This document shows, piece by piece, positions 1-44,492 of a stretch of 44,492 nucleotides of DNA. This DNA comes from a virus. Positions within the stretch are counted from its first letter, which is position 1. The number at the start of each line of letters is the position of its first letter. The notes under the pieces are model-generated. The model had not been told where the DNA came from, ran no database searches, and saw nothing but the letters and a program-made list of their open reading frames with translations. The DNA lies in the IMG/VR virus record IMGVR_UViG_3300034374_010659, positions 1-44,492 of that record; one strand, written 5' to 3'. A program made the position numbers and the translations under genes.

Positions 1-246
1 AAAGTTTAAATCATAGAACTTACCGTACCAACGATGTATCATATAGCCTAAGTATTTTTGATCAAATGGTTTTTTGACTAACGTATGTTTCTGACCATTT
101 ATTGTAGCCATTAAACAAACTTTCGGCCATTTTTTAGCATAAACTGGTGCTTCTGGATAAATGACAATACCATTACGCATACATTTTGATTGCTTTAAGA
201 CTTCTTCTTTAGAAGCCATGTAATGTATTCTCACATCTTTATCCAT
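1..246 (-). CDS. Hypothetical protein, 3' end cut by window edge
   Basis: This leftward reading frame starts at an ATG at 246 and stays open to base 1, giving at least 82 residues with the C-terminus outside the window. The visible protein begins MDKDVRIHYMASKEE and is rich in Lys and Tyr, with no membrane segment. The start is preceded by A/T-rich sequence and lies one base from the end of the next upstream gene (248-466), so the two are probably co-transcribed. I do not recognise the family. Its place at the distal end of the leftward block suggests another small early phage protein. Confidence 0.6.
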   Translation of the reverse strand, partial: MDKDVRIHYMASKEEVLKQSKCMRNGIVIYPEAPVYAKKWPKVCLMATINGQKHTLVKKPFDQKYLGYMIHRWYGKFYDLNF

Positions 247-247
247 T

Positions 248-466
248 TTATTTTATGAAATTAAACGTTTCTTTCAACGTTTTTTCATTAAAAACAGCAT
301 CTACTCCTTCGACTAAAATACCAAGTCTATGAATTGCTTCTATGGTATAAATCTGTTCTTTTTTGATTTTACCATTTACATCTTTTTTAGCGAACAATCT
401 ATCGCCTACTCGTGGTGTTCTATTGACACCAAATGCCGTTCCAGACATCATTGCTTTTTTAGTCAT
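248..466 (-). CDS. Small hypothetical protein (72 aa)
   Basis: The 72-residue protein has a central segment VGDRLFAKKDVNGKIKKEQIYTIEAI that looks like a small beta-barrel turn region. Short phage proteins with a GDxxxAKKD...YxIxxI pattern are common, but I cannot name the family. The ATG at 466 has the AATTATG start context seen across this block. A 99-base gap separates it from the next gene and holds a terminator-like hairpin (535-552). Function unknown; no catalytic residues or membrane segment seen. Confidence 0.6.
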   Translation of the reverse strand: MTKKAMMSGTAFGVNRTPRVGDRLFAKKDVNGKIKKEQIYTIEAIHRLGILVEGVDAVFNEKTLKETFNFIK

Positions 467-534
467 AATTTTTGTTTTAAATTTTAATATTTACCACTTT
501 TATACCGGTTTCAATTCGGGAAATAATCATAAAT

Positions 535-552
535 ACTACTCATAAAAGTAGT
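535..552 (-). terminator. Hairpin after gene 566-826, probable weak terminator
   Basis: Arms ACTACT and AGTAGT form a perfect 6-bp stem around a 6-base loop, in the gap downstream of the leftward gene ending at 566. Read leftward it is followed by a T-rich tract (ATTTATGATTATTT). The stem is short, so termination would be partial. Confidence 0.4.
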
Positions 553-565
553 TATACACAAGTGG

Positions 566-826
566 CTACTTTCGTAATCCTAATGAATCTATAAGCCTTT
601 CGCCTAAAGACTCCGCGCCTTTTACAATTTCTTCTGCAATTAAATCAATGTATGGCTGAGCTTGGTCTGGTCTTATCTTAAATGTAAAACTTTCCCAATC
701 ACCATTTTGAAATCTAATTTTACCAGCATACTTGCCTTTGTGTTCGCCATACGATTGAAATTCTAATTCTAACTTATCTAATCTCCAATCGTCTTTAGGC
801 TCTTTTGTATTTTGTTTTTCTAACAT
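566..826 (-). CDS. Small hypothetical protein (86 aa)
   Basis: This 86-residue single-domain protein has a central beta segment (KYAGKIRFQNGDWESFTFKI) followed by a helix (YIDLIAEEIVKGAESL). The pattern of a GKI-F-N-G strand pair, a central F-x-I and a terminal helix is common among small phage proteins near replication genes, but no activity is known to me. Its ATG at 826 lies in the AATTATG context. It is separated by 10 bases from the next gene upstream and is followed by the hairpin at 535-552. Confidence 0.6.
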   Translation of the reverse strand: MLEKQNTKEPKDDWRLDKLELEFQSYGEHKGKYAGKIRFQNGDWESFTFKIRPDQAQPYIDLIAEEIVKGAESLGERLIDSLGLRK

Positions 827-836
827 AATTTTCGTG

Positions 837-1352
837 TTAGTATGTATTAATCATTAATAAAACATCGATCCAACGCTCTTGGCTTTCATCATAACGACAA
901 TGAACAGCCATTGCGTTATATTTCCAACTCACTAAATAGTGATGATGCTTTTCACTTTGTATCCAACCTTTTAAAACGCCTTCAGGTGTTCCAAAATTTC
1001 CTGCAAGTAGCTCAGCGCTGTTTTTAGCGCCTTTATTTTTTAAGAGGACAAATTCATCAACAACGCCATAATGTGCTATCTCGTTTGAGCTATCAAGCTC
1101 CTCAGCACGTCTTTCAGCAAGTTTATCTAAATACTCGTCAATAACAAGTTCAGGAATACCTAAAGTAAACCTATAATCGCTAATTAACGACGCCAGGATC
1201 CCTCTTCTTGACTCTTCCGGATATTTGATAGCGATAATCTTGTAGTACGCTCTAATAGTCTTTGATTTTATTTTATCAGACCATTTTGGCAGATAATAAA
1301 AGAATACAATCAGTAATGCGATTGTAAGTACTATAATTTGAATTGTTTTCAT
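837..1352 (-). CDS. Membrane-anchored hypothetical protein (171 aa)
   Basis: The N-terminus (residues 1-22, IQIIVLTIALLIVFFYYLP) is a single strong hydrophobic segment followed by basic residues, so this is probably an inner-membrane protein with a cytoplasmic C-terminal domain of about 145 residues. That domain includes an acidic helix (LDKLAERRAEELDSS) and aromatic-rich strands near the end (HHHYLVSWKYNAMAVHCRYDE). It overlaps the next gene by four bases (ATGA type), indicating translational coupling. I do not recognise the family. Confidence 0.6.
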   Translation of the reverse strand: MKTIQIIVLTIALLIVFFYYLPKWSDKIKSKTIRAYYKIIAIKYPEESRRGILASLISDYRFTLGIPELVIDEYLDKLAERRAEELDSSNEIAHYGVVDEFVLLKNKGAKNSAELLAGNFGTPEGVLKGWIQSEKHHHYLVSWKYNAMAVHCRYDESQERWIDVLLMINTY

Positions 1353-1606
1353 AATTTCTCTATTTCTTGTTTAACTTCTTCGTAATATTTACCTAATTCA
1401 GTAATTCTACTACCAACTACTTTATTGGAATGTTCATCATAATCACTCGGATGTGTTTGTGATTTTATCATCTCATTTACATGTATCAAAGCACATTGTT
1501 TTGCTAAAGATATTCTTATACCATCTACAAGGTCATTTACTTGTGATAAGTTTATGCTGACATATTTGCTTACTAATTCTTTCGCTTTTTCTTTTGCTTC
1601 TATCAT
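1349..1606 (-). CDS. Small helical hypothetical protein (85 aa)
   Basis: This 85-residue protein is predicted mostly helical (KEKAKELVSKYV..., ELGKYYEEVKQEIEKL) and has no membrane segment. The central segment QCALIHVNEMIKSQTHP resembles small phage proteins in which AxxHVxxII follows a helix, found near recombination genes, with no defined activity. The stop overlaps the start of 837-1352, and the ATG at 1606 is in the AATTATG context. Confidence 0.6.
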   Translation of the reverse strand: MIEAKEKAKELVSKYVSINLSQVNDLVDGIRISLAKQCALIHVNEMIKSQTHPSDYDEHSNKVVGSRITELGKYYEEVKQEIEKL

Positions 1607-1615
1607 AATTTATAA

Positions 1616-1702
1616 TTAATAGCCTCTGAGATATTTACCTATTAAATATCCGATCATGATTCCTATGATGATACCAATCATTAATGTTTGTAACCAATTC
1701 AT
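1616..1702 (-). CDS. 28-residue single-pass membrane peptide
   Basis: The sequence MNWLQTLMIGIIIGIMIGYLIGKYLRGY is a complete short reading frame between two tightly packed genes. It has one glycine-zipper-like transmembrane helix (repeated GI/GY spacing) with a basic C-terminus. Such peptides occur in phages as holin-like, superinfection-exclusion or membrane-modulating factors, and none can be singled out here. The gap it fills would otherwise be unusually long for this block, which supports it being real. Confidence 0.5.
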   Translation of the reverse strand: MNWLQTLMIGIIIGIMIGYLIGKYLRGY

Positions 1703-1723
1703 ATTGACATTCTTTTGTTTCTT

Positions 1724-2158
1724 TCATAATTCTATTTCTATTTGCTCATTAGGCAATGGAATTTCACAATTAAATATCTCCATAGCTAACCTACGAGCTC
1801 TTTCATGAAATTCTTCCTGATCTACAGTAGTGTTTTCTTTCGTGCTTTTAGACACTCTTAAAATCTCTCCAGTTTCTTCTACAATTTTTTCTTCATAATT
1901 GCAGTTGTACTTTAAAAATTCATGTGTGTCTTTAGCATTGTAAAATTCACCCCATTCATCTTGGATCAGTCTTGCCCATATCGGTATAATAACTCCCCAA
2001 TAATATCGGTTCTGTTGTATACTACGCTCTTTCCTATGAACTTTAAAAGTCAAAGTAAGTGTCTTACCCTCTAAAGCGCGTATAACCTCTCTAATACGAT
2101 TAGAATTGCGTTTAAAGCTACCATTAAGAACAGTAGTTACAATTTCAAATTGCTTCAT
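1724..2158 (-). CDS. NinB-like recombination accessory protein (putative)
   Basis: Residues 30-60 hold the pattern TLTLTFKVHRKERSIQQNRYYWGVIIPIW. This resembles the RS-xxQNxxxWxxL signature of the NinB/Orf family, single-strand-binding recombination mediators of lambdoid phages. The length (144 aa) is typical for that family. The gene overlaps the nuclease gene 2155-2829 by four bases, which fits a recombination/repair pair. The assignment rests on one motif, so an unrelated DNA-binding protein cannot be excluded. No catalytic metal site is visible. Confidence 0.45.
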   Translation of the reverse strand: MKQFEIVTTVLNGSFKRNSNRIREVIRALEGKTLTLTFKVHRKERSIQQNRYYWGVIIPIWARLIQDEWGEFYNAKDTHEFLKYNCNYEEKIVEETGEILRVSKSTKENTTVDQEEFHERARRLAMEIFNCEIPLPNEQIEIEL

Positions 2159-2829
2159 TTTGTGTTTCGCATTAAATTGTTCATGTATCCTACACGTTCA
2201 TTAATGTAGTTTTGCATCAACTTGTAGGACCATTTGATCTTACGCTGTTGCTTACCGCCATCGGTAGTCAAATACCTGACAGGTACAAAACTTTGAGTAA
2301 ACAATGCTGAATTAAATCCGGTACCTGACATTGGAATTGGTACACATTTATTGATAAAAATACAATGATGCTCCCATAACATACGCGCTTTCAAAGGAAA
2401 AGTATGACTTGTAGATGCTTTAGCACCTTGTCTTACAGCGCTTGTTGTTGGTTTGACATCTACATAAGAAATTGTATCAAATGTACCTTCTTCAGCTCCT
2501 ACAAATTCATCAGCTACAAACAATGGTCTTCCAAACAAAAATGTTTGGGTTTCATTGATTTTCTCATAGAAAATGTATTCTGCTTTTTCAGTCCAAGTGA
2601 TTTTATAATCACAGGTATAATCAATCTTTGGAAACAGATTAAATTCTTCACGTTCTTTTGGCTTGGTTTTAAATCGTTTGTAACGACCATAAGGGGCTGT
2701 AGGAAGTACGGAAAACTTTTCAGGTTCCCGTACATATTCCTTAACATATCCCGCAGCCTTTAAATCATTAAGCCACCATTCGAAATACAATTCAATTTGA
2801 TTGCGTTCTGATTTAGTTTTGCGTTTCAT
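2155..2829 (-). CDS. PD-(D/E)XK-type phage nuclease (putative)
   Basis: This 224-residue protein has an N-terminal acidic helix (IELYFEWWLNDL, around residues 12-23), an Asp in a beta segment (IDYTCDYKITW, about 69-79) and a later strand with SYVDVKPT (about 121-128). That order, E then D then D-x-K, is the arrangement of PD-(D/E)XK phage endonucleases, including resolvase-like and DUF1064-type enzymes. A role in branched-DNA resolution or end processing is inferred. It lies between the NinB-like gene and a coiled-coil gene that overlaps its start. A perfect 7-bp hairpin (arms CCAAACA/TGTTTGG, 2531-2548) sits in its coding sequence. Confidence 0.5.
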   Translation of the reverse strand: MKRKTKSERNQIELYFEWWLNDLKAAGYVKEYVREPEKFSVLPTAPYGRYKRFKTKPKEREEFNLFPKIDYTCDYKITWTEKAEYIFYEKINETQTFLFGRPLFVADEFVGAEEGTFDTISYVDVKPTTSAVRQGAKASTSHTFPLKARMLWEHHCIFINKCVPIPMSGTGFNSALFTQSFVPVRYLTTDGGKQQRKIKWSYKLMQNYINERVGYMNNLMRNTK

Positions 2830-3817
2830 CGAGCTCTAACCAACTTTTAATTTTACCTTGATAATTCTCAATACCCGCAATTACACTTTTCTTAGTCTTG
2901 CGTTCTTTATCATTGGAAGGATTGATCACTTTAACTGTTGCGATAAACGCATTGAAAGCTTCCATCATTTTATTTTTAAAATAATCAGGATTGGTCTGTT
3001 GTAAAGAAGGAGCAATAATTTCTTCTTCTTTTTCTTCCGGTTTCTTTAAAGTCAATTCAACTTCATGTTCTCGTTCTTTAATTGCGTTTTGCAGCAATGA
3101 AATACACGTTTCTTTCATTTTGTTAAAACGAAGTGTTAACGCTTCAACAACATCTTCAGATAAGATTTCAATATCTTCTTCTAAGAGATCTAAAGACGTT
3201 TTATTAAGTGTATCAATTTCAATTAACAAAGCAACGTATGAATAGGTTTCTGCTTGTTTCAATGTTTTATTCATTGTTTCTTCAATAAACTTATCATACT
3301 TTAATTTCGTTTGCATGCGCTTGATGATAAGCTCGTTCTGATCCATTTTTTCTTCCAGCTCTTTTTGTTTTTCCAAAAGCTCTGCATTTTTACGATCTTC
3401 AGCTTCTTTACGCTTGCGTGCTTTTTCCAATTCAAACTCTTTAAACTCCTCTACAAGTGTTTGCTTGGCATTTTTAGCACCGTTTAAAAATAGTTTTTCA
3501 ATTGCATCCAGTTTACGACCTACTTCCAAGTAAGGTTTTTTCAGTTCAGCTTTGGTATTTTTAGTCTTTTGATTAAAAGCACCAATAAACTTAATAGCCT
3601 CTTTGTATTGGTCAATCGTTTCAGGTTTTTCAGGATCATATTTGATTGTTGTAAACTCCTGAATTTTCAACATTTCAGCAATGATAGGATTGAACTTTAC
3701 AATATCTTTTGCGTTCAATTCATTATTGAGTGCGACCAATACTTCTTGCGCTTCTTGAGGTAACGACTGTAATTCTTCTTCAGGAATTACCTCAACTTCT
3801 TTAATTTGTTTTGACAT
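2813..3817 (-). CDS. Long coiled-coil phage protein (334 aa)
   Basis: The middle (about residues 100-180) is very rich in Glu and Lys with a heptad-like pattern (EKARKRKEAEDRKNAELLEKQKELEEKM), implying a long coiled coil. A second charged stretch (KKPEEKEEEII) precedes the C-terminal segment. Phage proteins of this type, for example DUF1351-like ones, occur beside recombination nucleases. The overlap with the nuclease gene (2813-2829) fits that context. No enzymatic motif is visible. I infer an accessory or scaffold role in DNA recombination, with low certainty. Confidence 0.6.
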   Translation of the reverse strand: MSKQIKEVEVIPEEELQSLPQEAQEVLVALNNELNAKDIVKFNPIIAEMLKIQEFTTIKYDPEKPETIDQYKEAIKFIGAFNQKTKNTKAELKKPYLEVGRKLDAIEKLFLNGAKNAKQTLVEEFKEFELEKARKRKEAEDRKNAELLEKQKELEEKMDQNELIIKRMQTKLKYDKFIEETMNKTLKQAETYSYVALLIEIDTLNKTSLDLLEEDIEILSEDVVEALTLRFNKMKETCISLLQNAIKEREHEVELTLKKPEEKEEEIIAPSLQQTNPDYFKNKMMEAFNAFIATVKVINPSNDKERKTKKSVIAGIENYQGKIKSWLELDETQN

Positions 3818-3819
3818 AC

Positions 3820-4083
3820 CTATTTGATTAGATTAGTAATGTTATTTGAAATAGCATTATATTGTTCAATGTATTGTTTTAAAGAGATTGTTTTCTCTTG
3901 GTTGTGCATAATTACCTTTTGCATAGCAATGTACCTTAAAGCAGAAGGCATATTAGAATAATGTCCATGTTGTTTTGAAACAGTCTTTGACTTGTCTTTT
4001 GCCAATTTGGTTTCGAAAACAGTGTGATTGTAATTGTCCACTTCAATATAAAATGGAGCAATAGAAAAATCTTCAATTATCAT
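3820..4083 (-). CDS. Small hypothetical protein (87 aa), ends with TAG
   Basis: This 87-residue protein has a beta-rich N-terminus and the helix SNMPSALRYIAMQKV, a pattern (xSxxxALxxI) seen in small phage proteins of unknown role. It ends with TAG two bases before the next gene, which shows that TAG is a normal stop here. It overlaps the exonuclease gene by four bases. No function can be assigned from sequence. Confidence 0.6.
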   Translation of the reverse strand: MIIEDFSIAPFYIEVDNYNHTVFETKLAKDKSKTVSKQHGHYSNMPSALRYIAMQKVIMHNQEKTISLKQYIEQYNAISNNITNLIK

Positions 4084-4892
4084 TTTCTCTGTTTTTTTAA
4101 AAGTGTTAATAATTCAAAGGCACCTTGATATTTCTTCTGAAAATGCGGGCCTCTATTCATTCTCAGTTTTACTAAATTCCATGTTTCTACAAAGCAATCA
4201 ATACCCGCAACAATACCATGTTTTTGTATATATGCTTGAAACACAACATATTGTAATCTATTTGAATCTGTTTTTGTTAATAACTCACTGCAAGTCACTG
4301 GGCCACAGCCACTTAAACCTGTTATGTTATCAACAGTATCACCAATAAGCATTTGCTCCATAAGGTTCTTAAATGCCTGTTCCTTAGTAATTTCAATCAG
4401 TACATCATTTAAAATATCATAATGTGTACCCGGTACTTGCTTTAAGTCTTTATCTTCTGAATAGATAAAAGTATCTTCATCTTGAAGCATGCAGATCAAA
4501 TCATCTGCTTCCAATTCCGGATAAATGACACAAGGATAATTCTCTTTTAAATAATTCTCAATTTTGATTCGGTCTGAAAACTCTCTCGGATAAGCTTGTG
4601 CTTTTTGTGGTCGATTCCCTTTATACTGCTTTTCATAAGATACTGCATGTCTGAAATTCAAATGACGACTTCCGGAAAAACAAAGCAGTAAAGCCGGCGC
4701 ATCAATATGCGCCGTTACTTTACTTAATGCTTTATCTACTTCCGTAGGAATGTAGTTCATTTCTAAGTATGAAGGTGTTTTTTCATGCTGTTTTACAACA
4801 GATGATGTCACGATAAATCGCACAAAATCCGCATCAATCAAACCAATCTTATCGGTTTTAATTTTCTCTTTTGCTTTAATGAAAAAGTCCAT
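4080..4892 (-). CDS. 5'-3' exonuclease / flap endonuclease
   Basis: This 270-residue protein has the ordered acidic motifs of the FEN/PolA-N 5' nuclease family: LIDAD (19-22), a basic segment with YKGNRP (90-95), LEADD (127-131), SEDKDLKQ (145-152) and GDTVDNI (184-190), followed by the helix-hairpin-helix GLSGCGP (192-198). Family members cut 5' flaps and remove RNA primers at replication forks using two metal ions. It belongs to the leftward replication group with SSB and helicase. It overlaps its upstream neighbour by 17 bases. An 8-bp perfect hairpin lies in its coding sequence (4695-4714). Confidence 0.9.
   Translation of the reverse strand: MDFFIKAKEKIKTDKIGLIDADFVRFIVTSSVVKQHEKTPSYLEMNYIPTEVDKALSKVTAHIDAPALLLCFSGSRHLNFRHAVSYEKQYKGNRPQKAQAYPREFSDRIKIENYLKENYPCVIYPELEADDLICMLQDEDTFIYSEDKDLKQVPGTHYDILNDVLIEITKEQAFKNLMEQMLIGDTVDNITGLSGCGPVTCSELLTKTDSNRLQYVVFQAYIQKHGIVAGIDCFVETWNLVKLRMNRGPHFQKKYQGAFELLTLLKKQRK
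4695..4714. repeat. Intragenic perfect hairpin, 8-bp GC-rich arms
   Basis: CGGCGCAT pairs with ATGCGCCG around a 4-base loop, inside the exonuclease gene at codons for AHIDAP. It is strikingly GC-rich for this AT-rich gene. Confidence 0.6.
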
Positions 4893-5094
4893 AAATAAAA
4901 TTCACGATAAAAACTATTAAAAATATTGTTAGTGTTACAGGCCACAAGAATAAATCAAGTAATAAGACTTGGTGTCTTTTTTGATAATAATAGAGGTATT
5001 GTAAACTCCCAATTTTTGGTTCGGTAAACTTGTGAAACACATATCCAATAAAGAAATATGTAATCACTACAAATGCTATAGATATAAAACTCAT
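4876..5094 (-). CDS. Small two-helix membrane protein (72 aa)
   Basis: Residues 2-20 (SFISIAFVVITYFFIGYVF) and about 44-70 (LLLDLFLWPVTLTIFLIVFIVNFIYGLF) are strongly hydrophobic and separated by a charged, Tyr-rich loop (KFTEPKIGSLQYLYYYQKRHQ). This suggests a hairpin inner-membrane protein. It sits between the exonuclease gene, which it overlaps, and a small hypothetical gene. A holin-like or membrane-remodelling role is possible, but placement in the early block argues against a canonical holin. Confidence 0.6.
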   Translation of the reverse strand: MSFISIAFVVITYFFIGYVFHKFTEPKIGSLQYLYYYQKRHQVLLLDLFLWPVTLTIFLIVFIVNFIYGLFH

Positions 5095-5098
5095 GTTT

Positions 5099-5356
5099 TT
5101 ATTTTTTAGGAAGCCAACTCCTGTTAAATTCAGGCACTTTTTCAGTTTCGTTTTTCATTTCTATTTCAGTAATATCAATAGTGATATCTTCAGGTCTTAC
5201 AACCGTATAAGATCCTCTTGAACGTCTTTCAAGATTTTCCATTAATTGATAATAAGCAAGTACTGAAACTGATTGAAATACTCTACGGACAAAATGATTT
5301 TTAGCCCATATTCTGCCTAAATTCCCTGCAAGAATAAAGCCTCTTAGTATTGACAT
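5099..5356 (-). CDS. Small basic hypothetical protein (85 aa)
   Basis: The N-terminal half is basic and amphipathic (ILAGNLGRIWAKNHFVRRVFQSVSVLAYYQLMENLERRSRG) and the C-terminal half is acidic. There is no recognisable motif. It begins immediately downstream of the terminator at 5376-5403 that closes the SSB gene, so it may be expressed by read-through. Confidence 0.5.
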   Translation of the reverse strand: MSILRGFILAGNLGRIWAKNHFVRRVFQSVSVLAYYQLMENLERRSRGSYTVVRPEDITIDITEIEMKNETEKVPEFNRSWLPKK

Positions 5357-5375
5357 AATATGTATTTAGAAGGTT

Positions 5376-5403
5376 AAAATTGGGGAGCCAGAAACGGCTC
5401 CCC
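5376..5403 (-). terminator. Rho-independent terminator after the SSB gene
   Basis: GGGGAGCC (5382-5389) and GGCTCCCC (5396-5403) form a perfect 8-bp GC-rich stem with a 6-base loop. Read leftward, the stem is followed by an AATTTT tract. It lies 10 bases past the SSB stop codon at 5413 and ahead of gene 5099-5356, so it could lower expression of the genes further left. Confidence 0.8.
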
Positions 5404-5412
5404 TTTCTGATT

Positions 5413-6387
5413 TTAAAACGGCATATCATCATCCGAGATATCCGGCATTTTTATTTCAGGCATTGTATCCTGTGGTTCAATTACTTCTTGAACAGGTGGT
5501 AGAGGTGGCGCAGCAGGAGCTTCTTTTCCAATCCGCTTAGCTTTGCCATTAGCAACAAGTTGTTCCTCTGTCCAGCCACTTGCAATGTATTGCTCATACG
5601 TATAGTCTGTAGCAATCATTTGAACATTTCCTGTTGTAGGAATAGGAGCAGGTGCCGGAGCTGATGGAATAGTAGGCTTTTGTACAGATGGCTCACGTTT
5701 TACCGGAGCCTCACTGTTTTCATTGCTTTTATCCCAAATCATACCGCCACGTTGTAAATGTGCTTGTGCTTCATCACAACGTTTGATTTGCTCTCTGATT
5801 TTTGGTGGTACTTTTTTCCATGCTTCAGAGTTCCAACACGTTCCAGCATCATCAATAAGGAATGCATTAGGCTCATTGAACTTAACTACTTTTTCCCAAT
5901 CAAAAGAATACGATTGACGAATATGTTCAGAAGCAGGTCTAATCATCCCAATATTGTTGTAAACAATTGCAGGATCCTTCTTGCTTGGCTTGTTGAAAAT
6001 ATCAACAATAAACACCTTGCCAATGTACTTGCCTAAATTGTACCCATAACGGTATTCGCTTTCAAGTATAACACGTTCTTCAGCAACGTCAATAAACTTT
6101 TTCAAGTTTGAATTTTCAGCCAGTATAAAGTTAAATTCTTTGTTGCGTGCTGTTGGACGCAGCTCAGTATCAGTTTCGTAAAATAACTGTTTAAACAACG
6201 GAAATTCAAACATAAATTTGATTAATCGTTGTGATTTGTCAAAGTACTTATTGTACTGTGTACCCATATCAATAATAGAGTATAAAATTGCGGGATGTGG
6301 TCCTGCGGGTAGGTTCTTCACATCGTTTCTTTTGTTACTACTTGAACTTGAAGCAACAGTGAAATCTAAGGGCGTCTTATCGCTCAT
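5413..6387 (-). CDS. ssb: Single-stranded DNA-binding protein with acidic C-terminal tip
   Basis: This 324-residue protein has an N-terminal beta-rich domain (about 25-215), a low-complexity Pro/Ala/Glu linker (about 225-310) and ends DISDDDMPF. The final DDDMPF closely resembles the DDDIPF tip by which bacterial SSBs recruit replication and repair enzymes. The N-terminal domain (LPAGPHPAILYSIIDMG..., FEFPLF) suits the diverged OB-fold SSBs of Bacteroidota phages. It is likely an abundant early protein coating single strands at the phage fork. It ends with its own terminator and overlaps the upstream gene by four bases. Confidence 0.8.
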   Translation of the reverse strand: MSDKTPLDFTVASSSSSNKRNDVKNLPAGPHPAILYSIIDMGTQYNKYFDKSQRLIKFMFEFPLFKQLFYETDTELRPTARNKEFNFILAENSNLKKFIDVAEERVILESEYRYGYNLGKYIGKVFIVDIFNKPSKKDPAIVYNNIGMIRPASEHIRQSYSFDWEKVVKFNEPNAFLIDDAGTCWNSEAWKKVPPKIREQIKRCDEAQAHLQRGGMIWDKSNENSEAPVKREPSVQKPTIPSAPAPAPIPTTGNVQMIATDYTYEQYIASGWTEEQLVANGKAKRIGKEAPAAPPLPPVQEVIEPQDTMPEIKMPDISDDDMPF

Positions 6388-6740
6388 AATAATTTGTGTT
6401 TTAAAAATTGTTTTAGAAATAATCGTCTTGACTTAAAGCTTAACATAAAACCTGTTGCGCAGGAAAAGAAACCTTTAAACATAAATCTTCTTTTTTTCCG
6501 TTTGTGAATAATTGTTTTGTCTATTTCATATAAATAATCGGTTAAATAATTAGTAATTAAATCATAAGCTAATAAATAGCTTACATGATTTTCTTTTGCA
6601 CTGTCTGACACATGTTGTACAAATTCAGCTTTGTTAAATACATCGCTTTTTAAGTAATCGTAAGCGTCTTTTCGGGAAGTAAAAGTTCTCTGATTTTTAC
6701 TTTCAATTATGCGTTTAATATTACTGCTTTTTGGCATCAA
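6384..6740 (-). CDS. Basic hypothetical protein (118 aa)
   Basis: This 118-residue protein is predicted helical in the first 70 residues (SKNQRTFTSRKDAYDYLKSDVFNKAEFVQHV). It has a very basic, aromatic C-terminus (HKRKKRRFMFKGFFSCATGFMLSFKSRRLFLKQFLKHKLL). Its position between the HU-like gene and SSB suggests nucleic-acid or membrane association, but no family is recognised. Its stop overlaps the SSB start. Confidence 0.55.
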   Translation of the reverse strand: MMPKSSNIKRIIESKNQRTFTSRKDAYDYLKSDVFNKAEFVQHVSDSAKENHVSYLLAYDLITNYLTDYLYEIDKTIIHKRKKRRFMFKGFFSCATGFMLSFKSRRLFLKQFLKHKLL

Positions 6741-7028
6741 TTAGTAAACTGTTTTTTTCCGTAATAATTTTTTAAATGTTTGACTTACTTTAATATCGAG
6801 CACGTATTGTTTTGGCATATAATCAGTTTTGCCAGTTTGTAAATTGTGATAGTTATAGCCTTTACGCGCTCTTAAAAACAACGTACCTACTTTGTGAATG
6901 TAAAAAGATTCACCAAATGAAATACGTTTAAATATTTTCCGTTGTATGTACAAAAGCAAACGTTTTGCTTCTTTTTGTGTCAAGCCAAATTCTTTGGCTA
7001 CGTCTTTATCAAAATCGGATAATTTCAT
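6741..7028 (-). CDS. HU/IHF-like DNA-bending protein
   Basis: The 95-residue protein from the ATG at 7028 has the HU/IHF layout. Two N-terminal helices (KDVAKEFGLTQKEAKRLLLYIQRKIFKRI) are followed by IHKVGTLFLRARKGYNYHNLQTGKTDYMPKQYVLDIKVSQTFKKLL, which matches the beta-arm pattern of HU proteins (GTF-x-x-R-x-A-R-KG-NP-TG--I-IP). IHF-like proteins are common in crAss-like phages. An upstream TTG at 7046 is in frame but overlaps the -7 promoter element, so ATG 7028 is preferred. It probably organises phage DNA near the origin. Confidence 0.7.
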   Translation of the reverse strand: MKLSDFDKDVAKEFGLTQKEAKRLLLYIQRKIFKRISFGESFYIHKVGTLFLRARKGYNYHNLQTGKTDYMPKQYVLDIKVSQTFKKLLRKKTVY

Positions 7029-7043
7029 ACTAATTATTTTATT

Positions 7044-7051
7044 CAAATATA
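7044..7051 (-). promoter_or_regulatory. Bacteroidota-type -7 element before the HU-like gene
   Basis: Read leftward this is TATATTTG, an exact match to TAnnTTTG, placed 15 bases before the preferred ATG at 7028. I see no convincing -33 TTG at the right distance. It would give the HU-like, SSB and downstream genes their own promoter. Confidence 0.5.
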
Positions 7052-7088
7052 AATAAAAAGATTTAATATCGTCCTATATCCTACGAAA

Positions 7089-8456
7089 TTAATCATTATA
7101 AATTCCCATAACATTGTAGTTGTGGATTTTCATAGAAATGGGATTCATAAAGATTTTGATAGGTTTGGTTCCTACATCACGTCCTTTGGCAATAATGAAA
7201 TCAGTTTCAAACAATTCATTGTGAGGTACGATTTCACCCATTTGCTCTCTGTAATACCCGTCGCGATAAAAGAATGCTACAACGTCTGCATCTTCTTCAA
7301 TCGAGCTTGATTCTTTTAGATCCGATAAACGTGGTCTTTTATTAGGTCGTTCTTCTACTTTTCTTGAAAGCTGTGATAAACCAACCCAACACGCATTGTT
7401 AACGCGTGCAAAGTTTTTAAACTCTCTTGTTATCGTAGTAACAGTAACACGCAGTTCTGAAGGCTTACGCAAGCTCATACGCTGTATGTGGTCAACAAAG
7501 AATAATCGCACACCATGTTGTGCGTGCAATTCTTGTGCTTTTTCCATAATTTCTTCCAAATTGGAATACGCATCATAGATGTACAAATTTGATTCATCTA
7601 TTGTTTTACCAGCTGAAATGACTTCTCGTAATTCCTTATCAGTTAGATCACCTGATTTGATTTTTGCATAATCAATCTTAGTGATCTTACTTGCTATTTT
7701 ATTTTTCAATTGCCACTTGGACATTTCAAGTGAGAAAATAGCAACTTTGTTTCCAAGCGCTGAGGTTTCCCATGCGGAAATAACCATAAAGGTTGATTTC
7801 CCCATACCAGGTCTTCCTGCAAGTACGAAAAATTCACCGGGAGAATATCCAGCAGTAAAACTATCTATCGCACTTACTGTTGTAGGAATACCTGAAGTCT
7901 GCCCCTCTCTGTTTTTAGTTACGTTCTCAATCATACGTTGTTCGTAATCTACAGCTTCTTCAGTCAATCCTTGCGTCAATCTTTTATACAGACGCGAATA
8001 ATCATCTAAAAGCAAGTCTCCGCTAACAATTACGTCGCGACCATTCCAATTGCCGAATAACATATCTCTTGATTTGTTATTCCAAAAATCAAATAATATG
8101 TGCTCTTTGAGCAACATAATATTGTAATCAAGCAATGTATCAGTCGCTAACGCTTTTTGCGTTAGCGTTACACACGCTACGTCAAATTGAGCTGAATTAT
8201 TGTGTCGATACTTTTCAGGACGACGATCGCAAACTGATGTTAGAACAGGGTTAATTCCCTTTTCATAACATTGCATGATTGACCAAAACACTTCTTGGTG
8301 AATTTCTTGAAGGAAATCACCAGGAAGTAAGTTGTGTTTCAATACAATTTTTCGAACATTAGGACTGTAGCCTAATAAGATAATTGTACCTAAAATATCT
8401 TGTTCTACTTTCTCTCGAAAATAAACATCATAATTCTTCTCTACGGTTTGTTCCAT
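7089..8456 (-). CDS. dnaB: DnaB-type replicative helicase
   Basis: This 455-residue protein has the usual DnaB length and layout. A helical N-terminal domain (about 15-160) is followed by a RecA-like domain with Walker A GRPGMGKST (about 214-222), Walker B LFFVDHIQ (about 318-325), and a C-terminal motif LSDLKESSSIEEDADVVAFFYRD. Family members are hexameric 5'-3' helicases that unwind the fork. No primase is visible in the window, so it may use a host primase or one encoded elsewhere. A 9-bp perfect hairpin (8145-8167) lies near codons 97-104. Confidence 0.95.
   Translation of the reverse strand: MEQTVEKNYDVYFREKVEQDILGTIILLGYSPNVRKIVLKHNLLPGDFLQEIHQEVFWSIMQCYEKGINPVLTSVCDRRPEKYRHNNSAQFDVACVTLTQKALATDTLLDYNIMLLKEHILFDFWNNKSRDMLFGNWNGRDVIVSGDLLLDDYSRLYKRLTQGLTEEAVDYEQRMIENVTKNREGQTSGIPTTVSAIDSFTAGYSPGEFFVLAGRPGMGKSTFMVISAWETSALGNKVAIFSLEMSKWQLKNKIASKITKIDYAKIKSGDLTDKELREVISAGKTIDESNLYIYDAYSNLEEIMEKAQELHAQHGVRLFFVDHIQRMSLRKPSELRVTVTTITREFKNFARVNNACWVGLSQLSRKVEERPNKRPRLSDLKESSSIEEDADVVAFFYRDGYYREQMGEIVPHNELFETDFIIAKGRDVGTKPIKIFMNPISMKIHNYNVMGIYND
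8145..8167. repeat. Intragenic perfect hairpin, 9-bp arms, in the helicase gene
   Basis: CGCTAACGC pairs with GCGTTAGCG around a TTTTT loop. It encodes LTQKALA in the helicase N-terminal domain. Confidence 0.65.
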
Positions 8457-8458
8457 AT

Positions 8459-8704
8459 TTAATTAAAATAAAATTTACCATTACATTCCATATACCACTT
8501 TGGTGGTTCTATCTCCATAGAAACGCATGCAGAAATCTTTACAAGATTTTGCATTTCGTCTTCTCTTAAGGGATCTAAAGCAACGACAAGAAAATTTCGT
8601 TCATTTTCCATTGCTGTTTTCGGTAGTCGATGGAAGTCAATCATTACTTGATCTAAACCTCCTCTAAAAGTGTAAATACACTGTAGTTTAATTTCTTTTG
8701 CCAT
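8459..8704 (-). CDS. Small hypothetical protein (81 aa)
   Basis: This 81-residue protein has beta-strand-rich ends (IKLQCIYTFRGG, CNGKFYFN) and no recognised motif. It lies between the helicase gene and an 83-residue gene whose stop it overlaps. Function unknown. Confidence 0.55.
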   Translation of the reverse strand: MAKEIKLQCIYTFRGGLDQVMIDFHRLPKTAMENERNFLVVALDPLREDEMQNLVKISACVSMEIEPPKWYMECNGKFYFN

Positions 8705-8955
8705 TATTCAAATATTAGTTCAACGTGTTTTCCTATTTTAGTTCCTAAAGGATCTGCATCTAAATCTTTTCCATGTATAGAAAGACGTTCCGGATATTTT
8801 TTGAAAAACGCTATAATTTGAGTTTCTTCATGCAATCCGTAATCACCAGCCAAAATATCTACACTCGAAAGGTAAATAGGCTCTTCAAGTTCTGTTGTAA
8901 CGAAAATTGGTCTTGACCAAAAATCTATACTGTGAAATTTTACTTTTAGTTTCAT
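8704..8955 (-). CDS. Small hypothetical protein beside PRTRC ThiF (83 aa)
   Basis: The protein begins MKLKVKFHSIDFWSRPIFVTTE and contains DADPLGTKIGKHVELIFE near the end. The pattern of a beta strand, FxSRPVF-like motif and DPLG turn occurs in small phage and plasmid proteins. It overlaps the ThiF gene by four bases, so it is probably co-translated with it. It does not resemble PRTRC protein C, which is found at 19345-19551. Confidence 0.55.
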   Translation of the reverse strand: MKLKVKFHSIDFWSRPIFVTTELEEPIYLSSVDILAGDYGLHEETQIIAFFKKYPERLSIHGKDLDADPLGTKIGKHVELIFE

Positions 8956-9674
8956 ATCGTATTGGTTTTAACATTAGGTGGCGTTAAATTAAAATACACC
9001 TGAGAATATCCGATATTCATGTCAATGAGTAACGCCGACAGCATTTCCATAACGTATATTCCGGTAAGTTTATTAATCATAAAGCTTTGTTCATTGAGTG
9101 AAGCTCTCATTGAACAGCTTGGTTCTTCAGGTTTGTCTTCCATTTCAGGATATAAATCAATAATGGAAGGCAATTGTTCTTTCTTTTTACGACTGTAAGA
9201 CGCTAACACAATTTGTCCGTAATCTCTTGAATTACCCGCATCAATCCAATAATAGGTTTGTTTATAGCTATTGCCTTTTGGTTTTGTTGGCAAATGTTTG
9301 GCTAATTTACGTCGCAATTTGACATTATCAACACACGTAATGATGATGTTATCATCATTAAGGTCTTGTAGTAAAAATTCTTTATTAAAGAATTGTACAT
9401 TACTGCCATAGGCGCGATTCACACGCGTTGTAAGGACTTCTGCTTTGTATTTGCCTATATCGGGTGGAAAGAATTTTTGACGTCCTATATTGTGCTGTTC
9501 TACAATATCAGGGTCAAATACTTTAATGTTCAAAGGTCGTTTATCCAATTGCTTTAAAGATTCAGATAATGCGACCAGTTCAGGAAGTATAAAACTTCCG
9601 GTTCCCCCAACACCTATCAAGGTAACATTGATATTATGTGTCGGATTGGCTAAGTAATTATGAAGGCAAAACAT
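8952..9674 (-). CDS. PRTRC system ThiF family protein (E1-like adenylating enzyme)
   Basis: This 240-residue protein has a Rossmann start VTLIGVGGTGSFI (GxGGTG at about 21-26), then FDPDIVEQHNIGRQKF (acidic ribose-binding position and Arg finger, about 53-68), CVDN (114-117), WIDAGNSRDYGQIVL (143-157) and a late Cys in PSCSMR (187). This is the E1/ThiF/MoeB fold, which adenylates the C-terminus of a ubiquitin-like or sulfur-carrier protein. Adjacency to PRTRC protein B identifies it as the PRTRC ThiF. The substrate is unknown. It overlaps the B gene by 17 bases. Confidence 0.85.
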   Translation of the reverse strand: MFCLHNYLANPTHNINVTLIGVGGTGSFILPELVALSESLKQLDKRPLNIKVFDPDIVEQHNIGRQKFFPPDIGKYKAEVLTTRVNRAYGSNVQFFNKEFLLQDLNDDNIIITCVDNVKLRRKLAKHLPTKPKGNSYKQTYYWIDAGNSRDYGQIVLASYSRKKKEQLPSIIDLYPEMEDKPEEPSCSMRASLNEQSFMINKLTGIYVMEMLSALLIDMNIGYSQVYFNLTPPNVKTNTI

Positions 9675-10338
9675 GTTTCAGTTTTTTAAATGGTTTCAGC
9701 ATTTTCTTAGGAAAAGGTTTCTTTTGATTGAATAATCCTGCATGAAACTTTTTATCGTTTCTCATAAGTTCTGTTGTGAACTGAGAAGAAAAGAACACAT
9801 TCTCCAAGTTTCGCATAATTGTATTAATGCTTTCGCTATACACACGTTCTCGTTTGATATTTCCCCAACACAAGTTATTGTCTTGATAGATGTTAGGAAA
9901 TGGCAATCTGTAAAGCATCGTATCAGGAGTAACGTTTGTAGTTTTCAAAGCGTATAAATACAACTGATTTTCTTTCATGAAAAACAGTATGTTAGGATAA
10001 TACAACATACGCTCTTTTTTACCTTTTTGATAATAAGGTTTGTAGTCACCTTTAACGACCCAAGCAACTTCCGGATACATACCATAAACGGAATAATACA
10101 CAACATTTTGAGGAATGAAATTGTGGTCAAAATGTGCAAACGCACCTTTTGTTTCGTTTTGTTGCTGTAAGTCTTTTAACAAGCCTTGTATGGCTTTATA
10201 AGAGATTGGTTTGTATACAGGGTTAGTATCTAAATCAACGCTATACTCCGCATAAATCTCATTTTCAGATTTAAAAAAGATAATGTCAAAATAAGGTGTT
10301 AATTCTTTTCTTGACAATTCTGATATTAATTCGTTCAT
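9658..10338 (-). CDS. PRTRC system protein B
   Basis: The 226-residue length, the core LYYPNILFFMKENQLYLYALKTTNVTPDTMLYRLPFPNIYQDNNLCWGN (about 116-165), and the directly following ThiF gene all fit PRTRC protein B. The family pattern is P-L-F-x-L-x-V-A-L, then P-lyr-PF-NV, then G-C-WGN. The family is known from plasmids and mobile elements in cassettes with ThiF, and its biochemical role is unknown. The ATG at 10338 is in the AATTATG context. Confidence 0.75.
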   Translation of the reverse strand: MNELISELSRKELTPYFDIIFFKSENEIYAEYSVDLDTNPVYKPISYKAIQGLLKDLQQQNETKGAFAHFDHNFIPQNVVYYSVYGMYPEVAWVVKGDYKPYYQKGKKERMLYYPNILFFMKENQLYLYALKTTNVTPDTMLYRLPFPNIYQDNNLCWGNIKRERVYSESINTIMRNLENVFFSSQFTTELMRNDKKFHAGLFNQKKPFPKKMLKPFKKLKHVLPS

Positions 10339-10349
10339 AATTTTAAGTA

Positions 10350-11312
10350 TTAATAGTAACAGTCTAAGTTTTCAAAGATTTGAAAGAATTTCTTAAAGGC
10401 ATCCGCTTTTTTAGCATGTTGCTCAGAAGTTTCATTTTCAAAATCCCAAACACAGAAAGGTGTGGGATAATAAGATTCTCTTAAATTCATTTCAATCGTT
10501 GAATGCAGTTCGTAATCAACATCACTTTCTGATAAAAAATCCCAGCTTATTGATAAAATATCATCTATAAATGAATATTGATCATCATCATCATCAATAT
10601 GAATACTTTCTAATGATGAAAGCGAATATTGATGTTGAATAAAATCTGTTGAAAGTGTTATAAAATCCTTGTATTCCGGATATTTCTTAACCCAATGATT
10701 GATTGTTTTGGAATAATGCTTTATGATGTAAGGTCCTTCAGGAACTACAAAAGGAAGTAATTTATTAGTGATAACATCAAAAGCATGCTTATCTTGCTCA
10801 TAAGCTTCTTCTTCATATCCCAGATCACGACCGTATTGTTCGTAATCATCAATACGATTTTCCAAAACATCTTTTGCATAATCTCCGGAACCAGAATGAT
10901 AAGAACTCAATCCAAGTGTAACAAGACTTTGTAAAATTTCCTGAAGAAATTTTCGAAAGTTTTTGTCCGGATGTTCATACATCTTTTTGACAGGAAGTGT
11001 ATTGATATCCCATGGAGTTTCAATAGCGGTTCCTATTCTTATTCCATTTGGATCAAACGCTATTTCTACATTAAATTTTGAATGAATAGTTGTAGCAATA
11101 AAAAAGACAGCACCATCAAGAGTGCTGTCTTCTTCTATAAGTGTATTTTCAAAATCAGGAATGTGTTGACAAGCAATTTCATACAAACGTGTAAGCACAC
11201 GTTTAAAATATTCCTGGTTTTTTTCCGTTTCATAAAACGGTTTCTGTAAGTAAGCTATCCTGTAAAAAGGAATTACAGTAGGTCGATACTCTTTGAATTT
11301 AAAGTCATGCAT
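10350..11312 (-). CDS. Acidic hypothetical protein upstream of PRTRC B (320 aa)
   Basis: This acidic protein has an Asp-rich tract (IDDDDDQYSF, about residues 248-257) and mixed alpha/beta character. Its place directly upstream of PRTRC B makes it a candidate for a PRTRC-associated component (the slot of protein F or the unnamed gene in Bacteroidota cassettes), but I see no motif that proves this. Two inverted repeats lie in its coding sequence. The one at 11104-11131 is followed leftward by a T tract and looks like an intrinsic terminator within the gene; the other is at 10575-10600. Confidence 0.6.
   Translation of the reverse strand: MHDFKFKEYRPTVIPFYRIAYLQKPFYETEKNQEYFKRVLTRLYEIACQHIPDFENTLIEEDSTLDGAVFFIATTIHSKFNVEIAFDPNGIRIGTAIETPWDINTLPVKKMYEHPDKNFRKFLQEILQSLVTLGLSSYHSGSGDYAKDVLENRIDDYEQYGRDLGYEEEAYEQDKHAFDVITNKLLPFVVPEGPYIIKHYSKTINHWVKKYPEYKDFITLSTDFIQHQYSLSSLESIHIDDDDDQYSFIDDILSISWDFLSESDVDYELHSTIEMNLRESYYPTPFCVWDFENETSEQHAKKADAFKKFFQIFENLDCYY
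10575..10600. repeat. Intragenic perfect hairpin, 8-bp arms
   Basis: ATATTGAT pairs with ATCAATAT around a 10-base loop, in codons of the poly-Asp tract of gene 10350-11312. Confidence 0.5.
11094..11131 (-). terminator. Terminator-like hairpin inside gene 10350-11312
   Basis: AAGACAGCAC (11104-11113) and GTGCTGTCTT (11122-11131) form a perfect 10-bp stem with an 8-base loop. Read leftward the stem runs straight into TTTTTTATT. It falls in codons for EDSTLDGAVFFIA at about residues 61-73, so it could act as an internal attenuator on the leftward transcript. This is seen in sequence; activity is inferred. Confidence 0.55.
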
Positions 11313-11378
11313 TTGTAACGCTCGTTATTTTTTAAAACAGCAACTACAGATGGAAATTTTGTTCTTGAAGGAGTATTG

Positions 11379-12290
11379 TTAAGCTTCTTCTGATCCAGAT
11401 TCTGCATGTACTGTTTCAAGGTTATTTTCTTCATGCTCAATAAGATTTAAGTATTCCAATACTTTAAATGCATCACGCATTGCGTCATAAACAATACGTT
11501 CATCTTTTTGCAATACACCTAACCAATGTTGGATGTATGCAGAAGCATTGTCAATGGTATCATTGACAATAGATACGGTTTCACATAAGAAACACGATAC
11601 CAATTCAGCTACAAGTTCTTCGCGTGCATATTCGGGAGATCCTTTCGGATGTCTTCCCATAATGCCATCGCGATTCAATCGGCTTGTATGTCCGGTTGAA
11701 TGTCCAAACTCATGAAAGAGTGTGGCATAGTACGCTTCTTCATATTCAAAGCGACGTTTATCAGGCATCATTACCGTATCAGTGCTTGGTCGATAATACG
11801 CATTCTCAATTAAGGAATGCGTATAAGGAGCTACTTTAGGTTGAATTTGCTCAATAAACAATTCAATATTGGTAATGTCCGCAAATTCCCGACCTTCAAG
11901 TATTTCTTGCATTTCAGTTTCAAACGGATTGGTTAGATTCGTTTGTTCTAAATTGAAAAGATTGTACTTTTTAGCAATCGGATATTTGATTTGCTCATCA
12001 CCATCTACTTTGATAATCATTTTCCAAAACACAACAGGCGTTGATTTCTCGCCTTTGTTCACTTTACCACCTAATTGTTTGACTTGTTTAAACGTCAACC
12101 AATAAGGTGTTGCTCTGTTTTCAAAAAGTAAGTTCCAAAAGTTTACTCCTGAATAAGCACGCTTGGAAAGAAAATTCTTTGGCATACCAATGCTCAAAGA
12201 TTTCCATTCGCGTTTCCAAGGGATTTCCCCTTGTTTCAATTTTGCAATAACTCGATCAGTTAATTGCTTGTAAATGCTGATTTTGCTCAT
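11379..12290 (-). CDS. ardC: ArdC-like antirestriction protein (ssDNA-binding plus zincin domain)
   Basis: The N-terminal domain (about 1-120) has the ArdC signature: VIAKLKQGEIPWKREW, then FLSKRAYSGVNFWNLL, then KQLGGKVNKGEKSTPVVFWK. The C-terminal half has a zincin site HEFGH (193-197) with a following ARLV-type acidic helix (YAREELVAELVSCFL, 221-235). ArdC/TraC-type proteins bind single-stranded DNA and protect incoming plasmids from restriction. In a phage this would shield injected DNA. The length (303 aa) is normal. It overlaps the upstream zinc-finger gene by 35 bases. A 10-bp hairpin lies at 11547-11570. Confidence 0.85.
   Translation of the reverse strand: MSKISIYKQLTDRVIAKLKQGEIPWKREWKSLSIGMPKNFLSKRAYSGVNFWNLLFENRATPYWLTFKQVKQLGGKVNKGEKSTPVVFWKMIIKVDGDEQIKYPIAKKYNLFNLEQTNLTNPFETEMQEILEGREFADITNIELFIEQIQPKVAPYTHSLIENAYYRPSTDTVMMPDKRRFEYEEAYYATLFHEFGHSTGHTSRLNRDGIMGRHPKGSPEYAREELVAELVSCFLCETVSIVNDTIDNASAYIQHWLGVLQKDERIVYDAMRDAFKVLEYLNLIEHEENNLETVHAESGSEEA
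11547..11570. repeat. Intragenic perfect hairpin, 10-bp arms, in ardC
   Basis: ATTGTCAATG pairs with CATTGACAAT around a 4-base GTAT loop, in codons for IVNDTIDN. Confidence 0.65.
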
Positions 12291-12756
12291 TGATTTGTGA
12301 TTTAGCTTCTCGATTAATTTTTATTATAAGACGTTTCGCTTTAATAAGTTCTTCTGATATTTCTCCTTGAATATTCTTTTCTCTTAAGAGTTTTTTAATG
12401 TATCTATCAGATAATTCTTTATGTTGTTTCCGACTTAAGAGCTTATTATATTCCTGCCATTTTTTTCTGATTTCCGGATTTTGATCTTTTCTGTTTTGAA
12501 TACGCTTATTAATTTTTTCGCGATTTCTTTTCGAATAATTACTCATTTCTTTGAGTTTTTTTTCACGTCTTCTCCAATAAGCTTCTCTTTCTTGTTTACG
12601 CTTTTTTTCAAGTTGTTCTGGCGTAAAATTTTTCCGTCGTAAATTCGTTTTCTTATTTATACAAGGTTTGCATTGTCTGCCTTTATACGAAAACTCATGC
12701 AAGTACTTTTCTTCATTGCAGCACGAACAAGTTTTTTTTATTTTTTCAATTCGCAT
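12256..12756 (-). CDS. Zinc-finger, highly basic protein (HNH-associated type)
   Basis: A CxxC pair at about 10-13 (TCSCC) and a second at 29-32 (CKPC) form a zinc ribbon like those heading many HNH and GIY-YIG homing endonucleases. A long Arg/Lys-rich helix follows (about 40-110), then a C-terminal segment LSDRYIKKLLREKNIQGEISEELIKAKRLIIKINRE. That segment matches a phage motif (LSDxYIKxLL...E-I-xELIExKRxxLKxxR) found in HNH-linked proteins. No HNH catalytic triad is visible, so it may be a DNA-binding relative or degenerate homing nuclease. Confidence 0.55.
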   Translation of the reverse strand: MRIEKIKKTCSCCNEEKYLHEFSYKGRQCKPCINKKTNLRRKNFTPEQLEKKRKQEREAYWRRREKKLKEMSNYSKRNREKINKRIQNRKDQNPEIRKKWQEYNKLLSRKQHKELSDRYIKKLLREKNIQGEISEELIKAKRLIIKINREAKSQINEQNQHLQAIN

Positions 12757-12965
12757 TTCTTGTCTTTTTGAGGCACAGTAGCCAAGAAAGGTATAGGGCT
12801 ATTGTTTTCTAAATAACGGTTATAATTTCCTTCAGCAATAGCTGATCTAACCATAGAATTACTAATAGAAACAAAGCTTCTCGCTTCATCAGTGTTAATT
12901 TTTCTATTTCTAAGGTCTTCAAATACCTTAGTTAATTCGGTTCTTAATTCAGTTGTATTTTTCAT
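12738..12965 (-). CDS. Small phage protein (75 aa)
   Basis: The pattern LRTELTKVFEDLRNRKINTDEARSFVSISNSMVRSAIAEGNYNRYL...PFL matches a widespread family of small helical phage proteins (ELR-L---L-xLRxGxI-xxxAxxxxxxAxxIIxxxKxE...FL) of unknown role. It overlaps both neighbours, so it belongs to a translationally coupled run. A 7-bp perfect hairpin (CTAAGGT/ACCTTAG, 12910-12931) lies in the coding sequence. Confidence 0.6.
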   Translation of the reverse strand: MKNTTELRTELTKVFEDLRNRKINTDEARSFVSISNSMVRSAIAEGNYNRYLENNSPIPFLATVPQKDKKCELKK

Positions 12966-13279
12966 GATAGTACTTTTTTAAATCTCTCTAATGATTGTTC
13001 AAAATTCCCAATATACGTTCCTTCAGCAATTACATATTCAGGCGTATGTTTTCTTCCTGAATCTCTAATTTGCCACTTATTATCTTTTGTAATAACAGCT
13101 AATGAGTAGCCGTCTACAAATTCCATGTCTGATGCAATTCCGTGTTCTACTTCTTGAAAAATATCTGAGATACCATTGAAGATAAAACACAAAGAATTGT
13201 TGTATAAAATAGCGAACGCACCGTCTTCGGTGCGTTCCATATCTTTTACTTTATAAATTCCTGCAAATACTTTTCTCAT
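12962..13279 (-). CDS. Hypothetical protein (105 aa)
   Basis: This beta-rich 105-residue protein (MRKVFAGIYKVKDMERTEDGAFAILYNNSLCFIFNGI...) has no recognised motif. It overlaps its neighbours by four bases on each side. A 9-bp GC-rich hairpin (13214-13237) covers codons for ERTEDGAF. Confidence 0.55.
   Translation of the reverse strand: MRKVFAGIYKVKDMERTEDGAFAILYNNSLCFIFNGISDIFQEVEHGIASDMEFVDGYSLAVITKDNKWQIRDSGRKHTPEYVIAEGTYIGNFEQSLERFKKVLS
13214..13237. repeat. Intragenic perfect hairpin, 9-bp GC-rich arms
   Basis: GAACGCACC pairs with GGTGCGTTC around a 6-base loop, at about codons 15-22 of gene 12962-13279. Confidence 0.65.
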
Positions 13280-13491
13280 AACATCAAACAGCTTTTCATT
13301 GATTTGGTTTTACAATGGTCGCAATGACCTCTTGTTTGATCCGGTTCCATATATTCAGTATGGTCACAACTCTCATTCATGCAAATGCATGGCACAATGC
13401 TTTCAAGCATATAATCTCTAAGAAAGTTATCAATTGAATGATACCCTTCGCTCTGCGCTAATTGAATTAGCTTGTCGTTAGTTTTACTCAT
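13276..13491 (-). CDS. Zinc-ribbon protein of plasmid/phage type (71 aa)
   Basis: Four cysteines are spaced as C-x4-C (37, 42) and C-x2-C (57, 60) within ESIVPCICMNESCDHTEYMEPDQTRGHCDHCKTKSMKSCLML. This matches a common small family in phages and mobile elements (SVVPaIC-n-GCDyt-e-EPDq-rGwCe-C---v-S-lvL) thought to bind zinc. No activity is known. It overlaps both neighbouring genes. Confidence 0.7.
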   Translation of the reverse strand: MSKTNDKLIQLAQSEGYHSIDNFLRDYMLESIVPCICMNESCDHTEYMEPDQTRGHCDHCKTKSMKSCLML

Positions 13492-14123
13492 TATTTTTCA
13501 ATTTTATGCTCGGCTTCATAAGCCTTTTTATTAGTTTCAAGTTCAATCCATTTATCTCTGAATTGCTGAATTTCAGTTTCATCAGTTACAAATGGAAATT
13601 CTTCGATAAATGCATCGACATCATCGTAACAGTCCAAAATACTCCAATCGCACATGTACTCATTGAGTAATGAATGCATACCTTCACAGTTACGATATAA
13701 ATGTTCAGCATAAGAGTAGTCTTCATCACTTACAAGTCCATCTTCTACTTGAAGAATACCTCCAAAATTCATTCCTGGTTCTGAATATTCATGAAATACA
13801 TCTACGTTGTATTCCAACGCAATCATTTTGATTAATGTATCAGGCGGACCCCAAGCACTATCACCTTGAATAGTGATGCTGTATTCTTTGTTTTGAATTT
13901 GAACATCATCGAGTTCTATCTCGTCAGTATCTATTTCCATATCCCACCATTTGGTGCCATAGAAATAGTAATCTTTGTCTTTTTCAGGCTCTTTAAAGAA
14001 AGAGTCACCAAAATCAACAAACGTATTGAATGATCCGTAATTTTTGAACTTTGAAACAAGCTCTTGTAATACGCTCAGTTTTTCCGAGCGTATTTGTACA
14101 TAATTCCAACAGTTATTTGCCAT
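13491..14123 (-). CDS. YubB/Api92-like ferredoxin-fold protein
   Basis: The start MANNCWNYVQIRSEKLSVLQELVSKF and the later WGPPDTLIKMIALEYNVDVFHEYSEPGMNFGGILQVEDG (about 127-165) match the DUF1281/Api92 (YubB ferredoxin-like) pattern (MxNWCxNxLxI..., aWgPP---l--la--yp--i---Y-EpG--F-G). Such genes are typical of plasmids and phages, with unknown function. The length (210 aa) is normal. A 9-bp hairpin at 14068-14094 lies within the first 20 codons, where it could affect translation. Confidence 0.65.
   Translation of the reverse strand: MANNCWNYVQIRSEKLSVLQELVSKFKNYGSFNTFVDFGDSFFKEPEKDKDYYFYGTKWWDMEIDTDEIELDDVQIQNKEYSITIQGDSAWGPPDTLIKMIALEYNVDVFHEYSEPGMNFGGILQVEDGLVSDEDYSYAEHLYRNCEGMHSLLNEYMCDWSILDCYDDVDAFIEEFPFVTDETEIQQFRDKWIELETNKKAYEAEHKIEK
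14068..14094. repeat. Intragenic perfect hairpin, 9-bp arms, near a gene start
   Basis: AATACGCTC pairs with GAGCGTATT around a 9-base loop, at codons 11-19 of the YubB/Api92-like gene. Confidence 0.6.
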
Positions 14124-14135
14124 AATTATTTGTAT

Positions 14136-14513
14136 CTAAAAATTCATTTTTATTTGTTTCGGATCCCATCCATGTTGCATTCTCCATTTCTTAGCATATT
14201 CACCATCTGGCAATGGTACTCTATTAAACCATGTCGTAGGACAGTTATAATATGCCGGCCCCATAGACTCTGAAATAAGCTTAATGAATGCTTCACCATT
14301 TCTTAATTCTATCAATGCAACACCAATAGCTTCACCACCCGGTGTGTCTGCAATAAAATAAAGTTCATTATACTGACCTTTCTGAGTTGCTTTTACCAAT
14401 TTATGTGCTAAAATGTCCACTGATAAATCTTGTCTTAAAATATCTAAAGCAGATGCTTCAGATAACGTTGTATTTGTATCGGTAGTACGATACGTAAAAC
14501 TTGTCCATCCCAT
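14136..14513 (-). CDS. Conserved phage/plasmid protein beginning MGWTSF
   Basis: I chose the ATG at 14513, giving 125 residues beginning MGWTSFTYRTTDT. It sits in the AATTATG context, while the longer frame (to 14573) would overlap the upstream gene. The core IADTPGGEAIGVALIELRNGEAFIKLISESMGPAYYNCPTTWFNRVP...YAKKWR follows a pattern known from plasmid and phage proteins starting MGW (ESMGP-x-CP...LL...YA-xWR, as in DUF6927). No function is established. Confidence 0.6.
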   Translation of the reverse strand: MGWTSFTYRTTDTNTTLSEASALDILRQDLSVDILAHKLVKATQKGQYNELYFIADTPGGEAIGVALIELRNGEAFIKLISESMGPAYYNCPTTWFNRVPLPDGEYAKKWRMQHGWDPKQIKMNF

Positions 14514-14526
14514 AATTAATTGTTTT

Positions 14527-14739
14527 CTATTCAATTTTAATTTTACGTTTTCTTGCGACTTTGCGCATATCATTCAATTTTCCAAATATGGTATTGGGAT
14601 AATTGTAGTTCATCACGTAATAATACGTGTCTTCATTTTTTACTCTCAACTCATCAATAATTTGTTGAGGTAAACCAGGGTCTATATTCTGAAGTTCTTC
14701 TTCATCATACAGACGTTTCATTAATTGTCCTTTGTTCAT
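14527..14739 (-). CDS. Small hypothetical protein (70 aa)
   Basis: This 70-residue basic protein (MNKGQLMKRLYDEEELQNIDPGLPQQIIDELRVKNEDTYYYVMNYNYPNTIFG...) has no recognised motif. It lies three bases from its upstream neighbour and uses the AATTATG start context. Confidence 0.5.
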   Translation of the reverse strand: MNKGQLMKRLYDEEELQNIDPGLPQQIIDELRVKNEDTYYYVMNYNYPNTIFGKLNDMRKVARKRKIKIE

Positions 14740-14741
14740 AA

Positions 14742-15287
14742 TTATTTTGTTTCTTTATTTAATTCGGGAAATACGTTTTCATCGATTAGAAAATCAAAAA
14801 GTCTTTTTTCTAATGCTACTAAATCATTACCATTTGTTTCTTCTTGACCAAGTATTAAACAATACAAGCCATTATTTTGTATTCCAATAAATCCAGAACC
14901 ATCAGCATAAGACCAACAATATCGAATATCAAGGTCATTTTGACCATATAATCCGTCATAGATAATATTACCATCACTTTCATATAATGGCTCTATTTCT
15001 TTTGTTTTTCTAAAATGTTCAAAAATCGCTTGCTCTTGCACATCATAAGCAAGCTGTTCTATCTTATTTAAGAGATCTGTTGTCCAAGAATTGACTTCTG
15101 CTGTCAATTCATTATGACACTGACTTAATGGATATCCTTCGTTTAATAAGTCCTGAATAATCGGATCATCTAAATCAGACCATAGTGCATTTAGATGATT
15201 GAAACCATGAGCAAATTTTGAAATTGATATCTTTAGATCGCTCAATCTTTTAATTGTTTTTTCTTGTTTTAAACTTAAATGTTTCAT
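14742..15287 (-). CDS. Hypothetical protein (181 aa)
   Basis: This 181-residue protein has a helical N-terminal half (LKQEKTIKRLSDLKISISKFAHGFNHLNALWSDLDDP) and a C-terminal beta domain with GSGFIGIQNNGLYCLILGQEETNGNDLVALEKRLFDFL. I do not recognise the family. Its coding sequence holds one of the longest perfect inverted repeats in the window (11-bp arms, 15165-15199) and a 7-bp one (GCTTGCT/AGCAAGC near 15050). Confidence 0.55.
   Translation of the reverse strand: MKHLSLKQEKTIKRLSDLKISISKFAHGFNHLNALWSDLDDPIIQDLLNEGYPLSQCHNELTAEVNSWTTDLLNKIEQLAYDVQEQAIFEHFRKTKEIEPLYESDGNIIYDGLYGQNDLDIRYCWSYADGSGFIGIQNNGLYCLILGQEETNGNDLVALEKRLFDFLIDENVFPELNKETK
15165..15199. repeat. Intragenic perfect hairpin, 11-bp arms
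   Basis: ATCATCTAAAT pairs with ATTTAGATGAT around a 13-base loop, in codons for NHLNALWSDLDD of gene 14742-15287. A further G-T wobble could extend it. Confidence 0.7.
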
Positions 15288-15811
15288 AATAATCGTAATT
15301 GCCCCTTGCTATCACAAGGGTAATTTTCTTCTAATACTTCACATAACGCTCTAACGCGCACATCACTCGGGTCAAACAACTGACCGAGTTCTAAAAAGTT
15401 TTTAAACTTCTTAGGTTTCTCTCGATCGACAAACATTGTTGTCCGCATCGATTCATCAGCTTGGATAGCCGCTACAATTTCCTTAAAGCCTTTGTGCTTG
15501 TTCTTGGTTTGATACAAACCAAAAGCACTCGCATTCCAAACAAGCTGTGTCATCACATTAAAATGATTTTGATACATGATGCTCTCATGTTTGGATTGTC
15601 GTAGCTTGCCGGCTTTAGGCCGGTAAATAATAAGTACTAAAGGAAAGTGTGCTTTCACCCAATCAGGATGATCTATCCCTAAATCAAAAGGACAATCTTT
15701 AAGATTGTCCCATGTTAGTTTTTCCGGATAAATAGTATCGATTTCTGCTCTTAAACGTTCAAAGTAATTGAGTAGTCTGTTTAAATCAATTACTTCTGTA
15801 GTTTTCGCCAT
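15284..15811 (-). CDS. Hypothetical protein (175 aa) with many intragenic hairpins
   Basis: This 175-residue protein has a middle segment VKAHFPLVLIIYRPKAGKLRQSKHESIMYQNHFNVMTQLVW and no named motif that I recognise. It overlaps both neighbours. Its coding sequence carries several inverted repeats: TTGGTTTG/CAAACCAA (15504-15522), GGACAATC/GATTGTCC (15690-15710), CCCTTG/CAAGGG (15303-15320), and a GC-rich one near 15606-15622. This is the highest density of hairpins in any gene here. Confidence 0.55.
   Translation of the reverse strand: MAKTTEVIDLNRLLNYFERLRAEIDTIYPEKLTWDNLKDCPFDLGIDHPDWVKAHFPLVLIIYRPKAGKLRQSKHESIMYQNHFNVMTQLVWNASAFGLYQTKNKHKGFKEIVAAIQADESMRTTMFVDREKPKKFKNFLELGQLFDPSDVRVRALCEVLEENYPCDSKGQLRLL
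15504..15522. repeat. Intragenic perfect hairpin, 8-bp arms, 3-base loop
   Basis: TTGGTTTG pairs with CAAACCAA around ATA, in codons for GLYQTK of gene 15284-15811. Confidence 0.55.
15690..15710. repeat. Intragenic perfect hairpin followed leftward by a T-rich tract
   Basis: GGACAATC pairs with GATTGTCC around a 5-base loop. Read leftward it is followed by TTTTGATTT, so it resembles a weak terminator inside gene 15284-15811. Confidence 0.55.
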
Positions 15812-16232
15812 AACGTTCTTTTCTTATTTGAATTTTAGCTTCTGCATAAGAATAGCCCATTGCTTTTTGGCAATGGCGTTCTACTTTGTGTATGATCGCT
15901 TTATAATTGCGATTATTCATATAGCGACCAGGTGTTTTGTAGTAATAGGCATACCTGTTGACTAAATTATTTGACACCATAACACACAAGTCCATATCTG
16001 TCAATTTGTAAGAAACAGTTCCTTCAGACCATGCTTTCATATACTCCATGTATGCTTTTTTCCCTTTTTTTCGTAAAGAAAATCCAGCAACTTTGACAGC
16101 GTGTTCAAATATGTATTTGGCTAAATCAGTAAGAGTATGTACCTCATCAAGCAGTACATACTCATTATTACTGTAAACTCTGTAATACTTGTCTTTAATC
16201 ATCACCATCGTATTTACTAAATACTCTGTCAA
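15786..16232 (-). CDS. Hypothetical protein (148 aa)
   Basis: This 148-residue basic protein (MTEYLVNTMVMIKDKYYRVYSNNEYVLLDEVHTLTDLAKYIFEHAVKVAGFSLRKKGKKAYMEYMKAWSEG...) has no recognised motif. It overlaps the nucleotidyltransferase gene by 38 bases. A perfect 10-bp inverted repeat with an 11-base loop lies near codons 24-33. Confidence 0.55.
   Translation of the reverse strand: MTEYLVNTMVMIKDKYYRVYSNNEYVLLDEVHTLTDLAKYIFEHAVKVAGFSLRKKGKKAYMEYMKAWSEGTVSYKLTDMDLCVMVSNNLVNRYAYYYKTPGRYMNNRNYKAIIHKVERHCQKAMGYSYAEAKIQIRKERYGENYRSN
16133..16163. repeat. Intragenic perfect hairpin, 10-bp arms
   Basis: GAGTATGTAC pairs with GTACATACTC around an 11-base loop, in codons for EYVLLDEVHT of gene 15786-16232. 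Confidence 0.65.
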
Positions 16233-17157
16233 TAATCTTGTTCATGTATGAAGGATTCAGCTTTGTAGGATTCGTCTTGCGAATAGCTTCGATTAACGCA
16301 CTAAAGTATGCGATATCAACTCCAATAAGCTGTTCTTCTAAAACGATAGGATTGCGTAAATCCAAATCAGCACATTGGAAAAGCATCTTTAGTACTTCTC
16401 CAGCGTTCATTGTCCATTTACGCGCTATGAATTTCTTCATGCGAATAACAGATGTCAATGGATACAATGAACCTTGATAACGCAGTTCTTTAGTCATTAA
16501 AGATTCTAATGCATCAGTATTGGTTACCAATCCTTTTTTGAATGTGAAATAATTCGTCGCATGAATAAAATCAAACGACTTATGTATTTCTTCAATAGTT
16601 CCTGAAAATCGTGTTACGATTTGAATATCATTCGATAATGATATTGCATTCTGAGAAAAGAACAAAGGTATGTATACATTATCAGGGATTTCCTTGAAAT
16701 TGTTATATGTTACAGATGATTTTTTATCCCCTTGTAACACATTTGTTTTTTCATGAATTAAATCAGGAGCATAACCCCCACCGTCAATATCGATTTTTAT
16801 TTGTCCAGGGTGTAAAGATTTAATTCTTACAGCACGTTCTGAAACATTCTCGCCATATTCAGTGTTTTCATACATTTCATCACCAGCTAATCGATCAAGA
16901 TATTGCTGTTTTAAATTACCGTCCAATACTTTAATACTATGAAAGTCGCAATAGTATTGCGTTAAACGTTTCAAAACATTAATGTCTTGAATGTAAACAT
17001 CATAATCATTGACAGGTTCTTGCAAGAGTAAACTTGCAATAGATCCACCTGAAACAACGACGTTATCTCTAACGTCGTCTTGTAGGTGTGTAGGAAGCGT
17101 GCTAATCCACGCATTCAATTTCTGTGAGATTACTCTCTTAATAGTTTTAATCTTCAT
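16195..17157 (-). CDS. Phage nucleotidyltransferase (Pol-beta superfamily)
   Basis: This 320-residue protein has VVVSGGSIASLLLQEPVNDYDVYI at about 33-56: the GGS of the nucleotidyltransferase fold followed by the metal-binding pair D-x-D (51, 53). A later IDIDGGG (about 119-125) may supply the third acidic residue. A following segment, FDFIHATNYFTFKKGLV...ELRYQGSLYPLTSVIRMKKFIARKW (about 193-248), is shared by phage nucleotidyltransferases. The enzyme would transfer a nucleotide to RNA, protein or a small molecule; the substrate is unknown. Possible roles include tRNA 3'-end repair and counter-defence. A 9-bp hairpin lies at 17057-17078. Confidence 0.7.
   Translation of the reverse strand: MKIKTIKRVISQKLNAWISTLPTHLQDDVRDNVVVSGGSIASLLLQEPVNDYDVYIQDINVLKRLTQYYCDFHSIKVLDGNLKQQYLDRLAGDEMYENTEYGENVSERAVRIKSLHPGQIKIDIDGGGYAPDLIHEKTNVLQGDKKSSVTYNNFKEIPDNVYIPLFFSQNAISLSNDIQIVTRFSGTIEEIHKSFDFIHATNYFTFKKGLVTNTDALESLMTKELRYQGSLYPLTSVIRMKKFIARKWTMNAGEVLKMLFQCADLDLRNPIVLEEQLIGVDIAYFSALIEAIRKTNPTKLNPSYMNKIIDRVFSKYDGDD
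17057..17078. repeat. Intragenic perfect hairpin, 9-bp arms, near the active-site codons
   Basis: ACGACGTTA pairs with TAACGTCGT around a 4-base loop, in codons for DVRDNVVV just upstream of the GGS motif. An outer CACCT/AGGTG pair flanks it. Confidence 0.65.
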
Positions 17158-17329
17158 CTTCTGTACCGGTATTAGTTGCTACTTTTTCGTCTTTTTGTTT
17201 TTCCAATTCATCAATCCACCAAGATCGGTATTGGTCAGCGCTACTTTGTAATTCTTCAACTCGCTGTGTCAGTTTAACAATGTTCATAGCTTGTGCTACA
17301 ATTACATCTTTTAATTCTTGTTCTGTCAT
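17147..17329 (-). CDS. Short coiled-coil protein (60 aa)
   Basis: The ATG at 17329 has the AATTATG context and gives MTEQELKDVIVAQAMNIVKLTQRVEELQSSADQYRSWWIDELEKQKDEK, a heptad-patterned helix with a polar tail. The longer frame to 17389 runs through the intergenic palindrome at 17350-17386, so it is not preferred. Function unknown. It overlaps the nucleotidyltransferase start by 11 bases. Confidence 0.6.
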   Translation of the reverse strand: MTEQELKDVIVAQAMNIVKLTQRVEELQSSADQYRSWWIDELEKQKDEKVATNTGTEDED

Positions 17330-17349
17330 AATTCTGATTTTTAAATGTA

Positions 17350-17386
17350 CCCCGTATACCCCATTATATATGTGGTGTATACAGGG
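17350..17386. promoter_or_regulatory. Interrupted intergenic palindrome with GTATAC core
   Basis: CCC-GTATAC-CCA on one arm pairs with TGG-GTATAC-GGG on the other, with one mismatch on each side of the core and a central A/T-rich loop. It fills the gap between two leftward genes and lacks a T tract. It is more likely an operator or mRNA-stability element than a terminator. Confidence 0.4.
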
Positions 17387-17404
17387 CAATGTTGTTTTTA
17401 AAAT

Positions 17405-17662
17405 TTATTCGTTTACAAATACTTTAAAAATATGATTGCTCTTGGAAAAAGTATATTCCATAGCGTCAAGATTTTTATGTTCTCTCTGTTCTTTTAGGAA
17501 AGCATGTTTTTTAATACTTTCTAAATCTACATTGCGCTTCCAGCCATTAAATGTAATTGCCGGTGATGTTTCCACATATACACGATTTAAGGATATATGG
17601 AAAAACTGATCCATATCAATAAGCTTACGAAGCTTATTGAAAAATTCTACTGATTCTTTCAT
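17405..17662 (-). CDS. Small hypothetical protein (85 aa)
   Basis: This 85-residue protein (MKESVEFFNKLRKLIDMDQFFHISLNRVYVETSPAITFNGWKRNVDLESIKKHAFLKE...) has no recognised motif. It overlaps the upstream gene by four bases. An 11-bp perfect hairpin covers codons 8-15. Confidence 0.55.
   Translation of the reverse strand: MKESVEFFNKLRKLIDMDQFFHISLNRVYVETSPAITFNGWKRNVDLESIKKHAFLKEQREHKNLDAMEYTFSKSNHIFKVFVNE
17616..17640. repeat. Intragenic perfect hairpin, 11-bp arms, 3-base loop
   Basis: TCAATAAGCTT pairs with AAGCTTATTGA around ACG, at codons for FNKLRKLID near the start of gene 17405-17662. Placement close to the start could influence translation. Confidence 0.7.
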
Positions 17663-17982
17663 GATTTTTGATTTTTAATCTTTTCAACTGTCCATAAAAG
17701 GTCGCACACAAGCGCATAGGTATGTCTTAAAGGCACTTTACGTTTAATTGGGCCTATGATACCAGATTTTAATAAAGCTTCGTACATACCTTCGTTTTCG
17801 CTATAATCTTTAATGATTATTTCGTCGTCAGCGAGTTTCACATAATCAATGTTCAGTGTCGCTGTTGCTACTGCGTCTCCGGTAGCTTCTTCTACTAAGG
17901 TGATTGCGGTTCTTTTATTAGCATAATTACCATATACCAGAACGCAATCCCATTCTTTGAATTTTACAAGATTTTTTCCCAT
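17659..17982 (-). CDS. Hypothetical protein (107 aa)
   Basis: This beta-rich protein (MGKNLVKFKEWDCVLVYGNYANKRTAITLVEEATGDAVATATLNIDYVKLADDEIIIKDYSENEGMYEALLKSGIIG...) resembles a small phage family that ends with a helix after an IxxYSENxGxxxxLxxxGII pattern. I know no function for it. A bulged 10-bp inverted repeat (ATTGCGGTTCT with AGAACGCAAT) lies within it. Confidence 0.6.
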   Translation of the reverse strand: MGKNLVKFKEWDCVLVYGNYANKRTAITLVEEATGDAVATATLNIDYVKLADDEIIIKDYSENEGMYEALLKSGIIGPIKRKVPLRHTYALVCDLLWTVEKIKNQKS

Positions 17983-18038
17983 AAATAAAAGTTACTGTTT
18001 AAGCGTATTTAATCGGCAACGCTTTATAGCCGTAGCCG

Positions 18039-18515
18039 TTAGGCGCAATTGTAGTTATACACCACTCTATTATCAAAGTGCTTCTTTTCTCCTTTCTCCC
18101 AATATTCATTTCTACCCTTATAATCTTTCTCTAACTTCAATGTTATGCCATTTTCAATAGGTTCAAGAAGCACTCCTTTAACTTTCCTATTACCTTTATA
18201 TGTAAACTCAACAGAAGAACCAACTGCACCTAACAATGTGTATAGTGCATTATTTATTTCTTCCATAGTTGCTTTTTGTCTTTTTTCCAATTCTTCTTTG
18301 TAACGATAATAATTCAAACGATTTAAGGCTTCTTCTCCATAAAGCGTTAATTCATCCATCCACATATCAGCAGGATCACCAACTCCGCTACCAATTATTA
18401 TTGTGTGACCTTCATCAGCTCTCCTTTCAATATATCTAATGATATTTTTCAAATGATTTAACTCTAAATCACACAATTTAATTTTTCTACCGTCTTTTGT
18501 TTTATGATATTTCAT
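18039..18515 (-). CDS. Hypothetical protein (158 aa)
   Basis: The N-terminal half is helical (LCDLELNHLKNIIRYIERRADEGHTI) and the middle has coiled-coil character (YRYKEELEKRQKATMEEINNALY). The C-terminal third is beta-rich (VEFTYKGNRKVKGVLLEPIENGITLKLEKDY). No family is recognised. It starts just after the strong terminator at 18534-18579, so it may need read-through or its own promoter. Confidence 0.55.
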   Translation of the reverse strand: MKYHKTKDGRKIKLCDLELNHLKNIIRYIERRADEGHTIIIGSGVGDPADMWMDELTLYGEEALNRLNYYRYKEELEKRQKATMEEINNALYTLLGAVGSSVEFTYKGNRKVKGVLLEPIENGITLKLEKDYKGRNEYWEKGEKKHFDNRVVYNYNCA

Positions 18516-18533
18516 TTTTAAAAAAGTTGTTAA

Positions 18534-18579
18534 AAGGTGACTAATTAACCATTTATATATACTGTTAATTGGTCACCTT
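18534..18579 (-). terminator. Long-stem terminator after gene 18597-19064
   Basis: AAGGTGACTAATTAAC (18534-18549) pairs with GTTAATTGGTCACCTT (18564-18579): 16 bp with one G-T wobble and a 14-base loop. Read leftward it is followed by TTTTAACAACTTTTTT. It lies 18 bases past the stop at 18597. Confidence 0.75.
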
Positions 18580-18596
18580 ATTAGTGCCTGCTCTTA

Positions 18597-19064
18597 TTAC
18601 CACCAAGATGAGTAATAGTATTTGTATCCTTCTTCATGTGCGTCTATAATAGCCTTCAGAGGCTCTAAGATGCTTTCTAAGGACTTTAAATACCATTTGG
18701 TATAGTTGGTACTACCGAAGAAAAAACCGCCTTGTGTTGGCAGTATTTCATTTAATTTTTCTTCTGTTTCATAATCAGGTACTTCAAAAGGTTCTTTTTC
18801 TTCAAAACGTTTGCCGTCTTTCCAGCCAGAAGATGTTACAAGCATTTCAGTTCGTGTACCTCCTTCTTTGTACGTTTTAACGGCTTCTTTACACGTTTCA
18901 AGAAATTCTTTTAGTGTGTCTAAAGGAACTTCTCCCTGATCATTATCTCCGCCTACGCGTTCTACAAACCACGCATGAATGTGGTTTTCTTTTCTCCAGT
19001 AGAAAACTTCAAAGTTTTCACCGGTTCTTTCGTCATGTTTGTGTAACCATGCATCTAATCCCAT
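18597..19064 (-). CDS. Conserved phage protein beginning MGLDAW (155 aa)
   Basis: The pattern MGLDAWL-x-K...FYWRKENHIHAWFVERVGG...ILPTQGGFFFGSTNYTKWYLKSL matches a widespread small phage/bacterial family (MGLDMY..., YWRKaN-IH-WF, LPTq-GFFFGsT-YD--Y). Its members are sometimes mis-annotated and have no proven activity. It ends with a strong terminator. Two short perfect hairpins occur inside (18966-18987 and 19002-19019). Confidence 0.65.
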   Translation of the reverse strand: MGLDAWLHKHDERTGENFEVFYWRKENHIHAWFVERVGGDNDQGEVPLDTLKEFLETCKEAVKTYKEGGTRTEMLVTSSGWKDGKRFEEKEPFEVPDYETEEKLNEILPTQGGFFFGSTNYTKWYLKSLESILEPLKAIIDAHEEGYKYYYSSWW

Positions 19065-19075
19065 AATTTCTGATT

Positions 19076-19348
19076 TTATTCGATTATTGTATTGTTTAAT
19101 TTGTCCATTAATTCACGTACACCATGTTGATTCAGCATAGGTACACTACGCTTTCCTTTAATTGGGTCATGAATAATTACCTCATAAGGATATGGCGTGT
19201 TGGTATGCGCCATATCCCCTGTTACTACACGAATATAAATACCATTGCCAAAGGTATAATCCGCGTATTTATTCAATTCAGTAATGTATTCTCTACCATC
19301 GATTTTGGTAAAGCGTACAAACTTCAGTTTTGAAAACCACTGTTTCAT
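19076..19348 (-). CDS. Small hypothetical protein (90 aa)
   Basis: This 90-residue beta-rich protein (MKQWFSKLKFVRFTKIDGREYITELNKYADYTFGNGIYIRVVTGDMAHTNTPYPYEVII...) overlaps the PRTRC C gene by four bases, so it is probably translated with it. The family is not recognised. A 10-bp perfect hairpin (19188-19217) lies in its coding sequence. Confidence 0.55.
   Translation of the reverse strand: MKQWFSKLKFVRFTKIDGREYITELNKYADYTFGNGIYIRVVTGDMAHTNTPYPYEVIIHDPIKGKRSVPMLNQHGVRELMDKLNNTIIE
19188..19217. repeat. Intragenic perfect hairpin, 10-bp arms
   Basis: GGATATGGCG pairs with CGCCATATCC around a 10-base loop, in codons for GDMAHTNTPYP of gene 19076-19348. Confidence 0.65.
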
Positions 19349-19551
19349 CCTTTAGTACCTAAATTGGCTGTAAAGGTGTAAACAGCTTTACCATCTTCAA
19401 TGATTGGTCCTTCTACTGTAGCGTTGGCTAAAGCAGGATGTTTGTCGCTATAATATTTAGCGATTTGAAGCTCTGTCATGCTCCCTGAAACATCAGGTAA
19501 CACTTCGTCTTTATATTTAAAGACGCGTTCTAATTGTCTACTTGTTCCCAT
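19345..19551 (-). CDS. PRTRC system protein C
   Basis: This 68-residue protein matches PRTRC protein C across its whole length: RVFKYKDEVLPDVSGSMTELQIAKYYSDKHPALANATVEGPIIEDGKAVYTFTANLGTKG. The family pattern is R-F-Y-g---LpDP---ms-eevr-fYs--yPeLttA-veGP-v-dg--vYtF--avGtKG. PRTRC C is a small partner protein of unknown biochemistry, and its strictly conserved Gly-Thr-Lys-Gly end invites comparison with tails activated by ThiF-type enzymes. It is coupled to PRTRC E at a shared base. An 8-bp hairpin (19506-19525) lies near its start. Confidence 0.85.
   Translation of the reverse strand: MGTSRQLERVFKYKDEVLPDVSGSMTELQIAKYYSDKHPALANATVEGPIIEDGKAVYTFTANLGTKG
19506..19525. repeat. Intragenic perfect hairpin, 8-bp arms, in the PRTRC C gene
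   Basis: CGTCTTTA pairs with TAAAGACG around a TATT loop, at about codons 10-15. Confidence 0.5.
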
Positions 19552-20462
19552 TATTTTCCGTAATTATCAATTAATTTAAATAGTTTGTGTATGCTTTCCA
19601 CTGTTTGTTCGTCTTTGTTGATGCCAGTCAGTGTAAGCCCTTGTTTCTTAGCTTTCTCTCGAAGTTTTACCCACTCTGTTTCCACTGTAAGCTCTTTTGT
19701 AGCGTTGGCTAAATCAGCTAAACTTACTTGTGGTTGTGGGTATACTGAACCACCAGGCACCGGAATTGGAGCTGTTTTTGCACGCTCTTTAATACGCTCT
19801 CTGATAGTTGGTAATTCTGCAATTTCCTCAGGAGTTTTCGGAGGAGGAGGTGCTGTCATAGGTTCAAAAACGTCATCAGGATCCATTAAAGGTAATTCGT
19901 CAGGAGAAGCGTATGCTTCTTCCAACAATTCCTGTTCTTCTTCAGTAAGTATTAACGTACCTTGTGTTGTCGTTTTACTTTCTGATTTAGCTTCAATCGG
20001 TTTGGTTTCAACCTTTTCCTCTACAGGAGGAGGTTTAGGTTCCGATTTCTTTTCAGGCTTTTCGGGTTCTGTTGCTTGTGCAAACAGGTCCGGTTTGCTT
20101 TCTGATTTTGCTTCAGATTTGCCTTCTACTTTCGCAGTTGTTTTCTTTGCAGTAGTTTTCTTTGTAGCTTCTTTAGCTTTCGCAGTCAAATCTTTTTCAG
20201 CGTCCTCTAATGCCTTTGCTAAAGAATTGATACGTTCTACATTAGTTTGATGCGTATTTAAGAACTGTTGTAAGTCTTGTTGCATCATTTGTTCGATTTC
20301 TTCAGGTGTACCTTCAAATTCTAAAGGTGACACATTAAAGTCTGTTTTACTTGTTCGTAAGTTGAACTGTAAGAACATGTGAAGTTCACCAGCATTCTTA
20401 GATGGTGAAATTTTGAGTGTCACATCTAAGTGCGACACTACAGGTAATAGTGTTTGTAACAT
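19551..20462 (-). CDS. PRTRC system protein E
   Basis: This 303-residue protein immediately upstream of PRTRC C has the expected N-terminal domain (FLQFNLRTSKTDFNVSPLEFEGTPEEIEQMMQQDLQQFLNTHQTNVERINSLAKALEDAEKD), with a beta hairpin, the phrase PL-f-GTpeEId, and a helical pair. A long low-complexity Lys/Glu/Ser/Pro linker follows (about 95-230), then a short helical tail (about 245-303). The E-C order is that of Bacteroidota PRTRC cassettes. Function unknown; the linker suggests a scaffold that joins partners. Confidence 0.75.
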   Translation of the reverse strand: MLQTLLPVVSHLDVTLKISPSKNAGELHMFLQFNLRTSKTDFNVSPLEFEGTPEEIEQMMQQDLQQFLNTHQTNVERINSLAKALEDAEKDLTAKAKEATKKTTAKKTTAKVEGKSEAKSESKPDLFAQATEPEKPEKKSEPKPPPVEEKVETKPIEAKSESKTTTQGTLILTEEEQELLEEAYASPDELPLMDPDDVFEPMTAPPPPKTPEEIAELPTIRERIKERAKTAPIPVPGGSVYPQPQVSLADLANATKELTVETEWVKLREKAKKQGLTLTGINKDEQTVESIHKLFKLIDNYGK

Positions 20463-20467
20463 AATAA

Positions 20468-20839
20468 TTAAGTATTTAATAATTGATATTCTAAAGCATC
20501 GTAGGTCAAGGTCATTGATTCTATACGTGCCATTAAACTTTCCAAATATTCTTTAAATTTTACATCATCATTACAAATGTAGTATCCTTTAGATGATGAT
20601 GCTAATCTTGGTACCAGTCCATGTACACGAATGTACTGAACTATTTTTCTAAGTTTCGGTGGCTTAACTTTAAATCCACTTGTTGGTGGAAAGTTATTTA
20701 GCCCTTGACACATTTCTTTGTTAGTGATTGCATTATCACTACCAATGTGTCTTTTTAGTCCTTTGACCACAAACGGTACTAACAACCGAATTTCTTCAGC
20801 TGTTAGATCCGAAGTAAAGTCTTCAAATCCTTGTAACAT
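20468..20839 (-). CDS. Winged-helix phage DNA-binding protein (putative)
   Basis: The segment NAITNKEMCQGLNNFPPTSGFKVKPPKLRKIVQYIRVHGLVPRLASSSKGYYICNDDVKFKEYLESLMARI (about residues 36-108) follows a phage winged-helix pattern (I-n-eIc---k---G-ki-spklRkII-yIR----iP-Lias-KGYy---d-ee---yi-Sl--Ri). It likely binds DNA as a regulator or replication accessory. It sits directly upstream of the PRTRC E gene, so it is a candidate regulator of that pair. Confidence 0.55.
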   Translation of the reverse strand: MLQGFEDFTSDLTAEEIRLLVPFVVKGLKRHIGSDNAITNKEMCQGLNNFPPTSGFKVKPPKLRKIVQYIRVHGLVPRLASSSKGYYICNDDVKFKEYLESLMARIESMTLTYDALEYQLLNT

Positions 20840-20841
20840 AG

Positions 20842-21153
20842 TTATTGTTTTCTTTTTTGCCTTTCAATTCTAAGCATAGCTATTGAAAGTTGTGGTGAAC
20901 AGTACATTACATTACCAGTAAAATCGCGGTTAAATCTTCCATTATTTTCTTTACTAAAACGTATTGGAAACCATTTTCCATTATCATCGCAGTCATAGAA
21001 AACAAAATCACGTGGATCTACTTTTTTTTCTGCTACTTTGAGCATTATCCATCGAATGGATATTTCATCTGCCATGTACAGTTTGCCTTGGTATTTAACC
21101 ATCGCAGTTTCATGTACAGGTATGTCTGTAAAAACTTGTCTTATATTTTTCAT
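20842..21153 (-). CDS. Hypothetical protein (103 aa)
   Basis: This 103-residue protein (MKNIRQVFTDIPVHETAMVKYQGKLYMADEISIRWIMLKVAEKKVDPRDFVFYDCDDNGKWFPIRFSKENNGRFN...) has a compact alpha/beta composition and no recognised motif. It starts the run that leads into the winged-helix and PRTRC genes, with gaps of only a few bases. Confidence 0.55.
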   Translation of the reverse strand: MKNIRQVFTDIPVHETAMVKYQGKLYMADEISIRWIMLKVAEKKVDPRDFVFYDCDDNGKWFPIRFSKENNGRFNRDFTGNVMYCSPQLSIAMLRIERQKRKQ

Positions 21154-21169
21154 AAGTTATTGTTTTAAA

Positions 21170-21430
21170 TTATTCACGCCAATAATTGTATATCTCAATG
21201 TATTCGAAATTTTTATGTTTTCGAGATATTACAACTTGTTTCCATTCTTTTACAAATGCCATAAGTTCATCAACAGTTTCAAACTTAATTTTTGGTTCAC
21301 CTTCAATAACTAAATCTCCTGATTCTTCATATGGAGAAAATGTAAATCCAAGTTCTTTAAGCTTTTTCATTTCTTTCTCGTGTTCCTTTTCATCATAATG
21401 GAATCGAGTAGTACGTAAGTTAAGTTCCAT
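21170..21430 (-). CDS. Small hypothetical protein (86 aa)
   Basis: This 86-residue protein (MELNLRTTRFHYDEKEHEKEMKKLKELGFTFSPYEESGDLVIEGEPKIKFETVDELMAFVKEWKQVVIS...) has the alternation of a helix, the strand LGFTF and a later helix seen in small phage proteins. No function is known to me. The gap to the next gene is four bases. Confidence 0.55.
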   Translation of the reverse strand: MELNLRTTRFHYDEKEHEKEMKKLKELGFTFSPYEESGDLVIEGEPKIKFETVDELMAFVKEWKQVVISRKHKNFEYIEIYNYWRE

Positions 21431-21433
21431 GTC

Positions 21434-21856
21434 TTAGTCAAATTGTTTACGCTTTCTGTATTGTCTTCGCACTCTTGGTGCATACTGTGTAGTATACAAG
21501 AATCCAAACACACTAAAGGCACCAGCGATAACAACACCGCTTTTCATAATCAGGACAACTCCTGTACCGAATAGGATAAGGTCAACAATCTTATCTCCAC
21601 GTTCTACAAGCCATTTTACATACTTGTTTGTTTCTGAAACAGCAACAAAGCCTGCGAACAGTAATGTACCGCCAGCTATGATACTTGTAACTACAGCAGT
21701 ACTTGCTATTACAGCTGTTGCTATCAGACCTCCAGCAATGAACAGTCCTGTTCTATTACTGATAAGGGTTTCTTTCGGTAAATCAAACAAAGGACGAGCT
21801 TCGTGTGTTATACAAAGCTCATCCAATGCAGATCTTTTTTGACTATATCTGCTCAT
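21434..21856 (-). CDS. Multi-pass membrane protein (140 aa)
   Basis: Residues about 37-73 (GLFIAGGLIATAVIASTAVVTSIIAGGTLLFAGFVAV) and about 91-122 (IVDLILFGTGVVLIMKSGVVIAGAFSVFGFLY) are strongly hydrophobic and glycine-rich, giving three or four membrane helices. The C-terminus is very basic (RVRRQYRKRKQFD), probably cytoplasmic. It could anchor phage complexes at the membrane or alter host surface properties; nothing more specific is supported. Confidence 0.6.
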   Translation of the reverse strand: MSRYSQKRSALDELCITHEARPLFDLPKETLISNRTGLFIAGGLIATAVIASTAVVTSIIAGGTLLFAGFVAVSETNKYVKWLVERGDKIVDLILFGTGVVLIMKSGVVIAGAFSVFGFLYTTQYAPRVRRQYRKRKQFD

Positions 21857-21861
21857 GTTTA

Positions 21862-22725
21862 TTATTTTAAATCTGCTACGCTTTTCTTTTTAGGAACAAA
21901 TCTTCCTATTAGATTGACAGGAGCCATAATAATAGTAGCGTTTCTATTGAAAGCTGCTGCTCTTAGTTCTGCTACAGATTTGTCTGTATAGTTAATCTTA
22001 TTTCTAAGATTGGCTTCTGCTTTGTATCCTTGCTCTGAGAATTTCAAGAGCGCGCTACCAGCGTAGATAAATCCTGATCCTAATAGTTCACCGCTTAAGG
22101 TAAGTGGTGTTGTAATTCCAATTGCTACTTTATCAGCAATGTTTAACAGTGTTGTTTTCATGTTATTATTGTTTTTAATTAGTATTGGGTGTTCTTCTTC
22201 GGCGTCCACTGTTTCCGTTTTTAAATGACCATACTTTTGTTCCATTTTTTCATATTGCGCTTCACAATAATCTTTGATGTATTGTCCAAACTGTTCTCTG
22301 GTTAAATGGAATCGAAGCATTGATTGCTCTCTGTGTTGTTCTAACTGACAACGTTCTAAGAGTGCCTGTTCAGGTTCTTGGTAAGGAACGTCAGGAAGAA
22401 TATCTTGAATTTTCCAATTAGAAAAGTCCATATCTTCTAATGCGTTTAACAAGTCTTCACTTGAAATGTAATGCGCTGAAGGCAGTGCTAACTGCTCACG
22501 CGTTTGAAGTATCTCTCCTGTTTCATAATCTTGCATTGCAGGATTGTAGATATCTTCTACTTCGAAGTATTCCACAAGCTCTACAGGTATCATACTATTT
22601 TCAAGTATGTTATCTCTCCACTCTGAAGGAGTGGTGCCACTGTCTTTAGCAAGGTGGAATTTATAATTCCCCTGCTCATCAACCATCATAAAATGGTTAT
22701 CGGTTTCTACAAGTTGTAGTTTCAT
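21862..22725 (-). CDS. Two-part hypothetical protein (287 aa), possible in-frame fusion
   Basis: The first part (about 1-180) is soluble and acidic. A short Asn linker (KNNNN) precedes an internal Met at about residue 189 (ATG 22161), after which a distinct glycine-rich, hydrophobic segment begins (MKTTLLNIADKVAIGITTPLTLSGELLGSGFIYAGSALLKF). The sequence before that ATG looks like this block's usual A/T-rich leader, so an independent start is possible. It is the first gene of the large leftward block, transcribed out of the control region at 22726-23189. No family is recognised. Confidence 0.55.
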   Translation of the reverse strand: MKLQLVETDNHFMMVDEQGNYKFHLAKDSGTTPSEWRDNILENSMIPVELVEYFEVEDIYNPAMQDYETGEILQTREQLALPSAHYISSEDLLNALEDMDFSNWKIQDILPDVPYQEPEQALLERCQLEQHREQSMLRFHLTREQFGQYIKDYCEAQYEKMEQKYGHLKTETVDAEEEHPILIKNNNNMKTTLLNIADKVAIGITTPLTLSGELLGSGFIYAGSALLKFSEQGYKAEANLRNKINYTDKSVAELRAAAFNRNATIIMAPVNLIGRFVPKKKSVADLK

Positions 22726-22801
22726 TTTTAAAAGTTTTAAAAATTTTGGATTTTTTAAAAATAAACATCCTAATATATTACTAACGTAACATACTAAGAT
22801 T

Positions 22802-22874
22802 GTAGTACCTATGACAGCAAACTACTATACTCAAGCGATAAGTACTGTTAATAGTACTAAAGTGAGTACTGTAG
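22802..22874. promoter_or_regulatory. Cluster of AGTACTGT-like half-sites
   Basis: TGTAGTACC (near 22802), AGTACTGTTA (22841), TAGTACTAA (near 22853) and GAGTACTGTAG (near 22865) are repeats of the same AGTACTGT element that also forms the palindromes at 23075-23132. The shared element suggests binding sites for one protein, possibly iterons or operators, ahead of the leftward block. Confidence 0.5.
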
Positions 22875-22880
22875 CCTTAC

Positions 22881-23066
22881 TACATAGTTTCTTATAAGTA
22901 ATTTATAAGAGCTCAAACCTGCAACTAACTGCAAAGCTCAGCCGATAGGGTCTGCTCGAAGTCCAAAGGCACGAACATCTCGATAGAGATAAAGTATATA
23001 TAACTCTAAACGCTTAAAATACGGCCTTAGCCCTTTATTGGCGCTGTCTACAGCGATTTTAAGGGG
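22881..23066. other. Non-coding control segment with structured elements
   Basis: No credible gene is seen here on either strand. Visible structure includes GAGCT/AGCTC arms near 22909-22939, and a nested hairpin near 23031-23066 in which CGCTGT/ACAGCG (23042-23055) sits within CCCTT/AAGGG. No exact leftward TAnnTTTG element was found, so the promoter for the leftward block is not located. A structured RNA or origin element is possible. Confidence 0.35.
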
Positions 23067-23074
23067 GTCTCTAC

Positions 23075-23132
23075 AGTACCAAAGCTCATTGGTACTCTAC
23101 AATTTACAGTACCAAAGCTTGTTGGTACTGTA
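23075..23132. promoter_or_regulatory. Two tandem palindromic operators or iterons
   Basis: AGTACCAA/TTGGTACT with a 6-base spacer occurs at 23075-23096. A longer copy, TACAGTACCAA/TTGGTACTGTA, occurs at 23105-23132 (11-bp arms). The two copies are 33 bases apart, about three helical turns, and share the inner AGCT. The second abuts the -33 element of the following promoter, a natural place for autoregulation by the winged-helix protein encoded downstream. Confidence 0.7.
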
Positions 23133-23134
23133 GA

Positions 23135-23166
23135 TTTGTCTATTCCATGTCTTTTTCCTACATTTG
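23135..23166 (+). promoter_or_regulatory. Bacteroidota promoter for the RepL-like gene
   Basis: TTTG (23135-23138), 20 bases of spacer and TACATTTG (23159-23166) fit the Bacteroidota consensus TTTG-N(about 19-21)-TAnnTTTG. The predicted start of transcription lies about 17 bases before the ATG at 23190. TAGATTTG at 23131-23138 is an alternative -7 element that would overlap the operator. Confidence 0.7.
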
Positions 23167-23189
23167 ATCCATCTCTAAATCATTGTTCC

Positions 23190-23585
23190 ATGTCTAAAAA
23201 GATCACTAAGAATGTTCGTCGTTATGTCGAACGACACCGTCGTCAGTACCAAACCAAAGACTTCATCTTTGATGCGTACAATCCTCCTAATACCATGTTT
23301 AAGGTGGCCAATGAGCTCCCCGTCGTGCTGTTACAGTTGCCTAACAATGTCATTAGACTATATCTGCTCCTGTTAACCAAGTTAAAGAGGAATCCAGATA
23401 TCGCAAAGGCATGTACTGTTCAGGTCGCTCCTATTGACGTGGTCTTTATGAGTCGTAACACCTTTTACAAATGCATCAATATACTCCATGATAAAGAGCT
23501 GGTCTTAAAGACAGACCAAGACTTTACTTACATCATTAATATTCAGTATGCCAATAAATTGTATAGTCCAAAGCCAGAGATTTAA
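23190..23585 (+). CDS. Winged-helix, RepL-like replication/regulatory protein
   Basis: I chose the ATG at 23190 (131 aa); the longer frame needs a TTG inside the promoter. After a basic N-terminus (SKKITKNVRRYVERHRRQYQTKDF), the core NVIRLYLLLLTKLKRN...PIDVVFMSRNTFYKCINILHDKELVLKTDQDFTYIINIQYANKLY (about 61-126) fits a winged helix. That core includes an MSRxTFYKxIxxLxxKxLV recognition helix and an YIINxxYxxKL tail, like RepL-type plasmid initiators. The palindromes upstream are its likely targets. It is either a replication initiator or an autoregulated switch protein. Confidence 0.6.
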   Translation: MSKKITKNVRRYVERHRRQYQTKDFIFDAYNPPNTMFKVANELPVVLLQLPNNVIRLYLLLLTKLKRNPDIAKACTVQVAPIDVVFMSRNTFYKCINILHDKELVLKTDQDFTYIINIQYANKLYSPKPEI

Positions 23586-23594
23586 AAATTCTCT

Positions 23595-23602
23595 TATATT
23601 TG
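23595..23602 (+). promoter_or_regulatory. Orphan -7 element TATATTTG
   Basis: This is an exact TAnnTTTG match ten bases past the RepL-like stop codon. It points into an 80-base segment that ends in a terminator (23663-23687). I see no -33 TTTG at the right distance, so strength is uncertain. Confidence 0.45.
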
Positions 23603-23622
23603 TACCATCGTATTGACATACA

Positions 23623-23676
23623 ATGCAACAATGGTTTTTTAGAGATATCGTTGTAAAACAAGAAGGAGAGCTATGA
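23623..23676 (+). CDS. Candidate 17-residue micro-ORF within a short transcript
   Basis: The frame MQQWFFRDIVVKQEGEL lies between the orphan -7 element at 23595 and the terminator at 23663-23687. The transcript would be roughly 80 bases, so it may instead be a small non-coding RNA. The micro-ORF could be chance; the promoter-terminator pairing is the stronger evidence. Confidence 0.25.
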   Translation: MQQWFFRDIVVKQEGEL

Positions 23677-23687
23677 CAGCTCTCCTT
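23663..23687. terminator. Bidirectional terminator between convergent genes
   Basis: AAGGAGAGCT and AGCTCTCCTT form a perfect 10-bp stem with a 5-base loop. Rightward it is followed by TTCTTTATT, leftward by TTCTTGTTTT. It overlaps the TAG stop of gene 23671-24192 and closes both the RepL-like and leftward transcripts. Confidence 0.75.
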
Positions 23688-24192
23688 TCTTTATTACTTG
23701 TGCATACGGAAGTACGATGCTCCTTGTTATCTCTTCTGAAGTTTTTACAAGATCACATTTCATGTAACGCTTCCAAGCACTGATCTTCTTACGTCCAGTT
23801 AAATACTTCTGCTTGTAGATGTTCCAATAAGGTGCTTCATCTACAGCACATAATTGGAAGTTCTCCGGAATGTTACTACCGTCAGTTGGTTTGAAATGTT
23901 TCAGTACAAATGGATTCTTCCAGTAGTTAGGTTCATTGTCAGTGGACCAGAACCATTGTCCTACATAATCGTCACCAAGCAACAGACGTATGGCAGCATA
24001 CTTAGGATCTGTTGCTATTTCTTTTCGATTGCGTATCCTCCATAACAGTACTGAGGAAATACTAACTGCTAATCGTGTAATATCTGAACGAAAATCAAAC
24101 CAGTTGTTGTCTGTTTCAGATGTTTGTACTTTAATGACAGCAGTTTTGTTTTGCTCATTGATACTCTCGATAAAATATCCATACTTTTTCAT
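23671..24192 (-). CDS. Hypothetical protein (173 aa)
   Basis: I prefer the ATG at 24192 (MKKYGYFIESINEQNKTAVIKVQTSETDNNWFDFRSDITRL). The frame extends to 24276, but that would overlap the upstream gene by 46 bases. It has a beta-rich N-terminus, a central helix (AVSISSVLLWRIRNR) and a Trp-rich segment (VGQWFWSTDNEPNYWKNPF). No family is recognised. It ends in TAG inside the terminator. Confidence 0.55.
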   Translation of the reverse strand: MKKYGYFIESINEQNKTAVIKVQTSETDNNWFDFRSDITRLAVSISSVLLWRIRNRKEIATDPKYAAIRLLLGDDYVGQWFWSTDNEPNYWKNPFVLKHFKPTDGSNIPENFQLCAVDEAPYWNIYKQKYLTGRKKISAWKRYMKCDLVKTSEEITRSIVLPYAQVIKKGELS

Positions 24193-24230
24193 TGTGTTTG
24201 TGCCTGTTTCCAGGACTTTATTAATTAATA

Positions 24231-24464
24231 TTAGTTTAAGATATGCCATTGATCTCGGCACTTGAATCGCAGCCATGCTGCGGTGCTACGTAGCTTATTA
24301 ATGCTACGTTGTAGCTCCTTACGAGGAACTATGTAGTTCTCATCCGCCAAAGCCATGAGACTGATCAACGAGTGATCTTCTCTTAGCCTTTGGACTTCGT
24401 TGCTGAGATGGATAGCTCTATCCATTCCAGCTAAATGTTTACTTGTAATAAAGGTCATTTCCAT
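24231..24464 (-). CDS. Small helical protein (77 aa) with chained hairpins
   Basis: This 77-residue, mostly helical protein (GMDRAIHLSNEVQRLREDHSLISLMALADENYIVPRKELQRSINKLRSTAAWLRFKCRD) could be a small DNA-binding or adaptor protein, but no motif is decisive. Its coding sequence is nearly continuous inverted repeat: CGCAGC/GCTGCG near 24269-24283, GCTACGTAGC and GCTAC/GTAGC near 24285-24314, GAACTA/TAGTTC near 24326-24339, and ATGGATA/TATCCAT at 24408-24425. Confidence 0.5.
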   Translation of the reverse strand: MEMTFITSKHLAGMDRAIHLSNEVQRLREDHSLISLMALADENYIVPRKELQRSINKLRSTAAWLRFKCRDQWHILN

Positions 24465-24717
24465 TCCATTTATGTTTTGGTGCTTCTCCTACTATATCTA
24501 ACCATCTCTTGTCTTTAATAAAAGACGGCCAGTATTCTTCTATATGCATCATAGCATATTGTTCGACTTTATCATATGTGGTGTTCCACATAGGTGTTTG
24601 ATAGTTGAACTTGTCATTAGTATCATTGACATATGATGTCAATAGTTTTACTGTGTGTAAAGGGCATTTACTGCCCTTTTGTTTCCAATTCTTTTTGAAA
24701 AAATCATTTGTTTTCAT
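24439..24717 (-). CDS. Small hypothetical protein (92 aa)
   Basis: This 92-residue protein (MKTNDFFKKNWKQKGSKCPLHTVKLLTSYVNDTNDKFNYQTPMWNTTYDKVEQYAMMHIEEYWPSFIKDKRW...) has no recognised motif. Perfect hairpins occur at 24659-24679 (AAAGGGCA/TGCCCTTT), 24625-24643 (ATTGACAT/ATGTCAAT) and 24575-24592 (TATGTGG/CCACATA), so most of the gene is foldable. The start uses the AATTATG context. Confidence 0.5.
   Translation of the reverse strand: MKTNDFFKKNWKQKGSKCPLHTVKLLTSYVNDTNDKFNYQTPMWNTTYDKVEQYAMMHIEEYWPSFIKDKRWLDIVGEAPKHKWNGNDLYYK
24625..24643. repeat. Intragenic perfect hairpin, 8-bp arms
   Basis: ATTGACAT pairs with ATGTCAAT around a 3-base loop, in codons for LTSYVND of gene 24439-24717. 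Confidence 0.55.
24659..24679. repeat. Intragenic perfect hairpin, 8-bp arms
   Basis: AAAGGGCA pairs with TGCCCTTT around a 5-base loop, in codons for KGSKCPL of gene 24439-24717. Rightward it is followed by TGTTT. Confidence 0.55.
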
Positions 24718-24731
24718 AATTGTTTATGTTT

Positions 24732-24899
24732 TTATTGGTTATGTAATTTGCGCATATCGCGCTTAAACTGTAATTCGTCAAAAGCTTTCTTAAAGCTTTT
24801 AGACTCCTCAATAGCTAACTCTTTAGCAAGAGTGGCTTTCAATCGAAATATCTTCTCTTCTAAAGAGAGATATTTGATTCTTTTACGTTTGTTTTTCAT
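24732..24899 (-). CDS. 55-residue basic helical protein
   Basis: The frame MKNKRKRIKYLSLEEKIFRLKATLAKELAIEESKSFKKAFDELQFKRDMRKLHNQ is complete, with its ATG at 24899 in the usual start context and TAA at 24732. It is highly basic and probably one helical hairpin, a composition typical of small nucleic-acid-binding phage proteins. Two strong inverted repeats (24780-24800 and 24846-24875) cover about 50 of its 168 bases. Confidence 0.55.
   Translation of the reverse strand: MKNKRKRIKYLSLEEKIFRLKATLAKELAIEESKSFKKAFDELQFKRDMRKLHNQ
24780..24800. repeat. Intragenic perfect hairpin, 9-bp arms, 3-base loop
   Basis: AAAAGCTTT pairs with AAAGCTTTT around CTT, in codons for SKSFKKAF of gene 24732-24899. 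Confidence 0.6.
24846..24875. repeat. Intragenic 13-bp hairpin with one bulge
   Basis: AAATATCT plus CTCTT pairs with AAGAG plus AGATATTT, with one bulged T and a 3-base loop, in codons for KYLSLEEKIF of gene 24732-24899. Confidence 0.6.
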
Positions 24900-24924
24900 A
24901 ATAGATTTGATTTAAGATTAATAT

Positions 24925-25290
24925 TTATTCTCCCATTGCTACTTCGGTGCTGAATTTAACAGCAGAAGCTACTAATGCACCCATACCGGCCCACATAGAG
25001 CCAGTTAAAAGACCTGCAAATACTTTATGCCAGAAGGGAGCAGCCACCTTCTCAGCAAGGAATAACGCTTGTGTTCCAGAGCTATTAACTCCTACCATAG
25101 TCATCTTTGTGACTGTCAGTTTAGATATTGCAGACACTATAAATGGACTTGCAATCGCCGCTGTTAATACGGCCCCTGCTATCATTCTTTCATTGTCGGA
25201 TAAGCTATTCCACCATAGCTTAGCCTGTTTAACAGAGCGTAATTGTGTAAGCTCCTTAATTCTTGTGATGATTTGGTCTTGTGTTTTCAT
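24925..25290 (-). CDS. Small membrane protein (121 aa)
   Basis: A soluble helical N-terminus (residues 1-32) precedes hydrophobic segments at about 33-52 (MIAGAVLTAAIASPFIVSAI) and about 88-110 (HKVFAGLLTGSMWAGMGALVASAV), giving a two-pass membrane protein. It is the first leftward gene after the divergent control region at 25291-25491. The N-terminal region contains an 8-bp perfect hairpin (TAAGCTAT/ATAGCTTA, 25201-25222). Function unknown; a role in the membrane phase of infection is possible. Confidence 0.6.
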   Translation of the reverse strand: MKTQDQIITRIKELTQLRSVKQAKLWWNSLSDNERMIAGAVLTAAIASPFIVSAISKLTVTKMTMVGVNSSGTQALFLAEKVAAPFWHKVFAGLLTGSMWAGMGALVASAVKFSTEVAMGE

Positions 25291-25312
25291 CGTTAAAAGT
25301 GTTAATGATTAA

Positions 25313-25320
25313 TAAATTTG
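25313..25320 (+). promoter_or_regulatory. -7 element TAAATTTG in the divergent region
   Basis: Exact TAnnTTTG match pointing rightward. It is followed within about 10 bases by a terminator-like hairpin (25331-25357), so productive transcription would need read-through. Confidence 0.4.
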
Positions 25321-25330
25321 TTTGTTTTTC

Positions 25331-25357
25331 AAAAGACTCTCTTTTCGTCTTTTTTTT
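25331..25357 (+). terminator. Terminator-like hairpin directly after a -7 element
   Basis: AAAAGAC pairs with GTCTTTT around a 9-base loop and is followed by four more T. It may insulate the rightward block or attenuate the transcript starting near 25327. Confidence 0.5.
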
Positions 25358-25361
25358 GTTC

Positions 25362-25462
25362 TACCCCCCTGCCCCCAAAAAATCATTTCGGGTGGGGGAT
25401 TTTTACTATTTGCTCCCCCTCCCCGTACTCGAAAACAGAACTGATGTGTAGGGGGGATGTCG
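25362..25462. other. C-run and G-run rich non-coding segment
   Basis: Runs of four to six C (near 25363, 25371, 25424, 25431) and of three to six G (near 25389, 25393, 25451) occur within 100 bases, on both sides of short A/T stretches. In so AT-rich a genome this is striking. C5 and G5 runs can pair into a stem, and both strands could form four-stranded G structures. It may be an origin, packaging or transcription-pausing element. No gene is seen here. Confidence 0.5.
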
Positions 25463-25478
25463 GAGAGTTATTTTTTTT

Positions 25479-25486
25479 ATAAATTT
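25479..25486 (+). promoter_or_regulatory. -7 element TAAATTTG just before gene 25492-25656
   Basis: Exact TAnnTTTG match ending five bases before the ATG at 25492. Transcription would begin at about the start codon, implying a leaderless mRNA or a slightly different start. Confidence 0.5.
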
Positions 25487-25491
25487 GAAGT

Positions 25492-25656
25492 ATGGCAATT
25501 TATGTACAGCACGATAATAACAAAGACAACCCTTGTGGGTATATTGTATGGGCGGATGACTTAATGGAGTTTGAAGCGTTTCAGGCAGCGTATGAACGTT
25601 TTCAGTATGCTATTGGCGATGTGCTTATAGAGCTTGAAATTAAGCTGGAGGAGTGA
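25492..25656 (+). CDS. 54-residue acidic protein, possibly leaderless
   Basis: The frame MAIYVQHDNNKDNPCGYIVWADDLMEFEAFQAAYERFQYAIGDVLIELEIKLEE is complete and acidic, with a C-terminal helix. It lies directly behind an exact -7 element and before a strong terminator (25728-25756), so it forms its own small transcription unit at the head of the rightward block. It is not similar to anything I recognise; a small regulator or host-interaction protein is plausible. Confidence 0.5.
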   Translation: MAIYVQHDNNKDNPCGYIVWADDLMEFEAFQAAYERFQYAIGDVLIELEIKLEE

Positions 25657-25727
25657 GTTATTATTTTTTTAGTAACTTAGGTGTGTTTCAAACAATACAT
25701 TTTGTATTTAAGATTAATATTCTTTTG

Positions 25728-25756
25728 CAGGGGTCAACATGACTCCTGTTTTTTTT
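25728..25756 (+). terminator. Rho-independent terminator
   Basis: CAGGGGTCA pairs with TGACTCCTG (one G-T) around ACA and runs into eight T. It separates the 54-residue gene from the late block. Confidence 0.85.
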
Positions 25757-25758
25757 AG

Positions 25759-25766
25759 TAGTTTTG
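25759..25766 (+). promoter_or_regulatory. -7 element TAGTTTTG before the late block
   Basis: Exact TAnnTTTG match right after the terminator's T tract, 23 bases before the ATG at 25789. It probably starts the late transcript. No good -33 element is seen. Confidence 0.5.
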
Positions 25767-25788
25767 TATAGAACAAAAAATCAGGATT

Positions 25789-26202
25789 ATGGCAAAATCA
25801 AAAAAATCGGCTACGCCGAACAATTTAGTGTATAACGCTGAAACAGAGCAGTACGAAATATTGCCTGGAGAAAAAGATGCACCACCGTTAGAAATGACTG
25901 AAGAATTGGAAGAAGAGCTTTTGGAGGGGGAAAGGGAAAAGGAAGAAAAGAAAAGAGAAACTCGCAAGTCTACAGAGCATTATTCAAACGGAAAGCAAGA
26001 ATGGAAATTATTGACTAAGACGTGGAATGAGGTCTTAGGTTGGGAACACACCACAACAGTGATGCAGCTACCTACAGGGGTGCTGTTCTGTGTAAAAGAA
26101 GCAATCGGTCAAAAAGCAGATTCAACTACGACGTTTGTACCGGGATTGATCTTATCAGAGATTAACGGAAAAATTCACATAGCAAAAGGAGGAGAACTTT
26201 AA
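25789..26202 (+). CDS. Acidic small protein at the head of the late block (137 aa)
   Basis: A basic N-terminus (KSKKSATPNN) leads to a strongly charged middle (EMTEELEEELLEGEREKEEKKRETRKSTEH) and a beta-rich C-terminal half (WKLLTKTWNEVLGWEHTTTVMQLPTGVLFCVKEAIGQ...STTFVPGLILSEINGKIHIAKG). The gene is two bases from the next one and four genes ahead of terminase. It is not recognised. Position suggests a packaging or virion-assembly accessory protein. Confidence 0.6.
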   Translation: MAKSKKSATPNNLVYNAETEQYEILPGEKDAPPLEMTEELEEELLEGEREKEEKKRETRKSTEHYSNGKQEWKLLTKTWNEVLGWEHTTTVMQLPTGVLFCVKEAIGQKADSTTTFVPGLILSEINGKIHIAKGGEL

Positions 26203-26204
26203 TC

Positions 26205-26621
26205 ATGGCAAAAGAACCTAAATTTTTAGATACGATTAAGCTGGTCGTGTATTCAGACTTAATCAGCAAGATGACCGAAGATGCAGATCGTGCACGTTGG
26301 CAAGTACAAGCAGCTTACTATTACAAGCTTATGGATAAAACCCGTCAGGATGATTTACTCAAAGAGATTGAAGCAAAATCCGGAAAGTACCGGGAAAAGC
26401 TTCAGGGATTGTTAGACGAACTTTCCGAACGGATGACTTTAGATGTAGGACGCGATGTGAATTTTTCAAGACACAAGCAGTATTTTGAAGATAAGTTGAT
26501 TAAGGAAAATCCAGTACTGCAACTTAATGAATCAGAAATGAAACAGCGTTCTATTGAGATGCAGCAGAAAGAAGATGAAAAGCCGAAGAAAGGAAAGACC
26601 GTAAAATTGAAAAACAAGTAA
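26205..26621 (+). CDS. Helical hypothetical protein (138 aa)
   Basis: This protein is mostly charged helix (DADRARWQVQAAYYYKLMDKTRQDDLLKEIEAKSGKYREKLQGLLDELSERMTLD) with a very basic tail (KKGKTVKLKNK). It lies between two small genes upstream of terminase, a place where small terminase subunits often occur, but no helix-turn-helix pattern is clear enough to call one. Confidence 0.55.
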   Translation: MAKEPKFLDTIKLVVYSDLISKMTEDADRARWQVQAAYYYKLMDKTRQDDLLKEIEAKSGKYREKLQGLLDELSERMTLDVGRDVNFSRHKQYFEDKLIKENPVLQLNESEMKQRSIEMQQKEDEKPKKGKTVKLKNK

Positions 26622-26622
26622 T

Positions 26623-27177
26623 ATGTATTTGGTGGAACTTGATCCGGGTACAGGCCTTGCGAAAATTGATGGCACTTATGACGGGGTGCGTGCTATCAAA
26701 GAATTTCGTGAGGTGATTAACGATCCTGAGTTAGGTGTTGAGTGTTTTACTGCAATTGCATTAGCTGCGGATTACTTGACACCTATTGGGCGTTATTCAG
26801 AAAAGGACAGACCGTACAAAGCTATGGAAAGCGTTGTTGGCGATCGCAGAGCGTTTGTGTGGGATCAAGAAAAAATACAAGCTTGTTTGATTAAGTATGA
26901 AGCATTGCAATTCGATGCCCGGTTGGAAAAAAAACGGACACTGGATTTCATGCTGCTTAATAAATTAGAAGAAATAAAATCAGAAGTAGAAGATGATAAC
27001 AAGGTGAAGTTGTTCAAACAGTTATCTACCATTGAGGGGTTGATTGATAAGTTCAATAACGATACAGCTGGGGTTGATATTCTTGATGGTAGTCCGGTAC
27101 GTAATGGATATACCTTGCGTAGGTTAGAACAAAAGATACTTGATAAAAATTCGTTCTACAATAAGAGATTATCTTGA
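26623..27177 (+). CDS. Hypothetical protein upstream of terminase (184 aa)
   Basis: This 184-residue protein has the segments PELGVECFTAIALAADYLTPIGRYSEKDRPYKAMESVVGDRRAFVWDQEKIQACLIKYEALQFDARLEKK and a helical C-terminal half ending FNNDTAGVDILDGSPVRNGYTLRRLEQKI. Similar proteins with an AxxYLxPxxxY-x-xRxxxA start are found just before large terminases in phages of Bacteroidota, but no activity is known to me. It ends just before a strong terminator (27214-27247). Confidence 0.55.
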   Translation: MYLVELDPGTGLAKIDGTYDGVRAIKEFREVINDPELGVECFTAIALAADYLTPIGRYSEKDRPYKAMESVVGDRRAFVWDQEKIQACLIKYEALQFDARLEKKRTLDFMLLNKLEEIKSEVEDDNKVKLFKQLSTIEGLIDKFNNDTAGVDILDGSPVRNGYTLRRLEQKILDKNSFYNKRLS

Positions 27178-27213
27178 ACATGTTTTTCTCTGATTTTTAC
27201 TTGTTCAAAATTG

Positions 27214-27247
27214 AAGGGGAGTATGCCAAAACTCCCCTTTTTAATTT
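27214..27247 (+). terminator. Rho-independent terminator upstream of terminase
   Basis: AAGGGGAGT pairs perfectly with ACTCCCCTT around an 8-base loop, followed by TTTAATTTTTT. Terminase must therefore be made from read-through or a promoter in 27240-27275; TATTTTTA near 27253 is a one-mismatch -7 candidate. Confidence 0.8.
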
Positions 27248-27275
27248 TTTGCTATTTTTACTAAAAAAATAAACA

Positions 27276-29540
27276 ATGTCGTTAGCTCCTAAATCAGTAC
27301 TTAAAGAAAATCATAGTGTACGGAGTGATAACTACAACCCAACAGGAAGAAACAATTATTGGGAATTTGAAATTCCTGAAGTAGATGAACACTTTCATTC
27401 CAAACACTACTCACCGCTTGTTTATGAGGAAATTCCATACATGGAACCCGGCACCCTTGAATACGATGATTTTTGGGATGAACAAGATCGCAGATGCTTA
27501 GAGGGGTATGCGCCGGTGGTCGATGGCGTTCAATATCCACGTATTACCGGACCGCATTATTTCTACCTCAACAACTTGCAAATTATGATGTTGCGAGAGG
27601 GGGATACCAAAAAACGATTGCATTATCCATACTACCGCGTGTTGGATCATATGTTATTTTTAGAAATTGAAAAGGCGGGGTTACTCGGGTACGGTTTAAT
27701 AATCGGTAAAGCCCGGCGTATGGGATTGTCTTACATTGGTGACTGTATGACCATTTGGAATATGTTGTTTTCAAAAGACAATGAAGTGGCTATTGGTGCC
27801 GGAAAAGAAGATAAAGCTTTAGAGCTGTTTCAAAAAGTCCAAAAATCTTTAGAGAACATTCGGGAAGAATACAAAGTATCTTATAAAAAAAGCAAGAACT
27901 TTTTAAAGTTCACCTACCGATTTTCAGAAAACAAAGTTGTCAAAGAAGAAGGTATTGGAAGTGAACTTACTGTCAAAACATTTTTTAGCGACCCGTCTGC
28001 ATTTGAAGGTGGGTCGTATTCTTTTTTCATCTTTGAGGAAATCGGACTGCAAGACAACCTCATCAAATCCTACAAAGCTTCTGAACCATGTTTTATGGAG
28101 GGTGGTATTCAATTCGGAGTACCCATGCTTTACGGTACAGGTGGGGAAGTAGATAAAGGATCGAAAGATATGAAAACCATGTGGGAGAATCCGGGTGCCT
28201 ACAACTTAAAAAAAATATTCATTCCGGCGTATATGTACTATCCTGGTCGTAGTAATGAAGATGGAGAAAATAGCGACGAACAACCAAACTTCTTTGATAT
28301 TCGTACCGGACGTACTGATGAAATCAAAGCGTTGAAAGATATTTTAGAACGCAGACGTAAAGCAAGTAAATCCAAAGAAGGATATATCAAGGAAATTCAA
28401 TCAAGACCTACGGAAGAAGGACACATTTTCTTAAAGACTTCCGGAGGACAGCTCAATCGATTGTTACTCAACAATCAGTTGCAAACCATTTACGATACCG
28501 ATCCGCCGTACAAGGTAAAAAAAGGTCGCTTGGAGTGGGTGTACAATCCGGAATTGGAATTTAGCTTGTCGCGATGCCATACGCAAAAAGAACGCGATAA
28601 AATACATATTGCCAATAACAGTGGTGTTAAGTTCATAGAAGATGCTACCGGCACGGTACGCATCATAGCAAAGCCAATCAATGAAGAAGGGATGCCGTAC
28701 TTGGCAGATATTGGCGGTGTCGATTCTTATGACCAGACTACCGAAGAAAAGAAAGGTTCCTTTGGAGCTTCTGTAATTTACCGATGTTTTACAGGAATGT
28801 CGCAAGATTACAACATGCCGGTAGCCTTTATTCAGGAAAAAGGCGATGCCAGTAGTGATGATTTATTTTACCATAATTCGTTGAAATTAGCAGTCTATTA
28901 CAGAACAAAGATGCTTGTCGAGTATTCAAAAGTGATGATTATCAACTACTTTGAAGATACACGCGCAGAAAAGTACTTGTGTGAAAAGCCTATTCTAAGA
29001 AGTGAATCTATTGCCAATAAAGGACGTCAGCGTTATGGAGTACACATGACTACTGAAATGAAAAATATTGTTACCAGACTTTTAAAGCATGAAGTCAATA
29101 AGAATTGTGGAAACATTTGGTCCGATGAAATTATTTTAGATCTGATTGACTACGGTGATGAAAACACGGATATCGCTATGGCTCTTGGTATGTGTCTAAT
29201 TCAGAAACTTGATATGTTTGATTATATTGCAGAAGATTTAGAACGTTACGATCAAGGAGATGTGTTAATGGACATGGCGTTTTATGAATTTTCTAACGGA
29301 CAAGTTAGAGAAAATGTATACGGGCAAACTGACGTTTCTGTCAATAATATTGAAGTGTTTGACCCGCGAAAACACCTCGAAGGAGAGGAAAGAAAAAAAT
29401 ATCTTAACTTTATGGCTATGAAAGAGAAACAACGTCAAGAAGCGTTGGAAAGAAACCGTGAGCTACAAACTAAACAACACGATGATATTTTTGTTGAGCA
29501 AGTGAAAGAAGAAATAGAAAAACGTAAACAGTATGAATGA
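27276..29540 (+). CDS. terL: Terminase large subunit
   Basis: This 754-residue packaging ATPase-nuclease has an N-terminal ATPase with a diverged Walker A (GLIIGKARRMGLSY, about 140-153), where Gly-Leu-Ser replaces the usual Gly-Lys-Ser/Thr, and a Walker B YSFFIFEEIG (248-257). The nuclease domain begins at ADIGGVDSYDQ (about residue 480), with DENTDIAMALG as the later acidic segment. The overlap with the portal gene and its length fit the long terminases of crAss-like phages. It would cut and pump DNA into heads through the portal. Confidence 0.85.
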   Translation: MSLAPKSVLKENHSVRSDNYNPTGRNNYWEFEIPEVDEHFHSKHYSPLVYEEIPYMEPGTLEYDDFWDEQDRRCLEGYAPVVDGVQYPRITGPHYFYLNNLQIMMLREGDTKKRLHYPYYRVLDHMLFLEIEKAGLLGYGLIIGKARRMGLSYIGDCMTIWNMLFSKDNEVAIGAGKEDKALELFQKVQKSLENIREEYKVSYKKSKNFLKFTYRFSENKVVKEEGIGSELTVKTFFSDPSAFEGGSYSFFIFEEIGLQDNLIKSYKASEPCFMEGGIQFGVPMLYGTGGEVDKGSKDMKTMWENPGAYNLKKIFIPAYMYYPGRSNEDGENSDEQPNFFDIRTGRTDEIKALKDILERRRKASKSKEGYIKEIQSRPTEEGHIFLKTSGGQLNRLLLNNQLQTIYDTDPPYKVKKGRLEWVYNPELEFSLSRCHTQKERDKIHIANNSGVKFIEDATGTVRIIAKPINEEGMPYLADIGGVDSYDQTTEEKKGSFGASVIYRCFTGMSQDYNMPVAFIQEKGDASSDDLFYHNSLKLAVYYRTKMLVEYSKVMIINYFEDTRAEKYLCEKPILRSESIANKGRQRYGVHMTTEMKNIVTRLLKHEVNKNCGNIWSDEIILDLIDYGDENTDIAMALGMCLIQKLDMFDYIAEDLERYDQGDVLMDMAFYEFSNGQVRENVYGQTDVSVNNIEVFDPRKHLEGEERKKYLNFMAMKEKQRQEALERNRELQTKQHDDIFVEQVKEEIEKRKQYE

Positions 29541-31857
29541 TAGACACTTCCAAATCCCTAATCAGCGCGTGCCTGAATCGAAGTGGACAAAAAAATATTA
29601 CATTGAGCACGCCAATCGTATGATTGAATTTTCTGGTTCTGACGAATATTTGTTAAGAACAGAAACAATCGCAAAGCTTTATCGGAAATATTCTTGTGAA
29701 CTTTCAGAAAAAGACGTTGAATTAAACAAAGGACTTACGCATCAGTATGGTTATGATTTAGGAATTGAATACATGGTATATCCATTGTGTGAAATGATTG
29801 TTGACCAACTTGTAGGTGAGTACATTTCTTTGCCATTGCGCAGAAAGGTCTATGCAATGAATAAAGACGCTGTAAATAAAAAACTTGACGAACTCGTTAA
29901 GTATGTGTCTGAAGAAATATTCAGAGAGCTGAATGAAAAATTAACTCCTGAATTAGGATTCACTCCGGAAACAGCAAATCCTGAAGTTGATCTGCCAGAT
30001 GATATTGAAACGTTTTTTGAAAAAAATTACAAAACACTTTCCGAAGAATTAGGTGATGACCTTATCGAACATTTTTTAGAAGTCTTGAAAGAAAAGCGCA
30101 AAATTAAAACGCTACTTCAAGACTTTTTAATTGGAGAAGAATGCACGTTGTACATGGGGTGTAAAAACGGACACCCTACTATTGAGCGTGCGCGTTTTGA
30201 CGAACATTATATCGATGTGGATCCTAATGAAGAAATTCAAACAAATCCACAAATATTCGCGTTCTTTCCTTTGATGACTAAAAATGACATTCTAAATGAA
30301 TACGGTGAAGAACTTACGGAAGAACAATTGAAAAAAGTCGATGAGGTTTTTGAACGCATGGATCAAAACATGCTTGTCAATCAACCGTTTTCGTATGGGA
30401 AAGGTAATTTGCAATTAACCAATAGTCATCCGTATGCAAATTGTGAAAAGGGTGTTTCTTATAAAGATTGGTACGATACCCGTTCTTCACACCGTTTACG
30501 TGTGTTGAAGATGAAGTGGAAATCTCGCAAAATCGTAAATGTAAAAATTCATAAAAACAAGTATACCGGAGAAGATGTATATACAATCTTAAAAGAAGAT
30601 GAAAAGCCACGTAATCGCGATAGAGTTAAAAAACTATCAGTAGAGGTGGTTCGATGTATAGAAATGCTTGGTCCGGAAATCTTATTAAAATACGGAGTAG
30701 ACACAGAAGATCGTTTGACCTACATTGACAATCAAAAGAAAGTGCATTTACCAGTAGTTTCTATTAAAGGTCGCAACACTATGTACTCTACTGAAAACCG
30801 TTCTGTAGTTTCTAAAATTGCTCCATTACAAAAAATAGCATCAGATATGCTATTTGAATTACGATTGTCTATGAAAGCAAATGACGGTCAGGTAATGGTG
30901 TATGATATTGCGCAAATTCCAAAACAATTCGTAGATAGTTACGGTACCAAAAAAGCATTAAATCGAATGCTGCACCATATCAAAAAAGATAAGATCATTT
31001 TCTTTAATTCTAAAGACAACGGAACCCGTAACACCTTCAATCAGTTTACCTCGTTAAATTTATCCAATAAAGGACATACCCAAGAAATCATCAATGCTTT
31101 AATGCTTATTGAAGAATTGGCTCGTAAGTTTGTCGGGCTTTCTAAAGAACGTTCTGGAGAGGTTGGACAATACCAAACAGCTTCAGGAACGGAACGAGCA
31201 GTTCTGGGTTCTAATGCGCGCACAGAAATTTACTTCAATCCATTTGATGAATTTGTACAATCCATGCTTGGTAAGATGCTTTTAAAATCTAAGAAAGTAT
31301 ACAAAAAAGGACAAGTATTTTCGTATGTATTTGGAGATATGAAAGCAAAATTCTTAACTATTTTTGGAGATTTTTTCTTAGAGGATTTAGGCGTTTATAT
31401 TGGAAATCGATTTAAAGACAAAAAAGACAAAGATCTTATCGATCAGGCAGCTGTTCAAGCGTTAGGTAATGCTACAGAACGTGAATTGATTTTAGACCTC
31501 ATCAATACGCTTGAAGCAGATAGTGCTTCTGAAAGTAAAGCTATTTTAGAGAAAGGATTGAAAGCTTTTGAAAAACTTCAAGCTGAAAACGCACAAGCGG
31601 CACAAGCTGCCGAACAAGCACAGCGCGAGCATGATAAAGCAATTGAAGATGAAAAGAATAAGTTGGTTCGAGAAGGACACCAAAAAGACATTCTTATTGC
31701 CAAAATTTATGCGAACAATAAAACAACAACATTACAAGATCAATTAAATTCTCAAGAGCTTCAAACAGCAGCAAAACTTGACCATGAGTTACTCATGAAA
31801 GAAGTGGAAGCGGCTCAACAAGCTTCGGCCCCGGCAACGCCAAAAAAAGAGAAATAA
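29533..31857 (+). CDS. Portal protein
   Basis: This 774-residue protein overlaps the terminase gene by eight bases. The N-terminal segment with FSGSDEYLLRTETIAKLYRKYSCELS and YPLCEMIVDQLVGEYISLPLRRKV (about 90-115), the long helix-rich middle, and a long Ala/Gln/Glu-rich C-terminal helix (about 670-774) fit portal proteins of crAss-like phages. A dodecameric ring of it would form the DNA entry vertex. The C-terminal helix (AAQAAEQAQREHDKAIEDEKN) is probably the barrel. The call rests mainly on position and length. Confidence 0.75.
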   Translation: MNDRHFQIPNQRVPESKWTKKYYIEHANRMIEFSGSDEYLLRTETIAKLYRKYSCELSEKDVELNKGLTHQYGYDLGIEYMVYPLCEMIVDQLVGEYISLPLRRKVYAMNKDAVNKKLDELVKYVSEEIFRELNEKLTPELGFTPETANPEVDLPDDIETFFEKNYKTLSEELGDDLIEHFLEVLKEKRKIKTLLQDFLIGEECTLYMGCKNGHPTIERARFDEHYIDVDPNEEIQTNPQIFAFFPLMTKNDILNEYGEELTEEQLKKVDEVFERMDQNMLVNQPFSYGKGNLQLTNSHPYANCEKGVSYKDWYDTRSSHRLRVLKMKWKSRKIVNVKIHKNKYTGEDVYTILKEDEKPRNRDRVKKLSVEVVRCIEMLGPEILLKYGVDTEDRLTYIDNQKKVHLPVVSIKGRNTMYSTENRSVVSKIAPLQKIASDMLFELRLSMKANDGQVMVYDIAQIPKQFVDSYGTKKALNRMLHHIKKDKIIFFNSKDNGTRNTFNQFTSLNLSNKGHTQEIINALMLIEELARKFVGLSKERSGEVGQYQTASGTERAVLGSNARTEIYFNPFDEFVQSMLGKMLLKSKKVYKKGQVFSYVFGDMKAKFLTIFGDFFLEDLGVYIGNRFKDKKDKDLIDQAAVQALGNATERELILDLINTLEADSASESKAILEKGLKAFEKLQAENAQAAQAAEQAQREHDKAIEDEKNKLVREGHQKDILIAKIYANNKTTTLQDQLNSQELQTAAKLDHELLMKEVEAAQQASAPATPKKEK

Positions 31858-31866
31858 TTAATTTCA

Positions 31867-31874
31867 TACATTTG
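31867..31874 (+). promoter_or_regulatory. -7 element TACATTTG before the scaffold-like gene
   Basis: Exact TAnnTTTG match in the gap after portal, 26 bases before the ATG at 31901. It could start a separate transcript for the scaffold-like protein and capsid. Confidence 0.5.
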
Positions 31875-31900
31875 TATTAACCTAAAATCAGTAAAAAAAT

Positions 31901-32920
31901 ATGGCACAAGAAGGCAACATCAGAAAAGACCCAATGGAATTGGAAGAAGGATTTTTCGATCAACAGGATATGGCGACCGAAGATGAATTTAAAAATAATT
32001 TTACAAGTATGTTCACCCAAGATCCTCCGGCGGCGGCACAAGAAATACCTGCGGGATCTCCACCAGGTGTAAATCTTGACGAAGAAGGCAACCCTATCAC
32101 GGAGGGTCAAGGTGAAGAAGACTTGGATTTTGACGCTTCATTAGAAGCGGCTGAAAAAGAAGAAATTGAAAAGTTCAATAAAATTTTGAATACAGATTTC
32201 AAATCCATTAACGAGTTAAAGGAACACTTCAAAAAAGAAGAACCAGGAAACACGCAAGAGATTGAATTTGAAAGAGATCAAAAAACATTGGACTATCACA
32301 ACAAGGTGTTGAATTATAATGATGAAGATATTATTCGTCATGATATTTACATGGATATGTTGGATCATCCAGAAATGAAAAACTGGGACCAAGAAACCAT
32401 GATTAATCACATCAACAGTCAAGTCGAATCAATGAAAGAGGTTGGACAGTTGAGATACAATGCTAAAAACGTTAGATACTCTATTGAAGCTAAACGAGAT
32501 AAACTTAATGCAAAAGTTCAAGAGCATGAACGCGTTAAAAATATGTCTATTCAAGAACGTGAGAATGAACGTAAAAGCAAAATTCAAGAAAAAGTAAGTG
32601 AAATATATAAAGAAAAAAAATTCTTGGGAATAACACCGTCAAAAGCAGACTTATTGGAAGCTTATAATACGGTAACCCAAAATAAGCATTTGGATAAATT
32701 AAAAGACCGTCCGGACGTAGCTGTAGAATTTGAGTTATACCTCAAGCATAGAGATACCATTCTCAAAAACTTGGGGAAACCAAATTTCAACGCTGGGGTA
32801 AAGAGCACTCTCAATAAATTGGGGCTATCCGACTCATCACAAACCGGTGAATATGTTCAGGGTAAGAACACAAACCAGGACGACGGCGATCTTACTTTTA
32901 GTGAGCTTTTTGTGAAATAA
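31901..32920 (+). CDS. Acidic scaffold-like protein (339 aa)
   Basis: Located between portal and major capsid, this protein starts with a disordered Glu/Pro/Gly-rich segment (about 1-90), then predicted helices with coiled-coil character (about 95-300: FERDQKTLDYHNKVL, NAKVQEHERVKNMSIQERENERKSKIQEKV). It ends in a basic-then-acidic tail (GEYVQGKNTNQDDGDLTFSELFVK). Position and composition are those of a scaffolding protein, which guides capsid assembly and then leaves or is cleaved. No protease is seen. Confidence 0.6.
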   Translation: MAQEGNIRKDPMELEEGFFDQQDMATEDEFKNNFTSMFTQDPPAAAQEIPAGSPPGVNLDEEGNPITEGQGEEDLDFDASLEAAEKEEIEKFNKILNTDFKSINELKEHFKKEEPGNTQEIEFERDQKTLDYHNKVLNYNDEDIIRHDIYMDMLDHPEMKNWDQETMINHINSQVESMKEVGQLRYNAKNVRYSIEAKRDKLNAKVQEHERVKNMSIQERENERKSKIQEKVSEIYKEKKFLGITPSKADLLEAYNTVTQNKHLDKLKDRPDVAVEFELYLKHRDTILKNLGKPNFNAGVKSTLNKLGLSDSSQTGEYVQGKNTNQDDGDLTFSELFVK

Positions 32921-33050
32921 GTGATAGGCAAAGCTAATCACTCACAAAAAACAATAAAAGAATTTACCAATGCTCGGTAGTATCTTCAGGGCAGGGCTAT
33001 GAAGGTAAACCATTTTTTAAATCAATTGTTGAATCCTAAAAATTTAAAAA
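32921..33050 (+). other. Leader before the major capsid gene with two mini-ORFs
   Basis: These 130 bases contain a 6-bp hairpin (AGTGAT/ATCACT near 32919). They also hold two overlapping short frames: a 10-residue one at 32970-33002, whose stop overlaps the ATG of a 29-residue one at 32999-33088, and the latter runs into the capsid start in another frame. No convincing -7 element was seen. They could be a translational leader or chance. Confidence 0.3.
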
Positions 33051-34760
33051 GTGGGAACATTATTAAGAGGAATTTCGGAAAGATTTAATCCGCAAATTCA
33101 TACGGAAGACAAGTCTTTGACTGTAAACATGGCTAAAGACTTTGCAATCAAAAACAAGACGTTTGATTTATTCGCGTCTAAAAACAAGTTCACTTCATGG
33201 CTGTACGCTACAGGGCGTGTAAACATGGGTGCACAAGCAGGTAAAGTAATGCGCGTGTCTGGTTCTATCCATGACAACGCTTATCGTGTTGCTTACAAAG
33301 GCTCTATTTTTATTCCAGCGTATGCGTTTGGAAAGACTTATTTTACAGGTGACTTAGCAGAAGCTACTGCTTACAACAAAACTGAGCTTGATGCTCAAGT
33401 TGGAGCTCTTGCTTATGGTACTGGTGTTGCTGATGCAGCTGCGGTACAACACAATGACTACTGTGTTATTGCTGTGAAGCACGATCCTGCAAACAACATT
33501 TTTGGTGACAAGTACAACGAAGGAGATACTATTTCTCTTGGAAACTACGCGGGACCAAACTTAATTGTTATGGGAACTCCTGTAAAAGAATCTGGTGGTA
33601 CTTATTACATCGTGAAAGCGAAAGTAAATGGTGTTGCTGGTTTATTTGCTGAAACCATGGTTGCTGCCGACGAATTGCTTGCAGAAGTTGGTAACAGATT
33701 TGGTGAAGGTTCTGAGAAAGGTTATCAAAGAGAAAGACGTACAAAATGGAGAATTAACTATTCTTTCATTTCTCGTTGTACTCTTACAATGACCGGTTCA
33801 GCGCTTAACCAAAAAGTTGCTCCTATCTACAACGATGAGACTAAAGCGACAATGTGGGAATTTGAAGCGGTTCTCGATATGAGAGAAAAGCATGCTATTG
33901 ATATGGAGCAAGGTGCACGCCATGCAAGAATGTCAATGGATCCTACTGGTGGTGCAAATGCGCACCAATGGTATGAAGCATACGGTACTAACTTACTTAC
34001 TCTTGATGGCTTTAGTGCTAACATGGGTATTGTAGCGCCGGTAATCGGTGATGGTTGGATACCTCAATTGGAAGACAGTTTAACTATTTCTTACGATCCG
34101 AATGCAGATTTGGATATTGAGAAAATTGAATTGTTTATCACAATGCTTGCACAAAGAGCTCCTAACGGTTCTACTGGAAACACGTTTGTTATCTTAGGTG
34201 ACAAACTTGCGCACATTAAGATCGATAAAGCTCTTAAAAATCTAATCGGATTCCGTCAGGATGTTCGTGGTGATGGTAACACAAGTATGAACAATACAAA
34301 TGTTGTATTTAATGTTCGTACAGGTGCTCAAAACAAAGTTGGATTTACCGTTGATAGATATCACTATCTTGAAAACGAAATTATCTTCATTGAAGATGAA
34401 TTGTCAAATCACCCAGCTTTTGCGCCTCAAAACGGTGGTATTATCGGTACAGGTACTATGTACGTTCTTAACGCTTCAATGGTGAACGGTGTTTCAAACA
34501 TTGACGTGTTAGCAAGAAACGACAGAGAACTTAGAGCGAAATATATCGATGGTATGCATTCATTAGATCCTTCAAGAAACAACTCTCCAGTTGCATTCTC
34601 AGGATTTGACGGTGCGCGATTTGATATGTTAAGTGAAATTTTACCAATCATCTACTCTACAGAGAGTTGTGGTATTATTAGAGCTTCAGCGAAGTTTGCT
34701 GGTGGTGCATTATCTGGTGAAAGCTGGATTGATGACCAAGCAGTTACTTGGCATTATTAA
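33051..34760 (+). CDS. Major capsid protein, GTG start
   Basis: This 569-residue protein lies right after the scaffold-like gene. An in-frame TAA at 33045 forces the start to GTG 33051 (MGTLLRGISERFNPQIHTEDKSLTVNMAKDFAIKNKTFDLFASKNKFTSW); the next ATG (33129) would lose conserved-looking sequence. Beta-rich, Gly/Ala-rich body segments (VGALAYGTGVADAAAVQHND, ALNQKVAPIYNDETKATMWEFEAVLDMREKHAIDMEQGARHARMS) suit an HK97-fold capsid like those of crAss-like phages. It is followed by a stable hairpin (34776-34798), consistent with high expression. Confidence 0.8.
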   Translation: MGTLLRGISERFNPQIHTEDKSLTVNMAKDFAIKNKTFDLFASKNKFTSWLYATGRVNMGAQAGKVMRVSGSIHDNAYRVAYKGSIFIPAYAFGKTYFTGDLAEATAYNKTELDAQVGALAYGTGVADAAAVQHNDYCVIAVKHDPANNIFGDKYNEGDTISLGNYAGPNLIVMGTPVKESGGTYYIVKAKVNGVAGLFAETMVAADELLAEVGNRFGEGSEKGYQRERRTKWRINYSFISRCTLTMTGSALNQKVAPIYNDETKATMWEFEAVLDMREKHAIDMEQGARHARMSMDPTGGANAHQWYEAYGTNLLTLDGFSANMGIVAPVIGDGWIPQLEDSLTISYDPNADLDIEKIELFITMLAQRAPNGSTGNTFVILGDKLAHIKIDKALKNLIGFRQDVRGDGNTSMNNTNVVFNVRTGAQNKVGFTVDRYHYLENEIIFIEDELSNHPAFAPQNGGIIGTGTMYVLNASMVNGVSNIDVLARNDRELRAKYIDGMHSLDPSRNNSPVAFSGFDGARFDMLSEILPIIYSTESCGIIRASAKFAGGALSGESWIDDQAVTWHY

Positions 34761-34775
34761 TATTTAATTGATTAG

Positions 34776-34798
34776 ATGGGGAGTGTCAAGCTCCCCAT
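34776..34798. terminator. Stable hairpin after the capsid gene, no T tract
   Basis: ATGGGGAG pairs perfectly with CTCCCCAT around a 7-base loop. The following bases (ATAATCTTAATT) are not a T run, so it is more likely an mRNA-stability or partial-termination element that sets capsid levels above downstream genes. Confidence 0.5.
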
Positions 34799-34825
34799 AT
34801 AATCTTAATTTAAAAACAAGAAAAA

Positions 34826-35629
34826 ATGAATACACAGACAGAGAGAAAAACATGGCATTCAGTAGACATTAAAGGTAGATGGCGACTATCTTACAAAGTA
34901 GGTAATTCACAAGGGCCTTCAGCTTTTGGTGGATACCATTTGCCTATTTATCCAAATCCTTTTACTGGACAAAGAACGTATCTTAAAACAGTAGATGGTA
35001 CAGCTAAAAATGGATACATGATCGATAAATTAGTTATTGATTTGTACCCTGAACAAAACAGAAACGATTATTATATTGTTAGTTGGCTTATTTGTCACCC
35101 GGAAGTAAAAGTAAAAGGAGTTGAAGACCTTGATCCGCACATTATTTCAAAAAAAGATGCACGTAAAATTACATTAACCTACCGCGACAAAGAAATGTTG
35201 TCTGGTGTAGATGATGAAGATTTTATCGATGTATTGCTTGGAAAATTAAGTTTAAATTCAGGAAAGCAATCTATTGGCTTGAAACGTCTACGTCATATCA
35301 TGGCGCAACTTGGACAAGCTTATATGGATCCAAACTTTGAAGGAGAAGCTGAAAAGAAAATGTTGCGTACACGTTTGAAAAATTACGTGAAGAAAAGCAT
35401 TGTAAATGCGAAAATAGTTGATAAAATCATTAACAATCCTGAAGATGCAAAGATGCATTGGGAGTTTAAAGAAATGATACGATTGAAAATTTTAACTTAT
35501 CAAGATGGAGTTTATAAATTCCATTCTGCAACAGTAGGTTCAAATTTTGACACAGTACGTGCATTCTTTATGAATCATCCTGACGTGCATACAGAAGCAC
35601 TGACACGATTGTATGCGTTAACAGATTAA
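34826..35629 (+). CDS. Structural protein downstream of the capsid (267 aa)
   Basis: This protein begins MNTQTERKTWHSVDIKGRWRLSYKVGNSQGPSAFGGYHLPIYPNPFTGQRTYL, a beta-rich domain with HLPIYPNPF near residue 40. Helical regions follow (DFIDVLLGKLSLNSGKQSIGLKRLRHIMAQLGQAYMDPNFEGEAEKKMLRTRLKNYVKKSI). It sits between capsid and the connector genes. Its family is not known to me; a head-completion or minor capsid role is inferred. Confidence 0.6.
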   Translation: MNTQTERKTWHSVDIKGRWRLSYKVGNSQGPSAFGGYHLPIYPNPFTGQRTYLKTVDGTAKNGYMIDKLVIDLYPEQNRNDYYIVSWLICHPEVKVKGVEDLDPHIISKKDARKITLTYRDKEMLSGVDDEDFIDVLLGKLSLNSGKQSIGLKRLRHIMAQLGQAYMDPNFEGEAEKKMLRTRLKNYVKKSIVNAKIVDKIINNPEDAKMHWEFKEMIRLKILTYQDGVYKFHSATVGSNFDTVRAFFMNHPDVHTEALTRLYALTD

Positions 35630-35638
35630 ACAATACTC

Positions 35639-36280
35639 ATGGCTTATACAGTTGATAAATTTTATAGAAAAGTCCTTGAAGAATGCGATAAAATGGGTTC
35701 TGACTTTTTTCCGATACCTTATATAATGAACAGACTTGAAACTGCTGTTCACGACTTTATTGGCGAAACAGTGAAATTTGTTGAGAATACCCAAGAAATT
35801 AGAGACGATATAAGGACTCTGTATAAGCCGTACAAATTACCAGTCGTAGCGAGTGAAGCCGGATACTTGGTTTCACTCCCTGACGACTATCAACATTTGA
35901 TGTCTGCAATGGTTGTAGATGATACAACTACAGTACGTCAAACAGCTATTATAAGACACGGACAAGAAGATATTTACCAAGCAGATCCAGATACGCGAGC
36001 TACCGCAGAATATCCTTCTATTTTTTTATACCAAGATTACATCAAAGTATTGAGTACAGGAAATCCAACTTTTGTTTATGGGATGTATATAAAGCAACCG
36101 ACTTTTGGTGCTTATTCTGAACATGACGATATCGAAACAGAAATTGCTGTAGACCTACCGGAACACGCAGTTGACAAGGTTATTAAAATCATGGTACGCG
36201 ATATGTTTACTGCAACCGGTGATCCAAGAGTACAACCGCAATATGCCATGAAAGAAGATTATAGAAAACGAAGTAAATAA
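35639..36280 (+). CDS. Head-tail connector/adaptor protein (213 aa)
   Basis: An N-terminal helical region (FYRKVLEECDKMGSDFFPIPYIMNRLETAVHDFIGETV) is followed by LPVVASEAGYLVSLPDDYQHLMSAMV (about 68-93), a strand pair with LPDDYxHL, and a beta-rich C-terminal half. The LPDDYxHL motif is typical of phage adaptors that attach below the portal. The stop overlaps the next start by one base. The family name remains uncertain. Confidence 0.55.
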   Translation: MAYTVDKFYRKVLEECDKMGSDFFPIPYIMNRLETAVHDFIGETVKFVENTQEIRDDIRTLYKPYKLPVVASEAGYLVSLPDDYQHLMSAMVVDDTTTVRQTAIIRHGQEDIYQADPDTRATAEYPSIFLYQDYIKVLSTGNPTFVYGMYIKQPTFGAYSEHDDIETEIAVDLPEHAVDKVIKIMVRDMFTATGDPRVQPQYAMKEDYRKRSK

Positions 36281-36978
36281 TGGGAACCACCGAAGAAAGT
36301 ATCGTATATCAGCTTATTAGCGCTATCAGAGCCGGAGAACTTAACAGTGATGAGGTTGTAGGAGAAAGACGTATTCGTAGTTTTCTTAGAACGCACAGAG
36401 CTCAAATCTTAGCTGCTAAAAGTAAAAATGGACTAATAATCCAAGGAGAGTGTTTCCAAAAAGTACCAATTTCACTAACAAGAACAACCAACACTGAATG
36501 GGAAGCAGATTTACCAGGAATTATCTATCTGAAAAATTACTATGGAACAAAATTGTTAACGCCCGGGTTTTCCAATATTTCCATATCCAACGAAGAAGAT
36601 TACCATTTACACAAAAAAAATATCATCGGAGGCAGTATACCGATGGCGAAAATTGAAGACAATACACTTACATTACGCATTCCTGAAAATGCATCAATTT
36701 ATGCAATGAATGATGCATTAGGGCTTAAAGCAATGTTGCAGTGTTTAAAGAATAAAGAACGCGTTATCATGTCTGCTATTTTAGTAGACCCTGAAGATGG
36801 AATTGATTATGACTGGACAACCGATCCTTATCCAATGCCTGCTGAAGAAATTCAGCTTCTTAAAAATCAAGTTTTAAGACAAGAATTTAATTTAATTCTA
36901 CAAACCAAATCAGACCAGATTCCAAATACAAAAAATGACACATTAAGATATCATGACCAAGGAAAAGTACAGTCGTAA
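36280..36978 (+). CDS. Connector/ring protein (232 aa)
   Basis: This protein has helical N-terminal residues (ESIVYQLISAIRAGELNSDEVVGERRIRSFLRTHRAQIL), a beta-rich middle (EWEADLPGIIYLKNYYGTKLLTPGFSNISISN), and a C-terminal pattern VDPEDGIDYDWTTDPYPMPAEEIQLLKNQVLRQEFNLILQTKSDQIPNTKNDT. Variants of this ending (DYDW-x-PYPmP-e---LK--I---E---l-q-p-D--ND) are found in phage head-tail ring proteins. It is coupled to the preceding adaptor and overlaps the next gene by 26 bases. Confidence 0.55.
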   Translation: MGTTEESIVYQLISAIRAGELNSDEVVGERRIRSFLRTHRAQILAAKSKNGLIIQGECFQKVPISLTRTTNTEWEADLPGIIYLKNYYGTKLLTPGFSNISISNEEDYHLHKKNIIGGSIPMAKIEDNTLTLRIPENASIYAMNDALGLKAMLQCLKNKERVIMSAILVDPEDGIDYDWTTDPYPMPAEEIQLLKNQVLRQEFNLILQTKSDQIPNTKNDTLRYHDQGKVQS

Positions 36979-37447
36979 TGAAATAATAACTGAAGAACAC
37001 TTTTATAGAAAAAAGAAATATCCAGTAAATTATCTGCTTGGCACCAATAAAAAAATTCATATTGGCAAAGCAAAGACGTTTCAACTTCCTCAATCATTAT
37101 ACAGCTCTATTATTAAGAGTTATTTTAAGAGTTATTTTAAAATGTTTTATTCAAGTTTTGAAGACTTGTATTTTCCTCTTTCCGGAATGCTTAAAAAAGC
37201 AAAAGGAAAAGCGGTACATAAAAACATTCATGGAACAATCTTTAAAAGATCGATAGTTTGGATATGGTATAGCAGACCGGCACTTACTTTTTTTGCCAAT
37301 TTGCAATTGAAAAAAACCAAAGGCGGAAATAGTATTATTACAAAATTCGAACAAGATTTTAAAGAGGAATACGATGTGGAGTTATTGCCTAAATTAAACA
37401 CAGCATTAGCTCTTATAAATTCACAAAATAAATTATTCAAGGGATGA
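36953..37447 (+). CDS. Basic hypothetical protein with a short tandem duplication (164 aa)
   Basis: This Lys/Phe/Tyr-rich protein (MTKEKYSRNEIITEEHFYRKKKYPVNYLLGTNKKIHIGKAKTFQLPQ...) contains KSYFKSYFK, produced by a tandem 12-base repeat at 37115-37138. The body (FKMFYSSFEDLYFPLSGMLKKAKGKAVHKNIHGTIFKRSIVWIWYSR) is highly basic. It lies within the connector gene run and overlaps its neighbours, so it is probably a tail or head-completion factor. Not recognised. Confidence 0.55.
   Translation: MTKEKYSRNEIITEEHFYRKKKYPVNYLLGTNKKIHIGKAKTFQLPQSLYSSIIKSYFKSYFKMFYSSFEDLYFPLSGMLKKAKGKAVHKNIHGTIFKRSIVWIWYSRPALTFFANLQLKKTKGGNSIITKFEQDFKEEYDVELLPKLNTALALINSQNKLFKG
37115..37138 (+). repeat. Tandem 12-base duplication inside gene 36953-37447
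   Basis: Two perfect copies of AAGAGTTATTTT in frame, encoding KSYFKSYF. Probably a recent slippage duplication. Confidence 0.7.
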
Positions 37448-38727
37448 AAAGTGGAATTGTTTTTTTTGAAGAAATCATTGAAAATATAAAAGATGCTACC
37501 GGTATTGAAAATATGCGACCGCATTACAATCGGTTACGAAGATTTGTTTTCAATGTAGAACAAGATATCGGAACCGGAGGTGTTGTTGTTTTAAAGAAAA
37601 AACAATATACCAATGGTGATGGCATGTATGATCGTCAAACGATCATATTACCACCGGACTTTTTATACGAATGGAGTTATGGTGCTTTAGAAGATGGTAT
37701 ATTGCAAGGAAATCAATACCGTTTGTTTGCGACCGGGCCTGAAGCACTTGATTTTTACTATTTAGGAATGTTGTTAGATCAAGACGGCAATCCGTTTACA
37801 ACAAGAAATCATTTAGAAGCTGTTGTCGCTTATACTACCTATCGTTTTTACTCGTCAAGAGTGTTTTTAAAAGAAGGCAGTGCCAATCAATTATTGATGT
37901 ACAAACGCATGTACGAAGATGAAAAATTGAAAGCACGCGGTCATGATGCATTCCCTACTGAACAAGAATGGATGGAAATTGGAAAAACACGTCTTGGAGG
38001 TACTATTGAAGCCATGACTAATAACGGATTGAACAAGCTTTGTTTCAATACAGAATTGGATCCATTTATTAAAGACCAAGCAACCGCAGTTCCTGACCCA
38101 GGATGTATTGAAGAACTTGCCGGAGTTGTAAATGCTACCGCATCAGTAGTAGCACAAGAATTAGGCTATGGTATTACTGCTCCAATGGAAGGTGTTTCAA
38201 CTGTAGAATTTATGGAAACTAAAGGATGGATGCGACCAGGTGTTAGTCCTGAACATGCACTTGAAGGAAGTATTAAAATTCTTAATGTAAAAGTAGAAGG
38301 TCTTATGATTAAAGAACCTACTATTTTATGTAGTGAATCTTATCAAGGTTCTGGAACATTTATAGTGAAAGTAGAATTTGGTACTGGTGTTGGTATGGCT
38401 GGAATTTTAGCAACACCATTAACGCTTGCAGATCGTTTTAGAATTGAATACAACGGTATTATAGTTACCGATAGTAAATTCATTGGATTGGAACAAAATA
38501 GACAAGCATTATTAGATCTTGGCTATACAGAAAATGAATTGGCATTAAGTTCAGAAGCTTATGAAATTCCTGTATTATTCCATAAAAATTTAACAGCTCC
38601 TACATACGCGCGTATATTTATAGACGGTCCGTTACCGGAAACAGATTGGAATATAAAAGGAGTATGTCTTACAAATGCTGCTGTAGGTAGTGCTTCTGTA
38701 AGTGGTGTTTTAGAGGGAAGAACGTAA
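37444..38727 (+). CDS. Tail/connector structural protein (427 aa)
   Basis: Starts with an ATGA overlap with the preceding gene. An N-terminal helical region (GIVFFEEIIENIKDATGIENMRPHYNRLRRFVFNVEQDIGTGGVVVLKKKQY) is followed by strand-rich segments (RQTIILPPDFLYEWSYGALEDGILQGNQYRL, PEALDFYYLGMLLDQDGN). Its C-terminal 130 residues resemble a beta-sandwich. LPPDFxyE is an adaptor-like motif, so it is likely a tail-tube or adaptor protein carrying an extra domain. Family not known to me. Confidence 0.55.
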   Translation: MKSGIVFFEEIIENIKDATGIENMRPHYNRLRRFVFNVEQDIGTGGVVVLKKKQYTNGDGMYDRQTIILPPDFLYEWSYGALEDGILQGNQYRLFATGPEALDFYYLGMLLDQDGNPFTTRNHLEAVVAYTTYRFYSSRVFLKEGSANQLLMYKRMYEDEKLKARGHDAFPTEQEWMEIGKTRLGGTIEAMTNNGLNKLCFNTELDPFIKDQATAVPDPGCIEELAGVVNATASVVAQELGYGITAPMEGVSTVEFMETKGWMRPGVSPEHALEGSIKILNVKVEGLMIKEPTILCSESYQGSGTFIVKVEFGTGVGMAGILATPLTLADRFRIEYNGIIVTDSKFIGLEQNRQALLDLGYTENELALSSEAYEIPVLFHKNLTAPTYARIFIDGPLPETDWNIKGVCLTNAAVGSASVSGVLEGRT

Positions 38728-38740
38728 AAAAATAAAATTG

Positions 38741-38748
38741 TAAATTTG
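38741..38748 (+). promoter_or_regulatory. -7 element TAAATTTG before the small structural gene
   Basis: Exact TAnnTTTG match 31 bases before the ATG at 38780. Together with the terminator at 39262-39297 it suggests that gene 38780-39232 is a separate, strongly expressed unit. Confidence 0.55.
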
Positions 38749-38779
38749 AGTATAATTAATAATCCTAAATCTTTAAATT

Positions 38780-39232
38780 ATGAGTAAATCAAATTCATTC
38801 GAAACCGATTTGTTGGAATTGATCTTCAACAACACAGACATTGCCAATGTAGGTGATGGAACAGGGCTAAGAGGTGCAACAACTCCAGGTAGTTTGTATG
38901 TACGTTTGTACACGTCTGCTGTAACAGTAGATGATGCTACTATTGGAACAGAGTGTGCTTACACAGGTTATGCAACTGGTGGTGTAGCTGTAGCACGTTC
39001 AGGTGCGGGTTGGACTGTAGCAGGAAACAACGCTTCTAATACAGCAGCAATCACTTTTGGTGCTTGTACAGCTGGATCAGAAACTGTTCGTTACTTTGCA
39101 ATCTGGAAAGACAATTCAACCAACACAGATTCTCACAGACTGTATTGGGGTCAGTTGACTTCAGACTTAGCCGTTAGTTCTGGTATTACTCCGGAATTTG
39201 CTATCGGTGCGTTAGACGTGAACGAAGACTAA
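38780..39232 (+). CDS. Beta-rich virion protein (tail-fibre/decoration family, 150 aa)
   Basis: The pattern FETDLLELIFNNTDIANVG...PGSLYVRLYTSAVTVDDATIGTECAYTGYATGGVAVARSGAGWTVAGNNASNTAAITFGACTAGSETVRYFAIWKDNS...LYWGQLTSDLAVSSGITPEFAIGALDV matches a common phage structural family. Its landmarks are an N-terminal helix, LYVALyTsdP, Y-R-avtf, n-a-itFp-at-gwgtvt-f-i-D, L--G-Lt---v--Gd---f-ag-l. It is a decoration or tail-fibre protein. It has its own promoter and terminator, fitting high copy number. Confidence 0.65.
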   Translation: MSKSNSFETDLLELIFNNTDIANVGDGTGLRGATTPGSLYVRLYTSAVTVDDATIGTECAYTGYATGGVAVARSGAGWTVAGNNASNTAAITFGACTAGSETVRYFAIWKDNSTNTDSHRLYWGQLTSDLAVSSGITPEFAIGALDVNED

Positions 39233-39261
39233 GAGTTATAACTAACTAACTCAATCAACCG

Positions 39262-39297
39262 AAAAAGGGTGCTCAATTTCGGGCACCTTTTTTTTTT
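39262..39297 (+). terminator. Rho-independent terminator after gene 38780-39232
   Basis: GGTGCTC pairs with GGGCACC (one G-T), extended by an A-run/T-run pairing, and ends in ten T. Loop is 5-7 bases. Confidence 0.85.
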
Positions 39298-39311
39298 AAA
39301 TCTTTAATCTT

Positions 39312-39749
39312 ATGGCGATACTCAATTTAGATGACTGGGCTACAATTATACAAGCAAATCCAATTTTAGATGCACAACAATGCAACGATTTACGAGAATC
39401 GGTTCATGCAGGAGTATTTGACGATACTAAAATGATTAAGATATTTCAGTATTCGTCTTTTATTGATTTCAACAATTCACACCCTGACCTTTGGCGCATT
39501 TGGAAAAACTTTGTAAAAAACTATTTGTTTGCAGACGATCCGACAGAAGAAGAAGAAAATGACCCAAATTATGTATATGATGTAATTAGTCTGCAAAAAG
39601 GAAATTTCATAGAAAGAGAAATTGATAAAATAAACAACTTTCCGTCTTTATTAAAAGACGAATTATTTTTAGAATGTAACGACCAAATGGGAGGTTGTGA
39701 AAGTTCTAATTTTCAAGCGAGAATTGATGAAGTATTATCAAGACAGTAA
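39312..39749 (+). CDS. Hypothetical protein upstream of the fibre (145 aa)
   Basis: This protein (MAILNLDDWATIIQANPILDAQQCNDLRESVHAGVFDDTKMIKIFQYSSFIDFNNSHPDLWRIWKNFVKNYLFADDPTEEEENDPNYVYDVISLQKGNFIEREIDKI) is helical and acidic, lies seven bases from the giant fibre ORF, and may be co-expressed with it. A fibre chaperone or attachment protein is plausible by position only. Confidence 0.55.
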   Translation: MAILNLDDWATIIQANPILDAQQCNDLRESVHAGVFDDTKMIKIFQYSSFIDFNNSHPDLWRIWKNFVKNYLFADDPTEEEENDPNYVYDVISLQKGNFIEREIDKINNFPSLLKDELFLECNDQMGGCESSNFQARIDEVLSRQ

Positions 39750-39756
39750 CTAATAA

Positions 39757-42700
39757 ATGGCAATATTATATCAAAGTACCGGAGGTATTGGAGCTGGTGG
39801 TGATGCTGCCATAGCAATTCCTTATCCAAGCAGAGTTGATGAAGACGATATTCTTATCGCAGCTTTATTGGATGCAGATGATGATACTTTTGATACTCCG
39901 AACGGTTGGCATCAGTTAAGTTTTGACAATAGTACAACAAGTCTTTCTACTGCTTTTTATTGGAAACGAGCAGACGGAACAGAAACAGGAAATGCTACGT
40001 TTACATCAGCAACAAATTCTGGAAACCTAATTGCAGGAATTATTTATAGGTTTAGTGGTTGTGTTAAACAAGGAAATCCTGTTGAAGGTTATAGTACGGT
40101 AGGGATAGCAAACTGGGGTGCTGTGAGCCATAGACCTGAAGTAGATCCTTCTGGACTTGATAGATTAGCTGTTGCAATAGCTGTTATAGAAGATGACACA
40201 GTTTCTCCTGGTATTTATTGGGATTTAGAATCAAATTTAACAACAACGGTAGGCTCTGATGGTCAATTTATCTTAAAAACAACAACTCTTACTGGTACTA
40301 ATAAACCAGGTAGTAATGCGAATATTAGTTTTGATGGAGGTGCAGAATATGCTGACATGGCTGCATTTTATCTTATTCCTGATCCAAGTATTTCAATCAC
40401 ATTAAATACAGCAAGTGGAACAGAATTTACAGATGTTGAAGACCCTGTATTAGAATTTACGCCATATCCTTATGAAATCGAGATAATTGATTCAATTAAA
40501 TCAGGTAGCGAAAATTTAACTGCAACTGTAGGACAGTTAGCAACACATTACACAGGACAATCATTTACAGGTGATGGTTCAACAATATCGGGTGTTAGAT
40601 TTTTTATAGCTAAAGGAACTACTATATCTGGTGGTTCTTGGCAAGCACGTCTTTACGCTCACACAGGAACATACGGAACAAGCTCAGATATAACAGGCAC
40701 ACCATTACGAACTTCAGCAACATTTACACCGGCAGATATTGCAACAACAAATCCAAATTTTGCATGGTACGAGTTTGAATTTTACGCTGATTATCTGTTA
40801 GTAAATGGCACAAAATATTGTGTAGTAATTTATACTGTAACTCAACCTACTGCGGGTGGTCTTCAATATCAAGGATATACTACACAACCACATAGCGGTA
40901 TGCTTGTTGACGAACAAGGAGGCAACAGTTCTTATGATATGACTTTTGCTGTGTATAAAAAGCTTGCTAACAACTTTGAAATTGAAATTGAAGTTGAAAT
41001 TGATAATGTTAACACGTTTGACGGTGGCGGTATTTCTCCGATAGAACTTGACGGAAGTAAATTATGGTATGCTGTAGCTGTAAATTCTTCTTCTAATGAC
41101 GTATATGCAACAATATATAATGATGATGTTTATCGACAGAAAAGAGGAGAAGGAGCGTTTGAGCCATTGAGTAGTGGTGTTGGCGGTGCTATGAAAAGCA
41201 TTGCTGTCAATTCCCGAACAGGCGATGTTATTGTATCAAAAGAAAGTGTTGGTATTTACAAACAGGCATTTGGACGAGGAAGTTTTACCGCTATAGATAC
41301 AGGAACTAATTTATATCGTGGTATTGCTATTGATGAATCTAACAATGATGTTTATGTTTGTCATTCTAACGACATCTATAAACAAACAGGTGGAGTAGGA
41401 ACTTTTGCCGCTATGAATCAAACCTCTCGTCAATATCATGATGTAGCTGTTGATAAATTTGGTAATATATATGCGGTTGTAGGTTTTGGTGATATTTACA
41501 AAGATACAGGAAGTGGCATGACCGCTTTAAGTCAAACTTCAAGAAGTTATAGTTCCATAACAATAGACACTAATACAAACGATGTATATGTGACTGTAGA
41601 AGGAGGCGATATTTACAAACAGACAGGTGGGTCAGGAAATTTTACTGCTATAGGTGAAAGTTCAAGAAGTTGGTTTAGTTCTTCATTTAATATCACTACT
41701 AATGAACTTTACACACTTGTTTATGGCGATGGCGATACAGATGACGGAATTTATAAAACATCACCGCTACATAAGTATAGTTCAAAAACGGCTCGTAAAT
41801 TTGTTAATACGGTTACTTCAACAGACTATCCGCCATTTAATGACAACGAAAAATTAAGTCTTACTCTTAGTAAGAGTTCTCCAAGTAGAGCCGCATTTAA
41901 TACAGAAACCCAAACAAGCTCACAAGGAGTTTATGGGTCATCATCTCATTCGATAGGAGAATCGTTTACAGGTGACGGAAATCAAATAGCTTATGTGCAA
42001 ATGCAGTTAAGTAAATTTGGTTCTCCTACAGGAAACGGTGTTATAAAAATTTACGCTCATACAGGAACCTATGGTTCAGGTGGATTGCCTACAGGAACAG
42101 CTTTAGCTACATCAGAAAGTATAGATGTTTCTACAATCACGACAACAGAAACTTGGTATTCATTTCGATTTCCATCCGATTATACGTTAGTAAAAGACAC
42201 GAATTACTTTGCCATTTTTGAATTTTCGGGCGGTGATGCTTCAAACTATATTAAAGTACACATTGATAGTGCTAATTCAGGAAATGCATACGATGGTAAT
42301 ATTGCATATTGGAACTCTACGGTTTGGTCAGCTACTACCACATCAGACGTAGTATTTATTCTTGGTACAGATATTAATGCAAATCTTGTTTTAATAGATG
42401 AATACCCTTCATCTAATAGAAATACTTTTTATAGTTTAGGGGGATATGAATTAGCCGCACCGCCTTATCCGGCCGCAGGACAAACATTTAAAGGCGGTGG
42501 AGGTCTTCTTAAAAAATGTACATTTTTTTTATTTCGTAATGCTACAATTGGAGGTAATTGTTACGCTAAACTTTATGCACATACAGGAACATTTGGTACA
42601 AGCGGAAAGCCTACAGGAACGGCACTTGCAACATCAGATGCAGTAGATGCCTCAACAATTTCCGCAACTGATTATGAAGATGTTGAATTTACTTTTTCAA

Positions 42701-44492
42701 ATCCTTATAAAACTACGTTAGATACTCCTTATTGTATTGTTCTTGAATATACTTATGATAATGGTGTTACTAATGTTCTTAGACTTGGTTTAGATAGCAC
42801 AACTCCAACGCATGAAGGTAATAATATTATTTATAATTCTACTTGGTTAAGTAGTTCAAACACTGATGCTTGTTTTTCAGTTTATGAAGAATTTCCGCTA
42901 TTACCAATAGATACTTATTATTACCAAGTTAGAGCAAAAGACCCAACAGGAATTGATGCTTGGACTGATTGGATAGGAACAGAATTAACGGCAACATTTG
43001 ATGTTGTTGAAAATTTAGCTCTTTTCAGCTCAATCAATACGGCTACAACTACTACAGGTGTTTTAATAGGAAACGCTGTATTAGAAAGTGCTATCAATAC
43101 CAATAGTACGACTTCTGGTGTTTTAAAAAATCAACCGACGTTAATTCAAGGTCGTTCTGATTCTCAATGGCGTATTACACAGAATTTAGGATATAACTCC
43201 TCTCCAATAAGAAATGGACTTACAGAAAAAATTGGACAAACACTTAATTCATTTTCTGGAAAAATAAAAAAAATAGGGATTTATTATGTAAAAGCAGGTT
43301 CTCCCGTTTATGATTTAACAGCAAAAATATATTCAACAACAAGTGGGTTGCCAAATGCAGTTTTACAGACAAGTTCTACAACTATTTCAAGTTCTTCCCT
43401 TGGCGCTAATGGATTTATGTACTTTGATTTTGATGGAACTGAATACACTCAAGATATTGCTTTTACAATAGAATTAACAAATTGGACAAGTGATTCAGCA
43501 ACTGATGAAGTAAGAGTTCTTAGAACTCTTACTAAAGAATTTGATGGTAATTATGTTTACTTTAATCAGACTGAAATTTGGCAAGGAATTACTGATAACA
43601 CATTCCGCTTTGATTTAATTAATGAAGGTGCAACATCAGGTGAGCTGTTTGGAAAAACATTTGCAACATCTACTGTTAATACCGCTACAACGACTACTTC
43701 TGTTCTTACTGCTGATGGATTATTAGAAACCGCAATTAACACCGCTACAACAACAACTTCTCTTTTAAAAGGAAGTGGTAGTTTGGTATCAACTATAAAT
43801 ACAGCAACAACAACCTCATCTGATTTGACAAATAAACCTGTCGATCCTATTTTTGGTCAAATAGATGGTGTTGCTTCGATAAACGCCGTTTTAACCGCTA
43901 ATGGATCCTTGATTGGTGTATCTAATCCTGCCTTAACCATATCAGGGGAAATACAAGCCAGAGGTGATTTAGCAGTACAAGTTGATGGCGTTGCCATAAC
44001 AAACGGATTGCTTATTTCAATTGTAGCTATAGACAGTAGCATTTCTACTGCTACAACAACATCAAGTATCTTAACCGGTACAGCCAATTTAGTTTCAGCA
44101 ATTAACGGTGCTGCAACTAATGAAGGTATTTTAACAAATAGTGCTTTAGCCGGTACAATAAATAGTGCTACAACAACTTCAAGTGTACTTACTGCAAATG
44201 GTGCATTAGCTTCTGTTGTAACAATTTCGATTACAACTGATAGCACATTAATCGGTAAAGTGTTTGCAGAAGGTGCTTCCAATGGTGCAACTACCATTGA
44301 TGCTACAGGTGTTTTAAAAAATATTATTTCTGGATCAGTAGATCCGACAATTACAACTTCAGGTACGCTAACCGGTACAGGTGAGTTAAGTGATATAGAA
44401 ACAAGTACTGCTACAACCGATGGTATTTTAACAGCTACAGGAACTTTATTAGGCGCTATTACTATTTCAATTACCAATAGTGGCACCATGAT
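39757..44492 (+). CDS. Giant fibre/adhesin, repetitive, cut by window edge
   Basis: The frame from ATG 39757 stays open for 1578 codons to the window end, and I read it through with no stop. A beta-rich N-terminal region (1-260) begins with GSTGGIGAGGDAAIAI-like sequence near its start. Four beta-sandwich repeats share GQSFTGDG...ARLYAHTGTYG...YTxxNGTxYCxVxxx at residues about 265-408, 732-878, 907-1045 and 1155-1295. Between the first two lies a propeller-like region (about 428-675) with repeats such as NDVYV...DIYKQTGG-G-FTA. A C-terminal array (about 1305 on) repeats INTATTTSxxLTGxGxL. It is probably the receptor-binding fibre. Confidence 0.8.
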   Translation, partial: MAILYQSTGGIGAGGDAAIAIPYPSRVDEDDILIAALLDADDDTFDTPNGWHQLSFDNSTTSLSTAFYWKRADGTETGNATFTSATNSGNLIAGIIYRFSGCVKQGNPVEGYSTVGIANWGAVSHRPEVDPSGLDRLAVAIAVIEDDTVSPGIYWDLESNLTTTVGSDGQFILKTTTLTGTNKPGSNANISFDGGAEYADMAAFYLIPDPSISITLNTASGTEFTDVEDPVLEFTPYPYEIEIIDSIKSGSENLTATVGQLATHYTGQSFTGDGSTISGVRFFIAKGTTISGGSWQARLYAHTGTYGTSSDITGTPLRTSATFTPADIATTNPNFAWYEFEFYADYLLVNGTKYCVVIYTVTQPTAGGLQYQGYTTQPHSGMLVDEQGGNSSYDMTFAVYKKLANNFEIEIEVEIDNVNTFDGGGISPIELDGSKLWYAVAVNSSSNDVYATIYNDDVYRQKRGEGAFEPLSSGVGGAMKSIAVNSRTGDVIVSKESVGIYKQAFGRGSFTAIDTGTNLYRGIAIDESNNDVYVCHSNDIYKQTGGVGTFAAMNQTSRQYHDVAVDKFGNIYAVVGFGDIYKDTGSGMTALSQTSRSYSSITIDTNTNDVYVTVEGGDIYKQTGGSGNFTAIGESSRSWFSSSFNITTNELYTLVYGDGDTDDGIYKTSPLHKYSSKTARKFVNTVTSTDYPPFNDNEKLSLTLSKSSPSRAAFNTETQTSSQGVYGSSSHSIGESFTGDGNQIAYVQMQLSKFGSPTGNGVIKIYAHTGTYGSGGLPTGTALATSESIDVSTITTTETWYSFRFPSDYTLVKDTNYFAIFEFSGGDASNYIKVHIDSANSGNAYDGNIAYWNSTVWSATTTSDVVFILGTDINANLVLIDEYPSSNRNTFYSLGGYELAAPPYPAAGQTFKGGGGLLKKCTFFLFRNATIGGNCYAKLYAHTGTFGTSGKPTGTALATSDAVDASTISATDYEDVEFTFSNPYKTTLDTPYCIVLEYTYDNGVTNVLRLGLDSTTPTHEGNNIIYNSTWLSSSNTDACFSVYEEFPLLPIDTYYYQVRAKDPTGIDAWTDWIGTELTATFDVVENLALFSSINTATTTTGVLIGNAVLESAINTNSTTSGVLKNQPTLIQGRSDSQWRITQNLGYNSSPIRNGLTEKIGQTLNSFSGKIKKIGIYYVKAGSPVYDLTAKIYSTTSGLPNAVLQTSSTTISSSSLGANGFMYFDFDGTEYTQDIAFTIELTNWTSDSATDEVRVLRTLTKEFDGNYVYFNQTEIWQGITDNTFRFDLINEGATSGELFGKTFATSTVNTATTTTSVLTADGLLETAINTATTTTSLLKGSGSLVSTINTATTTSSDLTNKPVDPIFGQIDGVASINAVLTANGSLIGVSNPALTISGEIQARGDLAVQVDGVAITNGLLISIVAIDSSISTATTTSSILTGTANLVSAINGAATNEGILTNSALAGTINSATTTSSVLTANGALASVVTISITTDSTLIGKVFAEGASNGATTIDATGVLKNIISGSVDPTITTSGTLTGTGELSDIETSTATTDGILTATGTLLGAITISITNSGTM
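40551..43640 (+). repeat. Four diverged beta-domain repeats in the fibre ORF
   Basis: Copies at about 40551-40980, 41950-42390, 42475-42890 and 43220-43640 share a start GQSFTGDG or GQTFKGGG, a middle YAHTGTYG with PTGTALATS, and an end with VxxxTxYxIVxEYT. The copies are diverged, not recent duplicates. A plausible role is carbohydrate or host-surface binding by the fibre. Confidence 0.6.
43025..44492 (+). repeat. Array of short INTATTT-type repeats in the fibre ORF
   Basis: Units of about 25-35 residues with INTATTTxSxLTGxGxLxSA recur from about 43025 and 43670 to the end of the window, some diverged (e.g. VDGVAITNGLLIS). Such short Thr/Ala/Gly-rich arrays form extended fibrous stalks. The array probably continues past the window. 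Confidence 0.65.

Follow-up and report, generated by a model that had tools for sequence, protein, structure and literature searches.

Coding sequences have been described as under selection for the strength of local mRNA folding, by means of the delta-LFE profile (Peeri and Tuller, 2020; PMC7063772), which, measured like ours against protein-controlled randomised sequences, combines a weak fold at the start codon with a strong fold inside the gene and peaks 30–70 nt downstream. Small inverted repeats in yeast coding sequences have been attributed to template switching (PMC8604942), and coding palindromes are described from Nematomorpha mitochondria (PMC6649704). The coding sequences of MS2, a single-stranded RNA phage, hold many local stems. 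The early block of phage N4 is transcribed by a giant virion-borne polymerase, and this enzyme recognises hairpin promoters of conserved sequence. crAss-like phages are among the most abundant gut viruses; to our knowledge, the function of their early genes and the constraint acting on them are mostly unknown.

The stretch of DNA analysed here (the window, 44,492 nucleotides) shares features with each of these systems. Its folding excess has a course similar to that of delta-LFE; however, its peak begins at about +18, and the excess reaches approximately four times the amplitude of the controls (E. coli, a Bacteroides plasmid and two non-crAss Bacteroidota phages), is strongest in one transcription block and includes long perfect hairpins. 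As in MS2, there are many local stems and the antisense/sense ratio of the excess is equal (0.82 in the leftward block of the window vs 0.79 in the RNA genome), whereas the present phage has double-stranded DNA, an excess per window about half that of MS2, and more common perfect arms. Like the repeats attributed to template switching, those found here are perfect and lie inside coding sequence, but their arms span 7–11 bp and not up to hundreds. In contrast to the N4 promoters, the hairpins are located within coding sequence and have no obvious common motif. Signals of this kind are known, whereas the strength of this one and its restriction to the early block in this phage order appear to be new; a literature search did not find coding-sequence structure in crAss-like early genes described, which is no proof of its absence.

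The window and its gene blocks

The window represents part of a crAss-like phage genome (Crassvirales), an assignment with which its portal, its terminase and its divergent early and late blocks fit. PHROG matches were obtained for terminase and portal, the latter being 25% identical to that of cr113_1 over 86%. The leftward block (4695..25300, minus strand) is the early block of replication and accessory genes, among them a DnaB-like helicase (7089–8456), a ThiF-like gene (8952–9674) and an ArdC-like gene (11379–12290), and is followed by promoter-distal leftward genes (837..4892, minus strand) that include an exonuclease (4080–4892). The rightward, late block (25789..44490, plus strand) encodes the terminase (27276–29540), the portal (29533–31857) and a putative major head protein (33051–34760). 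A second metagenome contig (G001) shares 18 kb with the window at 99.4% identity, differing mainly in a few recombined tracts, and encodes a 4050-aa protein adjoining the shared sequence. This protein had no match among Pfam and PHROG models; its motif GSDNDGD matches the catalytic motif GSDFDID of phi14:2 gp66, by which it would represent the giant virion RNA polymerase that marks Crassvirales. The comparative set consisted of 14 crAss-like genomes or contigs, that is, the window phage and 13 relatives.

Perfect hairpins in the early block

An exhaustive scan for perfect inverted repeats with arms of at least 9 bp and loops of 3–13 nt yielded 20 in 4695–25300, against 1.4 ± 1.2 expected by chance (maximum 6 in 100 local dinucleotide shuffles). 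The original prediction had listed eleven with arms of 9–11 bp, and all eleven are present at their positions. Those with 9-bp arms, all on the minus strand as are the following, include 8145..8167 (loop 5, in the DnaB-like helicase gene), 14068..14094 (loop 9, 29 nt from a start codon) and 17057..17078 (loop 4). Arms of 10 bp are found at 11104..11131 (loop 8), 11547..11570 (loop 4, in the ArdC-like gene), 11796..11824 (loop 9, absent from the earlier list), 13214..13237 (loop 4, 42 nt from a start codon), 16133..16163 (loop 11) and 19188..19217 (loop 10), and arms of 11 bp at 15165..15199 (loop 13) and 17616..17640 (loop 3, 22 nt from a start codon). The scan added nine hairpins (9338, 11796, 14785, 15690, 16624, 22724, 22735, 23105 and 23663), several of which sit outside genes or at gene edges. 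Eight of nine hairpins previously given as 8 bp were recovered, the one at 15690 having in fact 9-bp arms; the ninth, at 24408, fell outside the scan because the two 8-bp arms of this palindrome enclose a loop of only 2 bases. The bulged stem proposed near 24846 also appears in the fold.

Within the leftward coding sequence (4876–25290), 15 such repeats compare with 1.75 after synonymous-codon shuffling (maximum 6 in 300), so the excess persists when protein and codon use are kept, and with 1.8 when dinucleotides are kept as well. The rightward coding sequence has three (30833, 37627 and 43509), near the chance level of 0.8–1.0; the claim that it holds none of that size was incorrect, whereas the claimed contrast between strands stands in the full scan. 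Neither outcome named beforehand as a refutation, equal counts in codon-preserving shuffles or a lack of strand bias, was thus obtained. The leftward enrichment is confined to 4695–25300: the genes to the left of about 4700 lack it (837..4892, one repeat of at least 8 bp vs 1.2 expected). In coding sequence the excess extends to all arm lengths of at least 6 bp (139 vs 66–72 expected) and is limited to loops shorter than about 20. Mirror and direct repeats in the window occur at chance level only, so the excess is specific to inverted repeats. This, with the dinucleotide, synonymous and dicodon shuffles, excludes a composition artefact. An assembly or amplification artefact was rejected, as the hairpins of at least 9 bp in the stretch shared with the second contig (to 20699) are identical there. 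Arm and loop sequences differ, which agrees with the earlier view that the hairpins are not a dispersed repeat family.

The densest, hairpin-tiled stretch (24220..24930, minus strand) covers three small genes (24732–24899, 24439–24717 and 24231–24464), with a folding energy of -190.8 vs -129.9 ± 3.8 kcal/mol (z -16); in the last of these genes the excess amounts to -5.2 kcal/mol for each 45-nt segment. An Rfam search of this stretch returned nothing above the gathering score, by which a known structured RNA was rejected. Such density and the repeatable distance of hairpins from start codons would suit specific regulatory elements, each hairpin being a processing site, a protein-binding site or a translational operator. 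We regard this as very unlikely, given the differing loops and arms, the Rfam result and the lack of positional conservation: hairpin positions showed no correlation between orthologues, and close relatives, aligned at low depth, gave neither a common motif nor a conserved position. Compensatory change was only weakly above control (41 vs 27). The control of translation or decay suggested originally is, as far as specific conserved elements are concerned, unsupported, as positions are not conserved.

Between cr113_1 and cr109_1 (97% identity), eight hairpins differ at one position of a single arm, another has two changed bases in one arm, and two more differ in both arms, with few events overall; the close relatives differ mostly by single substitutions and not by template-switch blocks. 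These observations bear on another cause that had been proposed, namely DNA-level template switching, within or between strands, which during replication would perfect near-palindromes wherever selection tolerates them. It would account for an excess that is strongest for perfect arms with short loops, involves inverted repeats but neither mirror nor direct ones, lacks conserved positions and varies among relatives of similar folding excess. The turnover by mostly one base in one arm speaks against it, as do three properties documented below: a G-U-derived sense-strand bias, unexpected from a strand-symmetric process, an early–late contrast inside one replicating molecule, and a start-codon gap with a downstream peak. 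The bias, the gap and the turnover point to RNA. As a general explanation template switching is therefore disfavoured and, in our estimate, unlikely, though it may have helped to form the perfect hairpins seen here.

Local folding of the mRNA

Local structure of the mRNA is in excess more broadly, with the perfect hairpins as the extreme tail. Folding was quantified as dMFE, the mean 45-nt folding energy relative to dicodon shuffles in which protein, codon use and dinucleotides stay unchanged. On the sense strand of the leftward block (4695..25300) dMFE per 45 nt was -1.33 kcal/mol (z -19). The promoter-distal leftward genes, with no excess of perfect repeats, still reached -0.82 (z -5.7), and the rightward block had -0.53 sense and -0.27 antisense, with a moderate excess in the terminase, portal and capsid genes and virtually none in most genes downstream. 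The sense-minus-antisense difference in the window was negative on both sides (z -4.9 left, z -4.5 right), the larger sense-strand excess being due to G-U pairs; this bias was negative in every early block analysed. Arms with a single G-U as against a single A-C mismatch occur in the window in numbers too small for a verdict. Third codon positions mildly prefer pairing with first or second ones (25, 23 and 15), which is not decisive.

Segments at the start codon have no folding excess, and the maximum lies about 20 nt downstream, with -3.0 ± 0.5 for the window and -1.69 ± 0.20 when pooled, the peak extending over about 20–60 nt. In early crAss-like genes, synonymous codon choice forms more short-range hairpins than chance. 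The many coding-sequence hairpins are most likely there because early mRNA is selected for general local folding, of which they would be the visible extreme; we consider this reading probable, and among the three causes proposed originally it is the best supported, by the sense bias, the open starts, the downstream peak and the early–late contrast across genomes reported below. The selected property would be the overall foldedness of the transcript and no particular element. This signal would be a second, protein-independent constraint on crAss-like early genes, whose synonymous sites are probably not neutral.

Early and late genes across crAss-like phages

Early genes were more structured than late ones in all 14 members of the comparative set (p about 1e-4 in a sign test), so that the early block of uncultured genomes might be predictable from the signal. 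The late genes of cr113_1 were analysed with TAG read as glutamine (TAG is a sense codon, 278 in frame). The excess of perfect repeats differs among relatives of similar folding excess, G003 having almost none, and folding alone may thus not explain the perfection of the hairpins.

The early/late folding boundary resembles that between transcription by virion and by host polymerase: phi14:2 forms its early and middle transcripts under rifampicin by means of the virion RNA polymerase, and the host RNAP is credited with late transcription (PMC10136315). Bacteroidota, furthermore, are without Shine-Dalgarno sequences (PMC6847099). Early messages would then be made by the phage's own virion polymerase, lacking the transcription–translation coupling that the host enzyme provides, and read by ribosomes without Shine-Dalgarno recognition. 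Hairpins would most likely restrict ribonuclease access between ribosomes, thereby protecting these messages, and keep the ribosome close to the start site, thereby pacing them. Both the polymerase link and the benefit, be it for mRNA stability, translation or transcript release, are our inference; the signal offers a testable link of mRNA structure with the type of polymerase and with uncoupled transcription in such hosts. A stronger version, according to which messages of the injected polymerase are written as chains of hairpins that fold as they are made, releasing the transcript from the DNA template of a polymerase of the RNA-silencing type or shielding uncoupled early RNA against nucleases of the host and RNA-targeting defence, appears rather improbable to us; if true, it would be a coding rule throughout the phage order, tied to polymerase type.

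The boundary is not sharp, since the terminase, portal and capsid genes of environmental contigs are intermediate (-0.6 to -0.9), and the early excess falls as genes lie farther from the divergent region; the polymerase may accordingly matter less than timing, expression level or position. It is possible, if on the doubtful side, that the fastest or most abundantly expressed genes (immediate-early accessory genes, capsid) are folded independently of the polymerase. The gradient and the raised values around the capsid gene agree with this, as does the correlation of folding strength with protein abundance in yeast, at least as cited in PMC5683454 (Zur and Tuller, 2012). However, the head genes of cr113_1, at -0.25, show no elevation, and replication genes far from the divergent region stay at -0.6 against a baseline of about -0.3. 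The main reading is further supported by crAss001, in which the polymerase-subunit genes have the late value (-0.38) and not that of early/middle genes (-0.65); the former lie on the early/middle strand, yet among cargo genes, mostly expressed late.

Some observations run against a polymerase link: the contrast is modest in phi14:2 (early -0.52 vs late -0.39) and virtually nil in one contig, G015 (-0.32 vs -0.30), and T7, whose middle and late genes are transcribed by a phage polymerase, has almost no folding excess. N4, where the early block belongs to the virion polymerase as would be the case here, speaks for the link, with -0.8 for early/middle genes and -0.38 for late genes.

Inverted repeats and general folding excess

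From its portal and terminase sequences, the window is assigned to the crAss-like phages. Its rightward block (25789-44490) carries the terminase, portal, head and tail genes, and its leftward block, which encodes a DnaB-like helicase, an exonuclease, ArdC-like and ThiF-like proteins and numerous small genes, is by gene content the block of early or replication functions. All eleven hairpins with 9-11-bp arms originally noted in the leftward genes were recovered in place by an exhaustive scan of the window, together with nine additional ones of this size. The resulting 20 in 4695-25300 compare with a mean of 1.4 and a maximum of 6 in 100 local dinucleotide shuffles, and by the same shuffles the remainder of the window is near chance. 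Within coding sequence, 15 were observed against 1.75 expected from synonymous-codon shuffles, which preserve each protein and its codon counts, and against 1.8 when the swaps additionally preserve every dinucleotide. The originally noted contrast between leftward and rightward genes was borne out as well, since rightward coding sequence has 3 repeats of this size against about one expected. The excess begins at 6-bp arms, is limited to loops shorter than about 20 bases and occurs only in inverted repeats, mirror and direct repeats being at chance level. In the intergenic tract at 23075-23132, near the divergent region, overlapping nested AGTACCAA / TTGGTACT palindromes are clustered.

Folding of 45-nt windows was compared with shuffles keeping protein, codon counts and dinucleotides. 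The folding excess per window (more negative meaning more structure) was -1.33 kcal/mol in the leftward block (4695-25300; z -19), -0.82 in the promoter-distal far-left genes (837-4892) and -0.53 in the rightward block. This excess of local structure is a general one, of which the perfect repeats form the tail. Within the window, structure peaks at 24220-24930 (711 nt, z -16), where hairpins cover three small leftward genes; this stretch is a candidate for a separately functional RNA.

Strand bias, start-codon profile and conservation

Watson-Crick stems are identical on both strands, whereas G-U pairs fold one strand only. The sense excess surpassed the antisense excess beyond shuffles in both the left (z -4.9) and the right block (z -4.5), and the sense bias was negative in the early block of all crAss-like genomes tested. 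The antisense/sense ratio of the window, 0.82, matches that of MS2 RNA (0.79). Windows over the start codon had no folding excess, and the strongest excess lay immediately downstream. It reached -3.0 ± 0.5 for leftward genes of the window and, at +20 from the start in ten pooled genomes or contigs, -1.69 ± 0.20. An open start followed by a downstream peak is the canonical profile for mRNA-folding selection (PMC7063772). A DNA-level process producing the hairpins symmetrically between strands predicts neither the sense bias nor the start-codon gap and downstream peak, although strand-biased C-to-T mutation could contribute some sense-strand G-U pairs.

Orthologous genes show no coincidence of local structure at homologous positions (z 0.4-1.2 for the early ones). 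Among gut crAss-like phages about 84% identical to each other, double compensatory changes at paired positions were in modest excess (41 vs 27). The quantity of structure is conserved, whereas its placement is not. Template switching would be expected to leave multi-base changes, but of the few hairpin differences between genomes at 97% identity, most are one base in one arm. Long perfect arms occur in the window, cr113_1 (a crAss-like phage) and one metagenome contig, G012, but not in another, G003, despite similar folding excess; they may be due to weak constraint on the proteins of small, rapidly evolving genes, or in part to template switching.

We prefer the reading that general local folding of early mRNA is under selection. 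The start site would be kept open, with a hairpin placed one ribosome-length downstream and further hairpins along the rest of the gene. Such folding might protect messages transcribed without transcription-translation coupling, and might aid initiation in Bacteroidota, where mRNAs are devoid of Shine-Dalgarno sequences (PMC6847099). Signals of this kind, from local mRNA-folding selection within coding sequence, are already known; their strength here, their focus on the early block and their repeated occurrence across the phage order appear undescribed, as judged from a limited literature search.

Relatives, comparison genomes and transcription programme

In all 14 crAss-like genomes or contigs (the window, ten terminase-related contigs from other metagenomes, cr113_1, crAss001 and phi14:2), folding was stronger in early than in late genes, the difference being negligible in contig G015 and modest in phi14:2. 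For folding, cr113_1 late genes were read with TAG as Gln. With 278 in-frame TAG codons, compared with 4 among the early genes, they require this code; table-11 ORF calling breaks them into fragments.

Controls (Bacteroides phage B124-14, Cellulophaga phage phiST, a Bacteroides plasmid and E. coli) gave around -0.2 to -0.35, T7 -0.14 to -0.21, the first 50 kb of T4 -0.36, and Tenacibaculum phage Larrie, slightly above the other controls, -0.41 to -0.47. N4, which likewise injects a polymerase, reached -0.8 in early and middle genes against -0.38 in late ones, and MS2 RNA -2.38. Perfect inverted repeats of at least 7 bp are depleted in T7 coding sequence (7 vs about 21), opposite to crAss-like early genes.

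Up to 8 kb from the terminase, the early excess in ten pooled genomes or contigs was -1.3 to -1.5, and beyond that distance about -0.6. On the late side, pooled values were -0.6 to -0.9 for head genes, about 0 for the next region (mainly tail genes), and about -0.3 at 26-45 kb downstream, polymerase included; in environmental phages, head genes are intermediate between early and late values. In the published programme, the virion polymerase transcribes early and middle genes and the host polymerase probably the late ones, most cargo-protein genes being of the late class (PMC10136315). The polymerase-subunit genes of crAss001 (53.2-64.8k) lie on the early/middle strand but have a late folding value. 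The folding excess tracks this programme well, if inexactly. That expression level or timing sets the folding excess is a serious rival to a link with the polymerase.

Further features of the window and its closest relative

Contig G001, about 99.4% identical to the window over 18 kb, extends past its left end and there encodes a 4050-residue protein. This matched no Pfam or PHROG model; its GSDNDGD motif, the equivalent of GSDFDID in the virion RNA polymerase of phi14:2, and its gene position point to a putative virion RNA polymerase. Whole divergent tracts at 18010-18520 and 2347-2698 separate the two otherwise nearly identical sequences, and represent an exchanged gene and a recombined allele of a recombination mosaic.

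The gene at 16195-17157 encodes a phrog_4400 protein, common to many unrelated Vibrio, Sulfitobacter and Tenacibaculum phages and annotated in some of them as tRNA nucleotidyltransferase or poly(A) polymerase; an RNA-tailing enzyme within the hairpin-rich block is possible. Besides the ThiF-like protein at 8952-9674 of the window, a protein annotated as ThiF occurs in the crAss001 middle block, adjoining a metalloprotease-domain protein. The rightward open-ended gene at 39757-44490 (at least 1578 residues) repeats a motif like INTATTTSSVLTANGSL in its later portion, and its folding excess is slightly positive, in contrast to its neighbours.
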